Of a DNA stretch of 64,000 nt, positions 1 to 64,000 are shown piece by piece. A program made the position numbers and the translations under genes. Below the pieces are notes generated by a model. The model was not told the origin of the DNA, did no database searches, and worked only from the letters and a program-made list of their open reading frames with translations. Numbering within the stretch: the stretch's first letter is position 1; each line of letters starts with the position of its first letter. The stretch is from Polytrichum commune (taxonomy: Eukaryota; Streptophyta; Polytrichopsida; Polytrichales; Polytrichaceae): assembly GCA_950295325.1 (NCBI GenBank), contig OX485806.1, positions 43,517,169 through 43,581,168 on the forward strand, given 5' to 3'.

Positions 1-1960
1 CTCACTTCACACTTATATCATATTCAGGCCTAATCACAACCTTATCAACTTCTAATGTGAAATTACTTCACACTTAATTCAGCCCACATAAGGCCCTTGT
101 CTAGGGCGTCTCGGGACCGAGACACACTTTTTTGAACCAAGTTGACTTCCAGAAATTTGATTTCAGGCCTAATCACAACCTAAGCAATATATAACCCAAA
201 CGCACTTGATACTTAAATCAGATTTCAGGCCTAATCACAACCTAAGCAACATATAACCCAAACGCACTTGACACTTAAATCAGATTTAGGCATAATCACA
301 ACCTTATCAACTTCTAACCCAATTGATTTCACACCGAAGTCAGCCCACTTAATACCCTTGTCTAGGGTGTCTCGGGACCGAGACATACTATTTTGAACAA
401 ATGTGACATTCAAAAATTTGATTTAAGGCCTTATAGCATCCTTAACAACTTGACACTTAAACCAGATTTCAGGCCTAATCACAACCTAAGCTACATATAA
501 CCCAAACTCACTTCACACTTAAATCATATTCAGGCCTAATCACAACCTTATCAACTTCTAACCCAATTGATTTCACACTTAATTCAGCCCACTAAATACC
601 CTTGTCTAGGGTGTCTCGGGACCGAGACACACTATTTTGAACAAATGTGACTTTCAAAAATTTGATTTCAGGCCTTATATCGGCTTTACCAACTTCACAC
701 TTAAATAAGATTTCAGGCCTACTGACATTATTACCAACATCCAATTCAAACTCACTTCACACTTAAGGTTGATTTCAGCCCCAACAAAGACCTTACCAAC
801 ATCCTACCCTAACTGATTTCACACATAATTCAGCTCAGTTAAAACCTTGTCCAGGGTGTCTCGGGACCGAGACACACTATTTTGAACAATTCAAATTTCA
901 GGCCTAAATACAACCTAAGCAATATATAACCCAACCTCACTTCACACTTATATCAGATTCAGGCCTAATCACAACCTTATCAACTTCTAATGTGAAATCA
1001 CTTCACATTTAATTCAGCCCACATAAGACCCTTGTCTAGGGTGTCTCGGGACCGAGACACACTTTTTTGAATAAAGATGACTTCCAGAAATTTGATTTCA
1101 GGCCTTATATCAGCCTTAACAACATCAAACTTAAATCAGATTTCAGGCCTAATCACAACCTAAGCAACATATAACCCAAGTTCACTTCACACTTAAATCA
1201 GATTCAGGCATAATCACAACCTTATCATCTTCTAACCCAATTGATTTCACACCGAAGTCCGCCCACTTAATACCCTTGTCTAGGGTGTCTCGGTACCGAG
1301 ACACACTATTTTGAACAAATGTGACTTTCAAAAATTTGATTTCAGGCCTTATAGCAGCCTTAACAACTTGACACTTAAACCAGATTTTGAGGCTTAATCA
1401 CAACCTAAGCAACATATAACCCAAACTCACTTGATACTTAAAACAAATTCAAGCCTAATCACAACCATAGCAACATCTCACCCAATTGATTTCACACTTA
1501 CTTCAGTCCACTTAAGACCCTTGTCTAGGGTCCAAGACCGAGACACACCTTATTGACCAAATCTTACTCTCAGAAATTTGATTTCAGGCCTACTAAACAC
1601 CTTTACAACTTGACACTTAAATTTCACACTCACATCAGATTCAGGCCTATTCACAAGCTTACCAAAGTCTATCCATCACTCACTTCACACTGAAATCAGC
1701 TGTCGGGCATCATCACAAGCTAAGCAACAAATATCCCAAACTCAGTTCACACTTAGATCAGATTCAAGCCTAATCACAACCATAGCAACATCTATCTCAA
1801 TTGATTTCACATTTAGTTCAGCCCACTTAAGACCCTTGTTGACCAAATCTTAATGTCAGAAATTTGATTTCAGGCCTAATCACAACCTAAGCAACATATA
1901 ACCCAAACAGTTTTCAGGCCTCAAGACAAACAGATTAAACGAATTGATTGGGAAGTATTA
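1..1960 (-). repeat. Type 1 palindrome array in an intron of the left ParB-methyltransferase pseudogene
   Basis: Degenerate tandem repeats with a period near 245 bp. Typical pieces are CACTTCACACTTAAATCAG and TTCAGGCCTAATCACAACC. Each unit has one short palindrome with 9-base arms GTGTCTCGG and CCGAGACAC around a 2-base centre (GA on this strand). Copies begin near 106, 367, 611, 856, 1041 and 1285, with a degenerate one near 1529; the 1285 copy has a TA centre and is fully self-complementary. The block follows a GTGAGT donor at 1966-1961 of the minus-strand gene, so it reads as an intron that runs off the window. ORFs inside it are repeat shadows. Confidence 0.85.
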
Positions 1961-1966
1961 ACTCAC

Positions 1967-3732
1967 TCCGGCCCAAAAGCACGCCTTAGCTAGAAATGCA
2001 CCCAGTTTCTCCTCGTTGGTGGGCTTAGGGGGCAGTTTGCAGGCCTCACGTATAGATGCAGAGGAGTTTAAATATTCCAACCATTTAACCTTAGAAGCGG
2101 CCGATGCTTTTGCAGTAACGATCAACTGCAATTTCTCCATATTGAGCTCGGGTGTAATTGAGTTAAGACTATAGTGACGTCCAATCTGTGAAACATATAG
2201 CTATTTATTAGAATCTCAGGGGTCATTAAAGAACATGAAGATTGAAAAATGTGCTTGTAAAGTAGAGTTTATACCTCTCGAAGCCATCCATCCGTCAAGT
2301 CCGGGTTTGCCAGAGCAACTAGTTTCGACATTTTCTTATGAAGTGCCTTGGCTCTTTTCTTTGTAGCAACTTTCATAGCGGTTGTTTTTTCAGCGGCGGA
2401 CACTTCTACATCTGATTGCTCCACAAGTTGTCGAACACCCTCATCTGCAGCAAGTCCAAGTTCATGATGCACAGGGGTAGACTTAGTTAGTCATCCAAGT
2501 ATACTGTAACCTATGTGATCATTTGATTTTAGATAATGACAATATGTTAGTGATTAAAACAATGCAGTACATATTATAGAGATCATACCCGGAAGATGAA
2601 GTTCGTGAATACTTCAAGATTCAATGTGTACCAAGTTTTTTTGGCATTTTGAGTTCTCTTGCACCTCTTCATCTCTGATGGAGTCAATATGTCTTGATAA
2701 TGTTTGATTGGCATAAGACCATACTTTTGAATCCTAAAAAGGGTGTGAACAAAGTTGGTCTCGACGTGAGAGTCTTCAGTATGCCTGCAATTATCAATAA
2801 AAAAAGGTGGATTAGCACATGACATTAATGGTATAACAAGAAGTATTTTACATAGAAAGAAATACAAATTAATTAACAAAACTTACTTGTTGATGTTATG
2901 CATCACTTGCATAACAACCCCAACTTTGCCTTTTGTGTCAAGTAGTATGCTATCCACCATATAATGCCAGGCCTCATCTGTTTTGTGAAGTCTTTCAATA
3001 TGATTTAACCATGCCTGATGCCTATGGTTACCGTCACATACAAAGAACATCAAATCCTTGAAACCGGCTAACTCCGGAACAGACTGAAGATAGGAATTAA
3101 ATTCTTCATTTTTTGAATTCCAAATGGGACCCCAGGATGCCTTATCAGCTTCAGACACCTCCTGTGTGTTTGCCTTCTTCATCTGTTAATGTCACATAAA
3201 AAACTGAGGAGCCCTCTCTATACCCATGGACAAACTCCTGCTCTAATTTATCAAGATCAGTTGAGAGTGTTGGCCTCACTATAGGCATGGCAAACATTCT
3301 ACATAAAGGAATATTGAACCTCGATGAACTGAAAGGTTTGACTCTCAATTGAGAGATCATGGCCACGGAATTCAATTTTTGACGGGATCTAAGTTCATCT
3401 TCATCCCTGTCAAACGTATCTTTATCTCCAAGCCCATCTTCATCCTCATCCTGACCTTCATCAACACTGTCAAGATCAATTGCAGTCTCTCTTGAAGCTT
3501 GAGTCGCTGCCGGTGAAGCCGGTGCCGGTGAGTCCTAGGGGGTGGGGCACTCGACCTACAAAACATAGGTATGTATTTAAGACACAAAGCTGCATGGCAT
3601 AAGGTACAACTAATTCACACATTATGTAACTACGTGAGTACTTACCTCTTCCCCAACATTCTGCTCATCATGGTCCATGATGCCTTCAATAGCATTTGAA
3701 ACGTAATTTTCAAGATCGGTAGCTCCCAAACT
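1967..3732 (-). pseudogene. ParB/Srx-domain protein, 5' half of a ParB-methyltransferase gene (left paralogue, partial, decayed)
   Basis: Minus-strand exons that I place at 3732-3646, 3534-2887 (acceptor possibly 3556), 2784-2589, about 2467-2275 and 2185-1967. They match the middle gene (12,061-20,535) exon by exon: an acidic linker, a conserved block from about 3,370, then the ParB-like motif FVCDGNHRHQAW near 3,030, which fits the GxxR/DGxHR signature of the ParB/sulfiredoxin fold. There are GT donors at 2886, 2588, 2274 and 1966. Damage: one extra base near 3,177 shifts the frame relative to the middle copy, and the exon at 2467 has lost the AG acceptor that its paralogue has at 18,127-18,129. 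The last exon (2185-1967) diverges from the middle gene after its first few codons. The methyltransferase part would lie left of the window. The ParB call rests on a short motif plus paralogy. Confidence 0.7.
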
Positions 3733-6716
3733 CTGCGGAAAATCCAATGCTTAATTTTCCGATTTTGATGTCAGGCCTAATCACAGCCTTCCCAACAACC
3801 AACCCAAACTAAATTCAAAGTCAAATAATATGTTTTGGCGTAATCAACATCTTGGCATATAAACTAAATTCACACTCAAATAAGATTTCAGGCCTAATTA
3901 CAATCCAATAATCATTTAACCAACAATGAAATTTCAGATTTCAACTCTAAGCACATTATAACCAACATCCAATTCAAATTCACTTCACACTTAAGGTTGA
4001 TTTCTGGCCTAACTAAAACATTACCAACATCCTAACCCAACTGATTTCACACATAATTCAGCCAACGAGACACCCTTGTCTAGGGTGTCTCGGGACCGAG
4101 ACACACTATTTTGAACAAATGTGACTTTCAAAAATTTGATTTCAGGCCTTATATCAACGTTGCCACCTTCACACTTAAATCAGATTTCAGGCCTAATCAC
4201 ATTCATACCAACATCAGATTCAAACTTACTTCACACTTAAGGTTGATTTCAGGACTAACAAAAACCTTACCAACATCCTAACCCAAGTGATTTCAAACAT
4301 AGTTCAACCCAGTTAAGACCTTCTCTAGGGTCTCTCGGGACCGAGACACACTATTTTGAACAATTCAGATTTCAGGCCTACACACAACCTATGCAACATA
4401 CAACCCAAACTCACTTCACACTTAAATCAGATTTATGCCTAATCACAACCTTATCGACTTCTAACCCAATCGATTACACACTTAAGTCAGCCCACTTAAT
4501 ACCCTTCTCAAGGGTGTCTCGGGACCGAGACACACTATTTTGAACAAAGCTAACATTAAGAGATTTGATTTCAGGCCTTATATGAGGCTTACCAACTTCA
4601 CACTTAAATCAGATTCAAGCCTAGTCACAACCTAAGCTATATATAACCCAAACTCACTTCACACTTAAATCAGATTCAGGCCTGATCACAACCTAAGCAA
4701 TTTCTAACCCAATTGATTTCACGCTGAATTCAGCCCACTGAAGACCCTTGCCTCGGGTGTCTCGGGACCGAGACACACTATTTTGAATAAAGCTAACATG
4801 AAGAGATTTGATTTCATGCCTTATATGAGCCTTACCAACTTCACACTTAAATCAGATTCAGGCCTAGTCACAACCTAAGCTACACATAACCCAAACTCAC
4901 TTCACACTTAAATCAGATTCAGGCCTAATCACAACCTAAGCAACTTCTAACCCAATTGATTTCACACTTAAGTCAGCCCACTTAATACCCTTGTCTAGGG
5001 TGTCTCGGGACCGAGACACACTATTTTGAACAAATGTGACTTTCAAAAATTTGATTTCAGGCCTTATATCGGCTTTACCAACTTCACACTTAAATCAGAT
5101 TTTAGGCCTAATCACATTATTACCAACATCATATTCAAACTCAATTCACACTGAAGGTTGATTTCAGGCCTAACAAAAACCATACCAAGGGCTTAATCCA
5201 ACTGATTTCAAACATAGTTCAACCCAATTAAGACTTTCTCTAGGGTCTCTCGGGGCCGAGACACACTATTATGAACAACTCAGATTTCAGGCCTACACAC
5301 AACCTATGCAACATATAACCCAAACTCACTTCACACTTAAATCAGATTCAAGCCTAATCACAACCTAAGCAACATATATCCCAAGCTCACTTCACACTTA
5401 AATCAGATTCAGGCCTAATCACAACCTCATCGACTTCTAACCCAATCGATTTCACACTTAATTCAGCCCACTTAATACCCTTGTCTAGGGTGTCTCGGGA
5501 CCGAGACACACTTTTTTGAACAAAGCTAACTTTAAGAGATTTGATTTCAGGCCTCATATGAGCCTTACCAACTTCACACATAAATCAGATTCAGGCCTAA
5601 TCACAACATACGCAACATATAACCCAAACTCACTTCACACTTAAATCAAGATTCAAGCCTAATCACAACCTAAACAACATATATCCCAAGCTCACTTCAC
5701 ACTTAAATCAGATTCAGGCCTAATCACAACCTAAGCAACTTCTAACCCAATTGATTTCACACTTAACTCAGCCCACTTAATACCCTTGTCTAGGGTGTCT
5801 CGGGACCGAGACACACTATTTTGAACAAATGTGACTTTCAAAAATTTGATTTCAGGCGTTATATCAGCTTTACCTACTTCAAACTTAAATCAGATTTTAG
5901 GCCTAATCACAACCTAAGCTACATATAACCCAAGCTCACTTCACACTTAAATCAGATTCAGGCCTCATCACAACGTTATCAACTTCTAACCCAATTGATT
6001 TCACACTTAAGTCAGCCCACTTAATACCCTTGTCTAGGGTGTCTCGGGACTGGATCACACTTTTTGGAACAAATGTGACTTTCAAAAATTTGATTTCAGG
6101 CCTTATATCGGCTTCACCAACTTCACACCTAAATCAGATTTTAGGCCTAATCACATTATTACCAACATCAGATTCAAACTCAATTCACACTTAAGGTTGA
6201 TTTCAGGCTTAACAAAAACCATACCAACATCCTAACCCAACTGATTTCAAACATAGTTCAACCCAGTGACGAGTTTCTCTAGGGTCTCTCGGGGCCGAGA
6301 CATACTATTATGAACAATTCACATTTCAAGCCTACACACAACCTATGCAGCATATAACCCAAATTCACTTCACACTTAAATCAGATTCAAGCCTAATCAC
6401 AACCTAAGCAACATATATCCCAAGCTCACTTCACACTTAAATCAGATTCAGGCCTCATCACAACGTTATCAGCTTCTAAAACAATTGATTTCACACTGAA
6501 TTCAGCCCAATGAAGACCCTTGCCTCGGGTGTCTCGGGACCGAGACACACTTTTTTGAACAAAGCTGACTTTAAGAGATTTGATTTCAGGCCTTATATGA
6601 GCCTTACCAACTTCATACTTAAATCAGATTCATGCATAATCACAACCTAAGCTACTGATAACCCAAACTCACTTCACACTTAAATCAGATTCAGGCCTCA
6701 TCACAACCTTATCAAC
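3733..6716 (-). repeat. Type 1 palindrome array, 5' intron of the left ParB-methyltransferase paralogue
   Basis: Same 240-250 bp degenerate repeat family as 1-1960. Eleven palindromes begin near 4085, 4330, 4514, 4757, 5000, 5245, 5490, 5795, 6040, 6284 and 6530. The arms are well kept while the DNA between drifts. Some copies vary in the centre (GGGGCC near 5245 and 6284) and the 6040 copy is degenerate. Read in gene direction (minus), the centre is TC, the same orientation as in the 13.1-16.6 kb intron of the plus-strand paralogue. The array ends abruptly at 6716, in the middle of a unit. Confidence 0.9.
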
Positions 6717-7212
6717 GGACGAAGCTATTTTGCGAGCGGTGAGCGGTGAGCGGTAACTTCCGCGATATTTTTATTAAAATGTTATTTCAAGCAGTAAATT
6801 TAGGGTATATTTGGACTAAATGTATTTTAAGTAAATTTTTTTCTAAACTTAGTGAACAGTGGGACCTATGACCGTGGACAATTAAGGGCTATGATATAGG
6901 AAAAAATGTTATAGTATCAGTGAAAAATATGGTTTAGGGGCTTAAATTGAACATTTGGAACTAATATCAATAATAAATATGGGTTTCTCTCAAGTCAAAC
7001 ACGTAATGTTTCAGTACAAGGAGAATTAGTGGTACTCTAAAAAGGTCACGCAACTTTGGAAAAGAGAAATACATGTGGTGCGTCAAATGTCTTGTAGTGG
7101 CCCTTTTAGTATCACTACATCATGATTATAAAAAATCTTGCATACATATGTTTCTTTAAAGAAACAGAAAACTCTAAGAGTCAAGGTACTTCAATAAACC
7201 AACATCCAAAAC
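6717..7212. other. Candidate transposon end and 3' flank of the transposase gene
   Basis: At 6716/6717 the tandem repeat stops inside a unit: elsewhere ATCAAC is followed by TTCTAACCC, here by GGACGAAGC. The new sequence begins with a directly repeated GAGCGGT (6734-6754), then a small inverted repeat GCGG-TAACTT-CCGC, then AT-rich DNA up to the transposase stop codon. This looks like the terminus of an inserted element, but I found no matching inverted terminus elsewhere in the window except the mirror copy near 51,558. I see no gene here. Confidence 0.5.
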
Positions 7213-10200
7213 TCACTTCACTTCGTTGAAGCTAAAACTAGCTGCATGAATGAACGTGTCTGAATCTGAGTCCAAACCACACACTACAGTAAACAAATAG
7301 TACAAATGCTTACAGTTGGCCCATTGACCCCTTTTTCCAATTGCTTTAGTCGCCATGTCCTTATAGTTAGGACAAGTGCATGCTGGCATCTGCGAAATCG
7401 TCAAGTAGTATTGCTGAACCTTTGGGGGCGTGCCGGAATCCAAGGAGACGATGCATCCTAAGGCAGGGGCTGGAAGCATGCACAGTTTGTGCACTTTGGC
7501 TTTCAGTGATAGGGCTGAGGCACAATTATTGGCGTGTTTTGTTGACGGGGCCTTCTTGTTGCGCCTAATCAACTTCCCTGAACGCCGGGTGGGAAACTCA
7601 TCTGGATATGCAGGAGTCGTGTAGCTTGCTAAGTCCAAAGGTAACGGGTGGTCCTGAAAAATTCTGGAAGGTGTCATCTCCTTCCGCTGGGGCAGTCTAA
7701 AGCCTGCGTTTTCTAAAAAGAGGATCTTTTTGCAGGTTAAGTTGGTCCCCAACTTAACCGGCCATACCTCCGGAACGTTCAGGACTGAGACCACCCACCT
7801 CCTTTTTGTACCCTTAACGCATCTCTCAATGTCGTCATTGCAGAAAAAGAAGTCTTGAGGGTCCAATCTCTTCTTCCGATAGTTATCCATGAGGCATGAG
7901 TAGGTAGGTGCAGCGGTGCTCTTCCCGTCTTGTACAATCCGAGCGACGCACTTCTTCTTGGTGATTGCTTGTAGAGCAAAGCAAGCCTTCGCAGATGTCT
8001 TAGGCAGCCATGCGATGTGCCACTGGGCAGGGTTGCATAATGTCTCCTCAATCGCGGTGACGTGGTGCCGATCCACCCGCTGCGGAGCATCGTGTGTTGG
8101 AAATTGCGGTTGGTCTTCATCTGCAGTTGTGGGAGAATGTGGAGTTGTCACAGGAGGTGGAAAATCATTCAGTCGGGCAGATCTGGTTTGGACGCGTGGT
8201 CGGGATATACTGATCTTGTCTGGCCTGTGAGATTCACGTTCGTCACCGAACGCAGTATCCGGTTTACGCTTCAGAGAAACAAATACTTCTTCCCCTTCGA
8301 GGTGGGGAGTCCTGGTGCACCACTCGTCACCACCAGGCATCTTCAAGATGGCCTCATGCAGCGGTTTCGAGATTCCTGTTTTTACGGCAGACCTCTGAGC
8401 ACGCCTCAACTTCAATTCCTCCTTCGACGGTCCAGTTCCAGGGTTCTCTCCCTTTAGGAATTGGGAATATGCTGAGCACTGCATGAAAGCACGCACAAAG
8501 TCATCGATTGTTGCCACATAAAGGTCGCTGCCCCGATCGCCAGATTGCTGCTTCCACTTGTTGTGGATAGATTCAACAAGGTTACAGGATGGCATTTCCG
8601 CTAGTTCAGCTTCACTTAGATCTTGCAATGCCCATACAGTCTGAATTAAAATAATGGCGGAATCAATGTAGTTGAACCATAAAGTGGGAACTATACAGGA
8701 AATATAGAAGGAAGTATAGACTTACCAACTCCATAAATCCACCCCATTGGCGGTAACGGAAATGCCAGAAGGCCAGCCAGAGCTCAAGTCGAGGTAGACC
8801 TTGTTCAGTTGCTGCCCCGGATGACATCCACCATGCCCGAATTGCCAAATACTTTGTCTCGGCCTCCGCCATCGATTTCGCATTCTTGTATTGCTGGCAT
8901 AGTATTCGATGCTGATGTTGCAGGTCTTGACGGATATCGGCCTTGGTATGTTTCTCCAAGGACTGCGTCCAATGGAAAAGACAAGTCCTCTCTTTATCCA
9001 CCATCTTCTTAGACGCATCTCCATTTCCGTATATGATTCGAACAGCATTCCAGTTGGCTTGGGCACTGTCGGCCATGAAACCTTTAAAATTTACTTTGTC
9101 CACTCCATGTTGAGCCATGAGAGCGTTCAGGGTCTTCCATACGACTGACTGGGCTGCAACATCTTCATACTGCATGTCGCATACTGCGATGGTCATGACA
9201 CGGCAATATGTGGAATCGTACACATGGCAAGCCATTGTCGTCCACGACCTGACCCGTTTGACATGGTCAAACATTATCCAGGAGTTCTCCAAGTCACCAC
9301 CGGGTTGCATTTGTTGGACCAGGTCGACTCCGCTGCCCGGTCCAACTTCAGACATCTTGAAGACAAAGACCTTGTCCATGTCCGCTCCTTGCCCTGGAAA
9401 CCTATTCTGCTGCACGAACCTCCAATTGCTAGCACCGCGTAACTTGGTAATACTGTCCATGACTCCAAAGCGACGCATAGTCCTGAACGTGGTGACTGCG
9501 TTACGAATGTTGGGCGAGGTGAGGTGCTTACACCGATCGAAAATAACTTGCAGCTCGTCCAGCTCCAAGATCTTTTGTGGGTCACCTTCTTTAGCAAGGA
9601 GGAGTGGGCCCAGTACTTCCTTTGCAGTTTCAAGCACAATAGCGGAGCGAGTGGCTGATGGGGTGCATTCGACTTGATCCCAATCAAGGTGTTTGTCAAA
9701 TCGATGAAGTCCCGATGATCACCTGACTTGACGGGATGGTCGTGAGATCCCAAGTGCACACAAGCCCTCGTCATGTGAGGTGTCGCGGTAACATAGTAGA
9801 TCTTGGCAGTGCAGACAGCAACACAGGTGGGAGGGACGTTACATGATTTGCAAACAACGGTCGAACCAGTTGGAGGCTTGGACCCTACTTCAAACAATTT
9901 CTCAGATAATCCTTCCCACTCTGTTTCATTCACTTGGGAAGATGATATTGTGGTCTCGCCGAAGATACTCACAAGCAGGATTGTCGCAACGGAGGTGGCC
10001 CAAAAAAGAAGATGTACGAAACAAAAGCTTGAGATCATTCTGAATATTGGTTGTAATTGTGCGAGACCAAGCATGGCCATCGTACCTTCTATCCATTCCA
10101 CGAAGCAGCTTGGCCTTTGTATTCTGGCCATGGTCACCTAAAGGTGGAAACTCGAAGATAACGTCCCCATCGTAACGAGGGGGAAGGTATTCAACCTGCT

Positions 10201-10819
10201 CGAGTCTGATCGCATCAAAGTTGATAAGAGATAACACACTTTTGGACCGCTTACGAGCTCCAAGGCGCATGAATGAATGAATGATACTGACAACATGACT
10301 TGTCACAACATTGGACCGACTAGGATTACGAGACGGACTAACAGGAGGAGTTGTTTCCTTGCGAACTACTTGTGGAGAGAGCGAAACTAGGACTTTCCTC
10401 TCTGATTTTAGGAATTCAACATCACCGTCGGAATCATCACTCAACTCATATATTGTATTTAGACCGGGCTCAATTTTGACCCTAGCGAGGACCGGTCTCT
10501 CAATGCTAACAGTGGACGACTCCTTAGGTGTTAGAAGTTCAGTCGAACACTCTAACATAGACTCTGAGACTCCATATACACGATATTTTCCAAGCTTCAG
10601 CAACCAGAACGCACCGACGTCATTCTCTACCCTAGTTTGACGAATTGCATGTGAAAGTAGACCGGTATGATTGTCAAAAACTTCTTCTTCGACAAAGATA
10701 GTGACCTCACGATACTGAAACCTCAAACTCAATGTTGCACAAGTGACTATAGCATGACCGTCTTCACCTAATGGAAAGAGGACCGGAACAGAATGAGGTT
10801 CAGCACGAAGCAGGGCCAT
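7213..10819 (-). pseudogene. MULE-like transposase with WRKY/GCM1-type and SWIM zinc motifs (left copy, frameshifted)
   Basis: Start ATG at 10,819 (MALLRAEPHSVPV). The N-terminal part is low-complexity and carries a C-x4-C pair (RCDNPACEY), then CKSC and GSHDHP, together resembling the C-C-H-H zinc ligands of WRKY/GCM1-type domains. A transposase-like core follows with aspartates in ACHVYDST and FMADSAQANW and a later FHWTQSLEKH block. An 85-bp intron (8725-8641) splits the core from a C-terminal exon that ends in a SWIM-type C-x-C...C-x-H motif (ACTCPNYKD then ANCKHLYY near 7,300-7,390). Two frame breaks are visible, near 9,948 and 9,700. In both, a neighbouring frame continues the same domain, so I read them as single-base losses, not introns. 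Known role of the family: cut-and-paste DNA transposition in the nucleus. MULE assignment is from domain order, not from a search. Confidence 0.75.
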
Positions 10820-11206
10820 AGTAAACCACTGAACTCTGAACAAAACAAGTACTCTGAACATTGAAATGGCGAGAATATATAACAGGAAAGAAATTACTGT
10901 GCAAACTGGTAATTTATGTACCAGCAAGCGGAATTTTAGAAGTTAATAGAGAGTCATGCAGATAAAGATGAAAGACGGCTGAAAACCCAATTTTGAATGC
11001 AAGTCCGAGATAGGTAAGAAGACGAATAGTAGAATCCTATAAAAGGCATCCATATCAAATAGTATAATTCAAGAACAGACATACATTCTAAACATTGATG
11101 ATTATAATATATATTGGCAAATAAGGTCATAAGAATGACGGCCGCCAAGAATAATGTGGAGAGCATGATAGTAGCTCGGCAATAATATTAGAATGCTACA
11201 TTGTGA
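10820..11206. other. Spacer between transposase and small ORF
   Basis: AT-rich stretch upstream of the transposase ATG. A CAG lies eight bases before the ATG in gene direction, so a 5' UTR intron may end there and the small upstream ORF may belong to the same transcript. A hydrophobic 70-codon ORF on the minus strand has no supporting feature. Confidence 0.4.
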
Positions 11207-11635
11207 TTAACGACGAAGACGCTTATGGGGCCCTTTGCCATTTTTGTCACCGTCATGTTTATGACAATGGTCAATCCCTAAACTATGAACTGCAGTGCAT
11301 CCTGCGCAACCGATTCCCTGACCTTGGGGACGTGGGGCACTCCTTAATAGAGATCTAGAGTAAGTGCCCGGTTTAATAACCCCTACTCTAGAATAGGCAT
11401 GAGTCTGTAAAGTAGACTTGTCCTCTATCAGCGTTGCAACATCCGTCTGCAAAGATGGAGTCCGGGGATGTGGACTCTGAACTGCGACCGCCGGAGTTAC
11501 TGAGCAGTAAGGTGGGTTTAGAATCTTCATGTTGTTGACGTCTGGAAAACCATCAATCGACGATGTGGTGTGGATTTGTGATGCACTAGGAGCACCTAAA
11601 GGAGCAAGGCTCGGGAGACTTGAGTCAGTACCCAT
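11207..11635 (-). CDS. Hypothetical small protein with Cys/His-rich basic C-terminus (left copy)
   Basis: About 142 codons from the ATG at 11,635 (MGTDSSLPSLAPLG). The ORF is open about 20 codons further upstream, but this ATG lies about 50 bp after a TATA-like TATATAATA (near 11,690), so I prefer it. The protein is rich in Ser, Pro and Thr and ends in a compact Cys/His and basic tail: CAGC, then DHCHKHDGDKNGKG and PHKRLRR, which could be a nuclear-localisation or nucleic-acid-binding tail. I do not recognise a family. It lies just upstream of the transposase on the same strand and could be a 5' exon of it or a separate accessory protein. It is intact and identical in the other arm (46,640-47,068). 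Confidence 0.5.
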   Translation of the reverse strand: MGTDSSLPSLAPLGAPSASQIHTTSSIDGFPDVNNMKILNPPYCSVTPAVAVQSPHPRTPSLQTDVATLIEDKSTLQTHAYSRVGVIKPGTYSRSLLRSAPRPQGQGIGCAGCTAVHSLGIDHCHKHDGDKNGKGPHKRLRR

Positions 11636-12060
11636 TGGAGAAGAATATGATGAGATGAGATGAAAGAATGGGTACAAGTAATCAGGTATTATATACACCT
11701 AGGGTAGACAGCAATGCCCGAATATTTGATAACCTGATAGATCAATTAATAGTCAATAGTTATTTATGTAAATTCTGGACAACCTGTTTCATGTATGAAT
11801 AGAATGTACTGCAATAGTAGTCATCCCTTTATCACCACGAATTATCTGACATGGAAGGATACGATTATGTAGAAAAGGATTTAGCGCCGCCTTTTGTAGT
11901 GTATTAATGTTGTGTGGATTAACAAAGGATCAATTTAAGTAACTGCAAATTAACTATCTAAATACAAGAAAATGTGAACATAATGATGGCGCATAGATGT
12001 TAATTCTGACAGACTTGAAAATGATATATAAGATATGTTTGCTTCAGATGTTTGTTAGAG
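11636..12060. promoter_or_regulatory. Divergent promoter region between small ORF/transposase and ParB-methyltransferase gene
   Basis: Two TATA-like boxes face outward: TATATAATA on the minus strand near 11,690, about 50 bp before the ATG at 11,635, and TATATAA at 12,025-12,031 on the plus strand, 30 bp before the ATG at 12,061. The roughly 300 bp between them are AT-rich with no ORF. The arrangement suggests a bidirectional promoter serving both arms of the element. It is duplicated at 46,215-46,639. Confidence 0.55.
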
Positions 12061-15000
12061 ATGAACACTAGGTCGAGAGCAAGAGCAGAACGAGAAGTAA
12101 GGAGGAATAGTGAGAAACAGAGGCGAATTGAGAGAAGGCAAAGGTTAGAATCAAGAGAAAGCTTAGGGACGCCGTACAATTTGCGGACAACAATGGGTAG
12201 AAGAGGGGTTACTTCTTCTAAGGGTACAGGTAGAGGTTCCAAAGGGGAAAAGGCGTTTGATGTTGAAGCGGTAGCTCCCATCGTTTTATTTCCAGTAACG
12301 GAGGAAGACAACCCAGAGGACAAAGGGGGCAGTGAGGTGTTGTTTATCAAAAATCCTCATGATATTGTTTTCTTTAAAAGCGTAATGTGAACCACTCTCA
12401 AGGATAATTAGAACAGTTGAGACCCAATAGCTACCCTTTATGTTGGTTTTTATATTTTTGGTGATAGGATGTAACTTGGATTACGTTTGGGCATCTGGGA
12501 CAGGGAGTGACGCAAACACAGCTTCAACCTGGTGCAGCCTCGAGTGCCTCAACATCAGTTCATAGTGAGGAGCAGGTTTGTGAAGACTGTTCTCAATTGG
12601 TGAATTTTAGGGTTTTGGGTCAAGGGTAATGTTTATTTCCAATGCCAACAGTTTATGAGGCCAACTTCATAGCTAAGGAGCACATGATATATCCACTTAA
12701 CAGAGCATAGGAGATTTCGATCGGGACGCTGAGGTTGCTGAGTTAAGCATAGGAGAATTCGATGGTGACGCTGATGTTGTAGATCTTTGTGAAGGCAGCA
12801 TGGATAATAAGGAGAGGCACTTTGGGGAAGAGGTAGGCTTGCCCACACCGAATTCTAATGTGGATCATTCGTGCAATCCTTGAATTTGTTTTCTCGTGCA
12901 AGATTCGAAGATGAAAGGTGTGACCCAAAATTACCTGGATTGTAAGGCTCACTAGCCATTGTATGGACGATAAAGGACCAACCCAAAGGAGTCCATTAGT
13001 GCTGGTTTGTTTTGTTTTCTGAGCTTGTTTATGCATATGGGTGCCGAAAGGGAGAATTGCGGAATCCATGTCAATTATGCCTTATGTTGATGGTGAGGGC
13101 GATTTAGTCGTTCTTGAAGTCTCGGGACCGAGACATACTTGTAGGCAATGTTCGCTATATTGAGGGATGCTTGCAATGGTAGTTTTATTGGGGGTATTAG
13201 GTTTTATTAGGGTATTGGGTTTTAGGGATTGAGTAGGAAGTATATGGATTTCACGCTGTCAGGATTGCCGCAAGCATTGATGTGGTCTGAATTAGTCTGA
13301 AGTGGTCTGAATAGGTTATAATTGAGTTTAGTTTGGATGATTCTGGCTAAGGGATTAGGGTCAAACTGTTGTTTGAAGAGGCTGCTTTGAAAACTATTGT
13401 GTGTCTCGGTCCCGAGATACTCTCAGGGAGGGTCTGCTTTCAGATTTAGTTTGGGATATGATAGGTAATTCCAAGAACTGAAGTGAATTTAGTATCGAAT
13501 GCCGAATGCACTGAAGTTGTCTGAATTACTCTTGACTGGTCTGAATTAGTTATAATTGATTTTAGTGTGGATGTTTCTGGCTAGGTGATTAGGGTCAAAA
13601 TGTTGTATCAAGAGGCTGCTTTGAAACTTATTGTGTGTCTCGGTCCCGAGATACTCTCAGGGAGGGTCTGATTTCAGAATTAGTATAGGATTTGATAGGT
13701 AATTCAAAGAACTGATATGACTTTAGTTTTGAATGCCTCAAGCACTGCAGTTGTCTGAATTACTCCTGAGTGGTCTTAATTAGTGATAATTGATTTTAGT
13801 GTGGATGTTTCTGGCTAGGTGATTAGGGTCAAAATATTGTTTTAAGAGGCTGCTTTGGAACTTATTGTGGATATCGGTCCCTAGACATTTACAGGGAGGG
13901 TCTGATTTCAGAATTAGTCTCTGATAGGATAGGTTATTAAGAGCACTGAAATCAGTTTAGTTTCGAATGACGAATGCACTGATGTTGACTGAAGTAGTCT
14001 TAAGTGGTGTGAATTGGTTATAATTGAGTTTAGTGTGGATAATTCTGGCTAAGGGATTAGGGTCAAACTGTTGTTTGAAGAGGCTGATTTCAGAATTAGT
14101 TTCTGATAGGATAGGTAATTCAAAGAACTGAAATGACTTTAGTTTCGAATGCCTGAAGCACTGCAGTTGTCTGAATTACTCTTGACTGGTCTGAATTAGT
14201 GATAAATGATTTTAGTATTGATGTTTTTGGCTAGGTGATTAGGGTCAAAAAGTTGTTTAGGGTTTAGGGAAGTAGTCATAAGTGGTGTGAATTGGTTATA
14301 ATTGAGTTTAGTGTGGATTATTGTGGCTAAAGGATTAGGGTCAAACTGTTGTTTGAAGAGGCTGCTTTCAAACTTATTGTGTGTCTCGGTCCCGAGATAC
14401 TCTCTGGGAGGGTCTGATTTCAGAATTAGTTTATGATAGGATAGGTAATTCAAAGAACAGAAATGACTTTAGACTGAATTTACTATTGACCGAGCTGAAT
14501 TAGTCATAATTGATTTTAGTGTGGATGTTTCTGGCTAGGTGATTGGGGTCAAAATGTTGTTTCAAGAGGCTGCTTTGGAACTTATTGTGTGTCTCGGTCC
14601 CGAGACACTTAAAGGGAGGGTCTAATTTCAGAATTAGTTTCTGATAGGATAGGTTATAAAGAGCACTGAAATCAGTTTAGTTTCGAAGATGAATGCACTG
14701 AAATTGTCTGAATTACTATTGACTAGGCTGAATTAGTCATAATTCATTTTAATGCGGATGGTTTCTGGCTAGGTGATTAGGGTCAAAATGTTATTTTAAG
14801 AGGCTGCTTTGGAACTTATTGTGTGTCTCGGTCCCGAGACACTTAAAGGGAGGGCCTAATTTCAGAATTAGTTTCTGATAGGATAGGTTACAAAGAGCAC
14901 TGGAATCAGTTTAGTTTCAAAGATGAATGCACTGAAGTTGTCTGAATTACTATTGACTAGGCTGAATTAGTCATAATTGATTTTAGTGTGGATGTTTCTG

Positions 15001-18000
15001 GATAGGTGATTAGGGTCAAAATGTTGTTTTAAGAGGCTGCTTTGGAACTTATTGTGTGTCTCGGTCCCGAGACACTTAAAGGGAGGGTCTGATTTCAGAA
15101 TTAGTTTCTCATAGGATAGGTTATTAAGAGCACTGAAATCAGTTTAGTTTCGAAGATGAATGCACTGAAGTTGTCTGAATTACTATTGACTAGGCTGAAT
15201 TAGTCATAATTGATTTTAGTATGGATGTCTCTGGCTAGGTGATTAGGGTCAAAATGTTGTATTCAGAGGCTGATTTGGAACTTATTGTGTGTCTCGGTCC
15301 CGAGACACTTAAAGGGAGGGCCTAATTTCAGAATTAGTTTATGATAGGATAGGTTACAAAGAGCACTGGAATCAGTTTAGTTTCAAAGATGAATGCACTG
15401 AAGTTGTCTGAATTACTATTGACTAGGCTGAATTAGTCATAATTGATTTTAGTGTGGATGTTTCTGGCTAGGTGATTAGGGTCAAAATGGGTTTTTCAGA
15501 GGCTGCTTTGAAACTTATTGTGTGTCTCGGTCCCGAGACACTTACAGGGAGGCTGTGATTTCAGAATTAGTATATGATAGGATAGGTTATTGAGAGCACT
15601 GAAATCAGTTTAGTTTCGAATGACGAATGGACTGAAGTTAACTGAATTACTCTTGACTGGTCTGAATTAGTCATAATTGATTTTAGTGTGGATGTTTCTG
15701 GCTAGGTGATTAGGGTCAAAATGTTGTTTCTAGAGGCTGCTTGAAATTTATTGAGTGTCTCGGTCCCGAGACACTTATAGGGAGGGTTTTTGTTCAGAAT
15801 TAGTTTCTGATAGGATAGGTTATTAAGAGCACTGAAATCAGTTTATAGGGAGGGTCTGATTTCAGAATTAGTTTGGGATTTGATAGGTAATTCAAAGAAC
15901 TGAAATGACTTTAGTTTCAAATGCCTCAAGCACTGCAGTTGTCTGAATTACTCTTCACTAGTCTGAATTAGTCATAATTGATTTTAGTGTGGATTATTCT
16001 GGCTAAGGAATTAGGGTCAAACTGTTGTTTTCAGAGGCTGCTTTGAAACTTATTGTGTGTCTCGGTCCCAAGACACTTACAGGGAGGCTCTGATTTCAGA
16101 TTTAGTATATGATAGGATAGGTTATTGAGAGCACTGAAATCAGTTTAGTTTCGAATGACGAATGTACTAAAGTTGACTGAATTACTCTTGACTGGTCTGA
16201 ATTAGTCATAATTGATTTTAGTGTGGATGTTTCTGGCTAGGTGATTAAGGTCAAAATGTTGTTTCAAGAGGCTGCTTTGAAACTTATTGTGTGTCTCGGT
16301 CCCGAGACACTTATAGGGAGGGTATGATTTCATAATTAGTTTCTGATAGGATAGGTTATTAAGAGCACTGAAATCAGTTTAGTTTCGAATGACGAATGCA
16401 CTGCAGTTGTCTGAATTAGTCTTGACTGGTCTGAATTAGTCATAATTCATTTTAGTGTGGATGATTTTTGCTAGGTGATTAAGGTCAAAATGTTGTTTGA
16501 AGAAGGTTGCTTGGAAACTAATTGGATGTCTCGGTCCCGAGATACTTACGGGGTGGGTCTGAATTGATTTGATGTGGTCTGTCTCGGTCCCGACATACTT
16601 ACATTGAGGGCCTATTGGTTAGTATCCTAAGGTTGTTTTGAAATTATATGTGTGTTTTGGTATACATTTTGCGCTGGTTTAGCAATGACTGCCTGAATTT
16701 TATTGAAATGTTGTTATACACTGTATAACTGGTTTGATCATAGAATGTATCGAGCTTGCCGTCTCCTGCAGGTAGAGAACAACACAAAGGATGTTGTTCC
16801 TGGTCTTTCTCAGGTTTCTCTGGACAATTCCGAAGAGGGGCAGGATGAAGATGAAGAGGGGCTTGGAGATAGAGATCCATATGAAGGTGATGAAGATGAT
16901 ATCAGGACCCGACACAAACTTAACTCCGTTGCCACGATTTCTCAACTGAGAGTCGAACCCCTGAGTTCCTCAAGGTTCCATATTCCCTTGTGCAGAATGT
17001 TGGCCATGCCTATGGTGAGGCCAACTCTCTCAAGTGATCTTGCTAAATTGGAGCAGGAGTTTGTCCATGGGTATAGAGAGGGTGCCTCAGTATTTTATGT
17101 CACTATAACGGATGAAGAAGGCAAAACACATGAGGTGACTGAAGCGCATAAGGCATCGTGGGGTCCTATTTGGAGTGCCAAAAATGAAGAATTCAACTCC
17201 TTTCTTCTATCCGTTCCGGAGTTAGCCAGTTTTAAGAACTTGATGTTCTTTGTTTGTGACGGGAACCATAGGCGGCAAGCTTGGCTCAATCATATTCAAA
17301 GACTTCACAAAACAGAAGAGGCCTGGCATTTTTCGGTGGATAGCATCCTCCTTGACACGAAGGGTAAAATTGGTGTTGTTATGCAAGTTATGCATAACAT
17401 CAACAAGTAAGTTTTCATTACTTAATGTTTTCATATATGTAGAGTACTTTAAATATACATATATTTTAATTTGCCTATCTTTACTCTATGATTGTTATTT
17501 GTAGACATACTGAAGACTCTCACGTCAAGACCAACACAGTTCACACTCTATTTAGGGTGCAGAAGTATGGACTTATGCCGCTCGAACAGTACCAAGAGAT
17601 ATTGACTCCAGCTGACATTAAAAGGTGCAAGAAATCTTAAAATGCTAAGAAGACGTGGTATTCATTAAATCTACATGTTTTTACGAACTTCATCTTCCAG
17701 GTATAATCTCTATAGTACTCACTCTGAATGATTTATTCCCTCGTTTTTTGTCTTTAATTTTATTTCACATTAAGCATGTTGCTGCTCTATTCTTTGTCTA
17801 TATTTCTTTGTCTATATGACTTTGCTGACATAACAGAATAACTACCCTGACAACCACTGTTGGCTAACTTATCACTTGAGTTTAGCTTCTTTTTTGTCCG
17901 AAGCTTGGATTTGCCTTCTTTTTTGTTTGAAGCTTGGGTTCTGAGATTTGGTTCAAGACTAAGCTAGTCGGCTCCTGTGTTGTCTTTTATTTTGGCTAGA

Positions 18001-20535
18001 ATTCAAAAGTTCATTCTTGGGACCAAGACATAGGTTCTACACTATGTCTGGCGATCGATATTTCATATGTATGCGCCTTTCCTAATCCATCTTCTTCATG
18101 ACAAACCAACTAATGTAATCCCTCTGCAGCACGAACTTGGACTTGCTACAGATGAGGGTGTTCGTCAACTTGTTGAACAAACGGATGGAGAGGTGTGTGC
18201 TTCTGTAAAAGCAGCCGCTATGAAGGTCGCTGCTTCAAAGAGAGCCGAGGCACTTCATAAAAAAATGTCAAAACTAGTTTGTGTGGCAAACCGAGAGTTG
18301 ACAGAGGGTTGGCTTGGAGAGGTATGTCCACTATTTTAAGGCCCGTTTTTCACTCTACAATTAATTCAATGAACTCCTTGAGTCTAATATATTACTCTAT
18401 GTTTCACAGATTGCGCGTCACTACACTGCAAAAGGAGCAATAACAAAAGAAGATCTCCCCATATTTCTCTCTGCATGGCTTGACAGGTCGAACTCAACAT
18501 GCATGTTCTCAGCAAATCAACAGCGGACGTGGTCAACCTCACATCTTACAGGAGGTGGATGGTACCTCGACTGTGCTCACCCATTCCTTCGAAAATGAAC
18601 TTAGGATGTCAAGGGAGGCAGTTGGAGAGTCTTGTGTTGAGATGGTTGATTTACAGGGCATCAAAGACGAGCACAAGAGGGCAAAGGCCCTCTCGCGACG
18701 TCTAGAAGAAGATAGGAAGAAAGCGCTTAAGGTGAAGGAAGCTGAGGAGAAAGCGGCCCAGAAAGAGATGGCAAAACTCCACAACTCTCTGGAGAAGACT
18801 AACAAGAGGGGGAAGAAGAAGATGAACCCCCCTCCAGAGCCAGAATGTAAGAGCCCACCTGCGCCTAGTCCTACATATGACTCTGGTTCTCATGCTCCAA
18901 TTCGTTCTAGAGGAACCAAACGCGATTCCTCCTATGAGCAGTTAAACCAAGGAATCCCTGTTTTCACATCGGTTGAGGAGAATGATGGCCAAGTTGGGGA
19001 GTGGATTAAAAACTTCTCACTAGAGCAAGTCCTTGGTGGCGACACAGGCAGCTTGAGTCCATTATATGACGAGTTAAAGAGCTTCATTTCTAAGGTACCA
19101 TACTGCTCAACAGCTTTGTTTTGTTTATGTTTTCATTCAATTCTAATTCTCAAGCTGCGGAGTCCCATGAATGAGTTCTCAAGTTTCTTTCAATTATTCG
19201 TAGGTCATCATTCTCATTACGATGACATCCAACACATTTCTTTGTTAATTTTCATTGTATGAAAACTTCAGCACTTGCTTAAGTCGTTGACTTCTATCTG
19301 TTTTTGTATGTTATATGCGATTTCATTACATACACATCTCCTTCTCATCTATTTGATCTCGAAGTCAATTAATTGATTCACATTAATTCAGAACGGTGTC
19401 AAGTTAAAATGTGTGCAGTCTTTGATTTTCTTGTCGGAGTTTTGATAAATTTAATTTCATGCGCAGCACTCAAGTGACAAAGGCCGACGCTACAAGGGAT
19501 TTGTTGCGGAAGTGCCCTGTGTGGACTTGATTCTTGCAGATCTTCCAGAGGGCCTTCCTGTTCCAGGAATTTCGAATCCACCTTCGTCTATTCCCGCCTG
19601 GAACATAGAACCTGAGGATTGGTTTCAAACAATCTTTGATTTCGCAGACCATCACCTTCAAGACGATGGGGCTATAATTTTGTTCCATCCTTTTCGAATG
19701 TCTACAAAGTCAATCATTCTTGGGTACTGTTCCACGTATGGATTTGCTGTTCGCAAGGAGTGGTGGGGGATGAACAAGCTTCACCTGACGTCCCCAATTA
19801 ATCCAGTCTTGACTGTGAGTTCATTTTATGATATGACTTATTGCTAATTTGATTGATAGCTGTATCTTATGTTATTAATCTTGTCAAACTAATCTTCCAT
19901 TTCATTTACTAGAATGTGCTTAATGATTTTTATCTTATTTCGTAAGTAAAGTAATTAACTGTTTTTGTAATCTGCAGACCATGAGGTTTGGAATAACTTT
20001 AGTTGTTAGGAGCATTCCGGAGGTGCGTGCTTCCAGATTTTGCTTTCAACACATCCCTGCACTAGACCGTCACGGGGTTGATGTGGCACGGGATGACATT
20101 CTCCAGAACTTGGTGTCAAGGGAGGATCAGTTAATGGATGGATCCACCCCTTGGCGTGGTCCTCACAAAAAATCCCTCGCCCTTATACAAATGTTCATTC
20201 AGGCATCTTCTTCACCCGGGGATATTGTTCTAGACTGCTCTACAACTACGGGTACGTTGAACATCTCTTCATGTTTAAGTAAATAACCGTTGATCATTTC
20301 ATGTTAATTAATTTTTATGTTGTTTGAGAACTGAACTTCATTGTTTTCTTATTTTGCAGGTGTTTCTATTCATGCGTGCCGCAATGTGAACCATCACATT
20401 GCGGCATTAGAGGATGACAAGGCAATTTTTGAAGCCTTGATCGCTCCTCTAATTCGAAATGCTTCGGCCATAGAAGTGAAATCAAGAGATGTTGTCATGT
20501 CAGAGGATCCAGATAGCGAAATCATTGTTGTTTAG
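12061..20535 (+). pseudogene. ParB/Srx-domain plus beta-class DNA methyltransferase-like protein (most complete copy)
   Basis: Multi-exon gene; exons I infer are 12061-12336, 12468-12575, 12704-12832, 16773-17406, 17505-17700, 18130-18321, 18410-19094, 19467-19814, 19978-20251 and 20360-20535. All junctions are GT-AG and in phase except where noted. Order: a very basic N-terminus (MNTRSRARAEREVRRN); an acidic linker; a ParB/Srx-like domain with FVCDGNHRRQAW near 17,250; a Lys/Glu-rich coiled coil near 18,660-18,830; a methyltransferase-like domain. The latter has motif IV before motif I, as in beta-class N4/N6 enzymes: DLILADLPEG near 19,530 stands where DPPY is expected, and DIVLDCSTTTG (20,220-20,250, across an intron) stands where the FxGxG SAM loop is expected. 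Both motifs are degenerate, so catalysis is doubtful. Damage: an in-frame TAA at 17,638-17,640 where the left paralogue has CAA, and an apparent frame change near 18,590. Confidence 0.72.
12833..16772 (+). repeat. Type 1 palindrome array inside the large intron of the ParB-methyltransferase gene
   Basis: About fifteen palindromes at roughly 234-bp spacing. Copies begin near 13,401, 13,635, 14,381, 14,589, 14,823, 15,056, 15,289, 15,522, 15,755, 16,057, 16,291, 16,526 and 16,579, with degenerate or inverted ones near 13,118 and 13,869. Arms are GTGTCTCGG and CCGAGACAC with a TC centre. The DNA between copies (for example TTTCTGGCTAGGTGATTAGG) is unlike the spacer of the arrays at 1-1960 and 3733-6716, although the palindrome is the same. 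Donor GTAGGC at 12,833, acceptor CTGCAG at 16,767-16,772. ORFs on either strand here are repeat shadows. Confidence 0.9.
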
Positions 20536-21859
20536 AAAATCGTGAAGAAGTCAAGGTTTAGTAAGTGAGTATAGCTACTATTTCTAATACTAGTGATATA
20601 TTTTCTTATTTGCTTTCATATGAGGCGGTTTTATGACCATGTTGCCATTTGCATTTGCAGAAGCGGTAATTTGAGACGCTATTACAAAACACGTCTTTTA
20701 CAACTGGGTTTTCCAACTCATACAAGTGAGAAAACCAGGACTTTACTGACGTGGAAAACGACCAGTCGCTCCGGACAAGCAGTAAAGGAATATCGGACAG
20801 GACGTTCCCAATGGATACGTTCCCAATGGATACGTTCCCAATGGCAGTGAAGTTGGACTTGCGACGCGTGCCTTACTTCATAGAGTCATGTCCTATTTCA
20901 CTATGTTTTGGCAATATAAGTAAGATACGACACACGTCCATATAACTCAATGAAGTGATACAATATCACGGGCACTAGTCATGTAAGGTTTTATTTACTT
21001 CACTGAACAAAGTAATACAATGAAAAATGCGTATACATACATTCCAAATTACTAGTGAACGATAAGAACGTGGTTGAAACAAATATGTAACCACGTGGCT
21101 AAGATTAATTGAATTAATTTTCACACATTACTTATTCCAGTAATCGCGGACAACCAAGTGGGTAGTCAATAACGTTGCGTAGTTAGCTTCTTTGACTTTA
21201 GGTAGTAAATACATACAACAACTGCATATTTTCTTACTTCACGTCGTCATGTAAACATCACTGTCTGGAGTGATGTTTACCTCAACCAGTGGTTTATGAT
21301 CTACGTTGTTAGGTCATGTGGTTTACGAATGTCTTTTTTGTGTATTACTAGCAGTGAAGTATACATGATATTACCAAGTGTATGTGTAACTGTACGTAGT
21401 AAGTGTCTGTGACTGCCAAGAGTGAATACATATTTAGATGGCATATATTTCTTACTTGAAGTCGTGATATCTATATTACTATGTAACGTAATGTAGACAA
21501 CAAATTCTGGTATTTTGTTGTACGTTGTGAGGTTATGTGGTCTTCACATGTCTTTAGTGTATATTACTGGTACTGCAGTGAATATCGACTGCGCTAAGTG
21601 GCATGATTAGGCTGCAACTGTGCGCGTTTACTACAACTAGTAACATGCGGCTGACTCAACATAGTCATAAATTTATGGCATTAACAATATATTGATATTT
21701 ATCATACGAGGATTATCGCAAACATGATCATTTAGTTCAAAAACCAAATCATATTCATCCAATAGTGTCATGAATGTTTCACAAATTGCTTCTAACAATG
21801 GTAAACACTGAATTCCAAATGTCTGCAAATCAACCTAGGTCTACAAATCCACTCCACAC
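20536..21859. other. 3' flank of the ParB-methyltransferase gene, AT-rich, no gene seen
   Basis: After the TAG at 20,535 there may be one further non-coding exon (AG acceptor near 20,661). A 15-bp motif ACGTTCCCAATGGAT is repeated almost three times at 20,802-20,844. Two diverged copies of a roughly 230-bp block follow (about 21,210-21,370 and 21,440-21,610, both with TTTCTTACTT and GTGTATTACT-like pieces). No ORF here has support. Confidence 0.5.
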
Positions 21860-22162
21860 TCACGTCGCTGCACATAAATTTACACATTCGCTTGACCAAA
21901 GAATGTAATGGCCCTTCGCTTTGCCAATAGTAGTCACTGGAGGGTCGTCTCCAGTGAGAGGTTCGAGCAAAGGATAGTCGTCTTCAAGTGACTCCGTAAC
22001 GGCCAATGATACATAACCATTGCCAATCACCTTCCCATGCAGCATCCCACCTGCTACATTTTGAACTACACCCTTCCCAATGGTTTTCACTTTCGAATCC
22101 GGAGAATCATAGCCACGCAGGTAAACGAAGTCCCCCGTAGTCTGCACAATTCCCACGTACAT
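21860..22162 (-). CDS. DUF8039-like domain exon (transposon-associated, probable fragment)
   Basis: About 100 codons reading MYVGIVQTTGDFVYLRGYDS at the start. The spacing of GKGVVQN, GGMLHGKVIGNGYVSLAV, a D/E cluster with YPLLEPL, then TTIGKAKGHYILW resembles what I recall of DUF8039, a small beta-rich domain found in plant proteins linked to CACTA-type transposons. The ORF probably starts at a splice acceptor, so the true 5' end is unknown. Its neighbours are non-coding. It could be an orphan exon left by an older element. The assignment is from memory of the pattern. Confidence 0.45.
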   Translation of the reverse strand: MYVGIVQTTGDFVYLRGYDSPDSKVKTIGKGVVQNVAGGMLHGKVIGNGYVSLAVTESLEDDYPLLEPLTGDDPPVTTIGKAKGHYILWSSECVNLCAAT

Positions 22163-22920
22163 ATGTTAATGTTCCAAATTTTGAGCATGAATCACACTAT
22201 TTTGCTGGTGTTGATATTTGCAGATCAAAGAAATATTCAATCCAAAATACTAAAGTTACATTGTCGTGATATCTACTTTGCTATGTCAGTTTTTCTTTAC
22301 TATGTCAAGTAATGTTTACTATGACATGTCCAGTAGTGTTTACTATGTGCAGTAATGTTTACTATATGCAGTAATGTTTTTGATGGGCTAGACCTCAATT
22401 TCTATGCAATGTTTATTCAACCATTTTAGCCTTACATTGATTAATGCATTGTAAACTAATGTAGAGAAGGACATTAATGTTAGTTCTACCGAACATGGCC
22501 GAAAGTTTTAGAATTTCCTAGTTTTAGAACTTCCTACAGCTGGTTCTTAGTATGCACCACTTCTTACATAAATGTATATCTCTTGAAATCCATCTCTAAT
22601 GTCTAAACACTCCACGGCTTTATGGCTATCACATTACTGCTTCTAGTTATATAGGACAACTATGTTGCAGGCCAATAACTATACGTAGTAAGCGTTAGTG
22701 ACTACGGGTAGTAAAAAAATACGACAATGGCCATTATTGTATACTGGCTACAGTAATACTTCACCATGTGGAGTTATGTTTACATAAAAATATAACTTAG
22801 TATAAACACTCAGAATAATGCAACCCCTCTTCGTGAGAACGTAATCTTTCTGCAGCATTGCACAGGCCTCCAAAGTTAATTTCTCGTCTTCACTCAGACG
22901 TATATGCTTTGGTTTAGGTC
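22163..22920. other. AT-rich intergenic DNA, no gene seen
   Basis: Contains short direct repeats of CAGTAATGTTTACTAT-type sequence near 22,300-22,380. No reading frame with recognisable features on either strand. Confidence 0.5.
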
Positions 22921-23580
22921 CCCTCTTTCACACACACACACACACACACATTTTCATTCATACAAATATACACATACCTTTGCCAATGCATTTGGTGAAG
23001 ACATTAGGTTATACATTCCAAATCCTAACATTTGGATTATTTCTCATATCCACACTGACAATCTTATCATTACATTCACATATATATTCATACACACATA
23101 CACACATACACACACACATTTTTATTCATACAAATATACACATACCTTTGTCAATGCATTTGGTGAAGACATTAGGTTACACATTCCAAACCCTAAGCTT
23201 TGGATTATTTCTCATATCTACACTAATAATCTTATCATTACACTTATATATATATATTTACACACACACACACATTTTCATTCATACAAATATACACATA
23301 CCTTTGTCAATACATTTGGTGAAGACATTAGGATACACATTCCAAACCCTAACCTTTGGATTATTTCTCATATCCACACTAACATTCTTATATCACACTC
23401 ACACATATATTCACACACACATACACATTTCCATTCATACAAATATATAAACATACCTTTGTCATTGGATTTGGTGAAGACATGAGGTTGCATACTCCAA
23501 GTTCCTCGCTTTTGATTTATCTCTTATATCCACACTAGTACTCTCATAGTCATACATACATTCTCATTTATTTCCTCACA
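22921..23580. repeat. CA-rich tandem repeat, four units of about 155-168 bp
   Basis: Each unit begins with a (CA)n run, then a stretch like TTCATTCATACAAATATACA, then GCATTTGGTGAAGACATTAG and a TTTGGATTATTTCTCATATC block. Units restart near 22,951, 23,119, 23,275 and 23,428, with a decayed fifth beyond 23,540. Long ORFs on the plus strand arise only from the repeat. Confidence 0.85.
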
Positions 23581-24162
23581 TATTTATGGTAAACCCTAAT
23601 ATTGCAAATATTGGGTTCCATACTCTAAGTTCCTCACTTTTGGCTTGTCTCTCATATCCACACTTACACTTGTAACACTATATTCGTTAAATTGAGACTT
23701 TCTCTAGTCTCAAATTAATATATGGATCAAACAACATTCCGTGTTCCGAAACTATATTGCGAACAATCTCAAATATATTATATGTTCTAATATCCCAAAT
23801 CTATTATGTGTGGACATAAGCACATATGGTAGAGCACTCCAAACTAGTTTCACCCAAGAAACATATAAAATGATTTCTATTATTAGCATGGTCAATAAAA
23901 TATAGACATTGCAACATACAAAGTACATGCAATAAATGCATTTTTCTTCAATGGAAAATTTAGTCCCAAACTTAATAAAAAAATGAACTTCACAACTGTA
24001 TTGAAATATAGTAAATGGATATTCATCCAACCCCAAACAATATAGCATTCGCAAGTTCTACCCAAACTTTGCCCCAAGTTTGAGGAGCACACATATGAGT
24101 AATATATATTCGTCGAATTACATATTACACTATAATCATGCTAACACAATCCTACCAACTTC
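23581..24162. other. AT-rich downstream flank of the DUF7869 gene with a dispersed repeat
   Basis: Near 23,682-23,737 lies a segment with an imperfect hairpin (TTGAGAC...GTCTCAA) followed by AATTAATATATGGA. A related copy lies at 30,427-30,483. The remainder is AT-rich with no supported gene. Confidence 0.5.
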
Positions 24163-27100
24163 TCATTCAACGTGGGTTGCTTCTTCTGCGATCCGAGCAA
24201 GGTTGTCTTTTGCAAAAGTTATGTACTTTTGAGGGATGGACACTGATCCACTATGATTTTTCCGTGGTTTCCATGCTATGAATATGGAATCTGTATCTAC
24301 CCAAGATGGACCGTGCTCAGAATCCACCTTCCACCGAAAGTTAGGGTTTGTATCCCAGCCTGTATAATGCCGAACAACATCTTCATTCCGTGCTGTCGGT
24401 CGGTAGTACTCTACTTGTATTTGTTGAAAATGAGCGCTGGAAATTACAAAATTTGGATTGGACAAAGCTCTTGCCACCCACACTGGCTTTGCATATGTCT
24501 CATCTCCAGGACGCAAAATGAGCATATAACCTTCATGACAATCCACTGCAATGCGGAAAGATGGTGGCGGACGACTACTAGCAGGCCCAACGTAATGGTC
24601 GTCCACATCAAACTCCTCTCGAACCTCTCCATTTCCCAAAAGACTAGCCTCCGAAGCTTGTACATTGACACGTGTTTGTGGCCAAAACCCATGCCTTAAA
24701 GTAAGGGGTGTATCTTGATGAAGGTTTGCCAAAGCGCCACGAACACGTGTCCAATATTGTATCCAACTTCCGTAACGAAGCCAACATGATCCACCAACAT
24801 CCGCTACCCTCAAACTCTCCCAATATTGTATGAAGCCTGATATGCCTTTACAAATGTCCTCCAAATTCTTCATGGGTATTGGTTTGCAAGGCTTAGGCTC
24901 TCCGTCAGGCAACATCGTCCTTCCCTCCCCATCAACACGCCATACAAGGAGACCCTCCGGCGGGCTCCAGTCTTGTGACGTGCACAACAACTTGTATTGC
25001 ATGGCGGGGACACCATCGTCACGCACGTAGAACCGAAATTGTTGTGCCTTCGTATGTCCGATCAATCGGTGAGCTCCGCTTCGAATATACGGTTCTATAA
25101 ATGCCTTGAAGTCTGGAACCTCCTCGATCATATGGGGGATGACGGGAATGTTCTCCAAATCCATGTACGACTTCATCAACAATGGGATTGTTGGAAAATC
25201 CTCCTCGCGCAACTTCATGCTCCACCGCCCAAAAGATGCATCGATATCGTCGTGCGTGTGGCCTACCAATAGAAAGGACACAAAAACCTCCTTGAAAATG
25301 CCTTTCGCAACCAACAACGACCAATATGCAAAAACATATCTACTTTTATTGTCCTTCGCACAATTGTCCAATTGGACACGCAGAGTTGGGGGCAAATTCT
25401 TGGCAATCACATCTTCACTTGGTGGCTCCGGCAAGGAGTGCACGCATACATCTCTTCCATCCAAGACCGCTTCATATAGAGGTGTTGATCCCGAGTTTTC
25501 AAATAACAATCTTGATGAATAGGACGGCGGTTTCTCCAAATCACGTAAAAGCTTTGCAAATGACCCTATCGTGTGGTTTGAATCCGCCGGATACAAATCA
25601 AGAGCATAATGAGCATACTTGACATCACCATGTCCATGTGCAATCATCCCTGTAAAGCCAACCCAATGGTTTAATATTCAACTATAACACCAAAAAATTC
25701 ACATGGTGTACATCTATGGCCCCAAGTACAAACCTAAAGCACAAATTTGTGTTTAGGTAATGCAATGCAATTGTTATCGAAATCACCTGTAACCGATACA
25801 GGAAGCTTAAAAAGGCCGTCCGTGGCTTTGATTCGATTTGCAAAACATGGTGAGGCTGTTTTGGCATGGTCCATTTTGTCATGGATGATTGTAAGGACCT
25901 CCAAAGGCCTAGAGATGGACAAAGCTCTATTTGTGTAGTAATCATTACGGTGTGCTTCTTGCATGTTCACATGCTTGAAATAGTTCATTTGATGTGCGGC
26001 ATAGGACTCTGTCCCCATCGTGTGTGCATCTCGAAGGCGTTTCAACTTCTCGCATTTGGAACAACGGGCAAATTTGTCGCCTCGTCTTTTTGTGATGTAT
26101 TCGCTAAAGTGAGATTTTTTTATTGCACTCAGTTTCGACAACGAAATAGGGTCCAACCCAGCCTTCTCGCCAACTGCGTTTATGTCCAACAATATGTCTT
26201 TCCATTTCGTGCCTGTAGGAAGAACCTTCTCCACAACCTTTTCACCGGTTGCGAGTGTGCGTGTTTTGTGCGGCATTGCATCGGCAAGGGGAACAATAAT
26301 GGTTGCCAGAGTGGCGGTTGCTTGTCTTGTTGCTTCCCTTGGTTTCTTTAAGCCCGTATTCCCATGGTGACGGGACCGGCGGCCTTCCTTGGCATACGCG
26401 GCTTGTCTATAAAATTCCGCTTTCGACACACCGTGAATGATGTACCATGCGGTACAACACACGTCTATGCTCTCAAGGATGATGACCTTGCGACCCGCTC
26501 CGTTCACATGTATCGCCCTATGGACATCAAGTTTTTTGGTGGATCTTAGACGGAAATCTCCAAGCCACATTTCCTCGCGGATGGCCTTCAATTTATCCCT
26601 TGGGAACAATTGGCAACAACGATGTATCCAACAATCCTTTGTGGCAACTTCTCTAATGGACTCCTCACAAAGCAACCTTTGACGTTTACACTCATTTGCA
26701 GACGGAGTAGGACGTACCAATGTATCGTACTTCCGTAGGCCTTTGCGTGGCCGAATGTTTGCTTGGAGCTCTTCTTGGATTTGGATGTGTCGTCGCTCAT
26801 GCTCTTGCAAATTAACCCCATCAATTGTCACATTCCTCAACGGCCACCTTCGCAACGAGAACCTATGAGTTGGATTCACTTCGGAATGTACGAGTGATTC
26901 CAATATAACAACTCCAACGTCCTCGGTGCCAAGGGGGTTTTCATCAATGCAATCTTGTGGATGTGTGTTACGACAAATACCCTCCGCCACAACAACTCCA
27001 CTGTCATTAACAAGTACTACATCCAAATTCACCCATGAAGCTCGTGAAAGCCCAGCACATTCCACAGTGGGGCAAGAAGGGGCAGATGGCGAAGGACTCC

Positions 27101-27230
27101 CCAAGTCACCTTCATCTTCACTGTCATCAAAACTATCCTCCCCAACAATGTCTAGCTCATCCCCAGACGTAGATTGAGTGTTGCCCATGTCGTCAGAGAA
27201 GGAATCCCCTCTTCCACCAACTCCCTCCAT
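24163..27230 (-). CDS. DUF7869-type transposase-like protein (intact)
   Basis: Two exons, 27230-25787 and 25649-24163, joined by a 137-bp GT-AG intron, give 976 codons without a stop. I start at the ATG at 27,230 (MEGVGGRGDSFSD); an in-frame ATG lies seven codons upstream. The N-terminus is acidic and Ser-rich. A Cys pair (FARCSKCEK) lies near residue 400. The block IIHDKMDHAKTASP near residue 455 and QLDNCAKDNKSR plus LLVGHTHDDIDASFGRW near residues 610-660 match my memory of DUF7869, a widespread family in plants and animals that looks like an RNase H-fold transposase with D...D...H-D-D motifs. Its biochemical activity is not established to my knowledge. It reads away from a palindrome array that starts 200 bp upstream. 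It is the only long gene here without visible damage. Confidence 0.78.
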
Positions 27231-27429
27231 TGCGCCTACACACATGCACATGAAACCTCAACACACATGGAAAGAATGTAAGGGTCCAAAAGAATCAAAT
27301 ATCGGAAAATGCAAGACACCATGATCAATGGGGACACCGAGGATGAAGACATTTCCAACACAACTACAATGTGAACTCCCAACACTGTGTGCAAGTCCAA
27401 AACAAGTTCCAGAAATTATTTTGGTGCGG

Positions 27430-28181
27430 GTTTGGGTCGACCGGCCCAAACCTCATAAGGGTCGGACTGAACCCCTAACACACTGGGGTAGGGGTTTGGG
27501 TCGACCGACCCAAACCTCACAAGGGTGCATCCACCCACACCAGGTAGGGGTTTGGGTCAGTCGACCCAAACCTGATAAGGGTCAGGAAAAAACCCTAACA
27601 CACTGGGGTAGGGGTTTGGGTCGACCGACCCAAACCTCACAAGGGTGCATCCACCCACACCAGGTAGTGGTTTGGGTCGGTCGACCCAAACCTGATGAGG
27701 ATCAGAAAAAAAAACCCTAACACACTGGGGTAGGGGTTTGGGTCGACCGACCCAAACCTCACAAGGGTACATCCACCCACACCAGGTAGGGGTTTGGGTC
27801 AGTCGACCCAAACTTGATAAGGGTCAGGAAAAAACCCTAACACACTGGGGTAGGGGTTTGGGTCGACCGACCCAAACCTCACAAGGGTGCATCCACCCAC
27901 ACCAGGTAGTGGTTTGGGTCGATCGACCCAAACCTGACAAGGGTCAGAAAAAAACCCTAACACACTGGGGTAGGGGTTTGGGTCGACCGACCCAAACCTC
28001 ACAAGGGTACATCCACCCACACCACGTAGGGGTTTGGGTCGGTCGACCCAAACCTAATAAGGGTCAGGAAAAAACCCTAACACACTGGGGTTGGGGTTTG
28101 GGTCGACCGACCCAAACCTGTTAAGGGTCAGACATAAACCCTAACACACTAGTGGACAGGTTTGGGTCGGTCGACCCAAAC
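27430..28181. repeat. Type 2 palindrome array, 13 copies upstream of the DUF7869 gene
   Basis: Palindromes with 10-base arms GTTTGGGTCG and CGACCCAAAC around a 2-base centre begin at 27,430, 27,494, 27,550, 27,614, 27,670, 27,736, 27,792, 27,856, 27,912, 27,976, 28,032, 28,096 and 28,160. Spacing mostly alternates 56 and 64 bp, making a unit near 120 bp. The centre alternates too: AC in one copy, GT, AT or an A/GT variant in the next, so copies alternate in orientation. Between them lie AAACCCTAACACACTGGGG and ATCCACCCACACCAGGTAG pieces. Overlapping ORFs on both strands are shadows. Confidence 0.93.
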
Positions 28182-31100
28182 CTCATAGGGTTAGACTCAA
28201 AACCCGCCAACACTAGTGTAAAGGTGAAGGTTCGCCCAAGTACACCACAAAATCCGGCGTATAATGCGGCGGATATTGCGTGGTGTGTTGAATTTGAGCT
28301 CATTGCAAAGTTCACGGTGGGCTTGCATGGTGTGGATAGGTGCTCATGAACTTGCATGCTATGGATAAGTGCTCATGAACGGCAGCATGCACGAACCTTG
28401 AAGTACAATTCTTACTAAGAGTTCTCTCTACGAATTCGACAGCGGGAAAAGAGAAAAAAAAAAGACCGACTTTTGGGGGGTGCGTCCCTTTATACTATCC
28501 ACCTCCGCTTCCCAGACTTAGTCATTGGATGCCTTCCCCGCCTTCTTCTCTTGCAGAGGTTATTTCAAACCTCCTAACATAATTCCCCATTTTCTGTTTA
28601 TAGTAGAAAAATGCGCATCTATCAATGCCCCTCTGATACCCCAGCCGTCATATGACTTAGTCTATGTTATTTAATCTATTTGTTTTGTTTTGTGTGGATA
28701 TGACATACGCCATTGGGAGGAAGGGTGGCGGCCACATTAATTTTTTCAAATATCATCAAGGTATATTTTAACCAATATGTAGACCCAAACACAACTCCAT
28801 TCAATGCTTTCAAGTGTAAACCTATTTAGGTGGGGTTTGGGCCATTTGGAGGCTGCAATTATGAGAGAGTTTCCAAGGCTTGAGGCCATTGTCATGATGA
28901 ATAGAATTATTTATTTGTCCCCCCTAAACCCTAAACCCTAGAACCTTGCTCTATTATCTCGCATGCAAGAGTGGCAATGACGAACGTATGTGGACGTTGT
29001 TAAGGGGATACTAACTACCAATGTCCCTTTCTAGTTCAATCTTTTAATGTTACTTGAATCCATCCTCAAGTTCACTTCAAGTTTACTAATGTGTGAGAGC
29101 AAAACATCCAAGATTGGACCCTAAACCCTTATAACATCCACAACATGAAATACGCATTGACTAAATACAAAACCAATTAGGATATCATGTTTAAACGTCC
29201 CATATAACATATTAACATGATCAAGATTGTATTTACTATGACCTTCCGATTAGACTCTTCATATTATGCAAACAATATCTGTTATATCTTCCTCCATTAT
29301 CTAATACATGTGGAGAGAACAATGAATAACAACATGATGTTGTGCTTCTCCGATTTACTTTTACATCACATTCCATATATTAAATACATCATGAACGATG
29401 GTTTATTAGCGACTAATATGTGATTCCCTAAAGTGAGCGAAACATCCAAAGTTGGACCCCTAGCCCCTATTAACATCCACAATATTTCATGTTATTTGAA
29501 TAAACACACGACCAATCAATATATCGCGTTTAAACGTCTCAAATAACAAATTAACATAATCAACATCGTCTTCACTATAACCTTCCTATAAGACTCTTCT
29601 CACGAGTAAGACAATGTTATACATTGACATTGGATAGATTAATATGTTATAACCCTATCTCCTATCTCCTAAACCCTAAACCCTAAACACCAAATGTAGT
29701 TGTGGTTCACTGATGCCCCCATATACAAACAACATCTATTTTATCTTGCGCCATCATCTAATATACATGGAAGGAATAGGGAATAACAACATGATTGCTT
29801 GAATGGATTCATTTGATGTTGTGCTTATCCCATTTACTCTTATATCACAATTTATATATTAAATATATCATGAACCATGATTTATTGGCGACTATGTGAT
29901 TCGTGAAAGTCACGATCTAAGGGATGTACTTAAAACTTGAGCATGTTCGCATTTTCAAATAAGGATCGTGCATTTCAAAACCCTTGCAAAATGCAGTTGG
30001 GGAAGGTATTCATTTATTAGGCTCCACACTCAATTATTCTAAATTGTTCCACATGTTGGGGGGTGTGGGTAATCTTTTTTTTTTCATTCAATATCGTGTG
30101 AATTGTTGGCATCATTGGTAAGGACTAAATGTGAATGGTTACATCGTTAAATATAACACAATTATATGGTTTAAATTTTCTAACATGCTCAAACAAAAGA
30201 AAAACCAATGCCTTCAATGATTTTGGAAAATTTAGGGTATGGTGTCATGTAAGTAGGGGATAAGTATTAGTTTAGCATAAAGTTTTGTTGTAAGAATGCG
30301 CTGGCTATATAAATGGTTAGTTTTGTAGAATAACACATTTTATGTAGCACCTTAGGGTACTCCATAGTTCTTTTGAAAAAACTAATAAGGGTTTAGAGCA
30401 GGGTCCAAAAGAACCTAAACCCTAAAATTCGCTAATTTGAGATTTTCTCTTCTCTCAAATTAATATATGGACCACAACAACATAGTGTAATGTTTGGGTC
30501 GTCCTACCTAAACCATCTTCATATGAGATCTTAATTGCGTTCTTGATATGAACACCCGCTTCAAAGTATTTGCATCTTACAACATTCTCCAATGTACGTG
30601 CGATTTTATCCATGTTCTTATATTTGTAACTTTCTCAAAATGCCGAAAAAATCCCAAATTAACGAATATACCGATGAAAACAAATGCAGCCTACAAAATT
30701 AGTGACTTAGCCTATAAAATTTTGAAAGTGTAGGACAAAGAGCCTATGGACAATTTAAAAACATAGGATATCAACCTATGTGATAAAAACATTTAGGAAA
30801 TTTTTCCTAAATTTTTTTTAAAAGAAAGGATTTTAGCCATTCATCCTTCTTCAAATTGGGAAATTAGTTGGCCTAAGTACATATCTTTAGGCTATATCTT
30901 GCAGGAAGAGTAGAGGTTGAATGAGAACATGGTGAGAACTTTCACCCTTAAACTCATTTGAATTTTAGCAACCTTTCATAACTTATAATCAACTCTTTAA
31001 AAAAGACTTGGTTAATCCTTGGCCTTCAAACGTGGTGAAAGGCTTAGCCAGGTTCAATTCCTGCCAAGGATCCCACTTAGTACTCAAATTTTGATTTTAA

Positions 31101-31400
31101 AACCTACAACATTAAAAGATATGAAGGATTTTAACCTACTAAAAATTAGTTTTGAGGCAATTGGCGAGGAACTTACAAACTCAAAAGGTTTTCAACTTAC
31201 AAAAAGTTGATATTGTAGAATGCAACCTATGCTATGAGGCAAATAGCCTATGTACTCTTAAAGAGGTAGGCCCGCTAAGGGTTTAGAGTCAAGCGTTATG
31301 ATTTAGGTTTTAGGGTTCCCTGTAACCCTGATTCCGTGGGTGCCCTAATCCTGTGGGCACCCTATTCATGCGGTTGGGGGCCAATGCCCGAGGTAAACAA
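28182..31400. other. AT-rich intergenic DNA with telomere-like tracts
   Basis: Short CCCTAAA runs occur at 28,920-28,940 and 29,665-29,690. Two loosely similar blocks (about 29,040-29,430 and 29,440-29,910) share pieces such as ATTTACT-TTTATATCACA and a run of lines about ATATTAAATA. A dispersed hairpin repeat lies at 30,427-30,483, a degenerate type 2 palindrome at 30,492-30,513 and a segment repeated near 42.7 kb at 30,538-30,672. No supported gene. Confidence 0.55.
30492..30672 (+). repeat. Direct repeat, copy 1 (about 180 bp), beginning with a degenerate type 2 palindrome
   Basis: Starts with GTTTGGGTCGTCCTACCTAAAC-type sequence and continues through ACACCCGCTTCAAAGT, CATCTTACAAC, CTCAAAATGCC and TTAACGAATATA. 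The same order of pieces is found at 42,656-42,837 on the same strand. It may mark element edges or be a dispersed repeat. Confidence 0.7.
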
Positions 31401-31799
31401 AACCCCAACCGTCGCATTTTTCATTTCTTTCTTTCTCTCTCTCTCCGCGCCTCGCTTGGAAGCGCCGCTTTCGCAAAGCGCCGCGGCGAATTAGGCTTGG
31501 TGTAGGTTAACCCTTCATTCTCCCGCGTTCATTGCTTTCTTCTGCATCTTCTTTTCCCTCCTTTCTTTTGCTCTTCAATAGAATAGCCCTTGTGCAATCT
31601 TAGAAGTTAGGAAGAGTTTTGAAAGAAACAGAAACATACGGAGGAAGGTTTTAGAGCGTGAGAGTGAAGGAAGTTAGCAAAAGAGTGTTGAAGAGTATTG
31701 GAAAGTGCTGAAGGAAGTTAGTAGAACATTGTGTAGTAGATAAAACTTCGGTTTGGGAGGTCCAGGTGTTTGTACTGGAAGTTTTAGGAGTGCTTGTGA

Positions 31800-32110
31800 A
31801 ATTCAAGAGTTCTTTAAGAGTATCAAGAGTTGTTTGAGAGTTTTCGAAGTCGTTTGAGAGATTCAGTAGTTTTGTGAGGGATTCAGGAGTGGGTTTAGAC
31901 ATTTCGAAGTCTTTTCAGAGGTTTAGTAGTTGTGTGTGAGATTCAGGAGTTGGTTTGGACATTTCGAAGGCTTTTGAGAGGTTTAGTAGTTGTGTGTGAG
32001 ATTCAGGAGTTGGTTTAGACATTTCGAAGTCTTTTGAGAGATTCAGTAGTTCTGTGTGAGATTTAGGAGTTGGTTGAGAGATCCAAGAGCTATTTGAGAG
32101 AGTTGATACT
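31800..32110 (+). repeat. Tandem repeat of about 60-65 bp in the 5' leader
   Basis: Repeated pieces are TTTAGACATTTCGAAGTC, TTTTGAGAG and GATTCAGGAGTTGG, with about four units from 31,850 to 32,080 and decayed flanking units. No coding frame is supported. Confidence 0.75.
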
Positions 32111-32377
32111 TGTTTGAAAGTTTCTCATTGAACTTTCTCACAGTTTGTTTGATATTGAGAATTATTGGAAGAACAACCTGCTCTACTCCAAATTGTCTGC
32201 ACAACATCTTTGAAAGGTATTGTGTTTTATTTTAACCAATATGTGTTTGTATATTCACGGTTTTGTAGCATACACAATGCATAAGCATTGTATATGCTAG
32301 ATGCCAAGTTTTAAAAATATATTAAAAGAATATTGTTTGGGGAGACGACCCAAATACAGCCCCAAACACAGCCCCTT

Positions 32378-32698
32378 GTTTGGGTCGCTCGACCCAAACA
32401 CAAAACAAAGCATCATGTTTGGGCCGAACGACCCAAACTAAGTCTTCTAATTATAAACTCATAAAGAAATCCATGATTTTTGCATCAATATAAAATTCAC
32501 ATCAACCCAAAATAATAATCAAGGAATGCATCAAGGAAAAATATCAAGGAATCCTGCATGTCACAAACAATATAGAATGCAAATTCACCCAATAATCACA
32601 ACATTCTTATTATCATTACAAATGATGCTGAAATATATAAATACACAATCCACCTAAACCTATTCATGTTGTAGATGTTTGGGTCGAACGACCGAAAC
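32378..32698. repeat. Three imperfect type 2 palindromes in the presumed 5' intron
   Basis: At 32,378-32,399, 32,417-32,438 and 32,677-32,698. The centres are CT or AA and one or two arm bases differ (CCG near 32,424, ACCGAAAC at 32,691). A half-site CGACCCAAAT sits near 32,346. Confidence 0.75.
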
Positions 32699-34058
32699 TA
32701 ACTTTGCGCATTATTTTCTTACAGATGGCTCCAAAGAAAAGACCCGGCGAAAGGTGGTTCATGCCTGCGCCGGACATGTTGTGGCAGGAGCACGAAACCC
32801 CGCAGGATGACTCCTATTCCCCTAAGGACGGGCTTGTCCTCGCTTGGTCTATTCAAGTAGTCAAAGCCTCAACATACAAAATGATTTTTGTTGTCAAGGT
32901 GGGAACCGTGGAGAAACACACCTGGGCGACTCTTACGGGATGGGAGGTCGCATCGTTACAGTCTCTTGGAGATTATACCGACGTCATCCTCGAGAACTCG
33001 GCTGTGCAGAACGCGCATATGTTCATGCACCAGTTCTCCGAGCCTTTCGACGCACTCTATGCAAGAGAGTCCTGTGTCGAACCGGACGTTATCAAGCCGG
33101 AGACAATATTTATCGATGGGAGTACATCGAATACCAAGGTCTCAAGCCGGTTCACAAAACTAAAACATGCAATAACCGTGCTGAACAGGGCCTGCAAAGC
33201 AAAACCAAATCACAGCAACCTGTGAGGCGGAAAGCTCCCACAGAGGAAGGAGCAGGGTCGTCAAGACCTCAATTGGTGAGGATGCCGCTACCAGTACCGG
33301 CTGACTCGCGTAGGACCACTCCCTCCCAAACACCTACGAATAGTGAGACCCCTACACCTTCTGGGAGCCGTCAAACAACTCCATCCAAGAGGGCGAGAGA
33401 GTCATCTGTGATGATTGACGAGCCAGTCTCACCGGAGTTGCGCATGCCGAAGCCCGGCGAAGAGGTGGATGCAGGGGAGCTGCAGAAAATTGTGAACAAT
33501 TTCACGACGAAATGCTCCCACTATTTTTTCATGGGCAGGGATTTCAAGTTCGACGTGAACATCAGCCAGTGCCATCTAGCGCCACCGGAGAAGTGTGTCC
33601 GGGCAAAGGAGGACGCCTACGTTGACTGGATAATCGCGAAGATCGTTTGCGAGCAGTTTAAAGACGACAGGCAAACGATTGTAGTGATGCCACAGGGTCT
33701 CAAGAAAATGCCTACACCTGAAATGTGGCCAACAATTCAGAAGGGCGATTTTTGGCTGATAGACGGCCAACACAGCGTGGAGGCATCCAAGAAAATCCAA
33801 CTCATGAATGAGTGGGACGATCCCAACAATAAGAAGGAAAAGCTGAAGGTTTGGAAGGCACTGGTGGTGTGGTTTGACGACGAGACCAAACTCAGCGACA
33901 TCTCCCGGTACTTCAATATGGGAAACAAGAAGAGGGCCTACCAAGCTTCCTGGATAAGGAATATCATGGCCTCGCGGGAGGTGTGGGAGTTCTATGGTAG
34001 GCCTCCCAAGGAGAGGGAGAATGCGAAGGACAAGAATCCCAAGTAGGAGGTGAGTATT

Positions 34059-34229
34059 GTTTGGGTCGACCGACCCAAACTCCTGGTGCAGTCTTGTGTT
34101 TTTTTTAGTTTGGGTCGATCGACCCAAACAACTGTTGCAGTCTTGTGTTTTTTTAGTTTGGATCGATCGACCCAAACATCTGTTGCAGTCTTGTGTTTTT
34201 TTTTTCAGTTTGGGTCGACCGACCCAAAC
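34059..34229. repeat. Four type 2 palindromes in an intron of the type 2 gene
   Basis: At 34,059-34,080, 34,108-34,129, 34,156-34,177 and 34,208-34,229. The repeating unit is about 49 bp, with GTTGCAGTCTTGTGTTTTTT between copies. Centres vary (AC, AT). The intron begins with GTGAGT at 34,051 and the next coding block starts near 34,320. Confidence 0.9.
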
Positions 34230-35179
34230 TCTTGTTGTAGATGTTGGTCATGATATGGTTTGGAAAACACATGTACTTAACTAACACGCATTCAAATGTT
34301 CTGTTTTGTTCACGTGCAAGATTTCAAATACCAAATGATCAACAAATTCTCCTCCATTGATAATTCGAGCCACAAGCAGAAGAAATACAGCGACCTGAAG
34401 GGGGAGATTTACTTGATTACAGCATCGGACTCAGTTTGGAGGAAGTGGAAAACCGTGTTTGAAAAGCACGAGACGGGGTATTTGATCGACCCCGACATTG
34501 GCGCTTTCTTCAGCCTGGCCTCGCGCTTCAAGCAGATGAAGCCTCTCGTGAGAGAGTTCTAAAGAACTCTTCAAGGGCTGTCAGAGACGGAGGTGGAGAA
34601 GACGGCATCGCACATCCTGCACGTGGCACCCACGGCCAAGAGGTGCTGGGTGCACCCGAAGATTGTCTTCGTAAAGCCCAAATCCTTCATTCCTTCATGC
34701 TACACCATGAAAGAATGGACGGAGAACAGGAAAAAGAAGACGACTATCGTGCAGGAGCTGCATAAATTGGTGCCAGAGAGGAATATTGTTGTGGACGGCG
34801 AGGTTCATGGGGCTAACTGGAGAGCATTCAAAGATGAATATAAGTTCACCAGTGCCTTCATGGCGGCTCTAATAAGGGAAGCGGGGGACGACTTCTTGCG
34901 GCCAAGATGGTGAAGGGTGGGAAGAACCGGGCGCTTCCGGATCACACAGCGCGTGCGTTCTCGAACTTCATCAAGGAGAAGAAGATTGTCCAGTTTGAAG
35001 GGGACGCTTACTTCAACCTTGTCACCTTCGAGCCTTTGAAAATTCAGGGTTGGCCAGGTCAAGACGCCAGAATGGCGATAAGGACGAAAGCAAGGGACTG
35101 CTTTCCTTTTGGGATGATTGATTTTAGAAATATTCCTGGAAGCTCATTTGAGGGCACGATGAGCACCCTCTTCTACAAC

Positions 35180-38018
35180 TGTGGTACTTTTGGGCCACCC
35201 CCTTTCGAGGGAGCCTAAAAGTATCACACAAGCCCTTCGGTGAAGGTGGCCTGCATTTGCAGGCGCCCAAGCCGAACCCGGATGATAGGTGTATAACGTG
35301 AGTAGTTAGATTTTTAAGGGAGATTAAATATGCGTCGTAGTACCTCCGGAGGTTAGGCCTTAGTTTTTTACTAGTGTGGCTTTAAACTCCACTAACCAAT
35401 TTCATATCTAGTTCTAACCTTAACCTACAACCTATTCTACGCGCAGACGCACCAGCCTTGAAACCAAGGCAATCCTAATTTGTGAATTGGGATGGTTCTG
35501 ATACACCCAACCGGGTGTGACTCATACCACCCTAACTCAACGAACGGAATAACGACAATTTGATGGACCATTCAATTCTTCCTATTTCTTTATTTAGTTC
35601 TATTTAGTTTTCTAAGCGGGGGAACTTGGCCTAAGTCCCACCCTTCACACAAATTCCTTCTTAATTACTTACTTTTGTTTGCACGTCCTAACTTACTACA
35701 TTAACATATTAGGCATCACCCCTTACCTCGGGTCTCTTGCCAACAAGGGTTTACGATTTATTTTGTATGTTTTGATTGTTAAATGTGTTTACACTGGATA
35801 GACCACGAAATGCAACTCAATGGGACCAGGGTGACGGGCGACCTGTAGGTTCAACCTGTTGCGCAATCTTCATAAATTGGGGCCATTACTCCCAATCTAT
35901 GGGGCCAACAACATAATAATGGATTCGCGGGTCATTAACCCCACCTTTCCACCAACAACATTCAGAGTGGTCGTGTCGGTGATTAATCCGACTTACCACA
36001 CACGAAACTTGCTAATAAATGAAGCTACTACCACAAAACATACCAAGGGCCCCGAAAACAATGGAATTGGGTACTCCCTTGGCGGTCAAGTGGTCAAGCC
36101 ACTTGACCTTACGAGATAGGTGAGTGGGTTTAGAGATGCGTACCTTAGCCGTGCTCCCTCCAATCCTAAATGGAAGGCTTAAGGTTAGTTAATTTACCTC
36201 AATTTTCCTCGGTTGATTTGGGCTTGATGTAGGCCGAGCCGCTACTTCCTTCCTTGCTCCACTTTCCGAGCGTCGACCTTGCCTCCTTCTTTGTAACTAG
36301 TTTGGTAGTAAGCGTACCTTAGTTAACAATTAAAATATAAAGTGTTATTCTGCCCTGTAATTTAATCCTAAGCATAATATTTATACTTAGTGCACCAAAT
36401 TATCTTTCCAATGATCTAAAAATCACTCTAATCGGATAAGAAATGCAAAAGTTATGAGGGTTGGAAGTGTGAGGTCGATTCAACCGACCCTTCCAACCCA
36501 CCTATCTACCTTCTAACTTCAAGAATTCATAGCACATTCTTTACTACTTGGATCTAGGCTTTCCTTATACCATTGGAAAGCTATGAACAAGCTCTAACTA
36601 GAAAAATTATGACATCAGCAGGTTAAGCTAATAGAAATTCAGCGGACTCCTTGTAACACAGCAGTCAATCAAGAAGGCTTAAACTATGTATCTCGCCTTC
36701 AACAATTCATATCTAATTCAAATCTTCGTCAAATCAAACGTTCTATATGACCCTGGAGAGATATTAAAAAGATGTATTTGATAAAAATATGTGATTAGAA
36801 AGGTAAGCCGAAGTGAACCCAGCAGGTCCTCTGTAATGCAGCAGTCAACCAAAAGTTCTCAAACTATGTGTCCCATCTTGCACAATTCATATCTAATTCA
36901 AATCATGCTCAAATCAAATTTTCTAAGCCATTTTGGAAAGCTACACAAAAGTTCTACTTGGGAAAAATATAATTTCTTGGAATTAAAATTCCTATTGGGC
37001 TCGCAGGTCTGATCCAGCAGCCGCTACCCACAAGACCACCCAGTTTTTTTACTCCATCTTTGAAAATCCATAACTAATTGTCATCTCAACCAAATCACAA
37101 ATGGGAAACGGCTATGGATAGCTATATGAAATCTCTCTAAGAGAAAAATGATAAGTATCTTGTTCTAGCTTTTGAACTAAGCCTTCAGGGCATTGGCAGA
37201 TGAGGTCTATAATGCCTCTACTCAAAACTCTACCATCCAACCTACCTCTACAAAAGAAGGAATAATTTTGTTGGTGTGTTAATAAACACACAACCTAACT
37301 AGGAGAGAGAGAGTAGAGGAGGTTCTCAAGCCTTTCTTTTAGACCATTGAGAATACATGCTAAAGGATTTTTTCCTAACTACATTGAAGCAGGGCTTCGC
37401 CCAAAAACTAGAGAAAGAGAGAGAGCTACAAGGTGGAAGGAGGGGTTTTTAAACCCTCTCACAAAAGGGTTGGACCCCTCCTCCACCGGATCCATTTTTC
37501 AAACCCTTTCCCGAAATTTTGGCTCGGGGGTTTTCCCGGTTGAGGTTGCCACCCTCTCGCCGAGGTGGCTCCGACAAAAAACCTTTAGAAATCTTTCTAA
37601 TTTTTCCGCCATCGAGTTGGCAAGGGGGCAAGTGGGCAAGTATCCCCCTTGCTCTCTTTCTTTTTTGTCTTCAAAATTCTTCACGCCGATTTTATCTTCT
37701 TACGTAAAACACCTCCAATAGCCTTGTGTGCCTCACACTAACTAATAAACTAACACTTGCTTAGCTAGCATCTACTAACATTTGCTTAATAACTAGCATC
37801 TACTAATATTTGCTTAGCTAGTTGTTTTTACTAGCTAGCACATTTTTTCTACTTTGCTATCTTCTAGCACTACTTAGTTTCATTTTGACCTTCCTTCTTC
37901 TAGGCTAAATGCTAAATGAACTAATTTTTCCTAAATTCCCTATCAATTCTAACTTTTAATGCTAACATTCTAACTAAAAGTGATCCCGCAGAGTGGTGGA
38001 CCACTCAAAGGGTTCACA
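35180..38018. mobile_element. 2,839-bp insertion with 5-bp target duplication (solo-LTR-like)
   Basis: Begins TGTGGTACTTTT and ends GGGTTCACA, so the ends are TGTG...CACA. It is flanked by ACAAC at 35,175-35,179 and 38,019-38,023. With the insertion and one ACAAC set aside, the host reading frame continues without a shift from ...STLFYN to PFLIKF... No intact ORF, primer site or second long repeat is seen, which fits a solo LTR or a non-autonomous LTR element. Between about 36,460 and 37,160 it holds degenerate repeats of about 190 bp (ATTCATATCTAATTCAAATC, CAGCAGTCAA). ORFs near 37.35-37.7 kb have no supporting features. Confidence 0.85.
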
Positions 38019-38522
38019 ACAACCCCTTCTTAATTAAGTTCATCGATTATGCAAGCCCTAAGTTCAGGGAGGTAGATATCTGGCTTTGGATAGTCGAGGA
38101 TAGAAGGGCGGAGCAGGTGTACGAGCTTGTCCGGAAACTGCAGCCGGAGTATGCAGTGTCCAAGTTTCACTACATCGCCGCACCGGTGGAGGGGGCTTAC
38201 ACGACGTTGAAGGACAAGAAGACCAAGTTCGTCAACGTCTTGTATTTGTACTTCGTGTACAAAGCGGAGTTGCTGAAGGTGCCGAACCACCCTATATCCC
38301 GGATGGACAAACTCTTCCAAGTTCCAGAAGGGTTGGGTGCGAACAAGTGCCTCTACGACGAGGCTAAATATGCGAACTATCCTGCAGATGAGCTGCGGAT
38401 GGAATTTTACATGGGAATGATGAGGACGCTGACGAGGAGAGGGGACTGCATCTTCAACATCTTCGGAGGCTCAAAACCTGTCTATGCTGCTATGGTAAGT
38501 GATTTTCTATAGCTCGTAAGCA

Positions 38523-38580
38523 GTTTGGATCGACCGACCCAAACTAGGCTCTTTGCAGGTTTGGGTCGACCGGCCCAAAC
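38523..38580. repeat. Two type 2 palindromes in the intron within the methyltransferase-like domain
   Basis: At 38,523-38,544 and 38,559-38,580, inside the intron 38,495-38,654 (GTAAGT...GTGTAG). One base in an arm differs in each (GGAT, CCGG). Confidence 0.9.
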
Positions 38581-39742
38581 TACACATTTCACTTAGTCTT
38601 GTTTATGTGACTGCCTCGACAAATTCTAATTTCCCTATAACTTGGATTGTGTAGATGTCGGGGCTGAATATATACTCCTACATAGAGGATGGCGATCTGC
38701 CATTTTATAGGGTGCAGAAATCGCTGGCGAAGAAGATGGACATCCTCGATTGGATCCCGGGTAGCTACGTCGACGAGGTTGTTCAGGGTGGCGAAAACCC
38801 TCTTGATAGGGTGAGGCGCATCAACCCGGAGGAAATGGCCATGAGGGCCACGACCCAAGTTCCCGAACCTCTGGTCGGGTTGCATCCGGGCAATCCGTCC
38901 CGCACAGAAGGTGGCGAGGTTGAGGAGGCGGAGAAGGAAGGCGACGTCGAGGAAGGGGCAACGGGCTTCACGCAACAATCCGAAGCCCCTCAACGGAAGA
39001 AGGCGATGCGGGCGGCAACCCCGCAGAGTAAGCTCGTGCCCGTCCTGACTGTGGACGATGCGCGGGACATGTACTCCAGGGACGCCACCGCGACGTTCAG
39101 GGAGAGGAGGAAGTTAAAGGGGAAGAAGCTGTATGGCGACTACTCCGTGGAGGAGACCATTGCCATAAGCAGCGAGGACGACGATGACATTGAGCTCGCC
39201 AAACGGCTAAGATCAGATCCCCCGTCCCCGACAGCGTTCGCTGGCATGGTTAGGGTGAAGCCCGAGGTCCTGACTGTGGAGGAGGCGAACGAGAAGATGA
39301 GGAGGGACGAGGAGCAACGCGTCCGTCTGCAGAAGGCTGCCGCGGAAGAACCCTCAATGCGGAACGAGGTCGCACAGCTGAGGGTTCTCCTGTTGGAGCA
39401 GGAGCGTCAAAGGGCGATGGCCCAACCTCCGTCCCACGCCGACTTGATATTACAATTGATACAAGGAATGTGGGCGCAAGGTTTGGTGGTGGCTCCGTCC
39501 AGCTCCTTCCCGCACTTGCCCCCTGGCTTCCCTCCGCAGAGCATCCCTCAGCAGCCTGTGCCGCAATCGTCTTTCAGCTTCCAGCACTTGATGCGGCCCC
39601 ACCAAGTTCCGTACGCGCCGGTCCAGCAATTGGATGACCCCAACATCTGGCGCGTCTCTGGAGCCTCCTCCCCTTTGGGCCCTCCACCACTTCGGCCCCC
39701 CATAGTCATGGCACCACCCCACCAATCGGACGACCCCAGGAT

Positions 39743-39833
39743 GTTTGGGTCGACCGACCCAAACCCACCATCCACTGTAGTGTCCGAAGGGCCCTCTCCA
39801 GATGCAGGACAGTTTGGGTCGGGCGACCCAAAC
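39743..39833 (+). repeat. Two type 2 palindromes inside a coding exon
   Basis: At 39,743-39,764 and 39,812-39,833, within the open frame of the Pro/Gln-rich tail. They are read as FGSTDPN and FGSGDPN. The second has a GG centre. A further copy at 40,134-40,155 lies just past the donor at 40,113. Confidence 0.9.
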
Positions 39834-40112
39834 CCCGTTGCAGCGCAGTCCTCCCTTGACCAACATGGGTGTCAACTAGACACGGCCATGCTAGATGTTG
39901 AAGGCCTGCAAGGGCCTGGTGATACCTCTACTCCTAACCAAATCGATGAACCCATGCATGATGCACATGCGGAGATTGGTTTAGGACAAGGGCCTGATGC
40001 CGATGGTTTGCAGGATAAGGTTCCTGACGTCGTCGGAGAAGGCGGTGGCGAGAGAGGCGGGGCAGCGGGGACAGTGGAGGCTTCCACATCGTCGAGACAT
40101 GACCAGGGCGAG

Positions 40113-40593
40113 GTAATACACTGAGCCCTCCCAGTTTGGGTCGACCGACCCAAACTTCTTGGGTCATTGTCTTGTTGGCCTGGTCGTGTCCCCTTTGCTA
40201 GGAGGAAATGCACACCCCCTTGCCCCCCCCTGCTCTACACTTGCTCCCCCTGCCCCCAACGTGCCCCCCCGCGATCCCCTTCGTCTCGTCTGCATTCGAC
40301 TACGCTCGACCTTGGCGGCGCGCAACCAATTTTGTAGATGTAGAATTAGGATAGTGTGAATGCCCTCGTTCACCGCGCCCCCCCCCCCCCCCAATCAAAT
40401 TGTACATAGAGATTTGTAAAAATAAAATTATTATTTTTGGCGCCCATATGTTTGCATCCGTGTCCCAATGTATGTTGTTCCCTTGTATGTTTTTGTTGCC
40501 ACCAATGGTCCAATTCTTCTTGTGTTTCCGTTCTGCTTGAGATGGACATAGCATAACATAGTCCTCGCCGCCTTCTCTCGCTCGTCGCCGCAG
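40113..40593 (+). other. Intron of the type 2 gene with one palindrome and a poly-C tract
   Basis: GTAATA donor at 40,113, CGCCGCAG acceptor ending 40,593. It contains a type 2 palindrome at 40,134-40,155 and a C run of about 14 bases near 40,379-40,392. Short ORFs on both strands are not supported. Confidence 0.6.
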
Positions 40594-41406
40594 GGTTCGG
40601 AGCATAGCGTCGCAGCTCCCCACCGATCCTCTCCGAGGAGTGTGGAGGATAGCGCGGTGGTCCCCCCGATTTTGCCCTCGCCACCTTCGCCTCCCAAGAC
40701 CTGGTTCTTGGTGCTAGACCTCAACGGGGTCCTTGTCCAGTGCGTGCATTGTCCCAAGGTCCCCACGGTGCCTTTCTGCAAGCCCGAGGACGCCAACTAC
40801 GATGGACCCCCCGCGTACATCAAAAGCAAGTTAGTGTACCTCCGCCCGTCCCTTCGGCGCTTCCTACAGGTCACCCTATCCAAATGGTGGGTGATCATTT
40901 GGAGCTCCATGAAGTCCGAGAATACCCAGGCCGTCGTGGAGTTCATCTTCAAGGGACTCCAACCCCCGTGCTTGGTCCTAGGACAAGATTCTTGTAAAAC
41001 ATTGTACACCCCCGAGGGCAGGGTTGTGAAGAAACCCAACAACCCTGCCGTAAATCAATTTCTTAAGGTCTTGAAGCCAGTTGTATGGGACCAGCGTCCG
41101 ACCATGGTCGGCTGTCCCTACGACGTTCGCCCCACCCGTGACAACACGTTGATGGTGGACGACAACGCTTCCAAAAACATTTTGAACCCGACCTCGAACT
41201 TCATAGTTTGCCCCACGTGGACGGTCGAGAAGGTCCAAGACCGCTTTTTGTTAGACCTACTTAAGTACATTCAAACGCTCGTGGGGAGCGGACTACCCGT
41301 GCCCCGGTTCCTTAGTTGTAATCCGATAGGCGAAAGATACATGGATCCGAAGGACTATATGTACAGAGAGTTGTACGCTCACGCGAAATATAATAAACTC
41401 ATTTGA

Positions 41407-42264
41407 GATACTACATGGTGTGCCATTGTGTGTGATATATTATGCCTCAATTGTATATCGATTTTCACATGCTCCCCCCTCCCTCCCTCCCCTTGGGTTT
41501 TGTTTTGTTTCCTTTTTTGCGCCAGCGTTTGGAGCCCTCGATTGAGATCGTCAGCGAATCAAACTTGGGGAGCTTCTTCTACGAGATCGTCTACGATGCC
41601 GCGTCCACCATCGACTACTCCAAGGAGCCTCTTGACGCCGGCGTCGTCGATAGCCCCCCACCCAAGCAAATCTTCCGGCGATCTCCGTCCCCGTCGCCGC
41701 TCAAGGGCATAAATCGCAAATGCGTCCAGACGTCCCCCTCTCGGCCCGGCGGCAGTAGTACACCTCAACGGCGGCTGCGGATGGACGCTCGGCCTACGAA
41801 GCGTGGCACCCTTCCTATTCCTTTGCGGGACGCATTGCCCCTCCTCGCCAACTCCGACGAGAACGCCCCCGGTGACAAGGTGAACCCCCCCCCCCCCCAA
41901 AACATGGTTAACCGCGCATTACAATCATCCGGCACTTAAAAAATGAACGTGTGACACGTTTGGGTCTTCCTCCCTAAACTAACACGTGTGTTCTTGCATT
42001 CACGCGTTGCAGGTTGCTCCCACCCGTAAACCTATGCGGGCTAGTACGTCCGTCAAGTTGGAGCGTTTCTACTCCATGACCAGAAATGCAAGACAGTCCA
42101 CTTCATCGTATTCGAATTCTTCGTCGTATAATTCGGGCGGCCGACGGAATCCAAAATGTGTTATTGATGGCGGTCACCCCAAGAATGGCTATAGTCGCGG
42201 GGCAGAGATTTTCAGGAATGTTGAAGCAATGCGAGCAAAAGAAGCCGCAGCAAAAAAAAAATAG
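41407..42264 (+). CDS. Two 3' exons of an unidentified protein, perhaps of the same transcription unit
   Basis: Open frames 41,525-41,880 (after acceptor GCCAG; RLEPSIEIVSESNLG...) and 42,014-42,264 (after GTTGCAG; VAPTRKPMRAS...) join in phase at GACAAG|GTGAAC. The product is Ser/Pro/Arg-rich and ends in a Lys/Ala-rich tail (EAMRAKEAAAKKK). I recognise no domain. No start codon is convincing, so these may be alternative 3' exons of the gene ending at 41,406. A degenerate type 2 palindrome (41,958-41,979) sits in the intron. Confidence 0.45.
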
Positions 42265-42837
42265 GCCAAAAAAAAAGAGGTAGTCTCCGAGGCTAGATAG
42301 GCCATAGTAGGCGTAGGGTTTTGGGCCATAGGCAAGAACATTTTGGGTCGCACTATCCAATGGATGTGTTGTGTTAGCATGCTATGCATTTTACATGCCA
42401 CACTTTGTATGTTTTTTTTTGCAATAATATAAATGTCACATGATTTCCCCTTCCATATGGTCTAAGGTTTGGATTGCCCTACCTAAACCATCACAAATAT
42501 GAGTTTGGAATATTTTGTATGTTATATTATATTGGTTCACATATTTCCCCTTCAATATGATCTATGGTTTGGATTGCCCTACCTAAACCATATTCATACA
42601 AGTTTTTGTGCGATAATATGAATGTTTTAAGATTTACCCTTCAACTTGGCCTAAGGTTTGGATTGCCCATCCTAAACAATCCCAAATATTGAGTTATTAA
42701 TGGGGTTCTTGTTCTAAACACCCGCTTCAAAGTGTTCGCATCTTACAACTTTCTCCAATATGTGTTCCATTTATCCTTGTTCTTATTTCTGTGAATGTCT
42801 CAAAATGCCCAAAAAGTCTCAATTTAACGAATATAGT
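42265..42837 (+). repeat. Degenerate type 2 palindromes and direct repeat copy 2
   Basis: Three related imperfect palindromes (GTTTGGATTGCCC...TAAAC) at 42,467-42,488, 42,567-42,588 and 42,656-42,677, about 95 bp apart. From 42,656 to 42,837 the sequence repeats 30,492-30,672 in the same orientation. It may be the 3' edge of the type 2 element. Confidence 0.65.
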
Positions 42838-44750
42838 GTTTTGTTGAGTAACAACATTATAAGAGAGAAAAGAGGCACAATGGAGAAGCCAACAACAACA
42901 TACATCACCAAGAGGAGAAAGGAATCACCACCAAAACGAAGGATGAGCACCGAAGACAAGAGGAACTCGGAGAGCCCTCGGCCACGGTTTTAGGCCCCCT
43001 TTCCACATATATACAAGGAAGTCGCGCGGTTATAGGGCCCCTTACCCACGGCAATGGGTCCCCAGCAGCCTAGTGAAGGAAACTTAGAACTTAGAGATAG
43101 AAGATCACTATGTAAGTATGAAAGGTCTTATATGAGGAATATATAGGAGTATATAGGGATATTAGAAAGTATATAGGACTAGGATTACATTCCATTAGTA
43201 TGAGTATACGAGATTTTGTTCAAGGACAATTATGAAAGAAAAATATTTAAGCAATTACGAGGAGTATATAAGTATTAAGGAGTATATAGGAATATGGTAC
43301 ATTCTACTAGTATGATCATTGGAATTTAAATCAATCAATGTGAAGATTTGATGGATTCTCAAAAAAGATTTGGAATGTAGCCAAGACAAAGATATAGTGG
43401 AATCTTAAAAAGACGAACATTAGAGTGGTAAAATGATTATAACCGTTTATAATAGATATCATCTACCTATGTCGGAGATAGGTAGTTATCTAGGAAAGTG
43501 GAGTTAACAACCATTTTAAATATAGATTTTGGGTTAGGAAGAAAAGACTATATAAAGGGAACACTTTTAGGAAACTACACCTCATTTTCAATACGACGAA
43601 GCTATCTTAAATTTGAGTGTCAAAAACACTTGAGTTCCTTTTGTATCTCTCCTCTCGGAGTATTTTTGCAATATACTATCTTTTCCACAAATATGTGTAA
43701 TTTATCTCTCTCTCTCAAATGGACTTACAAGTTGTTAAGCGGTACTTGGAACTTAAATGATTAAGCAACCGAGAGAAGAGTAGACTCTTTTGAGCAAGAA
43801 CTCAAAAGATTAGTGTGTGAAGGTGAGAAAAAAATGCTCAAGGATATTCGGAGAATCAATGGAATTTTGAGAGATGTTGTTATGATGAAGCAAACGTCAA
43901 TTCATACAACGTGAATAAAGGAAACAAGATTGTCTCTTAAAAGTGGAAGTTATCATTGAACTCCTCAAAAGGGAATTATCCAAATATAAAGTGATAGAGT
44001 GATTAAGATTGAGTTGATAAGACTTGCATGCATATTTCAATTAAATTGAGAGTAAGACTTCTTAAATATTACTAAGAAAGAGATACAATTAATTGAGAGA
44101 AACTTCTCAATATAAACTACCTATACATATTATGTGACTTATGGATGATAGTTGAACTTACTCATATTCAATTCTTTAAGTAATTTGTAAGGATAGTAAC
44201 AAAGATTTTATTGATACTAACAAAGATTGATTGATTAACTACTCACAACAATTGTTATTGAAACTTCTTACCTTTAAGATTCTTATGAGTTGTTGGATGT
44301 CATTACAAGTGAACGATTAACTATCAAAGAGAAGAGTTCTCTCTCTTGAGCAAAACTCAAGAGAGTTATAATTACTCTCGTCATCAAGAAACACTTTGAA
44401 GTAAAAACGTGACATTGCAAAACAATCAATGGTGTTTTGGATATAAGGTTATAACCACTATATGTTACACATATCAAAGTTACAATACTATAAGTAGTAA
44501 CACTTAAGCTTAAAAACGAAGATTCAATAACACAATATCTTTCTTATTATTATAAGTTATGGAGCAATATTATAAAGTATGTGATTGACGTTTATGAACT
44601 ACGAACTTAACTCCTTGAAGACTTATATAACCTATTGAAAATTATATTGTTATCAACGATATTGTTATACCTCTTGAAACCTTCTCTAATCTAATTGTTC
44701 TTATTATCAATGATGCCTTACATTGAGAGTGAAAATATATGATTCAGAAT
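42838..44750. other. AT-rich DNA, no gene seen
   Basis: Contains runs of AGGAGTATATAGG-type repeats (43,140-43,290) and short IR-rich stretches. ORFs of 60-90 codons are unsupported. Sequence character changes sharply at about 44,755, where type 1 repeat DNA begins. Confidence 0.5.
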
Positions 44751-44754
44751 ATAC

Positions 44755-45420
44755 ACACTATTTTGAACAATTCAGATTCAGGCCTAATCACAACCTATGC
44801 TATATATAACCCCAGCTCATTTCACTTTTAATTCAGATTCAGGCCTAATCACAACCTAAGCTACATATAACCCAAACTCACTTCACACTTAAATCGGATT
44901 CAGGCCTAGTCACAACCTAAGCAACATATACCCCAAACTCACTTCACACTTAAATCAGGTTCAGGCCTAATCACAACCTAAGCAACTTCTAACCCAAATG
45001 ATTTCACACCCATATCAGATTTCGGGCCTAATCAACATCTAACCAACACTGAATTCACACTCACCTCATATTCAAACCTAATCACAACCTTATCAACTTC
45101 TAACCTTGCCTCACTTCATACTCACATCAAATTTCGGGCCTATTCATAACCTATGCAACATCAAACCAACACTGAATTGACACCCACATCAGATTGATGC
45201 CTTATCACAACCTTATTGACTTCTAACCTAAACTAAATTCACACTCACATCAGATTGAGGTCTAATCACAACCTTACCTAAGTGTACCCTAAACTCACTT
45301 CACACTCAATTCAGCCCACGTTAGACCCCCCCAAAGGGTATCTCGGAACCCTGACACACTTTGGAGAATAATGTTGGCTTTCAGAAATATGATTTCAGGA
45401 CCGATAGCCACAAGTGGCAA
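44755..45420 (-). repeat. Remnant of a type 1 palindrome array (intron of the right ParB-methyltransferase fragment)
   Basis: Carries pieces such as TTCAGGCCTAATCACAACC and CACTTCACACTTAAATC, and one degenerate palindrome near 45,338-45,357. It follows the donor at 45,526 of the minus-strand exon and is cut off at about 44,755. Confidence 0.75.
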
Positions 45421-45526
45421 GTGGCGCTCTACCTAAAATTCTCTCTCAGGTATCCAAAAATCTGGCTCGGGTCTCCAAATGTCTCTCTTCGAACCCTACA
45501 TCAGAAAACAGATTCAAGGAGCCTAC

Positions 45527-46214
45527 CTCTTCCTCGAATTGCATCTTGTCATTATCCATGGTCCCTTCGCAAAGGTCAGCTGCGTCCCGATCAAAATCTC
45601 CGAGTCCCTGTTCAGTGAATAAACTGTTGGCATTGGAAATAAACATTACCCTTGACCCAAAACCCTAAAATTCACCAATTGAGAACAGTCTTCACAAACC
45701 TGCTCCTCACTATGAACTGATGTTGAGGCACTCGAGGCTGCACCAGGTTGAAGCTGTGTTTGCGTCACTCCCTGTCCCAGATGCCCAAACGTAATCCAAG
45801 TTACATCCTATCACCAAAAATATAAAAACCAACATAAAGGGTAGCTATTGGGTCTCAACTGTTCTAATTATCCTTGAGAGTGGTTCACATTACGCTTTTA
45901 AAGAAAACAATATCATGAGGATTTTTGATAAACAACACCTCACTGCCCCCTTTGTCCTCTGGGTTGTCTTCCTCCGTTACTGGAAATAAAACGATGGGAG
46001 CTACCGCTTCAACATCAAACGCCTTTTCCCCTTTGGAACCTCTACCTGTACCCTTAGAAGAAGTAACCCCTCTTCTACCCATTGTTGTCCGCAAATTGTA
46101 CGGCGTCCCTAAGCTTTCTCTTGATTCTAACCTTTGCCTTCTCTCAATTCGCCTCTGTTTCTCACTATTCCTCCTTACTTCTCGTTCTGCTCTTGCTCTC
46201 GACCTAGTGTTCAT
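45527..46214 (-). pseudogene. 5' exons of a ParB-methyltransferase gene (right copy, truncated)
   Basis: Exons 46214-45939 and 45807-45700 are identical to those at 12,061-12,575 because they lie in the inverted repeat. The third exon, 45607-45527, lies beyond the arm and is a diverged homologue of 12,704-12,832: it shares GDFDRDA, DLCEG and the EE|GTAGGC donor but lacks the internal 14-residue duplication seen there. No later exon is present because unrelated DNA begins at about 44,755. The first exon is strongly basic. Confidence 0.7.
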
Positions 46215-46639
46215 CTCTAACAAACATCTGAAGCAAACATATCTTATATATCATTTTCAAGTCTGTCAGAATTAACATCTATGCGCCATCATTATGTTCA
46301 CATTTTCTTGTATTTAGATAGTTAATTTGCAGTTACTTAAATTGATCCTTTGTTAATCCACACAACATTAATACACTACAAAAGGCGGCGCTAAATCCTT
46401 TTCTACATAATCGTATCCTTCCATGTCAGATAATTCGTGGTGATAAAGGGATGACTACTATTGCAGTACATTCTATTCATACATGAAACAGGTTGTCCAG
46501 AATTTACATAAATAACTATTGACTATTAATTGATCTATCAGGTTATCAAATATTCGGGCATTGCTGTCTACCCTAGGTGTATATAATACCTGATTACTTG
46601 TACCCATTCTTTCATCTCATCTCATCATATTCTTCTCCA
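46215..46639. promoter_or_regulatory. Divergent promoter region, right copy
   Basis: Mirror of 11,636-12,060. TATATAATA near 46,579-46,587 serves the plus-strand ATG at 46,640; TATATAA near 46,244-46,250 serves the minus-strand ATG at 46,214. Confidence 0.55.
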
Positions 46640-47068
46640 ATGGGTACTGACTCAAGTCTCCCGAGCCTTGCTCCTTTAGGTGCTCCTAGTGCATCACAAA
46701 TCCACACCACATCGTCGATTGATGGTTTTCCAGACGTCAACAACATGAAGATTCTAAACCCACCTTACTGCTCAGTAACTCCGGCGGTCGCAGTTCAGAG
46801 TCCACATCCCCGGACTCCATCTTTGCAGACGGATGTTGCAACGCTGATAGAGGACAAGTCTACTTTACAGACTCATGCCTATTCTAGAGTAGGGGTTATT
46901 AAACCGGGCACTTACTCTAGATCTCTATTAAGGAGTGCCCCACGTCCCCAAGGTCAGGGAATCGGTTGCGCAGGATGCACTGCAGTTCATAGTTTAGGGA
47001 TTGACCATTGTCATAAACATGACGGTGACAAAAATGGCAAAGGGCCCCATAAGCGTCTTCGTCGTTAA
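46640..47068 (+). CDS. Hypothetical small protein with Cys/His-rich basic C-terminus (right copy)
   Basis: Identical to the minus-strand ORF at 11,207-11,635. Intact in both arms. It lies about 390 bp upstream of the transposase start on the same strand, so a spliced leader relationship is possible. Function unknown. Confidence 0.5.
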   Translation: MGTDSSLPSLAPLGAPSASQIHTTSSIDGFPDVNNMKILNPPYCSVTPAVAVQSPHPRTPSLQTDVATLIEDKSTLQTHAYSRVGVIKPGTYSRSLLRSAPRPQGQGIGCAGCTAVHSLGIDHCHKHDGDKNGKGPHKRLRR

Positions 47069-47455
47069 TCACAATGTAGCATTCTAATATTATTGCCGAG
47101 CTACTATCATGCTCTCCACATTATTCTTGGCGGCCGTCATTCTTATGACCTTATTTGCCAATATATATTATAATCATCAATGTTTAGAATGTATGTCTGT
47201 TCTTGAATTATACTATTTGATATGGATGCCTTTTATAGGATTCTACTATTCGTCTTCTTACCTATCTCGGACTTGCATTCAAAATTGGGTTTTCAGCCGT
47301 CTTTCATCTTTATCTGCATGACTCTCTATTAACTTCTAAAATTCCGCTTGCTGGTACATAAATTACCAGTTTGCACAGTAATTTCTTTCCTGTTATATAT
47401 TCTCGCCATTTCAATGTTCAGAGTACTTGTTTTGTTCAGAGTTCAGTGGTTTACT

Positions 47456-50400
47456 ATGGCCCTGCTTCGTGCTGAACCTCATTCTGTTCCGGTCCTCTTT
47501 CCATTAGGTGAAGACGGTCATGCTATAGTCACTTGTGCAACATTGAGTTTGAGGTTTCAGTATCGTGAGGTCACTATCTTTGTCGAAGAAGAAGTTTTTG
47601 ACAATCATACCGGTCTACTTTCACATGCAATTCGTCAAACTAGGGTAGAGAATGACGTCGGTGCGTTCTGGTTGCTGAAGCTTGGAAAATATCGTGTATA
47701 TGGAGTCTCAGAGTCTATGTTAGAGTGTTCGACTGAACTTCTAACACCTAAGGAGTCGTCCACTGTTAGCATTGAGAGACCGGTCCTCGCTAGGGTCAAA
47801 ATTGAGCCCGGTCTAAATACAATATATGAGTTGAGTGATGATTCCGACGGTGATGTTGAATTCCTAAAATCAGAGAGGAAAGTCCTAGTTTCGCTCTCTC
47901 CACAAGTAGTTCGCAAGGAAACAACTCCTCCTGTTAGTCCGTCTCGTAATCCTAGTCGGTCCAATGTTGTGACAAGTCATGTTGTCAGTATCATTCATTC
48001 ATTCATGCGCCTTGGAGCTCGTAAGCGGTCCAAAAGTGTGTTATCTCTTATCAACTTTGATGCGATCAGACTCGAGCAGGTTGAATACCTTCCCCCTCGT
48101 TACGATGGGGACGTTATCTTCGAGTTTCCACCTTTAGGTGACCATGGCCAGAATACAAAGGCCAAGCTGCTTCGTGGAATGGATAGAAGGTACGATGGCC
48201 ATGCTTGGTCTCGCACAATTACAACCAATATTCAGAATGATCTCAAGCTTTTGTTTCGTACATCTTCTTTTTTGGGCCACCTCCGTTGCGACAATCCTGC
48301 TTGTGAGTATCTTCGGCGAGACCACAATATCATCTTCCCAAGTGAATGAAACAGAGTGGGAAGGATTATCTGAGAAATTGTTTGAAGTAGGGTCCAAGCC
48401 TCCAACTGGTTCGACCGTTGTTTGCAAATCATGTAACGTCCCTCCCACCTGTGTTGCTGTCTGCACTGCCAAGATCTACTATGTTACCGCGACACCTCAC
48501 ATGACGAGGGCTTGTGTGCACTTGGGATCTCACGACCATCCCGTCAAGTCAGGTGATCATCGGGACTTCATCGATTTGACAAACACCTTGATTGGGATCA
48601 AGTCGAATGCACCCCATCAGCCACTCGCTCCGCTATTGTGCTTGAAACTGCAAAGGAAGTACTGGGCCCACTCCTCCTTGCTAAAGAAGGTGACCCACAA
48701 AAGATCTTGGAGCTGGACGAGCTGCAAGTTATTTTCGATCGGTGTAAGCACCTCACCTCGCCCAACATTCGTAACGCAGTCACCACGTTCAGGACTATGC
48801 GTCGCTTTGGAGTCATGGACAGTATTACCAAGTTACGCGGTGCTAGCAATTGGAGGTTCGTGCAGCAGAATAGGTTTCCAGGGCAAGGAGCGGACATGGA
48901 CAAGGTCTTTGTCTTCAAGATGTCTGAAGTTGGACCGGGCAGCGGAGTCGACCTGGTCCAACAAATGCAACCCGGTGGTGACTTGGAGAACTCCTGGATA
49001 ATGTTTGACCATGTCAAACGGGTCAGGTCGTGGACGACAATGGCTTGCCATGTGTACGATTCCACATATTGCCGTGTCATGACCATCGCAGTATGCGACA
49101 TGCAGTATGAAGATGTTGCAGCCCAGTCAGTCGTATGGAAGACCCTGAACGCTCTCATGGCTCAACATGGAGTGGACAAAGTAAATTTTAAAGGTTTCAT
49201 GGCCGACAGTGCCCAAGCCAACTGGAATGCTGTTCGAATCATATACGGAAATGGAGATGCGTCTAAGAAGATGGTGGATAAAGAGAGGACTTGTCTTTTC
49301 CATTGGACGCAGTCCTTGGAGAAACATACCAAGGCCGATATCCGTCAAGACCTGCAACATCAGCATCGAATACTATGCCAGCAATACAAGAATGCGAAAT
49401 CGATGGCGGAGGCCGAGACAAAGTATTTGGCAATTCGGGCATGGTGGATGTCATCCGGGGCAGCAACTGAACAAGGTCTACCTCGACTTGAGCTCTGGCT
49501 GGCCTTCTGGCATTTCCGTTACCGCCAATGGGGTGGATTTATGGAGTTGGTAAGTCTATACTTCCTTCTATATTTCCTGTATAGTTCCCACTTTATGGTT
49601 CAACTACATTGATTCCGCCATTATTTTAATTCAGACTGTATGGGCATTGCAAGATCTAAGTGAAGCTGAACTAGCGGAAATGCCATCCTGTAACCTTGTT
49701 GAATCTATCCACAACAAGTGGAAGCAGCAATCTGGCGATCGGGGCAGCGACCTTTATGTGGCAACAATCGATGACTTTGTGCGTGCTTTCATGCAGTGCT
49801 CAGCATATTCCCAATTCCTAAAGGGAGAGAACCCTGGAACTGGACCGTCGAAGGAGGAATTGAAGTTGAGGCGTGCTCAGAGGTCTGCCGTAAAAACAGG
49901 AATCTCGAAACCGCTGCATGAGGCCATCTTGAAGATGCCTGGTGGTGACGAGTGGTGCACCAGGACTCCCCACCTCGAAGGGGAAGAAGTATTTGTTTCT
50001 CTGAAGCGTAAACCGGATACTGCGTTCGGTGACGAACGTGAATCTCACAGGCCAGACAAGATCAGTATATCCCGACCACGCGTCCAAACCAGATCTGCCC
50101 GACTGAATGATTTTCCACCTCCTGTGACAACTCCACATTCTCCCACAACTGCAGATGAAGACCAACCGCAATTTCCAACACACGATGCTCCGCAGCGGGT
50201 GGATCGGCACCACGTCACCGCGATTGAGGAGACATTATGCAACCCTGCCCAGTGGCACATCGCATGGCTGCCTAAGACATCTGCGAAGGCTTGCTTTGCT
50301 CTACAAGCAATCACCAAGAAGAAGTGCGTCGCTCGGATTGTACAAGACGGGAAGAGCACCGCTGCACCTACCTACTCATGCCTCATGGATAACTATCGGA

Positions 50401-51062
50401 AGAAGAGATTGGACCCTCAAGACTTCTTTTTCTGCAATGACGACATTGAGAGATGCGTTAAGGGTACAAAAAGGAGGTGGGTGGTCTCAGTCCTGAACGT
50501 TCCGGAGGTATGGCCGGTTAAGTTGGGGACCAACTTAACCTGCAAAAAGATCCTCTTTTTAGAAAACGCAGGCTTTAGACTGCCCCAGCGGAAGGAGATG
50601 ACACCTTCCAGAATTTTTCAGGACCACCCGTTACCTTTGGACTTAGCAAGCTACACGACTCCTGCATATCCAGATGAGTTTCCCACCCGGCGTTCAGGGA
50701 AGTTGATTAGGCGCAACAAGAAGGCCCCGTCAACAAAACACGCCAATAATTGTGCCTCAGCCCTATCACTGAAAGCCAAAGTGCACAAACTGTGCATGCT
50801 TCCAGCCCCTGCCTTAGGATGCATCGTCTCCTTGGATTCCGGCACGCCCCCAAAGGTTCAGCAATACTACTTGACGATTTCGCAGATGCCAGCATGCACT
50901 TGTCCTAACTATAAGGACATGGCGACTAAAGCAATTGGAAAAAGGGGTCAATGGGCCAACTGTAAGCATTTGTACTATTTGTTTACTGTAGTGTGTGGTT
51001 TGGACTCAGATTCAGACACGTTCATTCATGCAGCTAGTTTTAGCTTCAACGAAGTGAAGTGA
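47456..51062 (+). pseudogene. MULE-like transposase with WRKY/GCM1-type and SWIM zinc motifs (right copy, frameshifted)
   Basis: Identical in translation to the copy at 7,213-10,819. ATG at 47,456; frame breaks near 48,327 and 48,575; intron 49,550-49,634 (GTAAGT...TTCAG); C-terminal exon to 51,062 with the SWIM C-x-C...C-x-H motif near 50,890-50,975. Both breaks are the same as in the left copy, so the gene was already broken when the arm was copied. Confidence 0.75.
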
Positions 51063-51558
51063 GTTTTGGATGTTGGTTTATTGAAGTACCTTGACTCTTA
51101 GAGTTTTCTGTTTCTTTAAAGAAACATATGTATGCAAGATTTTTTATAATCATGATGTAGTGATACTAAAAGGGCCACTACAAGACATTTGACGCACCAC
51201 ATGTATTTCTCTTTTCCAAAGTTGCGTGACCTTTTTAGAGTACCACTAATTCTCCTTGTACTGAAACATTACGTGTTTGACTTGAGAGAAACCCATATTT
51301 ATTATTGATATTAGTTCCAAATGTTCAATTTAAGCCCCTAAACCATATTTTTCACTGATACTATAACATTTTTTCCTATATCATAGCCCTTAATTGTCCA
51401 CGGTCATAGGTCCCACTGTTCACTAAGTTTAGAAAAAAATTTACTTAAAATACATTTAGTCCAAATATACCCTAAATTTACTGCTTGAAATAACATTTTA
51501 ATAAAAATATCGCGGAAGTTACCGCTCACCGCTCACCGCTCGCAAAATAGCTTCGTCC
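51063..51558. other. 3' flank and candidate transposon end, right copy
   Basis: Mirror of 6,717-7,212. Ends with CTTCGTCC at the junction to repeat DNA. No gene seen. Confidence 0.5.
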
Positions 51559-54542
51559 GTTGATAAGGTTGTGATGAGGCCTGAATCTGATTTAAGTGTG
51601 AAGTGAGTTTGGGTTATCAGTAGCTTAGGTTGTGATTATGCATGAATCTGATTTAAGTATGAAGTTGGTAAGGCTCATATAAGGCCTGAAATCAAATCTC
51701 TTAAAGTCAGCTTTGTTCAAAAAAGTGTGTCTCGGTCCCGAGACACCCGAGGCAAGGGTCTTCATTGGGCTGAATTCAGTGTGAAATCAATTGTTTTAGA
51801 AGCTGATAACGTTGTGATGAGGCCTGAATCTGATTTAAGTGTGAAGTGAGCTTGGGATATATGTTGCTTAGGTTGTGATTAGGCTTGAATCTGATTTAAG
51901 TGTGAAGTGAATTTGGGTTATATGCTGCATAGGTTGTGTGTAGGCTTGAAATGTGAATTGTTCATAATAGTATGTCTCGGCCCCGAGAGACCCTAGAGAA
52001 ACTCGTCACTGGGTTGAACTATGTTTGAAATCAGTTGGGTTAGGATGTTGGTATGGTTTTTGTTAAGCCTGAAATCAACCTTAAGTGTGAATTGAGTTTG
52101 AATCTGATGTTGGTAATAATGTGATTAGGCCTAAAATCTGATTTAGGTGTGAAGTTGGTGAAGCCGATATAAGGCCTGAAATCAAATTTTTGAAAGTCAC
52201 ATTTGTTCCAAAAAGTGTGATCCAGTCCCGAGACACCCTAGACAAGGGTATTAAGTGGGCTGACTTAAGTGTGAAATCAATTGGGTTAGAAGTTGATAAC
52301 GTTGTGATGAGGCCTGAATCTGATTTAAGTGTGAAGTGAGCTTGGGTTATATGTAGCTTAGGTTGTGATTAGGCCTAAAATCTGATTTAAGTTTGAAGTA
52401 GGTAAAGCTGATATAACGCCTGAAATCAAATTTTTGAAAGTCACATTTGTTCAAAATAGTGTGTCTCGGTCCCGAGACACCCTAGACAAGGGTATTAAGT
52501 GGGCTGAGTTAAGTGTGAAATCAATTGGGTTAGAAGTTGCTTAGGTTGTGATTAGGCCTGAATCTGATTTAAGTGTGAAGTGAGCTTGGGATATATGTTG
52601 TTTAGGTTGTGATTAGGCTTGAATCTTGATTTAAGTGTGAAGTGAGTTTGGGTTATATGTTGCGTATGTTGTGATTAGGCCTGAATCTGATTTATGTGTG
52701 AAGTTGGTAAGGCTCATATGAGGCCTGAAATCAAATCTCTTAAAGTTAGCTTTGTTCAAAAAAGTGTGTCTCGGTCCCGAGACACCCTAGACAAGGGTAT
52801 TAAGTGGGCTGAATTAAGTGTGAAATCGATTGGGTTAGAAGTCGATGAGGTTGTGATTAGGCCTGAATCTGATTTAAGTGTGAAGTGAGCTTGGGATATA
52901 TGTTGCTTAGGTTGTGATTAGGCTTGAATCTGATTTAAGTGTGAAGTGAGTTTGGGTTATATGTTGCATAGGTTGTGTGTAGGCCTGAAATCTGAGTTGT
53001 TCATAATAGTGTGTCTCGGCCCCGAGAGACCCTAGAGAAAGTCTTAATTGGGTTGAACTATGTTTGAAATCAGTTGGATTAAGCCCTTGGTATGGTTTTT
53101 GTTAGGCCTGAAATCAACCTTCAGTGTGAATTGAGTTTGAATATGATGTTGGTAATAATGTGATTAGGCCTAAAATCTGATTTAAGTGTGAAGTTGGTAA
53201 AGCCGATATAAGGCCTGAAATCAAATTTTTGAAAGTCACATTTGTTCAAAATAGTGTGTCTCGGTCCCGAGACACCCTAGACAAGGGTATTAAGTGGGCT
53301 GACTTAAGTGTGAAATCAATTGGGTTAGAAGTTGCTTAGGTTGTGATTAGGCCTGAATCTGATTTAAGTGTGAAGTGAGTTTGGGTTATGTGTAGCTTAG
53401 GTTGTGACTAGGCCTGAATCTGATTTAAGTGTGAAGTTGGTAAGGCTCATATAAGGCATGAAATCAAATCTCTTCATGTTAGCTTTATTCAAAATAGTGT
53501 GTCTCGGTCCCGAGACACCCGAGGCAAGGGTCTTCAGTGGGCTGAATTCAGCGTGAAATCAATTGGGTTAGAAATTGCTTAGGTTGTGATCAGGCCTGAA
53601 TCTGATTTAAGTGTGAAGTGAGTTTGGGTTATATATAGCTTAGGTTGTGACTAGGCTTGAATCTGATTTAAGTGTGAAGTTGGTAAGCCTCATATAAGGC
53701 CTGAAATCAAATCTCTTAATGTTAGCTTTGTTCAAAATAGTGTGTCTCGGTCCCGAGACACCCTTGAGAAGGGTATTAAGTGGGCTGACTTAAGTGTGTA
53801 ATCGATTGGGTTAGAAGTCGATAAGGTTGTGATTAGGCATAAATCTGATTTAAGTGTGAAGTGAGTTTGGGTTGTATGTTGCATAGGTTGTGTGTAGGCC
53901 TGAAATCTGAATTGTTCAAAATAGTGTGTCTCGGTCCCGAGAGACCCTAGAGAAGGTCTTAACTGGGTTGAACTATGTTTGAAATCACTTGGGTTAGGAT
54001 GTTGGTAAGGTTTTTGTTAGTCCTGAAATCAACCTTAAGTGTGAAGTAAGTTTGAATCTGATGTTGGTATGAATGTGATTAGGCCTGAAATCTGATTTAA
54101 GTGTGAAGGTGGCAACGTTGATATAAGGCCTGAAATCAAATTTTTGAAAGTCACATTTGTTCAAAATAGTGTGTCTCGGTCCCGAGACACCCTAGACAAG
54201 GGTGTCTCGTTGGCTGAATTATGTGTGAAATCAGTTGGGTTAGGATGTTGGTAATGTTTTAGTTAGGCCAGAAATCAACCTTAAGTGTGAAGTGAATTTG
54301 AATTGGATGTTGGTTATAATGTGCTTAGAGTTGAAATCTGAAATTTCATTGTTGGTTAAATGATTATTGGATTGTAATTAGGCCTGAAATCTTATTTGAG
54401 TGTGAATTTAGTTTATATGCCAAGATGTTGATTACGCCAAAACATATTATTTGACTTTGAATTTAGTTTGGGTTGGTTGTTGGGAAGGCTGTGATTAGGC
54501 CTGACATCAAAATCGGAAAATTAAGCATTGGATTTTCCGCAG
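51559..54542 (+). repeat. Type 1 palindrome array, right copy
   Basis: Mirror of 3,733-6,716 with eleven palindromes (for example 51,726-51,745, 52,461-52,480 and 54,171-54,190), here with the TC centre on the plus strand. A 64-codon ORF at 52,694-52,888 is a shadow of the repeat. Confidence 0.9.
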
Positions 54543-54629
54543 AGTTTGGGAGCTACCGATCTTGAAAATTACGTTTCAAATGCTATTGAAGGCATCATGG
54601 ACCATGATGAGCAGAATGTTGGGGAAGAG
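54543..54629 (+). pseudogene. Orphan exon of a ParB-methyltransferase gene
   Basis: Acceptor TTTCCGCAG, 29 codons starting SLGATDLENYVSNA, donor GAAGAG|GTAAGT. It is the mirror of 3,646-3,732. The next exon is missing because the arm stops 77 bp later at the junction with LTR DNA. Confidence 0.75.
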
Positions 54630-54707
54630 GTAAGTACTCACGTAGTTACATAATGTGTGAATTAGTTGTACCTTATGCCATGCAGCTTTGTGTCTTAAAT
54701 ACATACA

Positions 54708-55496
54708 TGAGTTATGCGTAGCTCATGGCGTGGTGATTCTAGAAAGCTCAAGAACACCTCAATCGGAGGTGTGAGCTAGGAGTTATGGCCATTTGAGTGG
54801 GGCGCTGTCCCGAGACAGCGCCCTGGTACAGCAGTGCCTGGGAGTGATTCCCGGGACTGCCAAGGTTCAAACAGGCATAACTTCCTCAGTATTTGCCTGA
54901 ATGGGGCAAGTGAGGAGTCCATCGGCATCTACGTGAAGCGTAGATGAGGATGGAGTGGTTGGTTGTTATGATCAGACATCATACAAGGAAGTTATGATGG
55001 TCTGAAGCTGCTAGGGGGTTCTAGGCCAGCAGCTAAAGGAAAATGTCCACTTGGCCCCAACTCTTGGTAGAGAGACAAGAGGTTGGTTGACGGTGGGGTA
55101 GGGGCCCCGCGTGAAGTCCTAGAGGCTTATTTAGGTGAGGTGGTGTGGCCTCACCCACCCGAGGCCGAACGGCAAGGCCTCCATGGGCATTGGCCCCTTG
55201 TGAGGCCATAGTTGCCTAGTATGGTTCGGGTTGTTGTAGTGTTGCTCCGGCAATGCGATGATCAACATGGGATTGGACTTCCATGGATGGAAGTCCACAT
55301 CTAGGAATGGGTTACCGATTAAGGGGTGAGTCCCGAAAGCAAAGTAGGAGGGTTGGTTCCCTCCTATGAACTATAAGGTCCGGGGTAGGAGGAGTTAATC
55401 ATTAGCATGGCGGAATGCGAATGGTTAGCGCTCGTAACCTTTGCTAGAATTGAAAATTGGCAAGATTGTCAAGGGGGGCTAGCAAGGGTTGCGACA
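54708..55496 (+). mobile_element. 5'-truncated LTR of the Ty3/gypsy family
   Basis: Matches the 3' LTR at 62,012-62,986 from its position of about 62,192 to the end GCGACA; the first 180 bp are missing. It abuts inverted-repeat DNA on the left and, on the right, interrupts the minus-strand integrase of the older element. It keeps the GC-rich palindrome that the 5' LTR at 56,126 has lost. Confidence 0.85.
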
Positions 55497-56125
55497 ATAA
55501 GCCACCATGAAAGACCACCCTTTGGTAGCCAAATGCGTGGCTACATTGCAATTACACTCCGCTCGACCCACATAGTCCGCCCAATCTCCTTGGTCCACCG
55601 CCACCAAGTTCCTCAAGTATTGCTTCAAGACTCCATTCACATGCTCCGCTTTCCCATTCATTTGGGAATGCAAGGCCGTGCTAAACCTTAGTTTCATTCC
55701 GACCTCCTACGAGAAATGCATTGAAAATGCACTTGTGAACTTTGGATCTTAATCCCACACAATCACTCTTGGCAACCTGTGGTGCTTCAACCATCCTTTG
55801 AGAAAAGGCTCTGCGGTCTCCAACGCGGTGGCGGTTCCCACAATGGGCACCATGTGTGCCAACTTGGCAAACCGCTCTACCATCAACAAGATGGCATCAT
55901 ACCCATGTGACTCCAGCAAACTTGTGATCAAGTCCATGCACATACTATGCCATGGCGCCGACGGGATAAGCACCGGTTGCAAGAAACCGCCTTGCTTTTG
56001 GTAAGAGGCTCGGTTCACTTGGCACTTTATTCACGCCTTCACAAAGTGGGTTATATCCTCCGTTATGCACTGCCAATGGTACCTCCATGACACCATTCTA
56101 TGGCGGTTTTTTCTTTCTCCTCTAT
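55497..56125 (-). pseudogene. Integrase fragment of the older Ty3/gypsy element (minus strand)
   Basis: Minus-strand frames 56,018-55,749 and 55,697-55,497 carry integrase core blocks (PWHSMCMDLITSL, VERFAKLAHMVPI and FSTALHSQMNGKAEHVNGVL). They are separated by a frame break near 55,745 and end where the truncated LTR joins. The rest of the same element continues at 62,992, beyond the younger insertion. Confidence 0.8.
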
Positions 56126-57574
56126 TGTCGCGCACCTCTCCATGAGGAGTGCCCGAAACACCATGGGCACAAGGGGGACCCCGGAGTGACACCCGGGACT
56201 TGTGGCGCCGTTGGTGAGAGGGCCCAAGTGATCCTAATGTGGGTGAGGGCCCCGGGCGTTGGGAACGCCTCCCACCCACAAAGACTAGGAGGCACAAGGG
56301 TAAGGCCATGAGTTATGCGTAGCTCATGGCGTGGTGATTCTAGAAAGCTCAAGAACACCTCAATCGGAGGTGTGAGCTAGGAGTTATGGCCATTTGAGTG
56401 GGGCGCTGTCCCGGGATAGCAGTGCCTGGGAGTGATTCCCGGGACTGCCAAGGTTCAAACAGGCATAACGTCCTCAATACTTGTCGTAGAAGTATTGAGC
56501 CCCGCGTGAAGTCCTAGAGGCTTATATGGGTGAGGTGGTGTGGCCTCACCCACCCGAGGCCGAACGGCACGGCCTCCATGGGCTTTGGCCCATTGTGAGG
56601 CCATAGTTGCCTAGTATGGTTCGGGTTGTTGTAGTGTTGCTCCGGCAACGCGATGATCAACATAAGATTGGACTTCCATGGATGGAAGTCCACATCTAAG
56701 GATTGGTTACCGATTAAAGGGATGAGTCCCGAAATCAAAGTAGGAGGGTTGGTTCCCCTCCTATGAACTAATGGTCCGGGGTTAGAGGAGCTAACCATTA
56801 GCATGGCGGTATGCGAAGGGTTAGCGACTCGTAACCTTTGCTTGAATTGAAAATTGGCAAGATGGTCAAGGGGGGGTTAGCAAGGGTTGCGACACTTGGT
56901 ATCAGAGCAGGGTTCCAATATTTGAGCTCGCACTTTGAGGGAAACATGGGTATCAAAAATGCGGGTTATGATGGTGAGCCCGGGGTTTCCAAAAGGTTGT
57001 GAGGCTCAAATTGGAACAAGGATCATGTGCAAATGGAGTTTGACCATACCATTGATTTTAATGGTAATGGTGGGCATGAGGGTGGATTCGGTGAGGAAAA
57101 TGGAGGTGCCCTTTGAAAGGGCTCCCGCAAACCTCAAATAGTATTTGGGGCCTAGAATACCGAATGCACCCAAAACCTTGGAGGGTATTAATGTTGGATT
57201 GAAATTTCAATTCGAGATGCTTCGAAGGTTCGGATGTGGAAATGAACTTGGTGCTAATGAGGCACCCGGGGCCTCTTAAGGCCTATGTGCGCTATTCAAA
57301 CGCACAAATGAAGGATACACCTAAAACGGACGAGCTTTCTAAGAAATGCATCCTTTTAGGTGGGGTTTTAAAAGCGGGTGGTGGATGCCTTGTTTAAGTC
57401 CCCAAGGCTTCTTGAGGACATGGTGGGGATCATCAAGTTTGCAAGATCATTGAATCCGATGGTCCCGAAGAAAAGTTTGGCGGCGCATCACCACAAGTGG
57501 CTTTAGCCAAAGTTGGTCCCAAAGAAATGAATGCAAATTGTTTGGTTCATTTTACTTAGGCAAAATATGTTGGT

Positions 57575-57890
57575 GCCGCTAACGGAATGTTGAAAGGTGG
57601 CTTTATGCTTCCAAGGCAAATCATACTCATGCCGCGGACGGAATGTTGGAAGGTGGGTTTGTCCTACCAAGGCAATTCATGTTCGTGCCGCATACGGAGT
57701 GTGGGAAGGTGGCTTTGTGCTATCAAGGGAAAACATGTTTGTTTTGTGGACAAATTATTGGAAATTGCTTTTGTGGCACTAAACCAATTCGTCCCACGGA
57801 CGAAATGTTAAAAGTTGGCTTTGCGGACCGAGCCAAAACATATTGTTGCGGTGGACGGAGAATTAGATGGTGGCTTTGTGGCCAAGGCTA
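57575..57890 (+). repeat. Tandem repeat of about 60 bp inside the retrotransposon
   Basis: About five degenerate units with CGGACGGAATGTTGGAAG, GGTGGCTTTGTG and CCAAGGCAA pieces. No frame stays open across it, so it may be a decayed coding minisatellite. Confidence 0.7.
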
Positions 57891-58379
57891 GTAGCCTTAA
57901 GCCAAGGCCAAGTCATGTATACCTTGAGGCTCAAATGAATGGGAGGTATGTCTCATGAGTTGTCAAAGAGGCAACGGACTCTTTCATGAGCCCAAAGCTC
58001 ACAAGGGGGTTGGGGCTCGCGGACGGGTAGAGCCGGCAAGCCCACCAAAGTACGGTTTGCAAAGGGCGAACCGCATGAAGCAAAGGAGGCGGCGATGCAT
58101 GTAACCTTTTGATGTGGGACATTAGATTTTTGTCAACATTTCACTCTATGTGAAATAAATGAGGTGCATGTCATTGGAAAGGTCAGCTTCTTTGAAACTC
58201 ACATGAGAGATGTGAGGTGCAAGCCGGTGTGCTTGCGGTGCATTATGATGTGTCATAATGGCAAAGAGATGAAGTTCAAATTGATAAGGACTCCTATGAT
58301 AGGAGGACCCAAGTTGAATTTGGTCTTAATGGACCAAATGAAAAATGGCCAACATAATAGTCGTGGTTCAATTGGAGCA

Positions 58380-59345
58380 ACTCTATAGAACTTATGGGGA
58401 GGCTAGGAAAGATGGGCCTCCCCTAAACCACTTTGGTGGGATGTTGGGGAGATACAATGATGTATTCACCAATGTGTTGCCCAAAAGTTACCGCCAAGAA
58501 ATGAAAATAACTTTGCTCAACAAGATATTGAGTTCTAGAGGTATGTGGTGACAAAGGAAATTGGTGACAAACATGAAGAATATCAAGGCCATCCAAAAGG
58601 AGAATTGGTCCTTGACTCAAGAAAATGGCTTAGATCATTTGTTGGCCTAGCCAACTACTACCACCACTTCATTCGAGGTTTTTCTAAGGTTGCTAGGACC
58701 TTAGTCAATTTGTTGAAAAAATGGCTATCCCAAGAGTGGGATGAGCCTTGTCACCAAGCCTTTGGGAAGCTCAAGAGCAAGTTCCCTTCACAAGATGTGG
58801 TTAAGTTTCTGGGTTTTCATAAGCATTTTGAGGTGCACATGGAGATGAAGGACTTTATCATTGGCGGATGTTGATCCAAGATGGATGACCATTGCTTATG
58901 AGAGCATTAAGCTTCATGGTTGTCGAACCTTGTCCGGCTTGTGCAAGAAATGGCTATCCCAAGAGTGGGATGAGCCGTGCCACCAAGCCATTGGGGAGCT
59001 TAAGACGAAGTTCTCTTCGCCGCCCGTGCTCAAGTTCGCGGAGTTTGACATACCTTTTGAGGTGCATACGGGGGCGAGGGACTTTATTTGGCGGATGTTG
59101 ATGTAAAAAATAAAATGGCCATTGCATATGAGAGCGTTAAGCTTGATGTTTATCCAACCTTATCCGACTTGTGGAAGAAATGGCTATCCCAAGAGTGGGA
59201 TGAGCCTTGCCACCAAGTCTTTGGGGAGCTTGAGAGCAAGTGTTCTTAGACGCCCGTGCTCAAGTTCGCGGAGCTTGAGAAACCTTTTGAGGTGCATACA
59301 GGGGCGAGTAACTTTGCCAATGGTGGATTATGTGTAATTGGATGG
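58380..59345 (+). pseudogene. Reverse-transcriptase/RNase H remnant with a tandemly triplicated segment
   Basis: Frames at 58,345-58,551 and 58,545-58,874 show a GRYNDVFTNVLPK-like block that normally precedes reverse transcriptase, then LRSFVGLANYYHHFIRGFSK, which normally follows it, so the catalytic core has been lost between them. After this, a block beginning KWLSQEWDEPCHQ recurs three times, at 58,718, 58,947 and 59,177, period about 230 bp. Each is followed by an FEVHT-like stretch. Confidence 0.75.
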
Positions 59346-60009
59346 CCATTGCATATGCGAGCATGAAGCTCGATGGTTGTCAAAGAAGACAACCAACTCA
59401 TGACAAAGAACTTCTTTGCCGTAGTGCATTGCTTGAAGATGTGGCGACACTATTTGGGGTCGCACAAAGCAAAGGTCTATATGGACAATGTGTCCTAAAA
59501 GTATTTTAACATATACAAGCGCAAGTGAGCGCCAACTCATTGCGGTGGCATGATAGTTTGGCGCTTACGAAGGTGGATTTGGTCCATAAACCGGACCGTG
59601 GAAATGTGGTGCCGGATGCGCTAAGTAGACGGGAAGAGTTCCAAGCAATGAGAACCATCCAAACCTTGTGGCTAATGTGTGCCGGCGAAGGAAACTTGTG
59701 ATGCAAGATACGGGAGGGATAAATTAACTACCCCAAAGCACAAAAGCTTTTAGGTGAGCTTCGCAAGAGCAAGGTGCTCAAAGAGGTTAAGTTGGTGGAC
59801 GGATTGTTCAAGTGCAAGCAAAGTTGGGTGTATATGCCACAAGACAAGTAGAGGCTATCGGTTTTGAAGGAGGAATTTGATAGTCCTATTGCCGGCCTTA
59901 GAGGAGAAAGAAAAAAATCGCCATAGAATGGTATCATGGAGGTACCATTGGCGGTGCATAAAGGAAGATATAGCCCACTTTGTGAAGGCTTGAATCAAAG
60001 TGCCAAGTG

Positions 60010-60950
60010 AACTGAGCCTCTTACCAAAAGCAAGGCGGTTTCTTGCAACCGTTGCCTATCCCGTCGGCGCCATGGCATAGTATGTGCATGGACTTGATCA
60101 CAAGTTTGCCGGAGTCACATGGATATGATGCCATCTTGTTGATGGTAGAGCGGTTTGCCAAGTTGGCACACATGGTGCCCATTGTGGGAACCGCCACCGC
60201 GTTGGAGACCGCATAGCCTTTTCTCAAAGGATGGTTGAGGCATCACGGGTTGCCACAAGTGATTGTGTGGGATCAAGATCCAAAGTTCACAAGTGCATTT
60301 TCAATGCATTTCTCTAAGGAGGTCGGAATGAAACTAAGGTTTAGCACGGCCTTGCATTCCCAAATGAATGGGAAAGCGGAGCATGTGAATGGAGTCTTGA
60401 AGCAATACTTGAGGAACTTGGTGGGGGCGGACCAAGGAGATTGGGCGGACTATGTGGGTCGAGCGGAGTGTAATTGCAATGTAGCCACGTACTTGGCTAC
60501 CAAGGGGTGGTCTTTGGTGGTGGCTTATGGAGTGGATGCGCTCCAACCTATTAACCTAGCTCTCGAGGGGGCACATTTAACACTAGAGTTCAACCTAGAT
60601 GGTGAGGACTTGGCCAACAATGGTAAACAAGTCTTGGAGATGACCAAGTTGTTGGTGGAGAAAGACCGAAGGTGCTACGGAGTGCAAATCAATGCCGGAC
60701 GACGTGAAGTGGAGCATGAGGCGGGCCGAAAAGGTGTTGTTGAATGTGGACAACTTCACCTTGCCCAAAGACCTTACTCCAAAAGTTCATGTCCAAAATT
60801 GGAGCTTCGTTTTCCATTGTCGAACAAGTGTTCAAGAACATGTATACGTTGGAATTACTGCCGGAGATCAAAGTGCATCCGACATTTCATGTCTCATTAC
60901 GAAAGTCATTTTAGGACGACACCTTGTGGCCCGATCACAAGCAAGTGATT
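60010..60950 (+). pseudogene. Integrase region of the younger Ty3/gypsy element
   Basis: The frame 60,235-60,948 contains VIVWDQDPKFTSAF, a catalytic-core Asp block, and HSQMNGKAEHVNGVLKQYL, which holds the usual Glu, then drifts out of frame near 60,680. Upstream, 60,010-60,234 has the earlier core in another frame with stops. Confidence 0.8.
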
Positions 60951-60959
60951 AGGCCACGT

Positions 60960-61195
60960 CCCGACCTTGTGGAGGTCATTTGGAACATGAGGTAGGATGG
61001 CATCCTCAAGTGTAGGAAGCCCAAGTGAAAATGAAAGAAAATGTACAAAGGAGCACTTGGTGAAATGGTGAGGATACCATGAGAAAGAAACCGCTTGGGT
61101 GGCGGCAAGAGACATGGTGAACACCAATGAATTGGTGAAGCACTTTGAAGAAACTAAGGCTAAGGATTCCAATAAAATGAAGCGTAGGCATTGAT
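60960..61195 (+). pseudogene. Chromodomain remnant at the integrase C-terminus
   Basis: In broken frames, an HPTFHVS-like block near 60,880 is followed by a decayed chromo-like fold and TAWVAARDMVN near 61,090. This is the position where chromoviruses carry their chromodomain, which in known members guides integration to marked chromatin. Confidence 0.6.
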
Positions 61196-61199
61196 GAGG

Positions 61200-62011
61200 A
61201 CATCAATCTCCTTTAGTGGGGGAGAGACGCTAGTAGCACACTTAGCTTCGAGGTTAATTACTCCACAACATGCACTTGTTCTTTGGCTTGAGGGAATAAA
61301 GTCCAAACTTTAGTGGTGCAAAGAGAAAAGTATGAGATGAGGTTCTAGTCTTGTACTTGTGCTTGGTTAGTGGAAGAGGGGGAATAGATTTGCCAAACTA
61401 GGTTGGGTAAGCCGAGTAATTGGGGGCCATGGGTTGGAGGGGCCTTGGATAAAACCAAGAAACTTCTTAGTTGTGGGCTTGTCCGGGCGGGGACAAGGTG
61501 ATGGTGCGTGCTCATAAAAGTGCTACCCGCGAGCTAACGAGAGTTGGCGCATGGGAGTCATGAACCCATGTCTCGAAAGAGCAAAGTGGGAACCGAGTCG
61601 GGCGGGACTTGGCATCACCCCCGTGCGATCGAGGCGTGGCTTAACAATGGAAAGCCATCTCGGAGTTGCAACCGAGACAACTTAGTGGAAGCGTTGAGGT
61701 CTCGCCTAGATGTGTCACGTTAGGCTAGTGGAGCCTAACGGGGGGGGAGGCCCCAAAGGAGGGGCAACCCAAGTGAGTCCCAAAGTAGGTGGGTCTAGTA
61801 TAGGTTAGGTCCTTGGATGAGAGATCCAAGGTCGCTAACGGACCACCTAGGAACGACACCTTTGGGACTATGCCAAATTTGAAGATGCATTGTGGGGGTC
61901 GTGCCCTAAGGTAAACACAATGCCGCACCATAGAGGATGGCAACTTGAGAATTGGTGTGCCGACTATGAGTATAGTCGATGAGGGCATCGACTCCGTCTG
62001 GTGGGGGTGAG
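61200..62011 (+). other. Retrotransposon 3' non-coding region
   Basis: From the end of the coding remnant to the G-rich tract before the 3' LTR. GC-richer than the surroundings, with no supported ORF. Confidence 0.55.
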
Positions 62012-62991
62012 TGTCGCGCACCTCTCCATGAGGAGTGCCCGAAACACCATGGGCACAAGGGGGACCCCGGAGTGACACCCGGGACTTGTGGCGCCGTTGG
62101 TGAGAGGGCCCAAGTGATCCTAATGTGGGTGAGGGCCCCGGGCGTTGGGAACGCCTCCCACCCACAAAGACTAGGAGGCACAAGGGTAAGGCCATAAGTT
62201 ATGCGTAGCTCATGGCGTGGTGATTCTAGAAAGCTCAAGAACACCTCAATCGGAGGTGTGAGCTAGGAGTTATGGCCATTTGAGTGGGGCGCTGTCCCGA
62301 GACAGCGCCCTGGTACAGCAGTGCCTGGGAGTGATTCCCGGGACTGCCAAGGTTCAAACAGGCATAACGTCCTCAATACTTGTCCGAATGGGGCAAGTGA
62401 GGAGTCCATCGGCATCTACGTGAAGCGTAGATGAAGATGGAGTGGTTGGTTGTTATGATCAGACATCATACAAGGAAGTTATGATGGTCTGAAGCTGCTA
62501 GGGGGTTCTAGGCCAGCAGCTAAAGGAAAATGTCCACTTGGCCCCAACTCTTGGTAGAGAGACAAGAGGTTGGTTGACGGTGGGGTAGGGGCCCCGTGTG
62601 AAGTCCTAGAGGCTTATATGGGTGAGGTGGTGTGGCCTCACCCACCCGAGGCCGAACGGCACGGCCTCCATGGGCTTTGGCCCATTGTGAGGCCATAGTT
62701 GCCTAGTATGGTTCGGGTTGTTGTAGTGTTGCTCCGGCAACGCGATGATCAACATAAGATTGGACTTCCATGGATGGAAGTCCACATCTAAGGATTGGTT
62801 ACCGATTAAAGGGGTGAGTCCCGAAATCAAAGTAGGAGGGTTGGTTCCCCTCCTATGAACTAATGGTCCGGGGTTAGAGGAGCTAACCATTAGCATGGCG
62901 GTATGCGAAGGGTTAGCGACTCGTAACCTTTGCTTGAATTGAAAATTGGCAAGATGGTCAAGGGGGGGCTAGCAAGGGTTGCGACATCTAT

Positions 62992-64000
62992 GGCCGGCAA
63001 TAGGACTATCAAATTCTTCCTTCAAAACCAATAGCCTCAACTTGCCTTGAGGCACATACACCCGACTTTGCTTACACTTGAACAATCCGTCCACCAACTT
63101 AACCTCTTTGAGCACCTTGCTCTTGCGAAGCTCACCTAAAAGCTTTTGTGCCTCGGGGTAGTTAATTTACCCCTCCCGTATCTTGCATCACAAGTTTCCT
63201 TTGCCGGCACACATTAGCCACAAGGTTTGGATGGTTCTCATTGCTTGGAACTCTTCCCGTCTACTTAGCGCATCCGGCACCACATTTCCATGGTCCGGTT
63301 TGTGGACCAAATTCACCTTCATAAGCGCCAAACTATCATGCCACCGCAATGAGTTGACGATCACTTGCGCTTGTATATGTTAAAATACTTTTAGGGCACA
63401 TTGTCCATATAGAACTTTGCTTTGTGCGACCCCAAATAATGTCGCCACATCTTGAAGCAATGCACTACGGCAAAGAAGTTTTTTGTCATGAATTGGTTGT
63501 CTTCTTTGACAACCATCGAGCCTCAAGCCCCCATATGCAAAGGCCATCCATCTTACATTAACAATCCATCATTGGCAAAGTTACTCGCCCCCGTATGCAC
63601 CTTAAAAGGTTTGTCAAACTCCACGAACTTGAGCACGGGCGGCGAAGAGAACTTGCTCTTAAGCTCCCCAAAGACTTGGTGACAAGGCTAGTCCCACTCT
63701 TGGGATAGCCATTTCTTTCACAAGTCAGACAACCATCGAGCTTCATGCTCCCATATGCAATGGCCATTTTTATGTTTTGTTCATCAACATCCGCCAATGA
63801 TAAAGTCACTCGCCCTCGTATGCACCTCAAAAGGTATGTCCAACTCTGCGAACTTGAGCACGGGCGGCGAAGAGAACTTTGTCTTAAACTCCTCAAGGAC
63901 TTGGTGGCACGGCTCATCCCACTCTTGGGATAGCCATGTCTTGCACAAGCCGGACAAGGTTTAACAACCATTGAGCTTATTGCTCTCATATGCAATGGTC
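62992..64000 (-). pseudogene. Older Ty3/gypsy element, RNase H/reverse-transcriptase side (minus strand)
   Basis: Continuation of the element at 55,497-56,125, separated by the nested insertion. Reading leftward from 64,000 it shows two tandem copies of the WLSQEWDEPCHQ-type block (near 63,930 and 63,700) and the segment between RNase H and integrase. Frames are broken throughout and the element extends beyond the window. Confidence 0.75.

Follow-up and report, generated by a model that had tools for sequence, protein, structure and literature searches.

Palindrome arrays and an accessory gene with a ParB-like region in transposons of Polytrichum commune: a candidate self-recognition system

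A 64,000-nucleotide stretch of the Polytrichum commune genome (assembly GCA_950295325.1, contig OX485806.1, positions 43,517,169 to 43,581,168; called the window here) contains two transposon-like units in which short palindromes recur around a transposase-type gene and a second gene. Does the second gene encode a protein that recognizes the palindromes of its own element, and what would such recognition do for a transposon? The original prediction described two transposon types sharing one plan, in which a transposase-type gene is paired with a divergent ParB-methyltransferase-like gene and a private palindrome. The divergent orientation of both gene pairs was indeed present, and the palindromes were real, with 25 perfect copies of P1 (GTGTCTCGG-NN-CCGAGACAC) and 17 perfect copies of P2 (GTTTGGGTCG-NN-CGACCCAAAC) in the window.

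RESULTS

Element 2 is a DUF7869 transposon

The second element had been placed at 24.2 to 41.4 kb; the gene pair was found there, and the true ends lay at 23,674 and 42,840. Element 2 is thus a DNA transposon of 19,167 bp (23674..42840) carrying a DUF7869 gene, accessory gene 2, and P2 palindromes. Its terminal inverted repeats (TIRs) are perfect over 28 bp (28/28; 23674..23701, plus strand, and 42813..42840, minus strand), and its target site duplication (TSD) is 4 bp, TTGT/TTGT in the window; another copy, e2, has ATAA/ATAA. This length fits the Sola superfamily, whose elements have 4-bp TSDs as well. The transposase-type gene comprises two long open reading frames (ORFs) on the minus strand (24163..27257), and the predicted DUF7869 identity was borne out by a Pfam match to PF25273 on 24163-25677 (E=2.7e-42); together with TIRs and TSDs in two copies, this match makes the element a DUF7869 transposon. 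Three further copies of the gene showed 94 to 98% amino acid identity over the main matched part, with one 101-amino-acid piece at 77%, and the gene is under purifying selection (dN/dS 0.10 against copy e3, 415 codons). The element also carries a NIF/FCP1-like phosphatase ORF (40552..41406, plus strand; PF03031, E=2.2e-13), which was 74 to 96% identical in three other copies. Degenerate P2-like sites recur close to the right end of element 2, and a short element fusing both ends of an element 2 relative (30425..30672) holds one degenerate P2 at 30492.

The 5' part of gene 2 (32725..34043, plus strand) contains the ParB-like region (33537-34043; FWLIDGQHSVEA) and was 90 to 98% identical at the amino acid level in three copies; against e3, 74 of 95 differences fell in third codon positions. 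A presumed intron, deduced from the reading frames, follows, with four P2 sites, three of them perfect (34059..34229). The 3' part (34281..38509, plus strand) has a methyltransferase-like motif, GDCIFNxFGGSKP, and only a weak methyltransferase identity: Pfam gave no match to that domain, and a custom HMM scored at best 2 to 3 bits, in the motif I region. A tblastn comparison of gene 2 with phages for ParB gave no match. By profile, gene 2 bore out neither half of the predicted ParB-methyltransferase label. In the window copy, an in-frame stop and about 2.84 kb of inserted sequence (35176..38019) disrupt the 3' part. The 35.2- to 38.0-kb interval was considered as a gene 2 intron and rejected, being an insertion missing from copies e1, e2, and e3. 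Close copies of gene 2 gave dN/dS values of 0.31 to 0.46 among themselves, which counts against the explanation that we favor below.

Element 1 pairs a MULE-like gene with a methyltransferase relative

The transposase-type gene of element 1 (7213..11698, minus strand) has, by eye, a SWIM-like C terminus, and relatives 33 to 55% identical to it occur at loci L024 and L029. The profile checks did not uphold the MULE and SWIM assignments: Pfam found no MULE transposase domain in five exons (three from the window and two from L029), and SWIM reached only E=0.073, below its cut-off, in one relative's exon. MULE elements make TSDs of 8 to 11 bp; no TIR of element 1 was found within the stretches compared.

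Gene 1 (16772..20534, plus strand) consists of a ParB-like exon (CDGNHRRQAW), a coiled region, and exons for a beta-class N6/N4 DNA methyltransferase (19467-20534), with an in-frame stop in the exon next after the ParB-like one. A second copy of the ParB-like exons (2172..3462, minus strand; 82% DNA identity) gave a dN/dS of 0.18 over 326 codons, again showing purifying selection; this copy extends beyond the left edge of the window. P1 sites lie in two satellites. Satellite B, with a 234-bp unit, is 5' of the gene 1 ParB-like exon (13117..16600), while satellite A, with a 245-bp unit, is 3' of the MULE-like gene (4085..6716) and has a further copy in the presumed intron of the second gene 1 copy (1..1839). 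The window contains a perfect inverted repeat of 9,088 bp whose second arm holds 7 of the 25 P1 copies, leaving 18 independent ones.

The methyltransferase has lost its catalytic motif

For gene 1, the methyltransferase half of the predicted label stood. Pfam matched PF01555 (E=1.6e-6), scoring 28.7 bits on the cut-out domain and 25.5 bits on the whole protein against a cut-off of 26.7, and three gene 1 exons took ranks 1 to 3 among 447 window ORFs ranked for methyltransferase likeness. Catalytic motif IV of such enzymes is defined as [DNS]PP[YFW]. It was absent from all five gene 1-type copies in which it was read: gene 1 has DLPEG where a phage relative has DLPYG, the second gene 1 copy has DLPE, one copy on C1 has DIPE, and two MULE-B copies have FPD. 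Motif I is altered as well (DCSTTTG, DCTASTG, and DLTCSTG). Compared with the DIPE copy, gene 1 gave a dN/dS of 0.10 to 0.15; one methyltransferase exon gave 0.81 against the second gene 1 copy, from 9 differences, which counts against our favored explanation. Motif IV has been lost, yet purifying selection still acts on the coding sequence: judging from sequence, the domain is a conserved dead enzyme, and the MULE-side accessory protein ends in a catalytically dead beta-class methyltransferase.

It is improbable that the protein is an active methyltransferase, like the one suggested in Ectocarpus (PMC12477816), and places N6mA or N4mC on its palindromes. The domain is a true beta-class one over most of its length, with matches to a phage enzyme (E=6e-6) and DpnA (E=1.3e-6), but loss of motif IV in five of five copies (DLPE twice, DIPE once, FPD twice), a changed motif I, and purifying selection all speak against such marking. 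Within the open-licence PMC literature, we found no mention of catalytic motif loss in such proteins.

Relatives outside the genome were scarce. No homolog of gene 1 at E<=0.01 appeared among 7,997 candidates scored from a 5.8-billion-protein collection, none was found in viral contigs, and no ParB fusion was annotated among the matched phage or plasmid methylase genes in ten loci inspected. A ParB plus Methyltransf_23 protein, encoded by a neighboring gene at one phage or plasmid locus, was rejected as a relative, as it did not align to gene 1.

A shared motif may point to a ParB-like region

The ParB half of the label lacked profile support in gene 1 as in gene 2: neither matched the ParB N-terminal domain PF02195, and hhalign scores against 15 ParB-type proteins did not exceed those of 40 column shuffles. 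The ParB signature is a GxxR motif after a beta strand. The ParB label of both genes derives from a DGNHR/DGQH motif (FFVCDGNHRRQAW and FWLIDGQHSVEA), and it is at this motif that the two gene families have their best mutual match (score 18.7 against a shuffled maximum of 16.9). Two AlphaFold2 models, with pLDDT of 38 and 37, gave no support to a ParB fold; the motif may point to a ParB identity.

Given this motif and the palindromic, centromere-like arrays, a ParB-style clamp might load at parS-like sites or spread from them, helping elements to persist physically or to cluster. We give this very little credence, since the ParB profile is missing, no ParA-like match occurred among the ORFs run against Pfam, and integrated elements do not need partition.

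The palindromes are constant within otherwise different satellites

The window holds 46 perfect palindromes with 9-base arms and a 2-base centre, compared with a mean of 0.75 in order-1 Markov sequences, and in 20 such sequences no palindrome family ever had more than one copy. Among the matches listed, satellites A and B resembled each other only around the palindrome, over 19 to 25 bp and in one case over 39 bp. The P2 array between the divergent genes of element 2 (27430..28181; 13 sites, 10 perfect) had a CpG observed/expected ratio of 0.09 outside the sites and 24 CpGs inside the 13 sites; an example P1 array had 22 CpGs in 11 sites and none in the 1,381 bp outside. Most arrays showed this pattern of about two CpGs per palindrome in a CpG-poor remainder. 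The surroundings of P6 and P8 lacked the contrast (ratios of 1.05 and 0.85), an observation against our favored explanation. Three further perfect P2 sites lie at 39743..40155, two of them within ORF 38655-40124.

Might the arrays be ordinary hitch-hiking satellites, with palindromes that have no binder? Most sites do lie within tandem repeats, and palindromes in three copies also occur in repeats that have no accessory gene (window 55.3 to 62.8 kb, and L031). Yet one and the same palindrome occurs in different satellites and at nonrepeat sites, it is more constant than the rest of the unit, and palindromes differ with gene subfamily while mostly keeping one design; such passive carriage is hard to credit. 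We found no mention of repeated palindromes in such transposons in the open-licence PMC literature.

Palindromes change with gene subfamily

A scan of the whole genome (408 Mb) found 997 perfect P1 and 9,731 perfect P2 sites, while the reversed controls gave 0 for each. The sites were not independent of the genes, an outcome favorable to the original prediction: among the sites listed, 49 of 50 P1 sites fell in five clusters with a gene 1-type match, and 97 of 100 P2 sites fell in six clusters with a DUF7869/gene 2 element or a MULE-B gene. Perfect P1 sites accompanied 4 of the 9 gene 1 copies listed on C1 below 19.87 Mb; listed copies there at 94% and 91% identity had no perfect P1. A gene 1-like methyltransferase fragment at control locus L033 had no palindromes. 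These exceptions on C1 and at L033 count against the explanation that we favor.

Palindromes traced outward from 14 gene copies were of at least six types and varied with gene subfamily. Three copies 87 to 94% identical to gene 1 had P1, one of them only in degenerate form. P4 accompanied a copy at 82%, P5 copies at 80% and 79%, P2 and P3 a copy at 47%, P8 or a P5-like palindrome a copy at 44%, and P7 a copy at 43%; for 4 of the 14 copies, no repeated palindrome was present in the 2.5 kb upstream. The centre of P7 is 6 bp long, and its four copies are identical, three of them spaced at 554 bp, so that P7 could be a plain tandem repeat. P6, from the distal end of its stretch, could be a neighbor's palindrome. 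P2 is common to the DUF7869 element and to MULE-B, a second MULE-like family with an accessory protein that shares 44% identity with gene 1, so the palindromes are not strictly private to each element as had been proposed. Nor is specificity one to one, since P2 goes with two different proteins, and gene copies at 80% and at 44% both have P5-like sites. At L029, a sequence judged TATA-like by eye is preceded by a P3 array and followed by P2 sites that lie 5' of the ParB-like exon.

Repeated subterminal motifs are frequent binding targets of transposases. The palindromes could likewise be transposase sites for synapsis or excision rather than sites of the accessory protein; they flank the transposase genes on both sides and also occur inside them, and several degenerate P2-like sites lie toward the right end of element 2. 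We regard this as unlikely because P2 is common to elements whose transposase genes, DUF7869 and MULE-like, are unrelated. Many sites are also distant from the element ends, within introns and ORFs, and the palindromes of MULE-A differ from those of MULE-B while their transposase exons are 33 to 55% identical.

DISCUSSION

In light of these associations, the accessory protein probably finds and protects copies of its own element through the palindromes. DNA transposons with at least two transposase types, DUF7869 and MULE-like, would carry an accessory DNA-binding protein with a ParB-like region, joined in MULE-like elements by a dead beta-class methyltransferase. This protein would bind, probably as a symmetric dimer, palindromes mostly of 18 to 22 bp composed of two 8- to 10-bp half-sites and a 2-bp centre. 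The predicted binding sites are spread over tandem satellites, introns, and promoters of the element itself, and binding at many clustered sites would mark its copies as self and let them escape host silencing, the role of VANC on VANDAL elements. We infer that the protein is the palindrome binder, that it dimerizes, and that anti-silencing results. In our estimate, there is an even chance that the system serves anti-silencing through sequence-specific self-recognition, in the manner of Arabidopsis VANDAL/VANC and with an unrelated protein. A broader proposal, which we hold slightly more tentatively, is that proteins and palindromes form a recognition code spanning transposon superfamilies: a ParB-like protein with a fixed dead methyltransferase would have diversified into subfamilies with different palindromes of one design, genes and arrays would pass between elements of the MULE-like and DUF7869 types, and VANC-like self-recognition and anti-silencing would have evolved independently.

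The accessory protein might instead be an autoregulator that binds palindromes close to its own promoter and to the transposase gene, limiting copy number. The bracketing of the TATA-like sequence 5' of the L029 ParB-like exon by the P3 array and P2 sites speaks for this, and sites between divergent genes fit an operator, but in the copies examined about 10 to 40 sites per element extend over several kilobases, introns and ORFs included, exceeding a simple operator. We consider autoregulation doubtful, about as much so as transposase binding.

If self-recognition for anti-silencing is correct, this would be a second anti-silencing system, one that relies on an unrelated protein and, within one genome, serves at least two kinds of transposon with at least six palindrome types, and self-tagging would be a recurrent strategy of transposons. 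It would also supply a natural set of matched protein-DNA specificities with which to study the evolution of specificity. For the ParB-methyltransferase genes already published from algae, the palindromes offer a testable target sequence, and the MULE-side proteins of P. commune, to go by their motifs, would not act by methylation.

Comparison with known systems

Several superfamilies of fungal DNA transposons each carry a DNA-modification-type accessory gene, as the P. commune elements do; these encode TET/JBP dioxygenases rather than methyltransferases, and palindromes are not mentioned in the available text (PMC12730594). Fusions of ParB_N and N6_N4_Mtase (P0009-P0011) have the same order, ParB and then a beta-class methyltransferase, but keep the PPY motif IV. 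The original prediction knew of no described eukaryotic transposon with this gene set, a view overtaken by the ParB-methyltransferase genes already published from algal transposons (PMC12477816, which in its available text cites Petroll 2025 and Iyer 2011 for green and red algae). There, too, a protein with ParB-like and N4/N6 methyltransferase parts, which in Ectocarpus is proposed to be a methyltransferase, is encoded on the strand opposite the transposase in a giant DNA transposon. The available text of that paper mentions neither palindromes nor loss of catalysis, and the transposases here are DUF7869 and MULE-like; the comparison was made by description.

Sequence-specific anti-silencing has been described for Arabidopsis VANDAL elements. 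According to the available text of PMC5735166 and PMC10398659, a single protein, VANC, with DUF1985/DUF287 domains, acts on short motifs that lie in tandemly repeated DNA of introns and upstream regions; the motifs are 8 to 9 bp in one orientation and differ between sister families. Both systems combine a Mutator-type or, here, MULE-like transposase with an accessory protein and a family-specific motif dense in noncoding tandem repeats, although P2 occurs in two families; VANDAL TIRs are degenerate, and none was found for element 1 in the stretches compared. Pfam scans of the ORFs gave no match to DUF1985. The P. commune system differs from VANDAL in that its protein is ParB-like with a dead methyltransferase, its sites are palindromes mostly of 18 to 22 bp, and its plan also occurs in a DUF7869 element with TIRs.

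Transposase and accessory genes in two elements

The window lies at C4:43,517,169-43,581,168 in an assembly of 407.8 Mb and 64 contigs, seven of them 42 to 78 Mb long, and its genes contain introns. In element 1, a left-reading MULE-like gene (7,213-11,698) is paired with a right-reading accessory gene, gene 1 (16,772-20,534). A second gene-1 copy on the minus strand (2,172-3,462) appears to run on leftward beyond the window, through satellite and then methyltransferase exons. Element 2 (23,674-42,840) ends in a perfect 28-bp terminal inverted repeat and is flanked by the 4-bp repeat TTGT/TTGT, the corresponding repeat being ATAA/ATAA in e2, another genomic copy. Within it lie a left-reading DUF7869 gene (E = 2.7e-42), the right-reading accessory gene 2, and a NIF/FCP1-like phosphatase open reading frame (ORF) at 40552-41406 (E = 2.2e-13), which recurs in all three other element-2 copies compared. 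A short element joining both ends of an element-2 relative is nested inside element 2 at 30425-30672. The window copies of genes 1 and 2 are damaged; by manual count, 102 of the 150 matches listed for the gene-1 ParB-like exon, out of 1,242 candidates genome-wide, have no internal stop.

A 9,088-bp inverted repeat (3569-12656 and 45619-54706), 100.000% identical between its arms, includes the MULE-like gene as well as satellite. No element end that we found matches those of the repeat, which reflects either very recent duplication or an artefact of the assembly. Further right, 54706-64000 holds several repeated segments, such as 58887-59902 and 62987-64000 (inverted, 91% identity), and an ORF at 60217-60948 that is putatively Ty3-type integrase-like.

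Domains and selection in the accessory genes

The original prediction gave both accessory genes a ParB domain and a methyltransferase. The methyltransferase was borne out in gene 1, the C terminus of which is a beta-class N6/N4 enzyme (PF01555, E = 1.6e-6), while gene 2 shows a faint motif I only. The gene-1 domain matched PDB chains of DpnA (E = 1.3e-6) and phage methylases, the best of these at E = 6e-6; 22 of 222 matched records spanned 80% or more of the domain. An HMM of nine phage or plasmid genes and three collection proteins ranked three gene-1 exons first to third among 447 window ORFs. Motif I takes the forms DCSTTTG, DCTASTG, and DLTCSTG. Motif IV, which has a catalytic role, was inspected in five copies: DLPYG of the phage enzyme becomes DLPEG in gene 1 and its second copy, a copy at C1:472.5 kb has ADIPES, and two copies of a second MULE-like family, MULE-B, have QFPDG. 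Because motif IV is lost, the gene-1 methyltransferase is presumed inactive. Between gene 1 and its second copy, methyltransferase exons gave dN/dS values of 0.23 and 0.81, the latter from 9 differences; against the C1 copy, which has internal stops, the values were 0.10 to 0.15. The domain has thus been retained over the long term but should be inactive.

The ParB label is weak. No ParB match was found in Pfam, NCBIfam, or the PDB, the best ParB-like PHROG reached E = 0.11, and an HMM and hhalign profile of 15 ParB-type proteins did not single out the ParB-like regions of either gene. What survives is a motif that reads FF(V/I)xDGNHR in gene 1 and, in gene 2, FWLIDGQH. The best alignment between the profiles of the two families falls exactly on it, scoring 18.7, where 40 column shuffles reached 16.9 at most.

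Purifying selection acts on both genes. Gene 1 and its second copy gave a dN/dS of 0.18 over 326 codons. In the gene-2 ParB-like exon, 74 of the 95 differences from e3, another element-2 copy, fall at third positions, with dS saturated, and close gene-2 copies compared pairwise gave 0.31 to 0.46 from few changes.

Divergence was uneven along these genes. Between the two gene-1 copies (2172-3462 with neighboring locus L031 6004-7961, against 16772-20534), dS was 0.63 in the ParB-like exons and 0.04 to 0.08 in two methyltransferase exons, a mosaic that we read as separate histories of the two halves. Likewise, element 2 and e3 (L027 and L028) differ by a dS of 0.26 in the DUF7869 gene and are saturated at synonymous sites in the gene-2 ParB-like exon, as if accessory and transposase genes had been swapped between elements.

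Palindrome families in the window

A de novo scan of the window with 9-base arms yielded two large families, P1 (GTGTCTCGG-NN-CCGAGACAC; 25 perfect sites, including 7 from the second arm of the perfect inverted repeat) and P2 (GTTTGGGTCG-NN-CGACCCAAAC; 17 perfect sites). Palindromes with a 2-base center numbered 46, whereas 20 order-1 Markov sequences averaged 0.75. The sole further repeated family of this design has three copies at 55.3-62.8 kb, outside both elements. Three-copy palindromes, of GACTTCCAT and GGCGCTGTC types, thus occur at 55276, 56671, and 62763 in the window and also at L031 227-1072, and no accessory gene was found in or near the repeats bearing them.

The P1-bearing satellites flanking the MULE-like gene differ in sequence, and in the output shown they have stretches in common only round the palindrome (19 to 25 bp, one of 39 bp). 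In each satellite the palindrome lies in one of the best-conserved 20-bp windows, ranking fifth and seventh among 221 overlapping ones; mean identity there is 0.96 and 0.98, and in the rest of the unit 0.87 and 0.88. P2 sites are also found outside repeats: in the stretch separating the two genes, within a presumed intron, and within an ORF.

Palindromes in relation to the accessory genes

Each palindrome had been expected to be private to one element and to cluster only near its own gene family. The clustering largely held up; strict exclusiveness did not. Perfect sites number 9,731 for P2 and 997 for P1 genome-wide, and the reversed patterns none. The 100 listed P2 sites, all on C1 up to 2.16 Mb, form seven clusters. 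Six of these, with 97 sites in all, accompany such genes: three clusters (81 sites) go with a DUF7869/gene-2 element and three (16 sites) with a transposase or accessory gene of MULE-B. For the seventh, of 3 sites, a P3 array and a fragment of a transposase were all that the 10 kb inspected contained. Of 50 listed P1 sites (C1 up to 19.86 Mb), 49 belong to five clusters that each include a gene-1-type match, ParB-like or methyltransferase; the last site stands alone. Conversely, on C1 below 19.87 Mb, perfect P1 lies within 5 kb of 4 of 9 listed gene-1 copies, 4 of 6 at 83% identity or above and 0 of 3 at 75 to 76%.

From the gene side, we hand-picked 14 gene-1 matches from the 150 listed, spanning the identity range, and scanned 2.5 kb upstream of each, blind to palindromes. 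Perfect P1 preceded two copies (91% and 87% identical to gene 1) and degenerate P1 only a 94% copy; an 82% copy had P4 (GGGTTCGG-GA-CCGAACCC), a 47% copy P2 and P3, and one 44% copy a P5-like palindrome (GGTTTCGG-TA-CCGAAACC). The other eight showed no repeated palindrome within 2.5 kb. When four of these were widened to 9.5 kb, all four did: P5 at an 80% copy, P5 and P6 (TACGAACG-NN-CGTTCGTA, which sits at the distal limit of the stretch) at a 79% copy, P7 (GTGCTTTC-N6-GAAAGCAC) at a 43% copy, and P8 (AATCCCACGG-AT-CCGTGGGATT) at a 44% copy. The remaining four (75%, 72%, 46%, and 44%) were covered for 2.5 kb upstream only. P7 does not fit the 2-bp-center design and may simply be a tandem repeat. 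The same scan found no repeated palindrome in six control 10-kb loci (five hand-picked, one the right-hand neighbor of the window). The left-hand neighbor, L031, was excluded from the controls because the rest of the second gene-1 copy lies there. Some loci are counterexamples: L033, a control, has a gene-1-like methyltransferase fragment without palindromes, the downstream parts of MULE-B genes at L037 and L038 lack them too, and the three-copy palindromes at 55.3-62.8 kb and in L031 have no such gene nearby.

The exclusiveness fails at P2, which is common to the DUF7869 element and MULE-B (L024, L029), a family with transposase exons 33 to 55% identical to those of the window and an accessory protein 44% identical. 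In MULE-B, P2 lies between two transposase exons and, in L029, also 5' of the accessory gene. P3 (CCCTGTGCGTTAACGCACAGGG), a 22-bp perfect palindrome, forms arrays upstream of the MULE-B accessory gene (L029 6775-9050, L025 1511-2638, and L051), in L029 upstream of a TATA-like sequence. Two transposon types therefore use P2, and their accessory proteins are alike only in a short motif; either both proteins recognize this one site or one of the elements makes use of its counterpart's protein.

CpGs are retained in the palindromes, and most surrounding arrays are CpG-poor. Outside the sites, CpG observed/expected (O/E) was 0.17, 0.23, 0.24, and 0.09 in four window arrays and 0.58 in a fifth, sparse stretch; six arrays elsewhere gave 0.28, 0.04, 0.08, 0.29, 0.52, and 0.00, and the six control loci 0.35 to 0.63. 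The strongest contrast was 22 CpGs in 11 P1 sites against 0 in 1,381 bp outside. It was weak for P3 (0.52), P4 (0.53), and a second P5 array (0.41), and P6 and P8 are exceptions (flank O/E 1.05 and 0.85). Since sites were picked by consensus similarity, which favors intact CpGs, this contrast is supporting evidence only.

Possible function and comparison with known systems

The palindromic form of the sites suggests a binder with two-fold symmetry, and we consider it probable that this is the accessory protein. The main rivals are that the palindromes are bound by the transposase and that the accessory protein serves autoregulation. That motif IV is lost speaks against the accessory protein methylating the element. 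The protein would instead bind the palindromes of its own element, and such sequence-specific self-recognition would lead to anti-silencing. We regard anti-silencing as the most likely reading because the layout closely resembles that of VANDAL/VANC, and by this analogy give it about an even chance, less than binding itself.

The original prediction knew of no described eukaryotic transposon with this set of features. The pairing of accessory and transposase genes is already known in kind, ParB-methyltransferase genes having been described in algal transposons (PMC12477816). In open-licence PMC papers we found no report of the palindrome families, of palindrome change with gene subfamily, of a dead catalytic site, or of a site common to two transposon types as P2 is. 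In VANDAL elements, a transposase gene is accompanied by an accessory protein, short motifs accumulate in tandem repeats within introns and upstream of genes, and sister families have different motifs (PMC5735166). The elements described here are closely like VANDAL/VANC in layout, sharing transposase, accessory protein, repeated motifs, and change of motif with subfamily.
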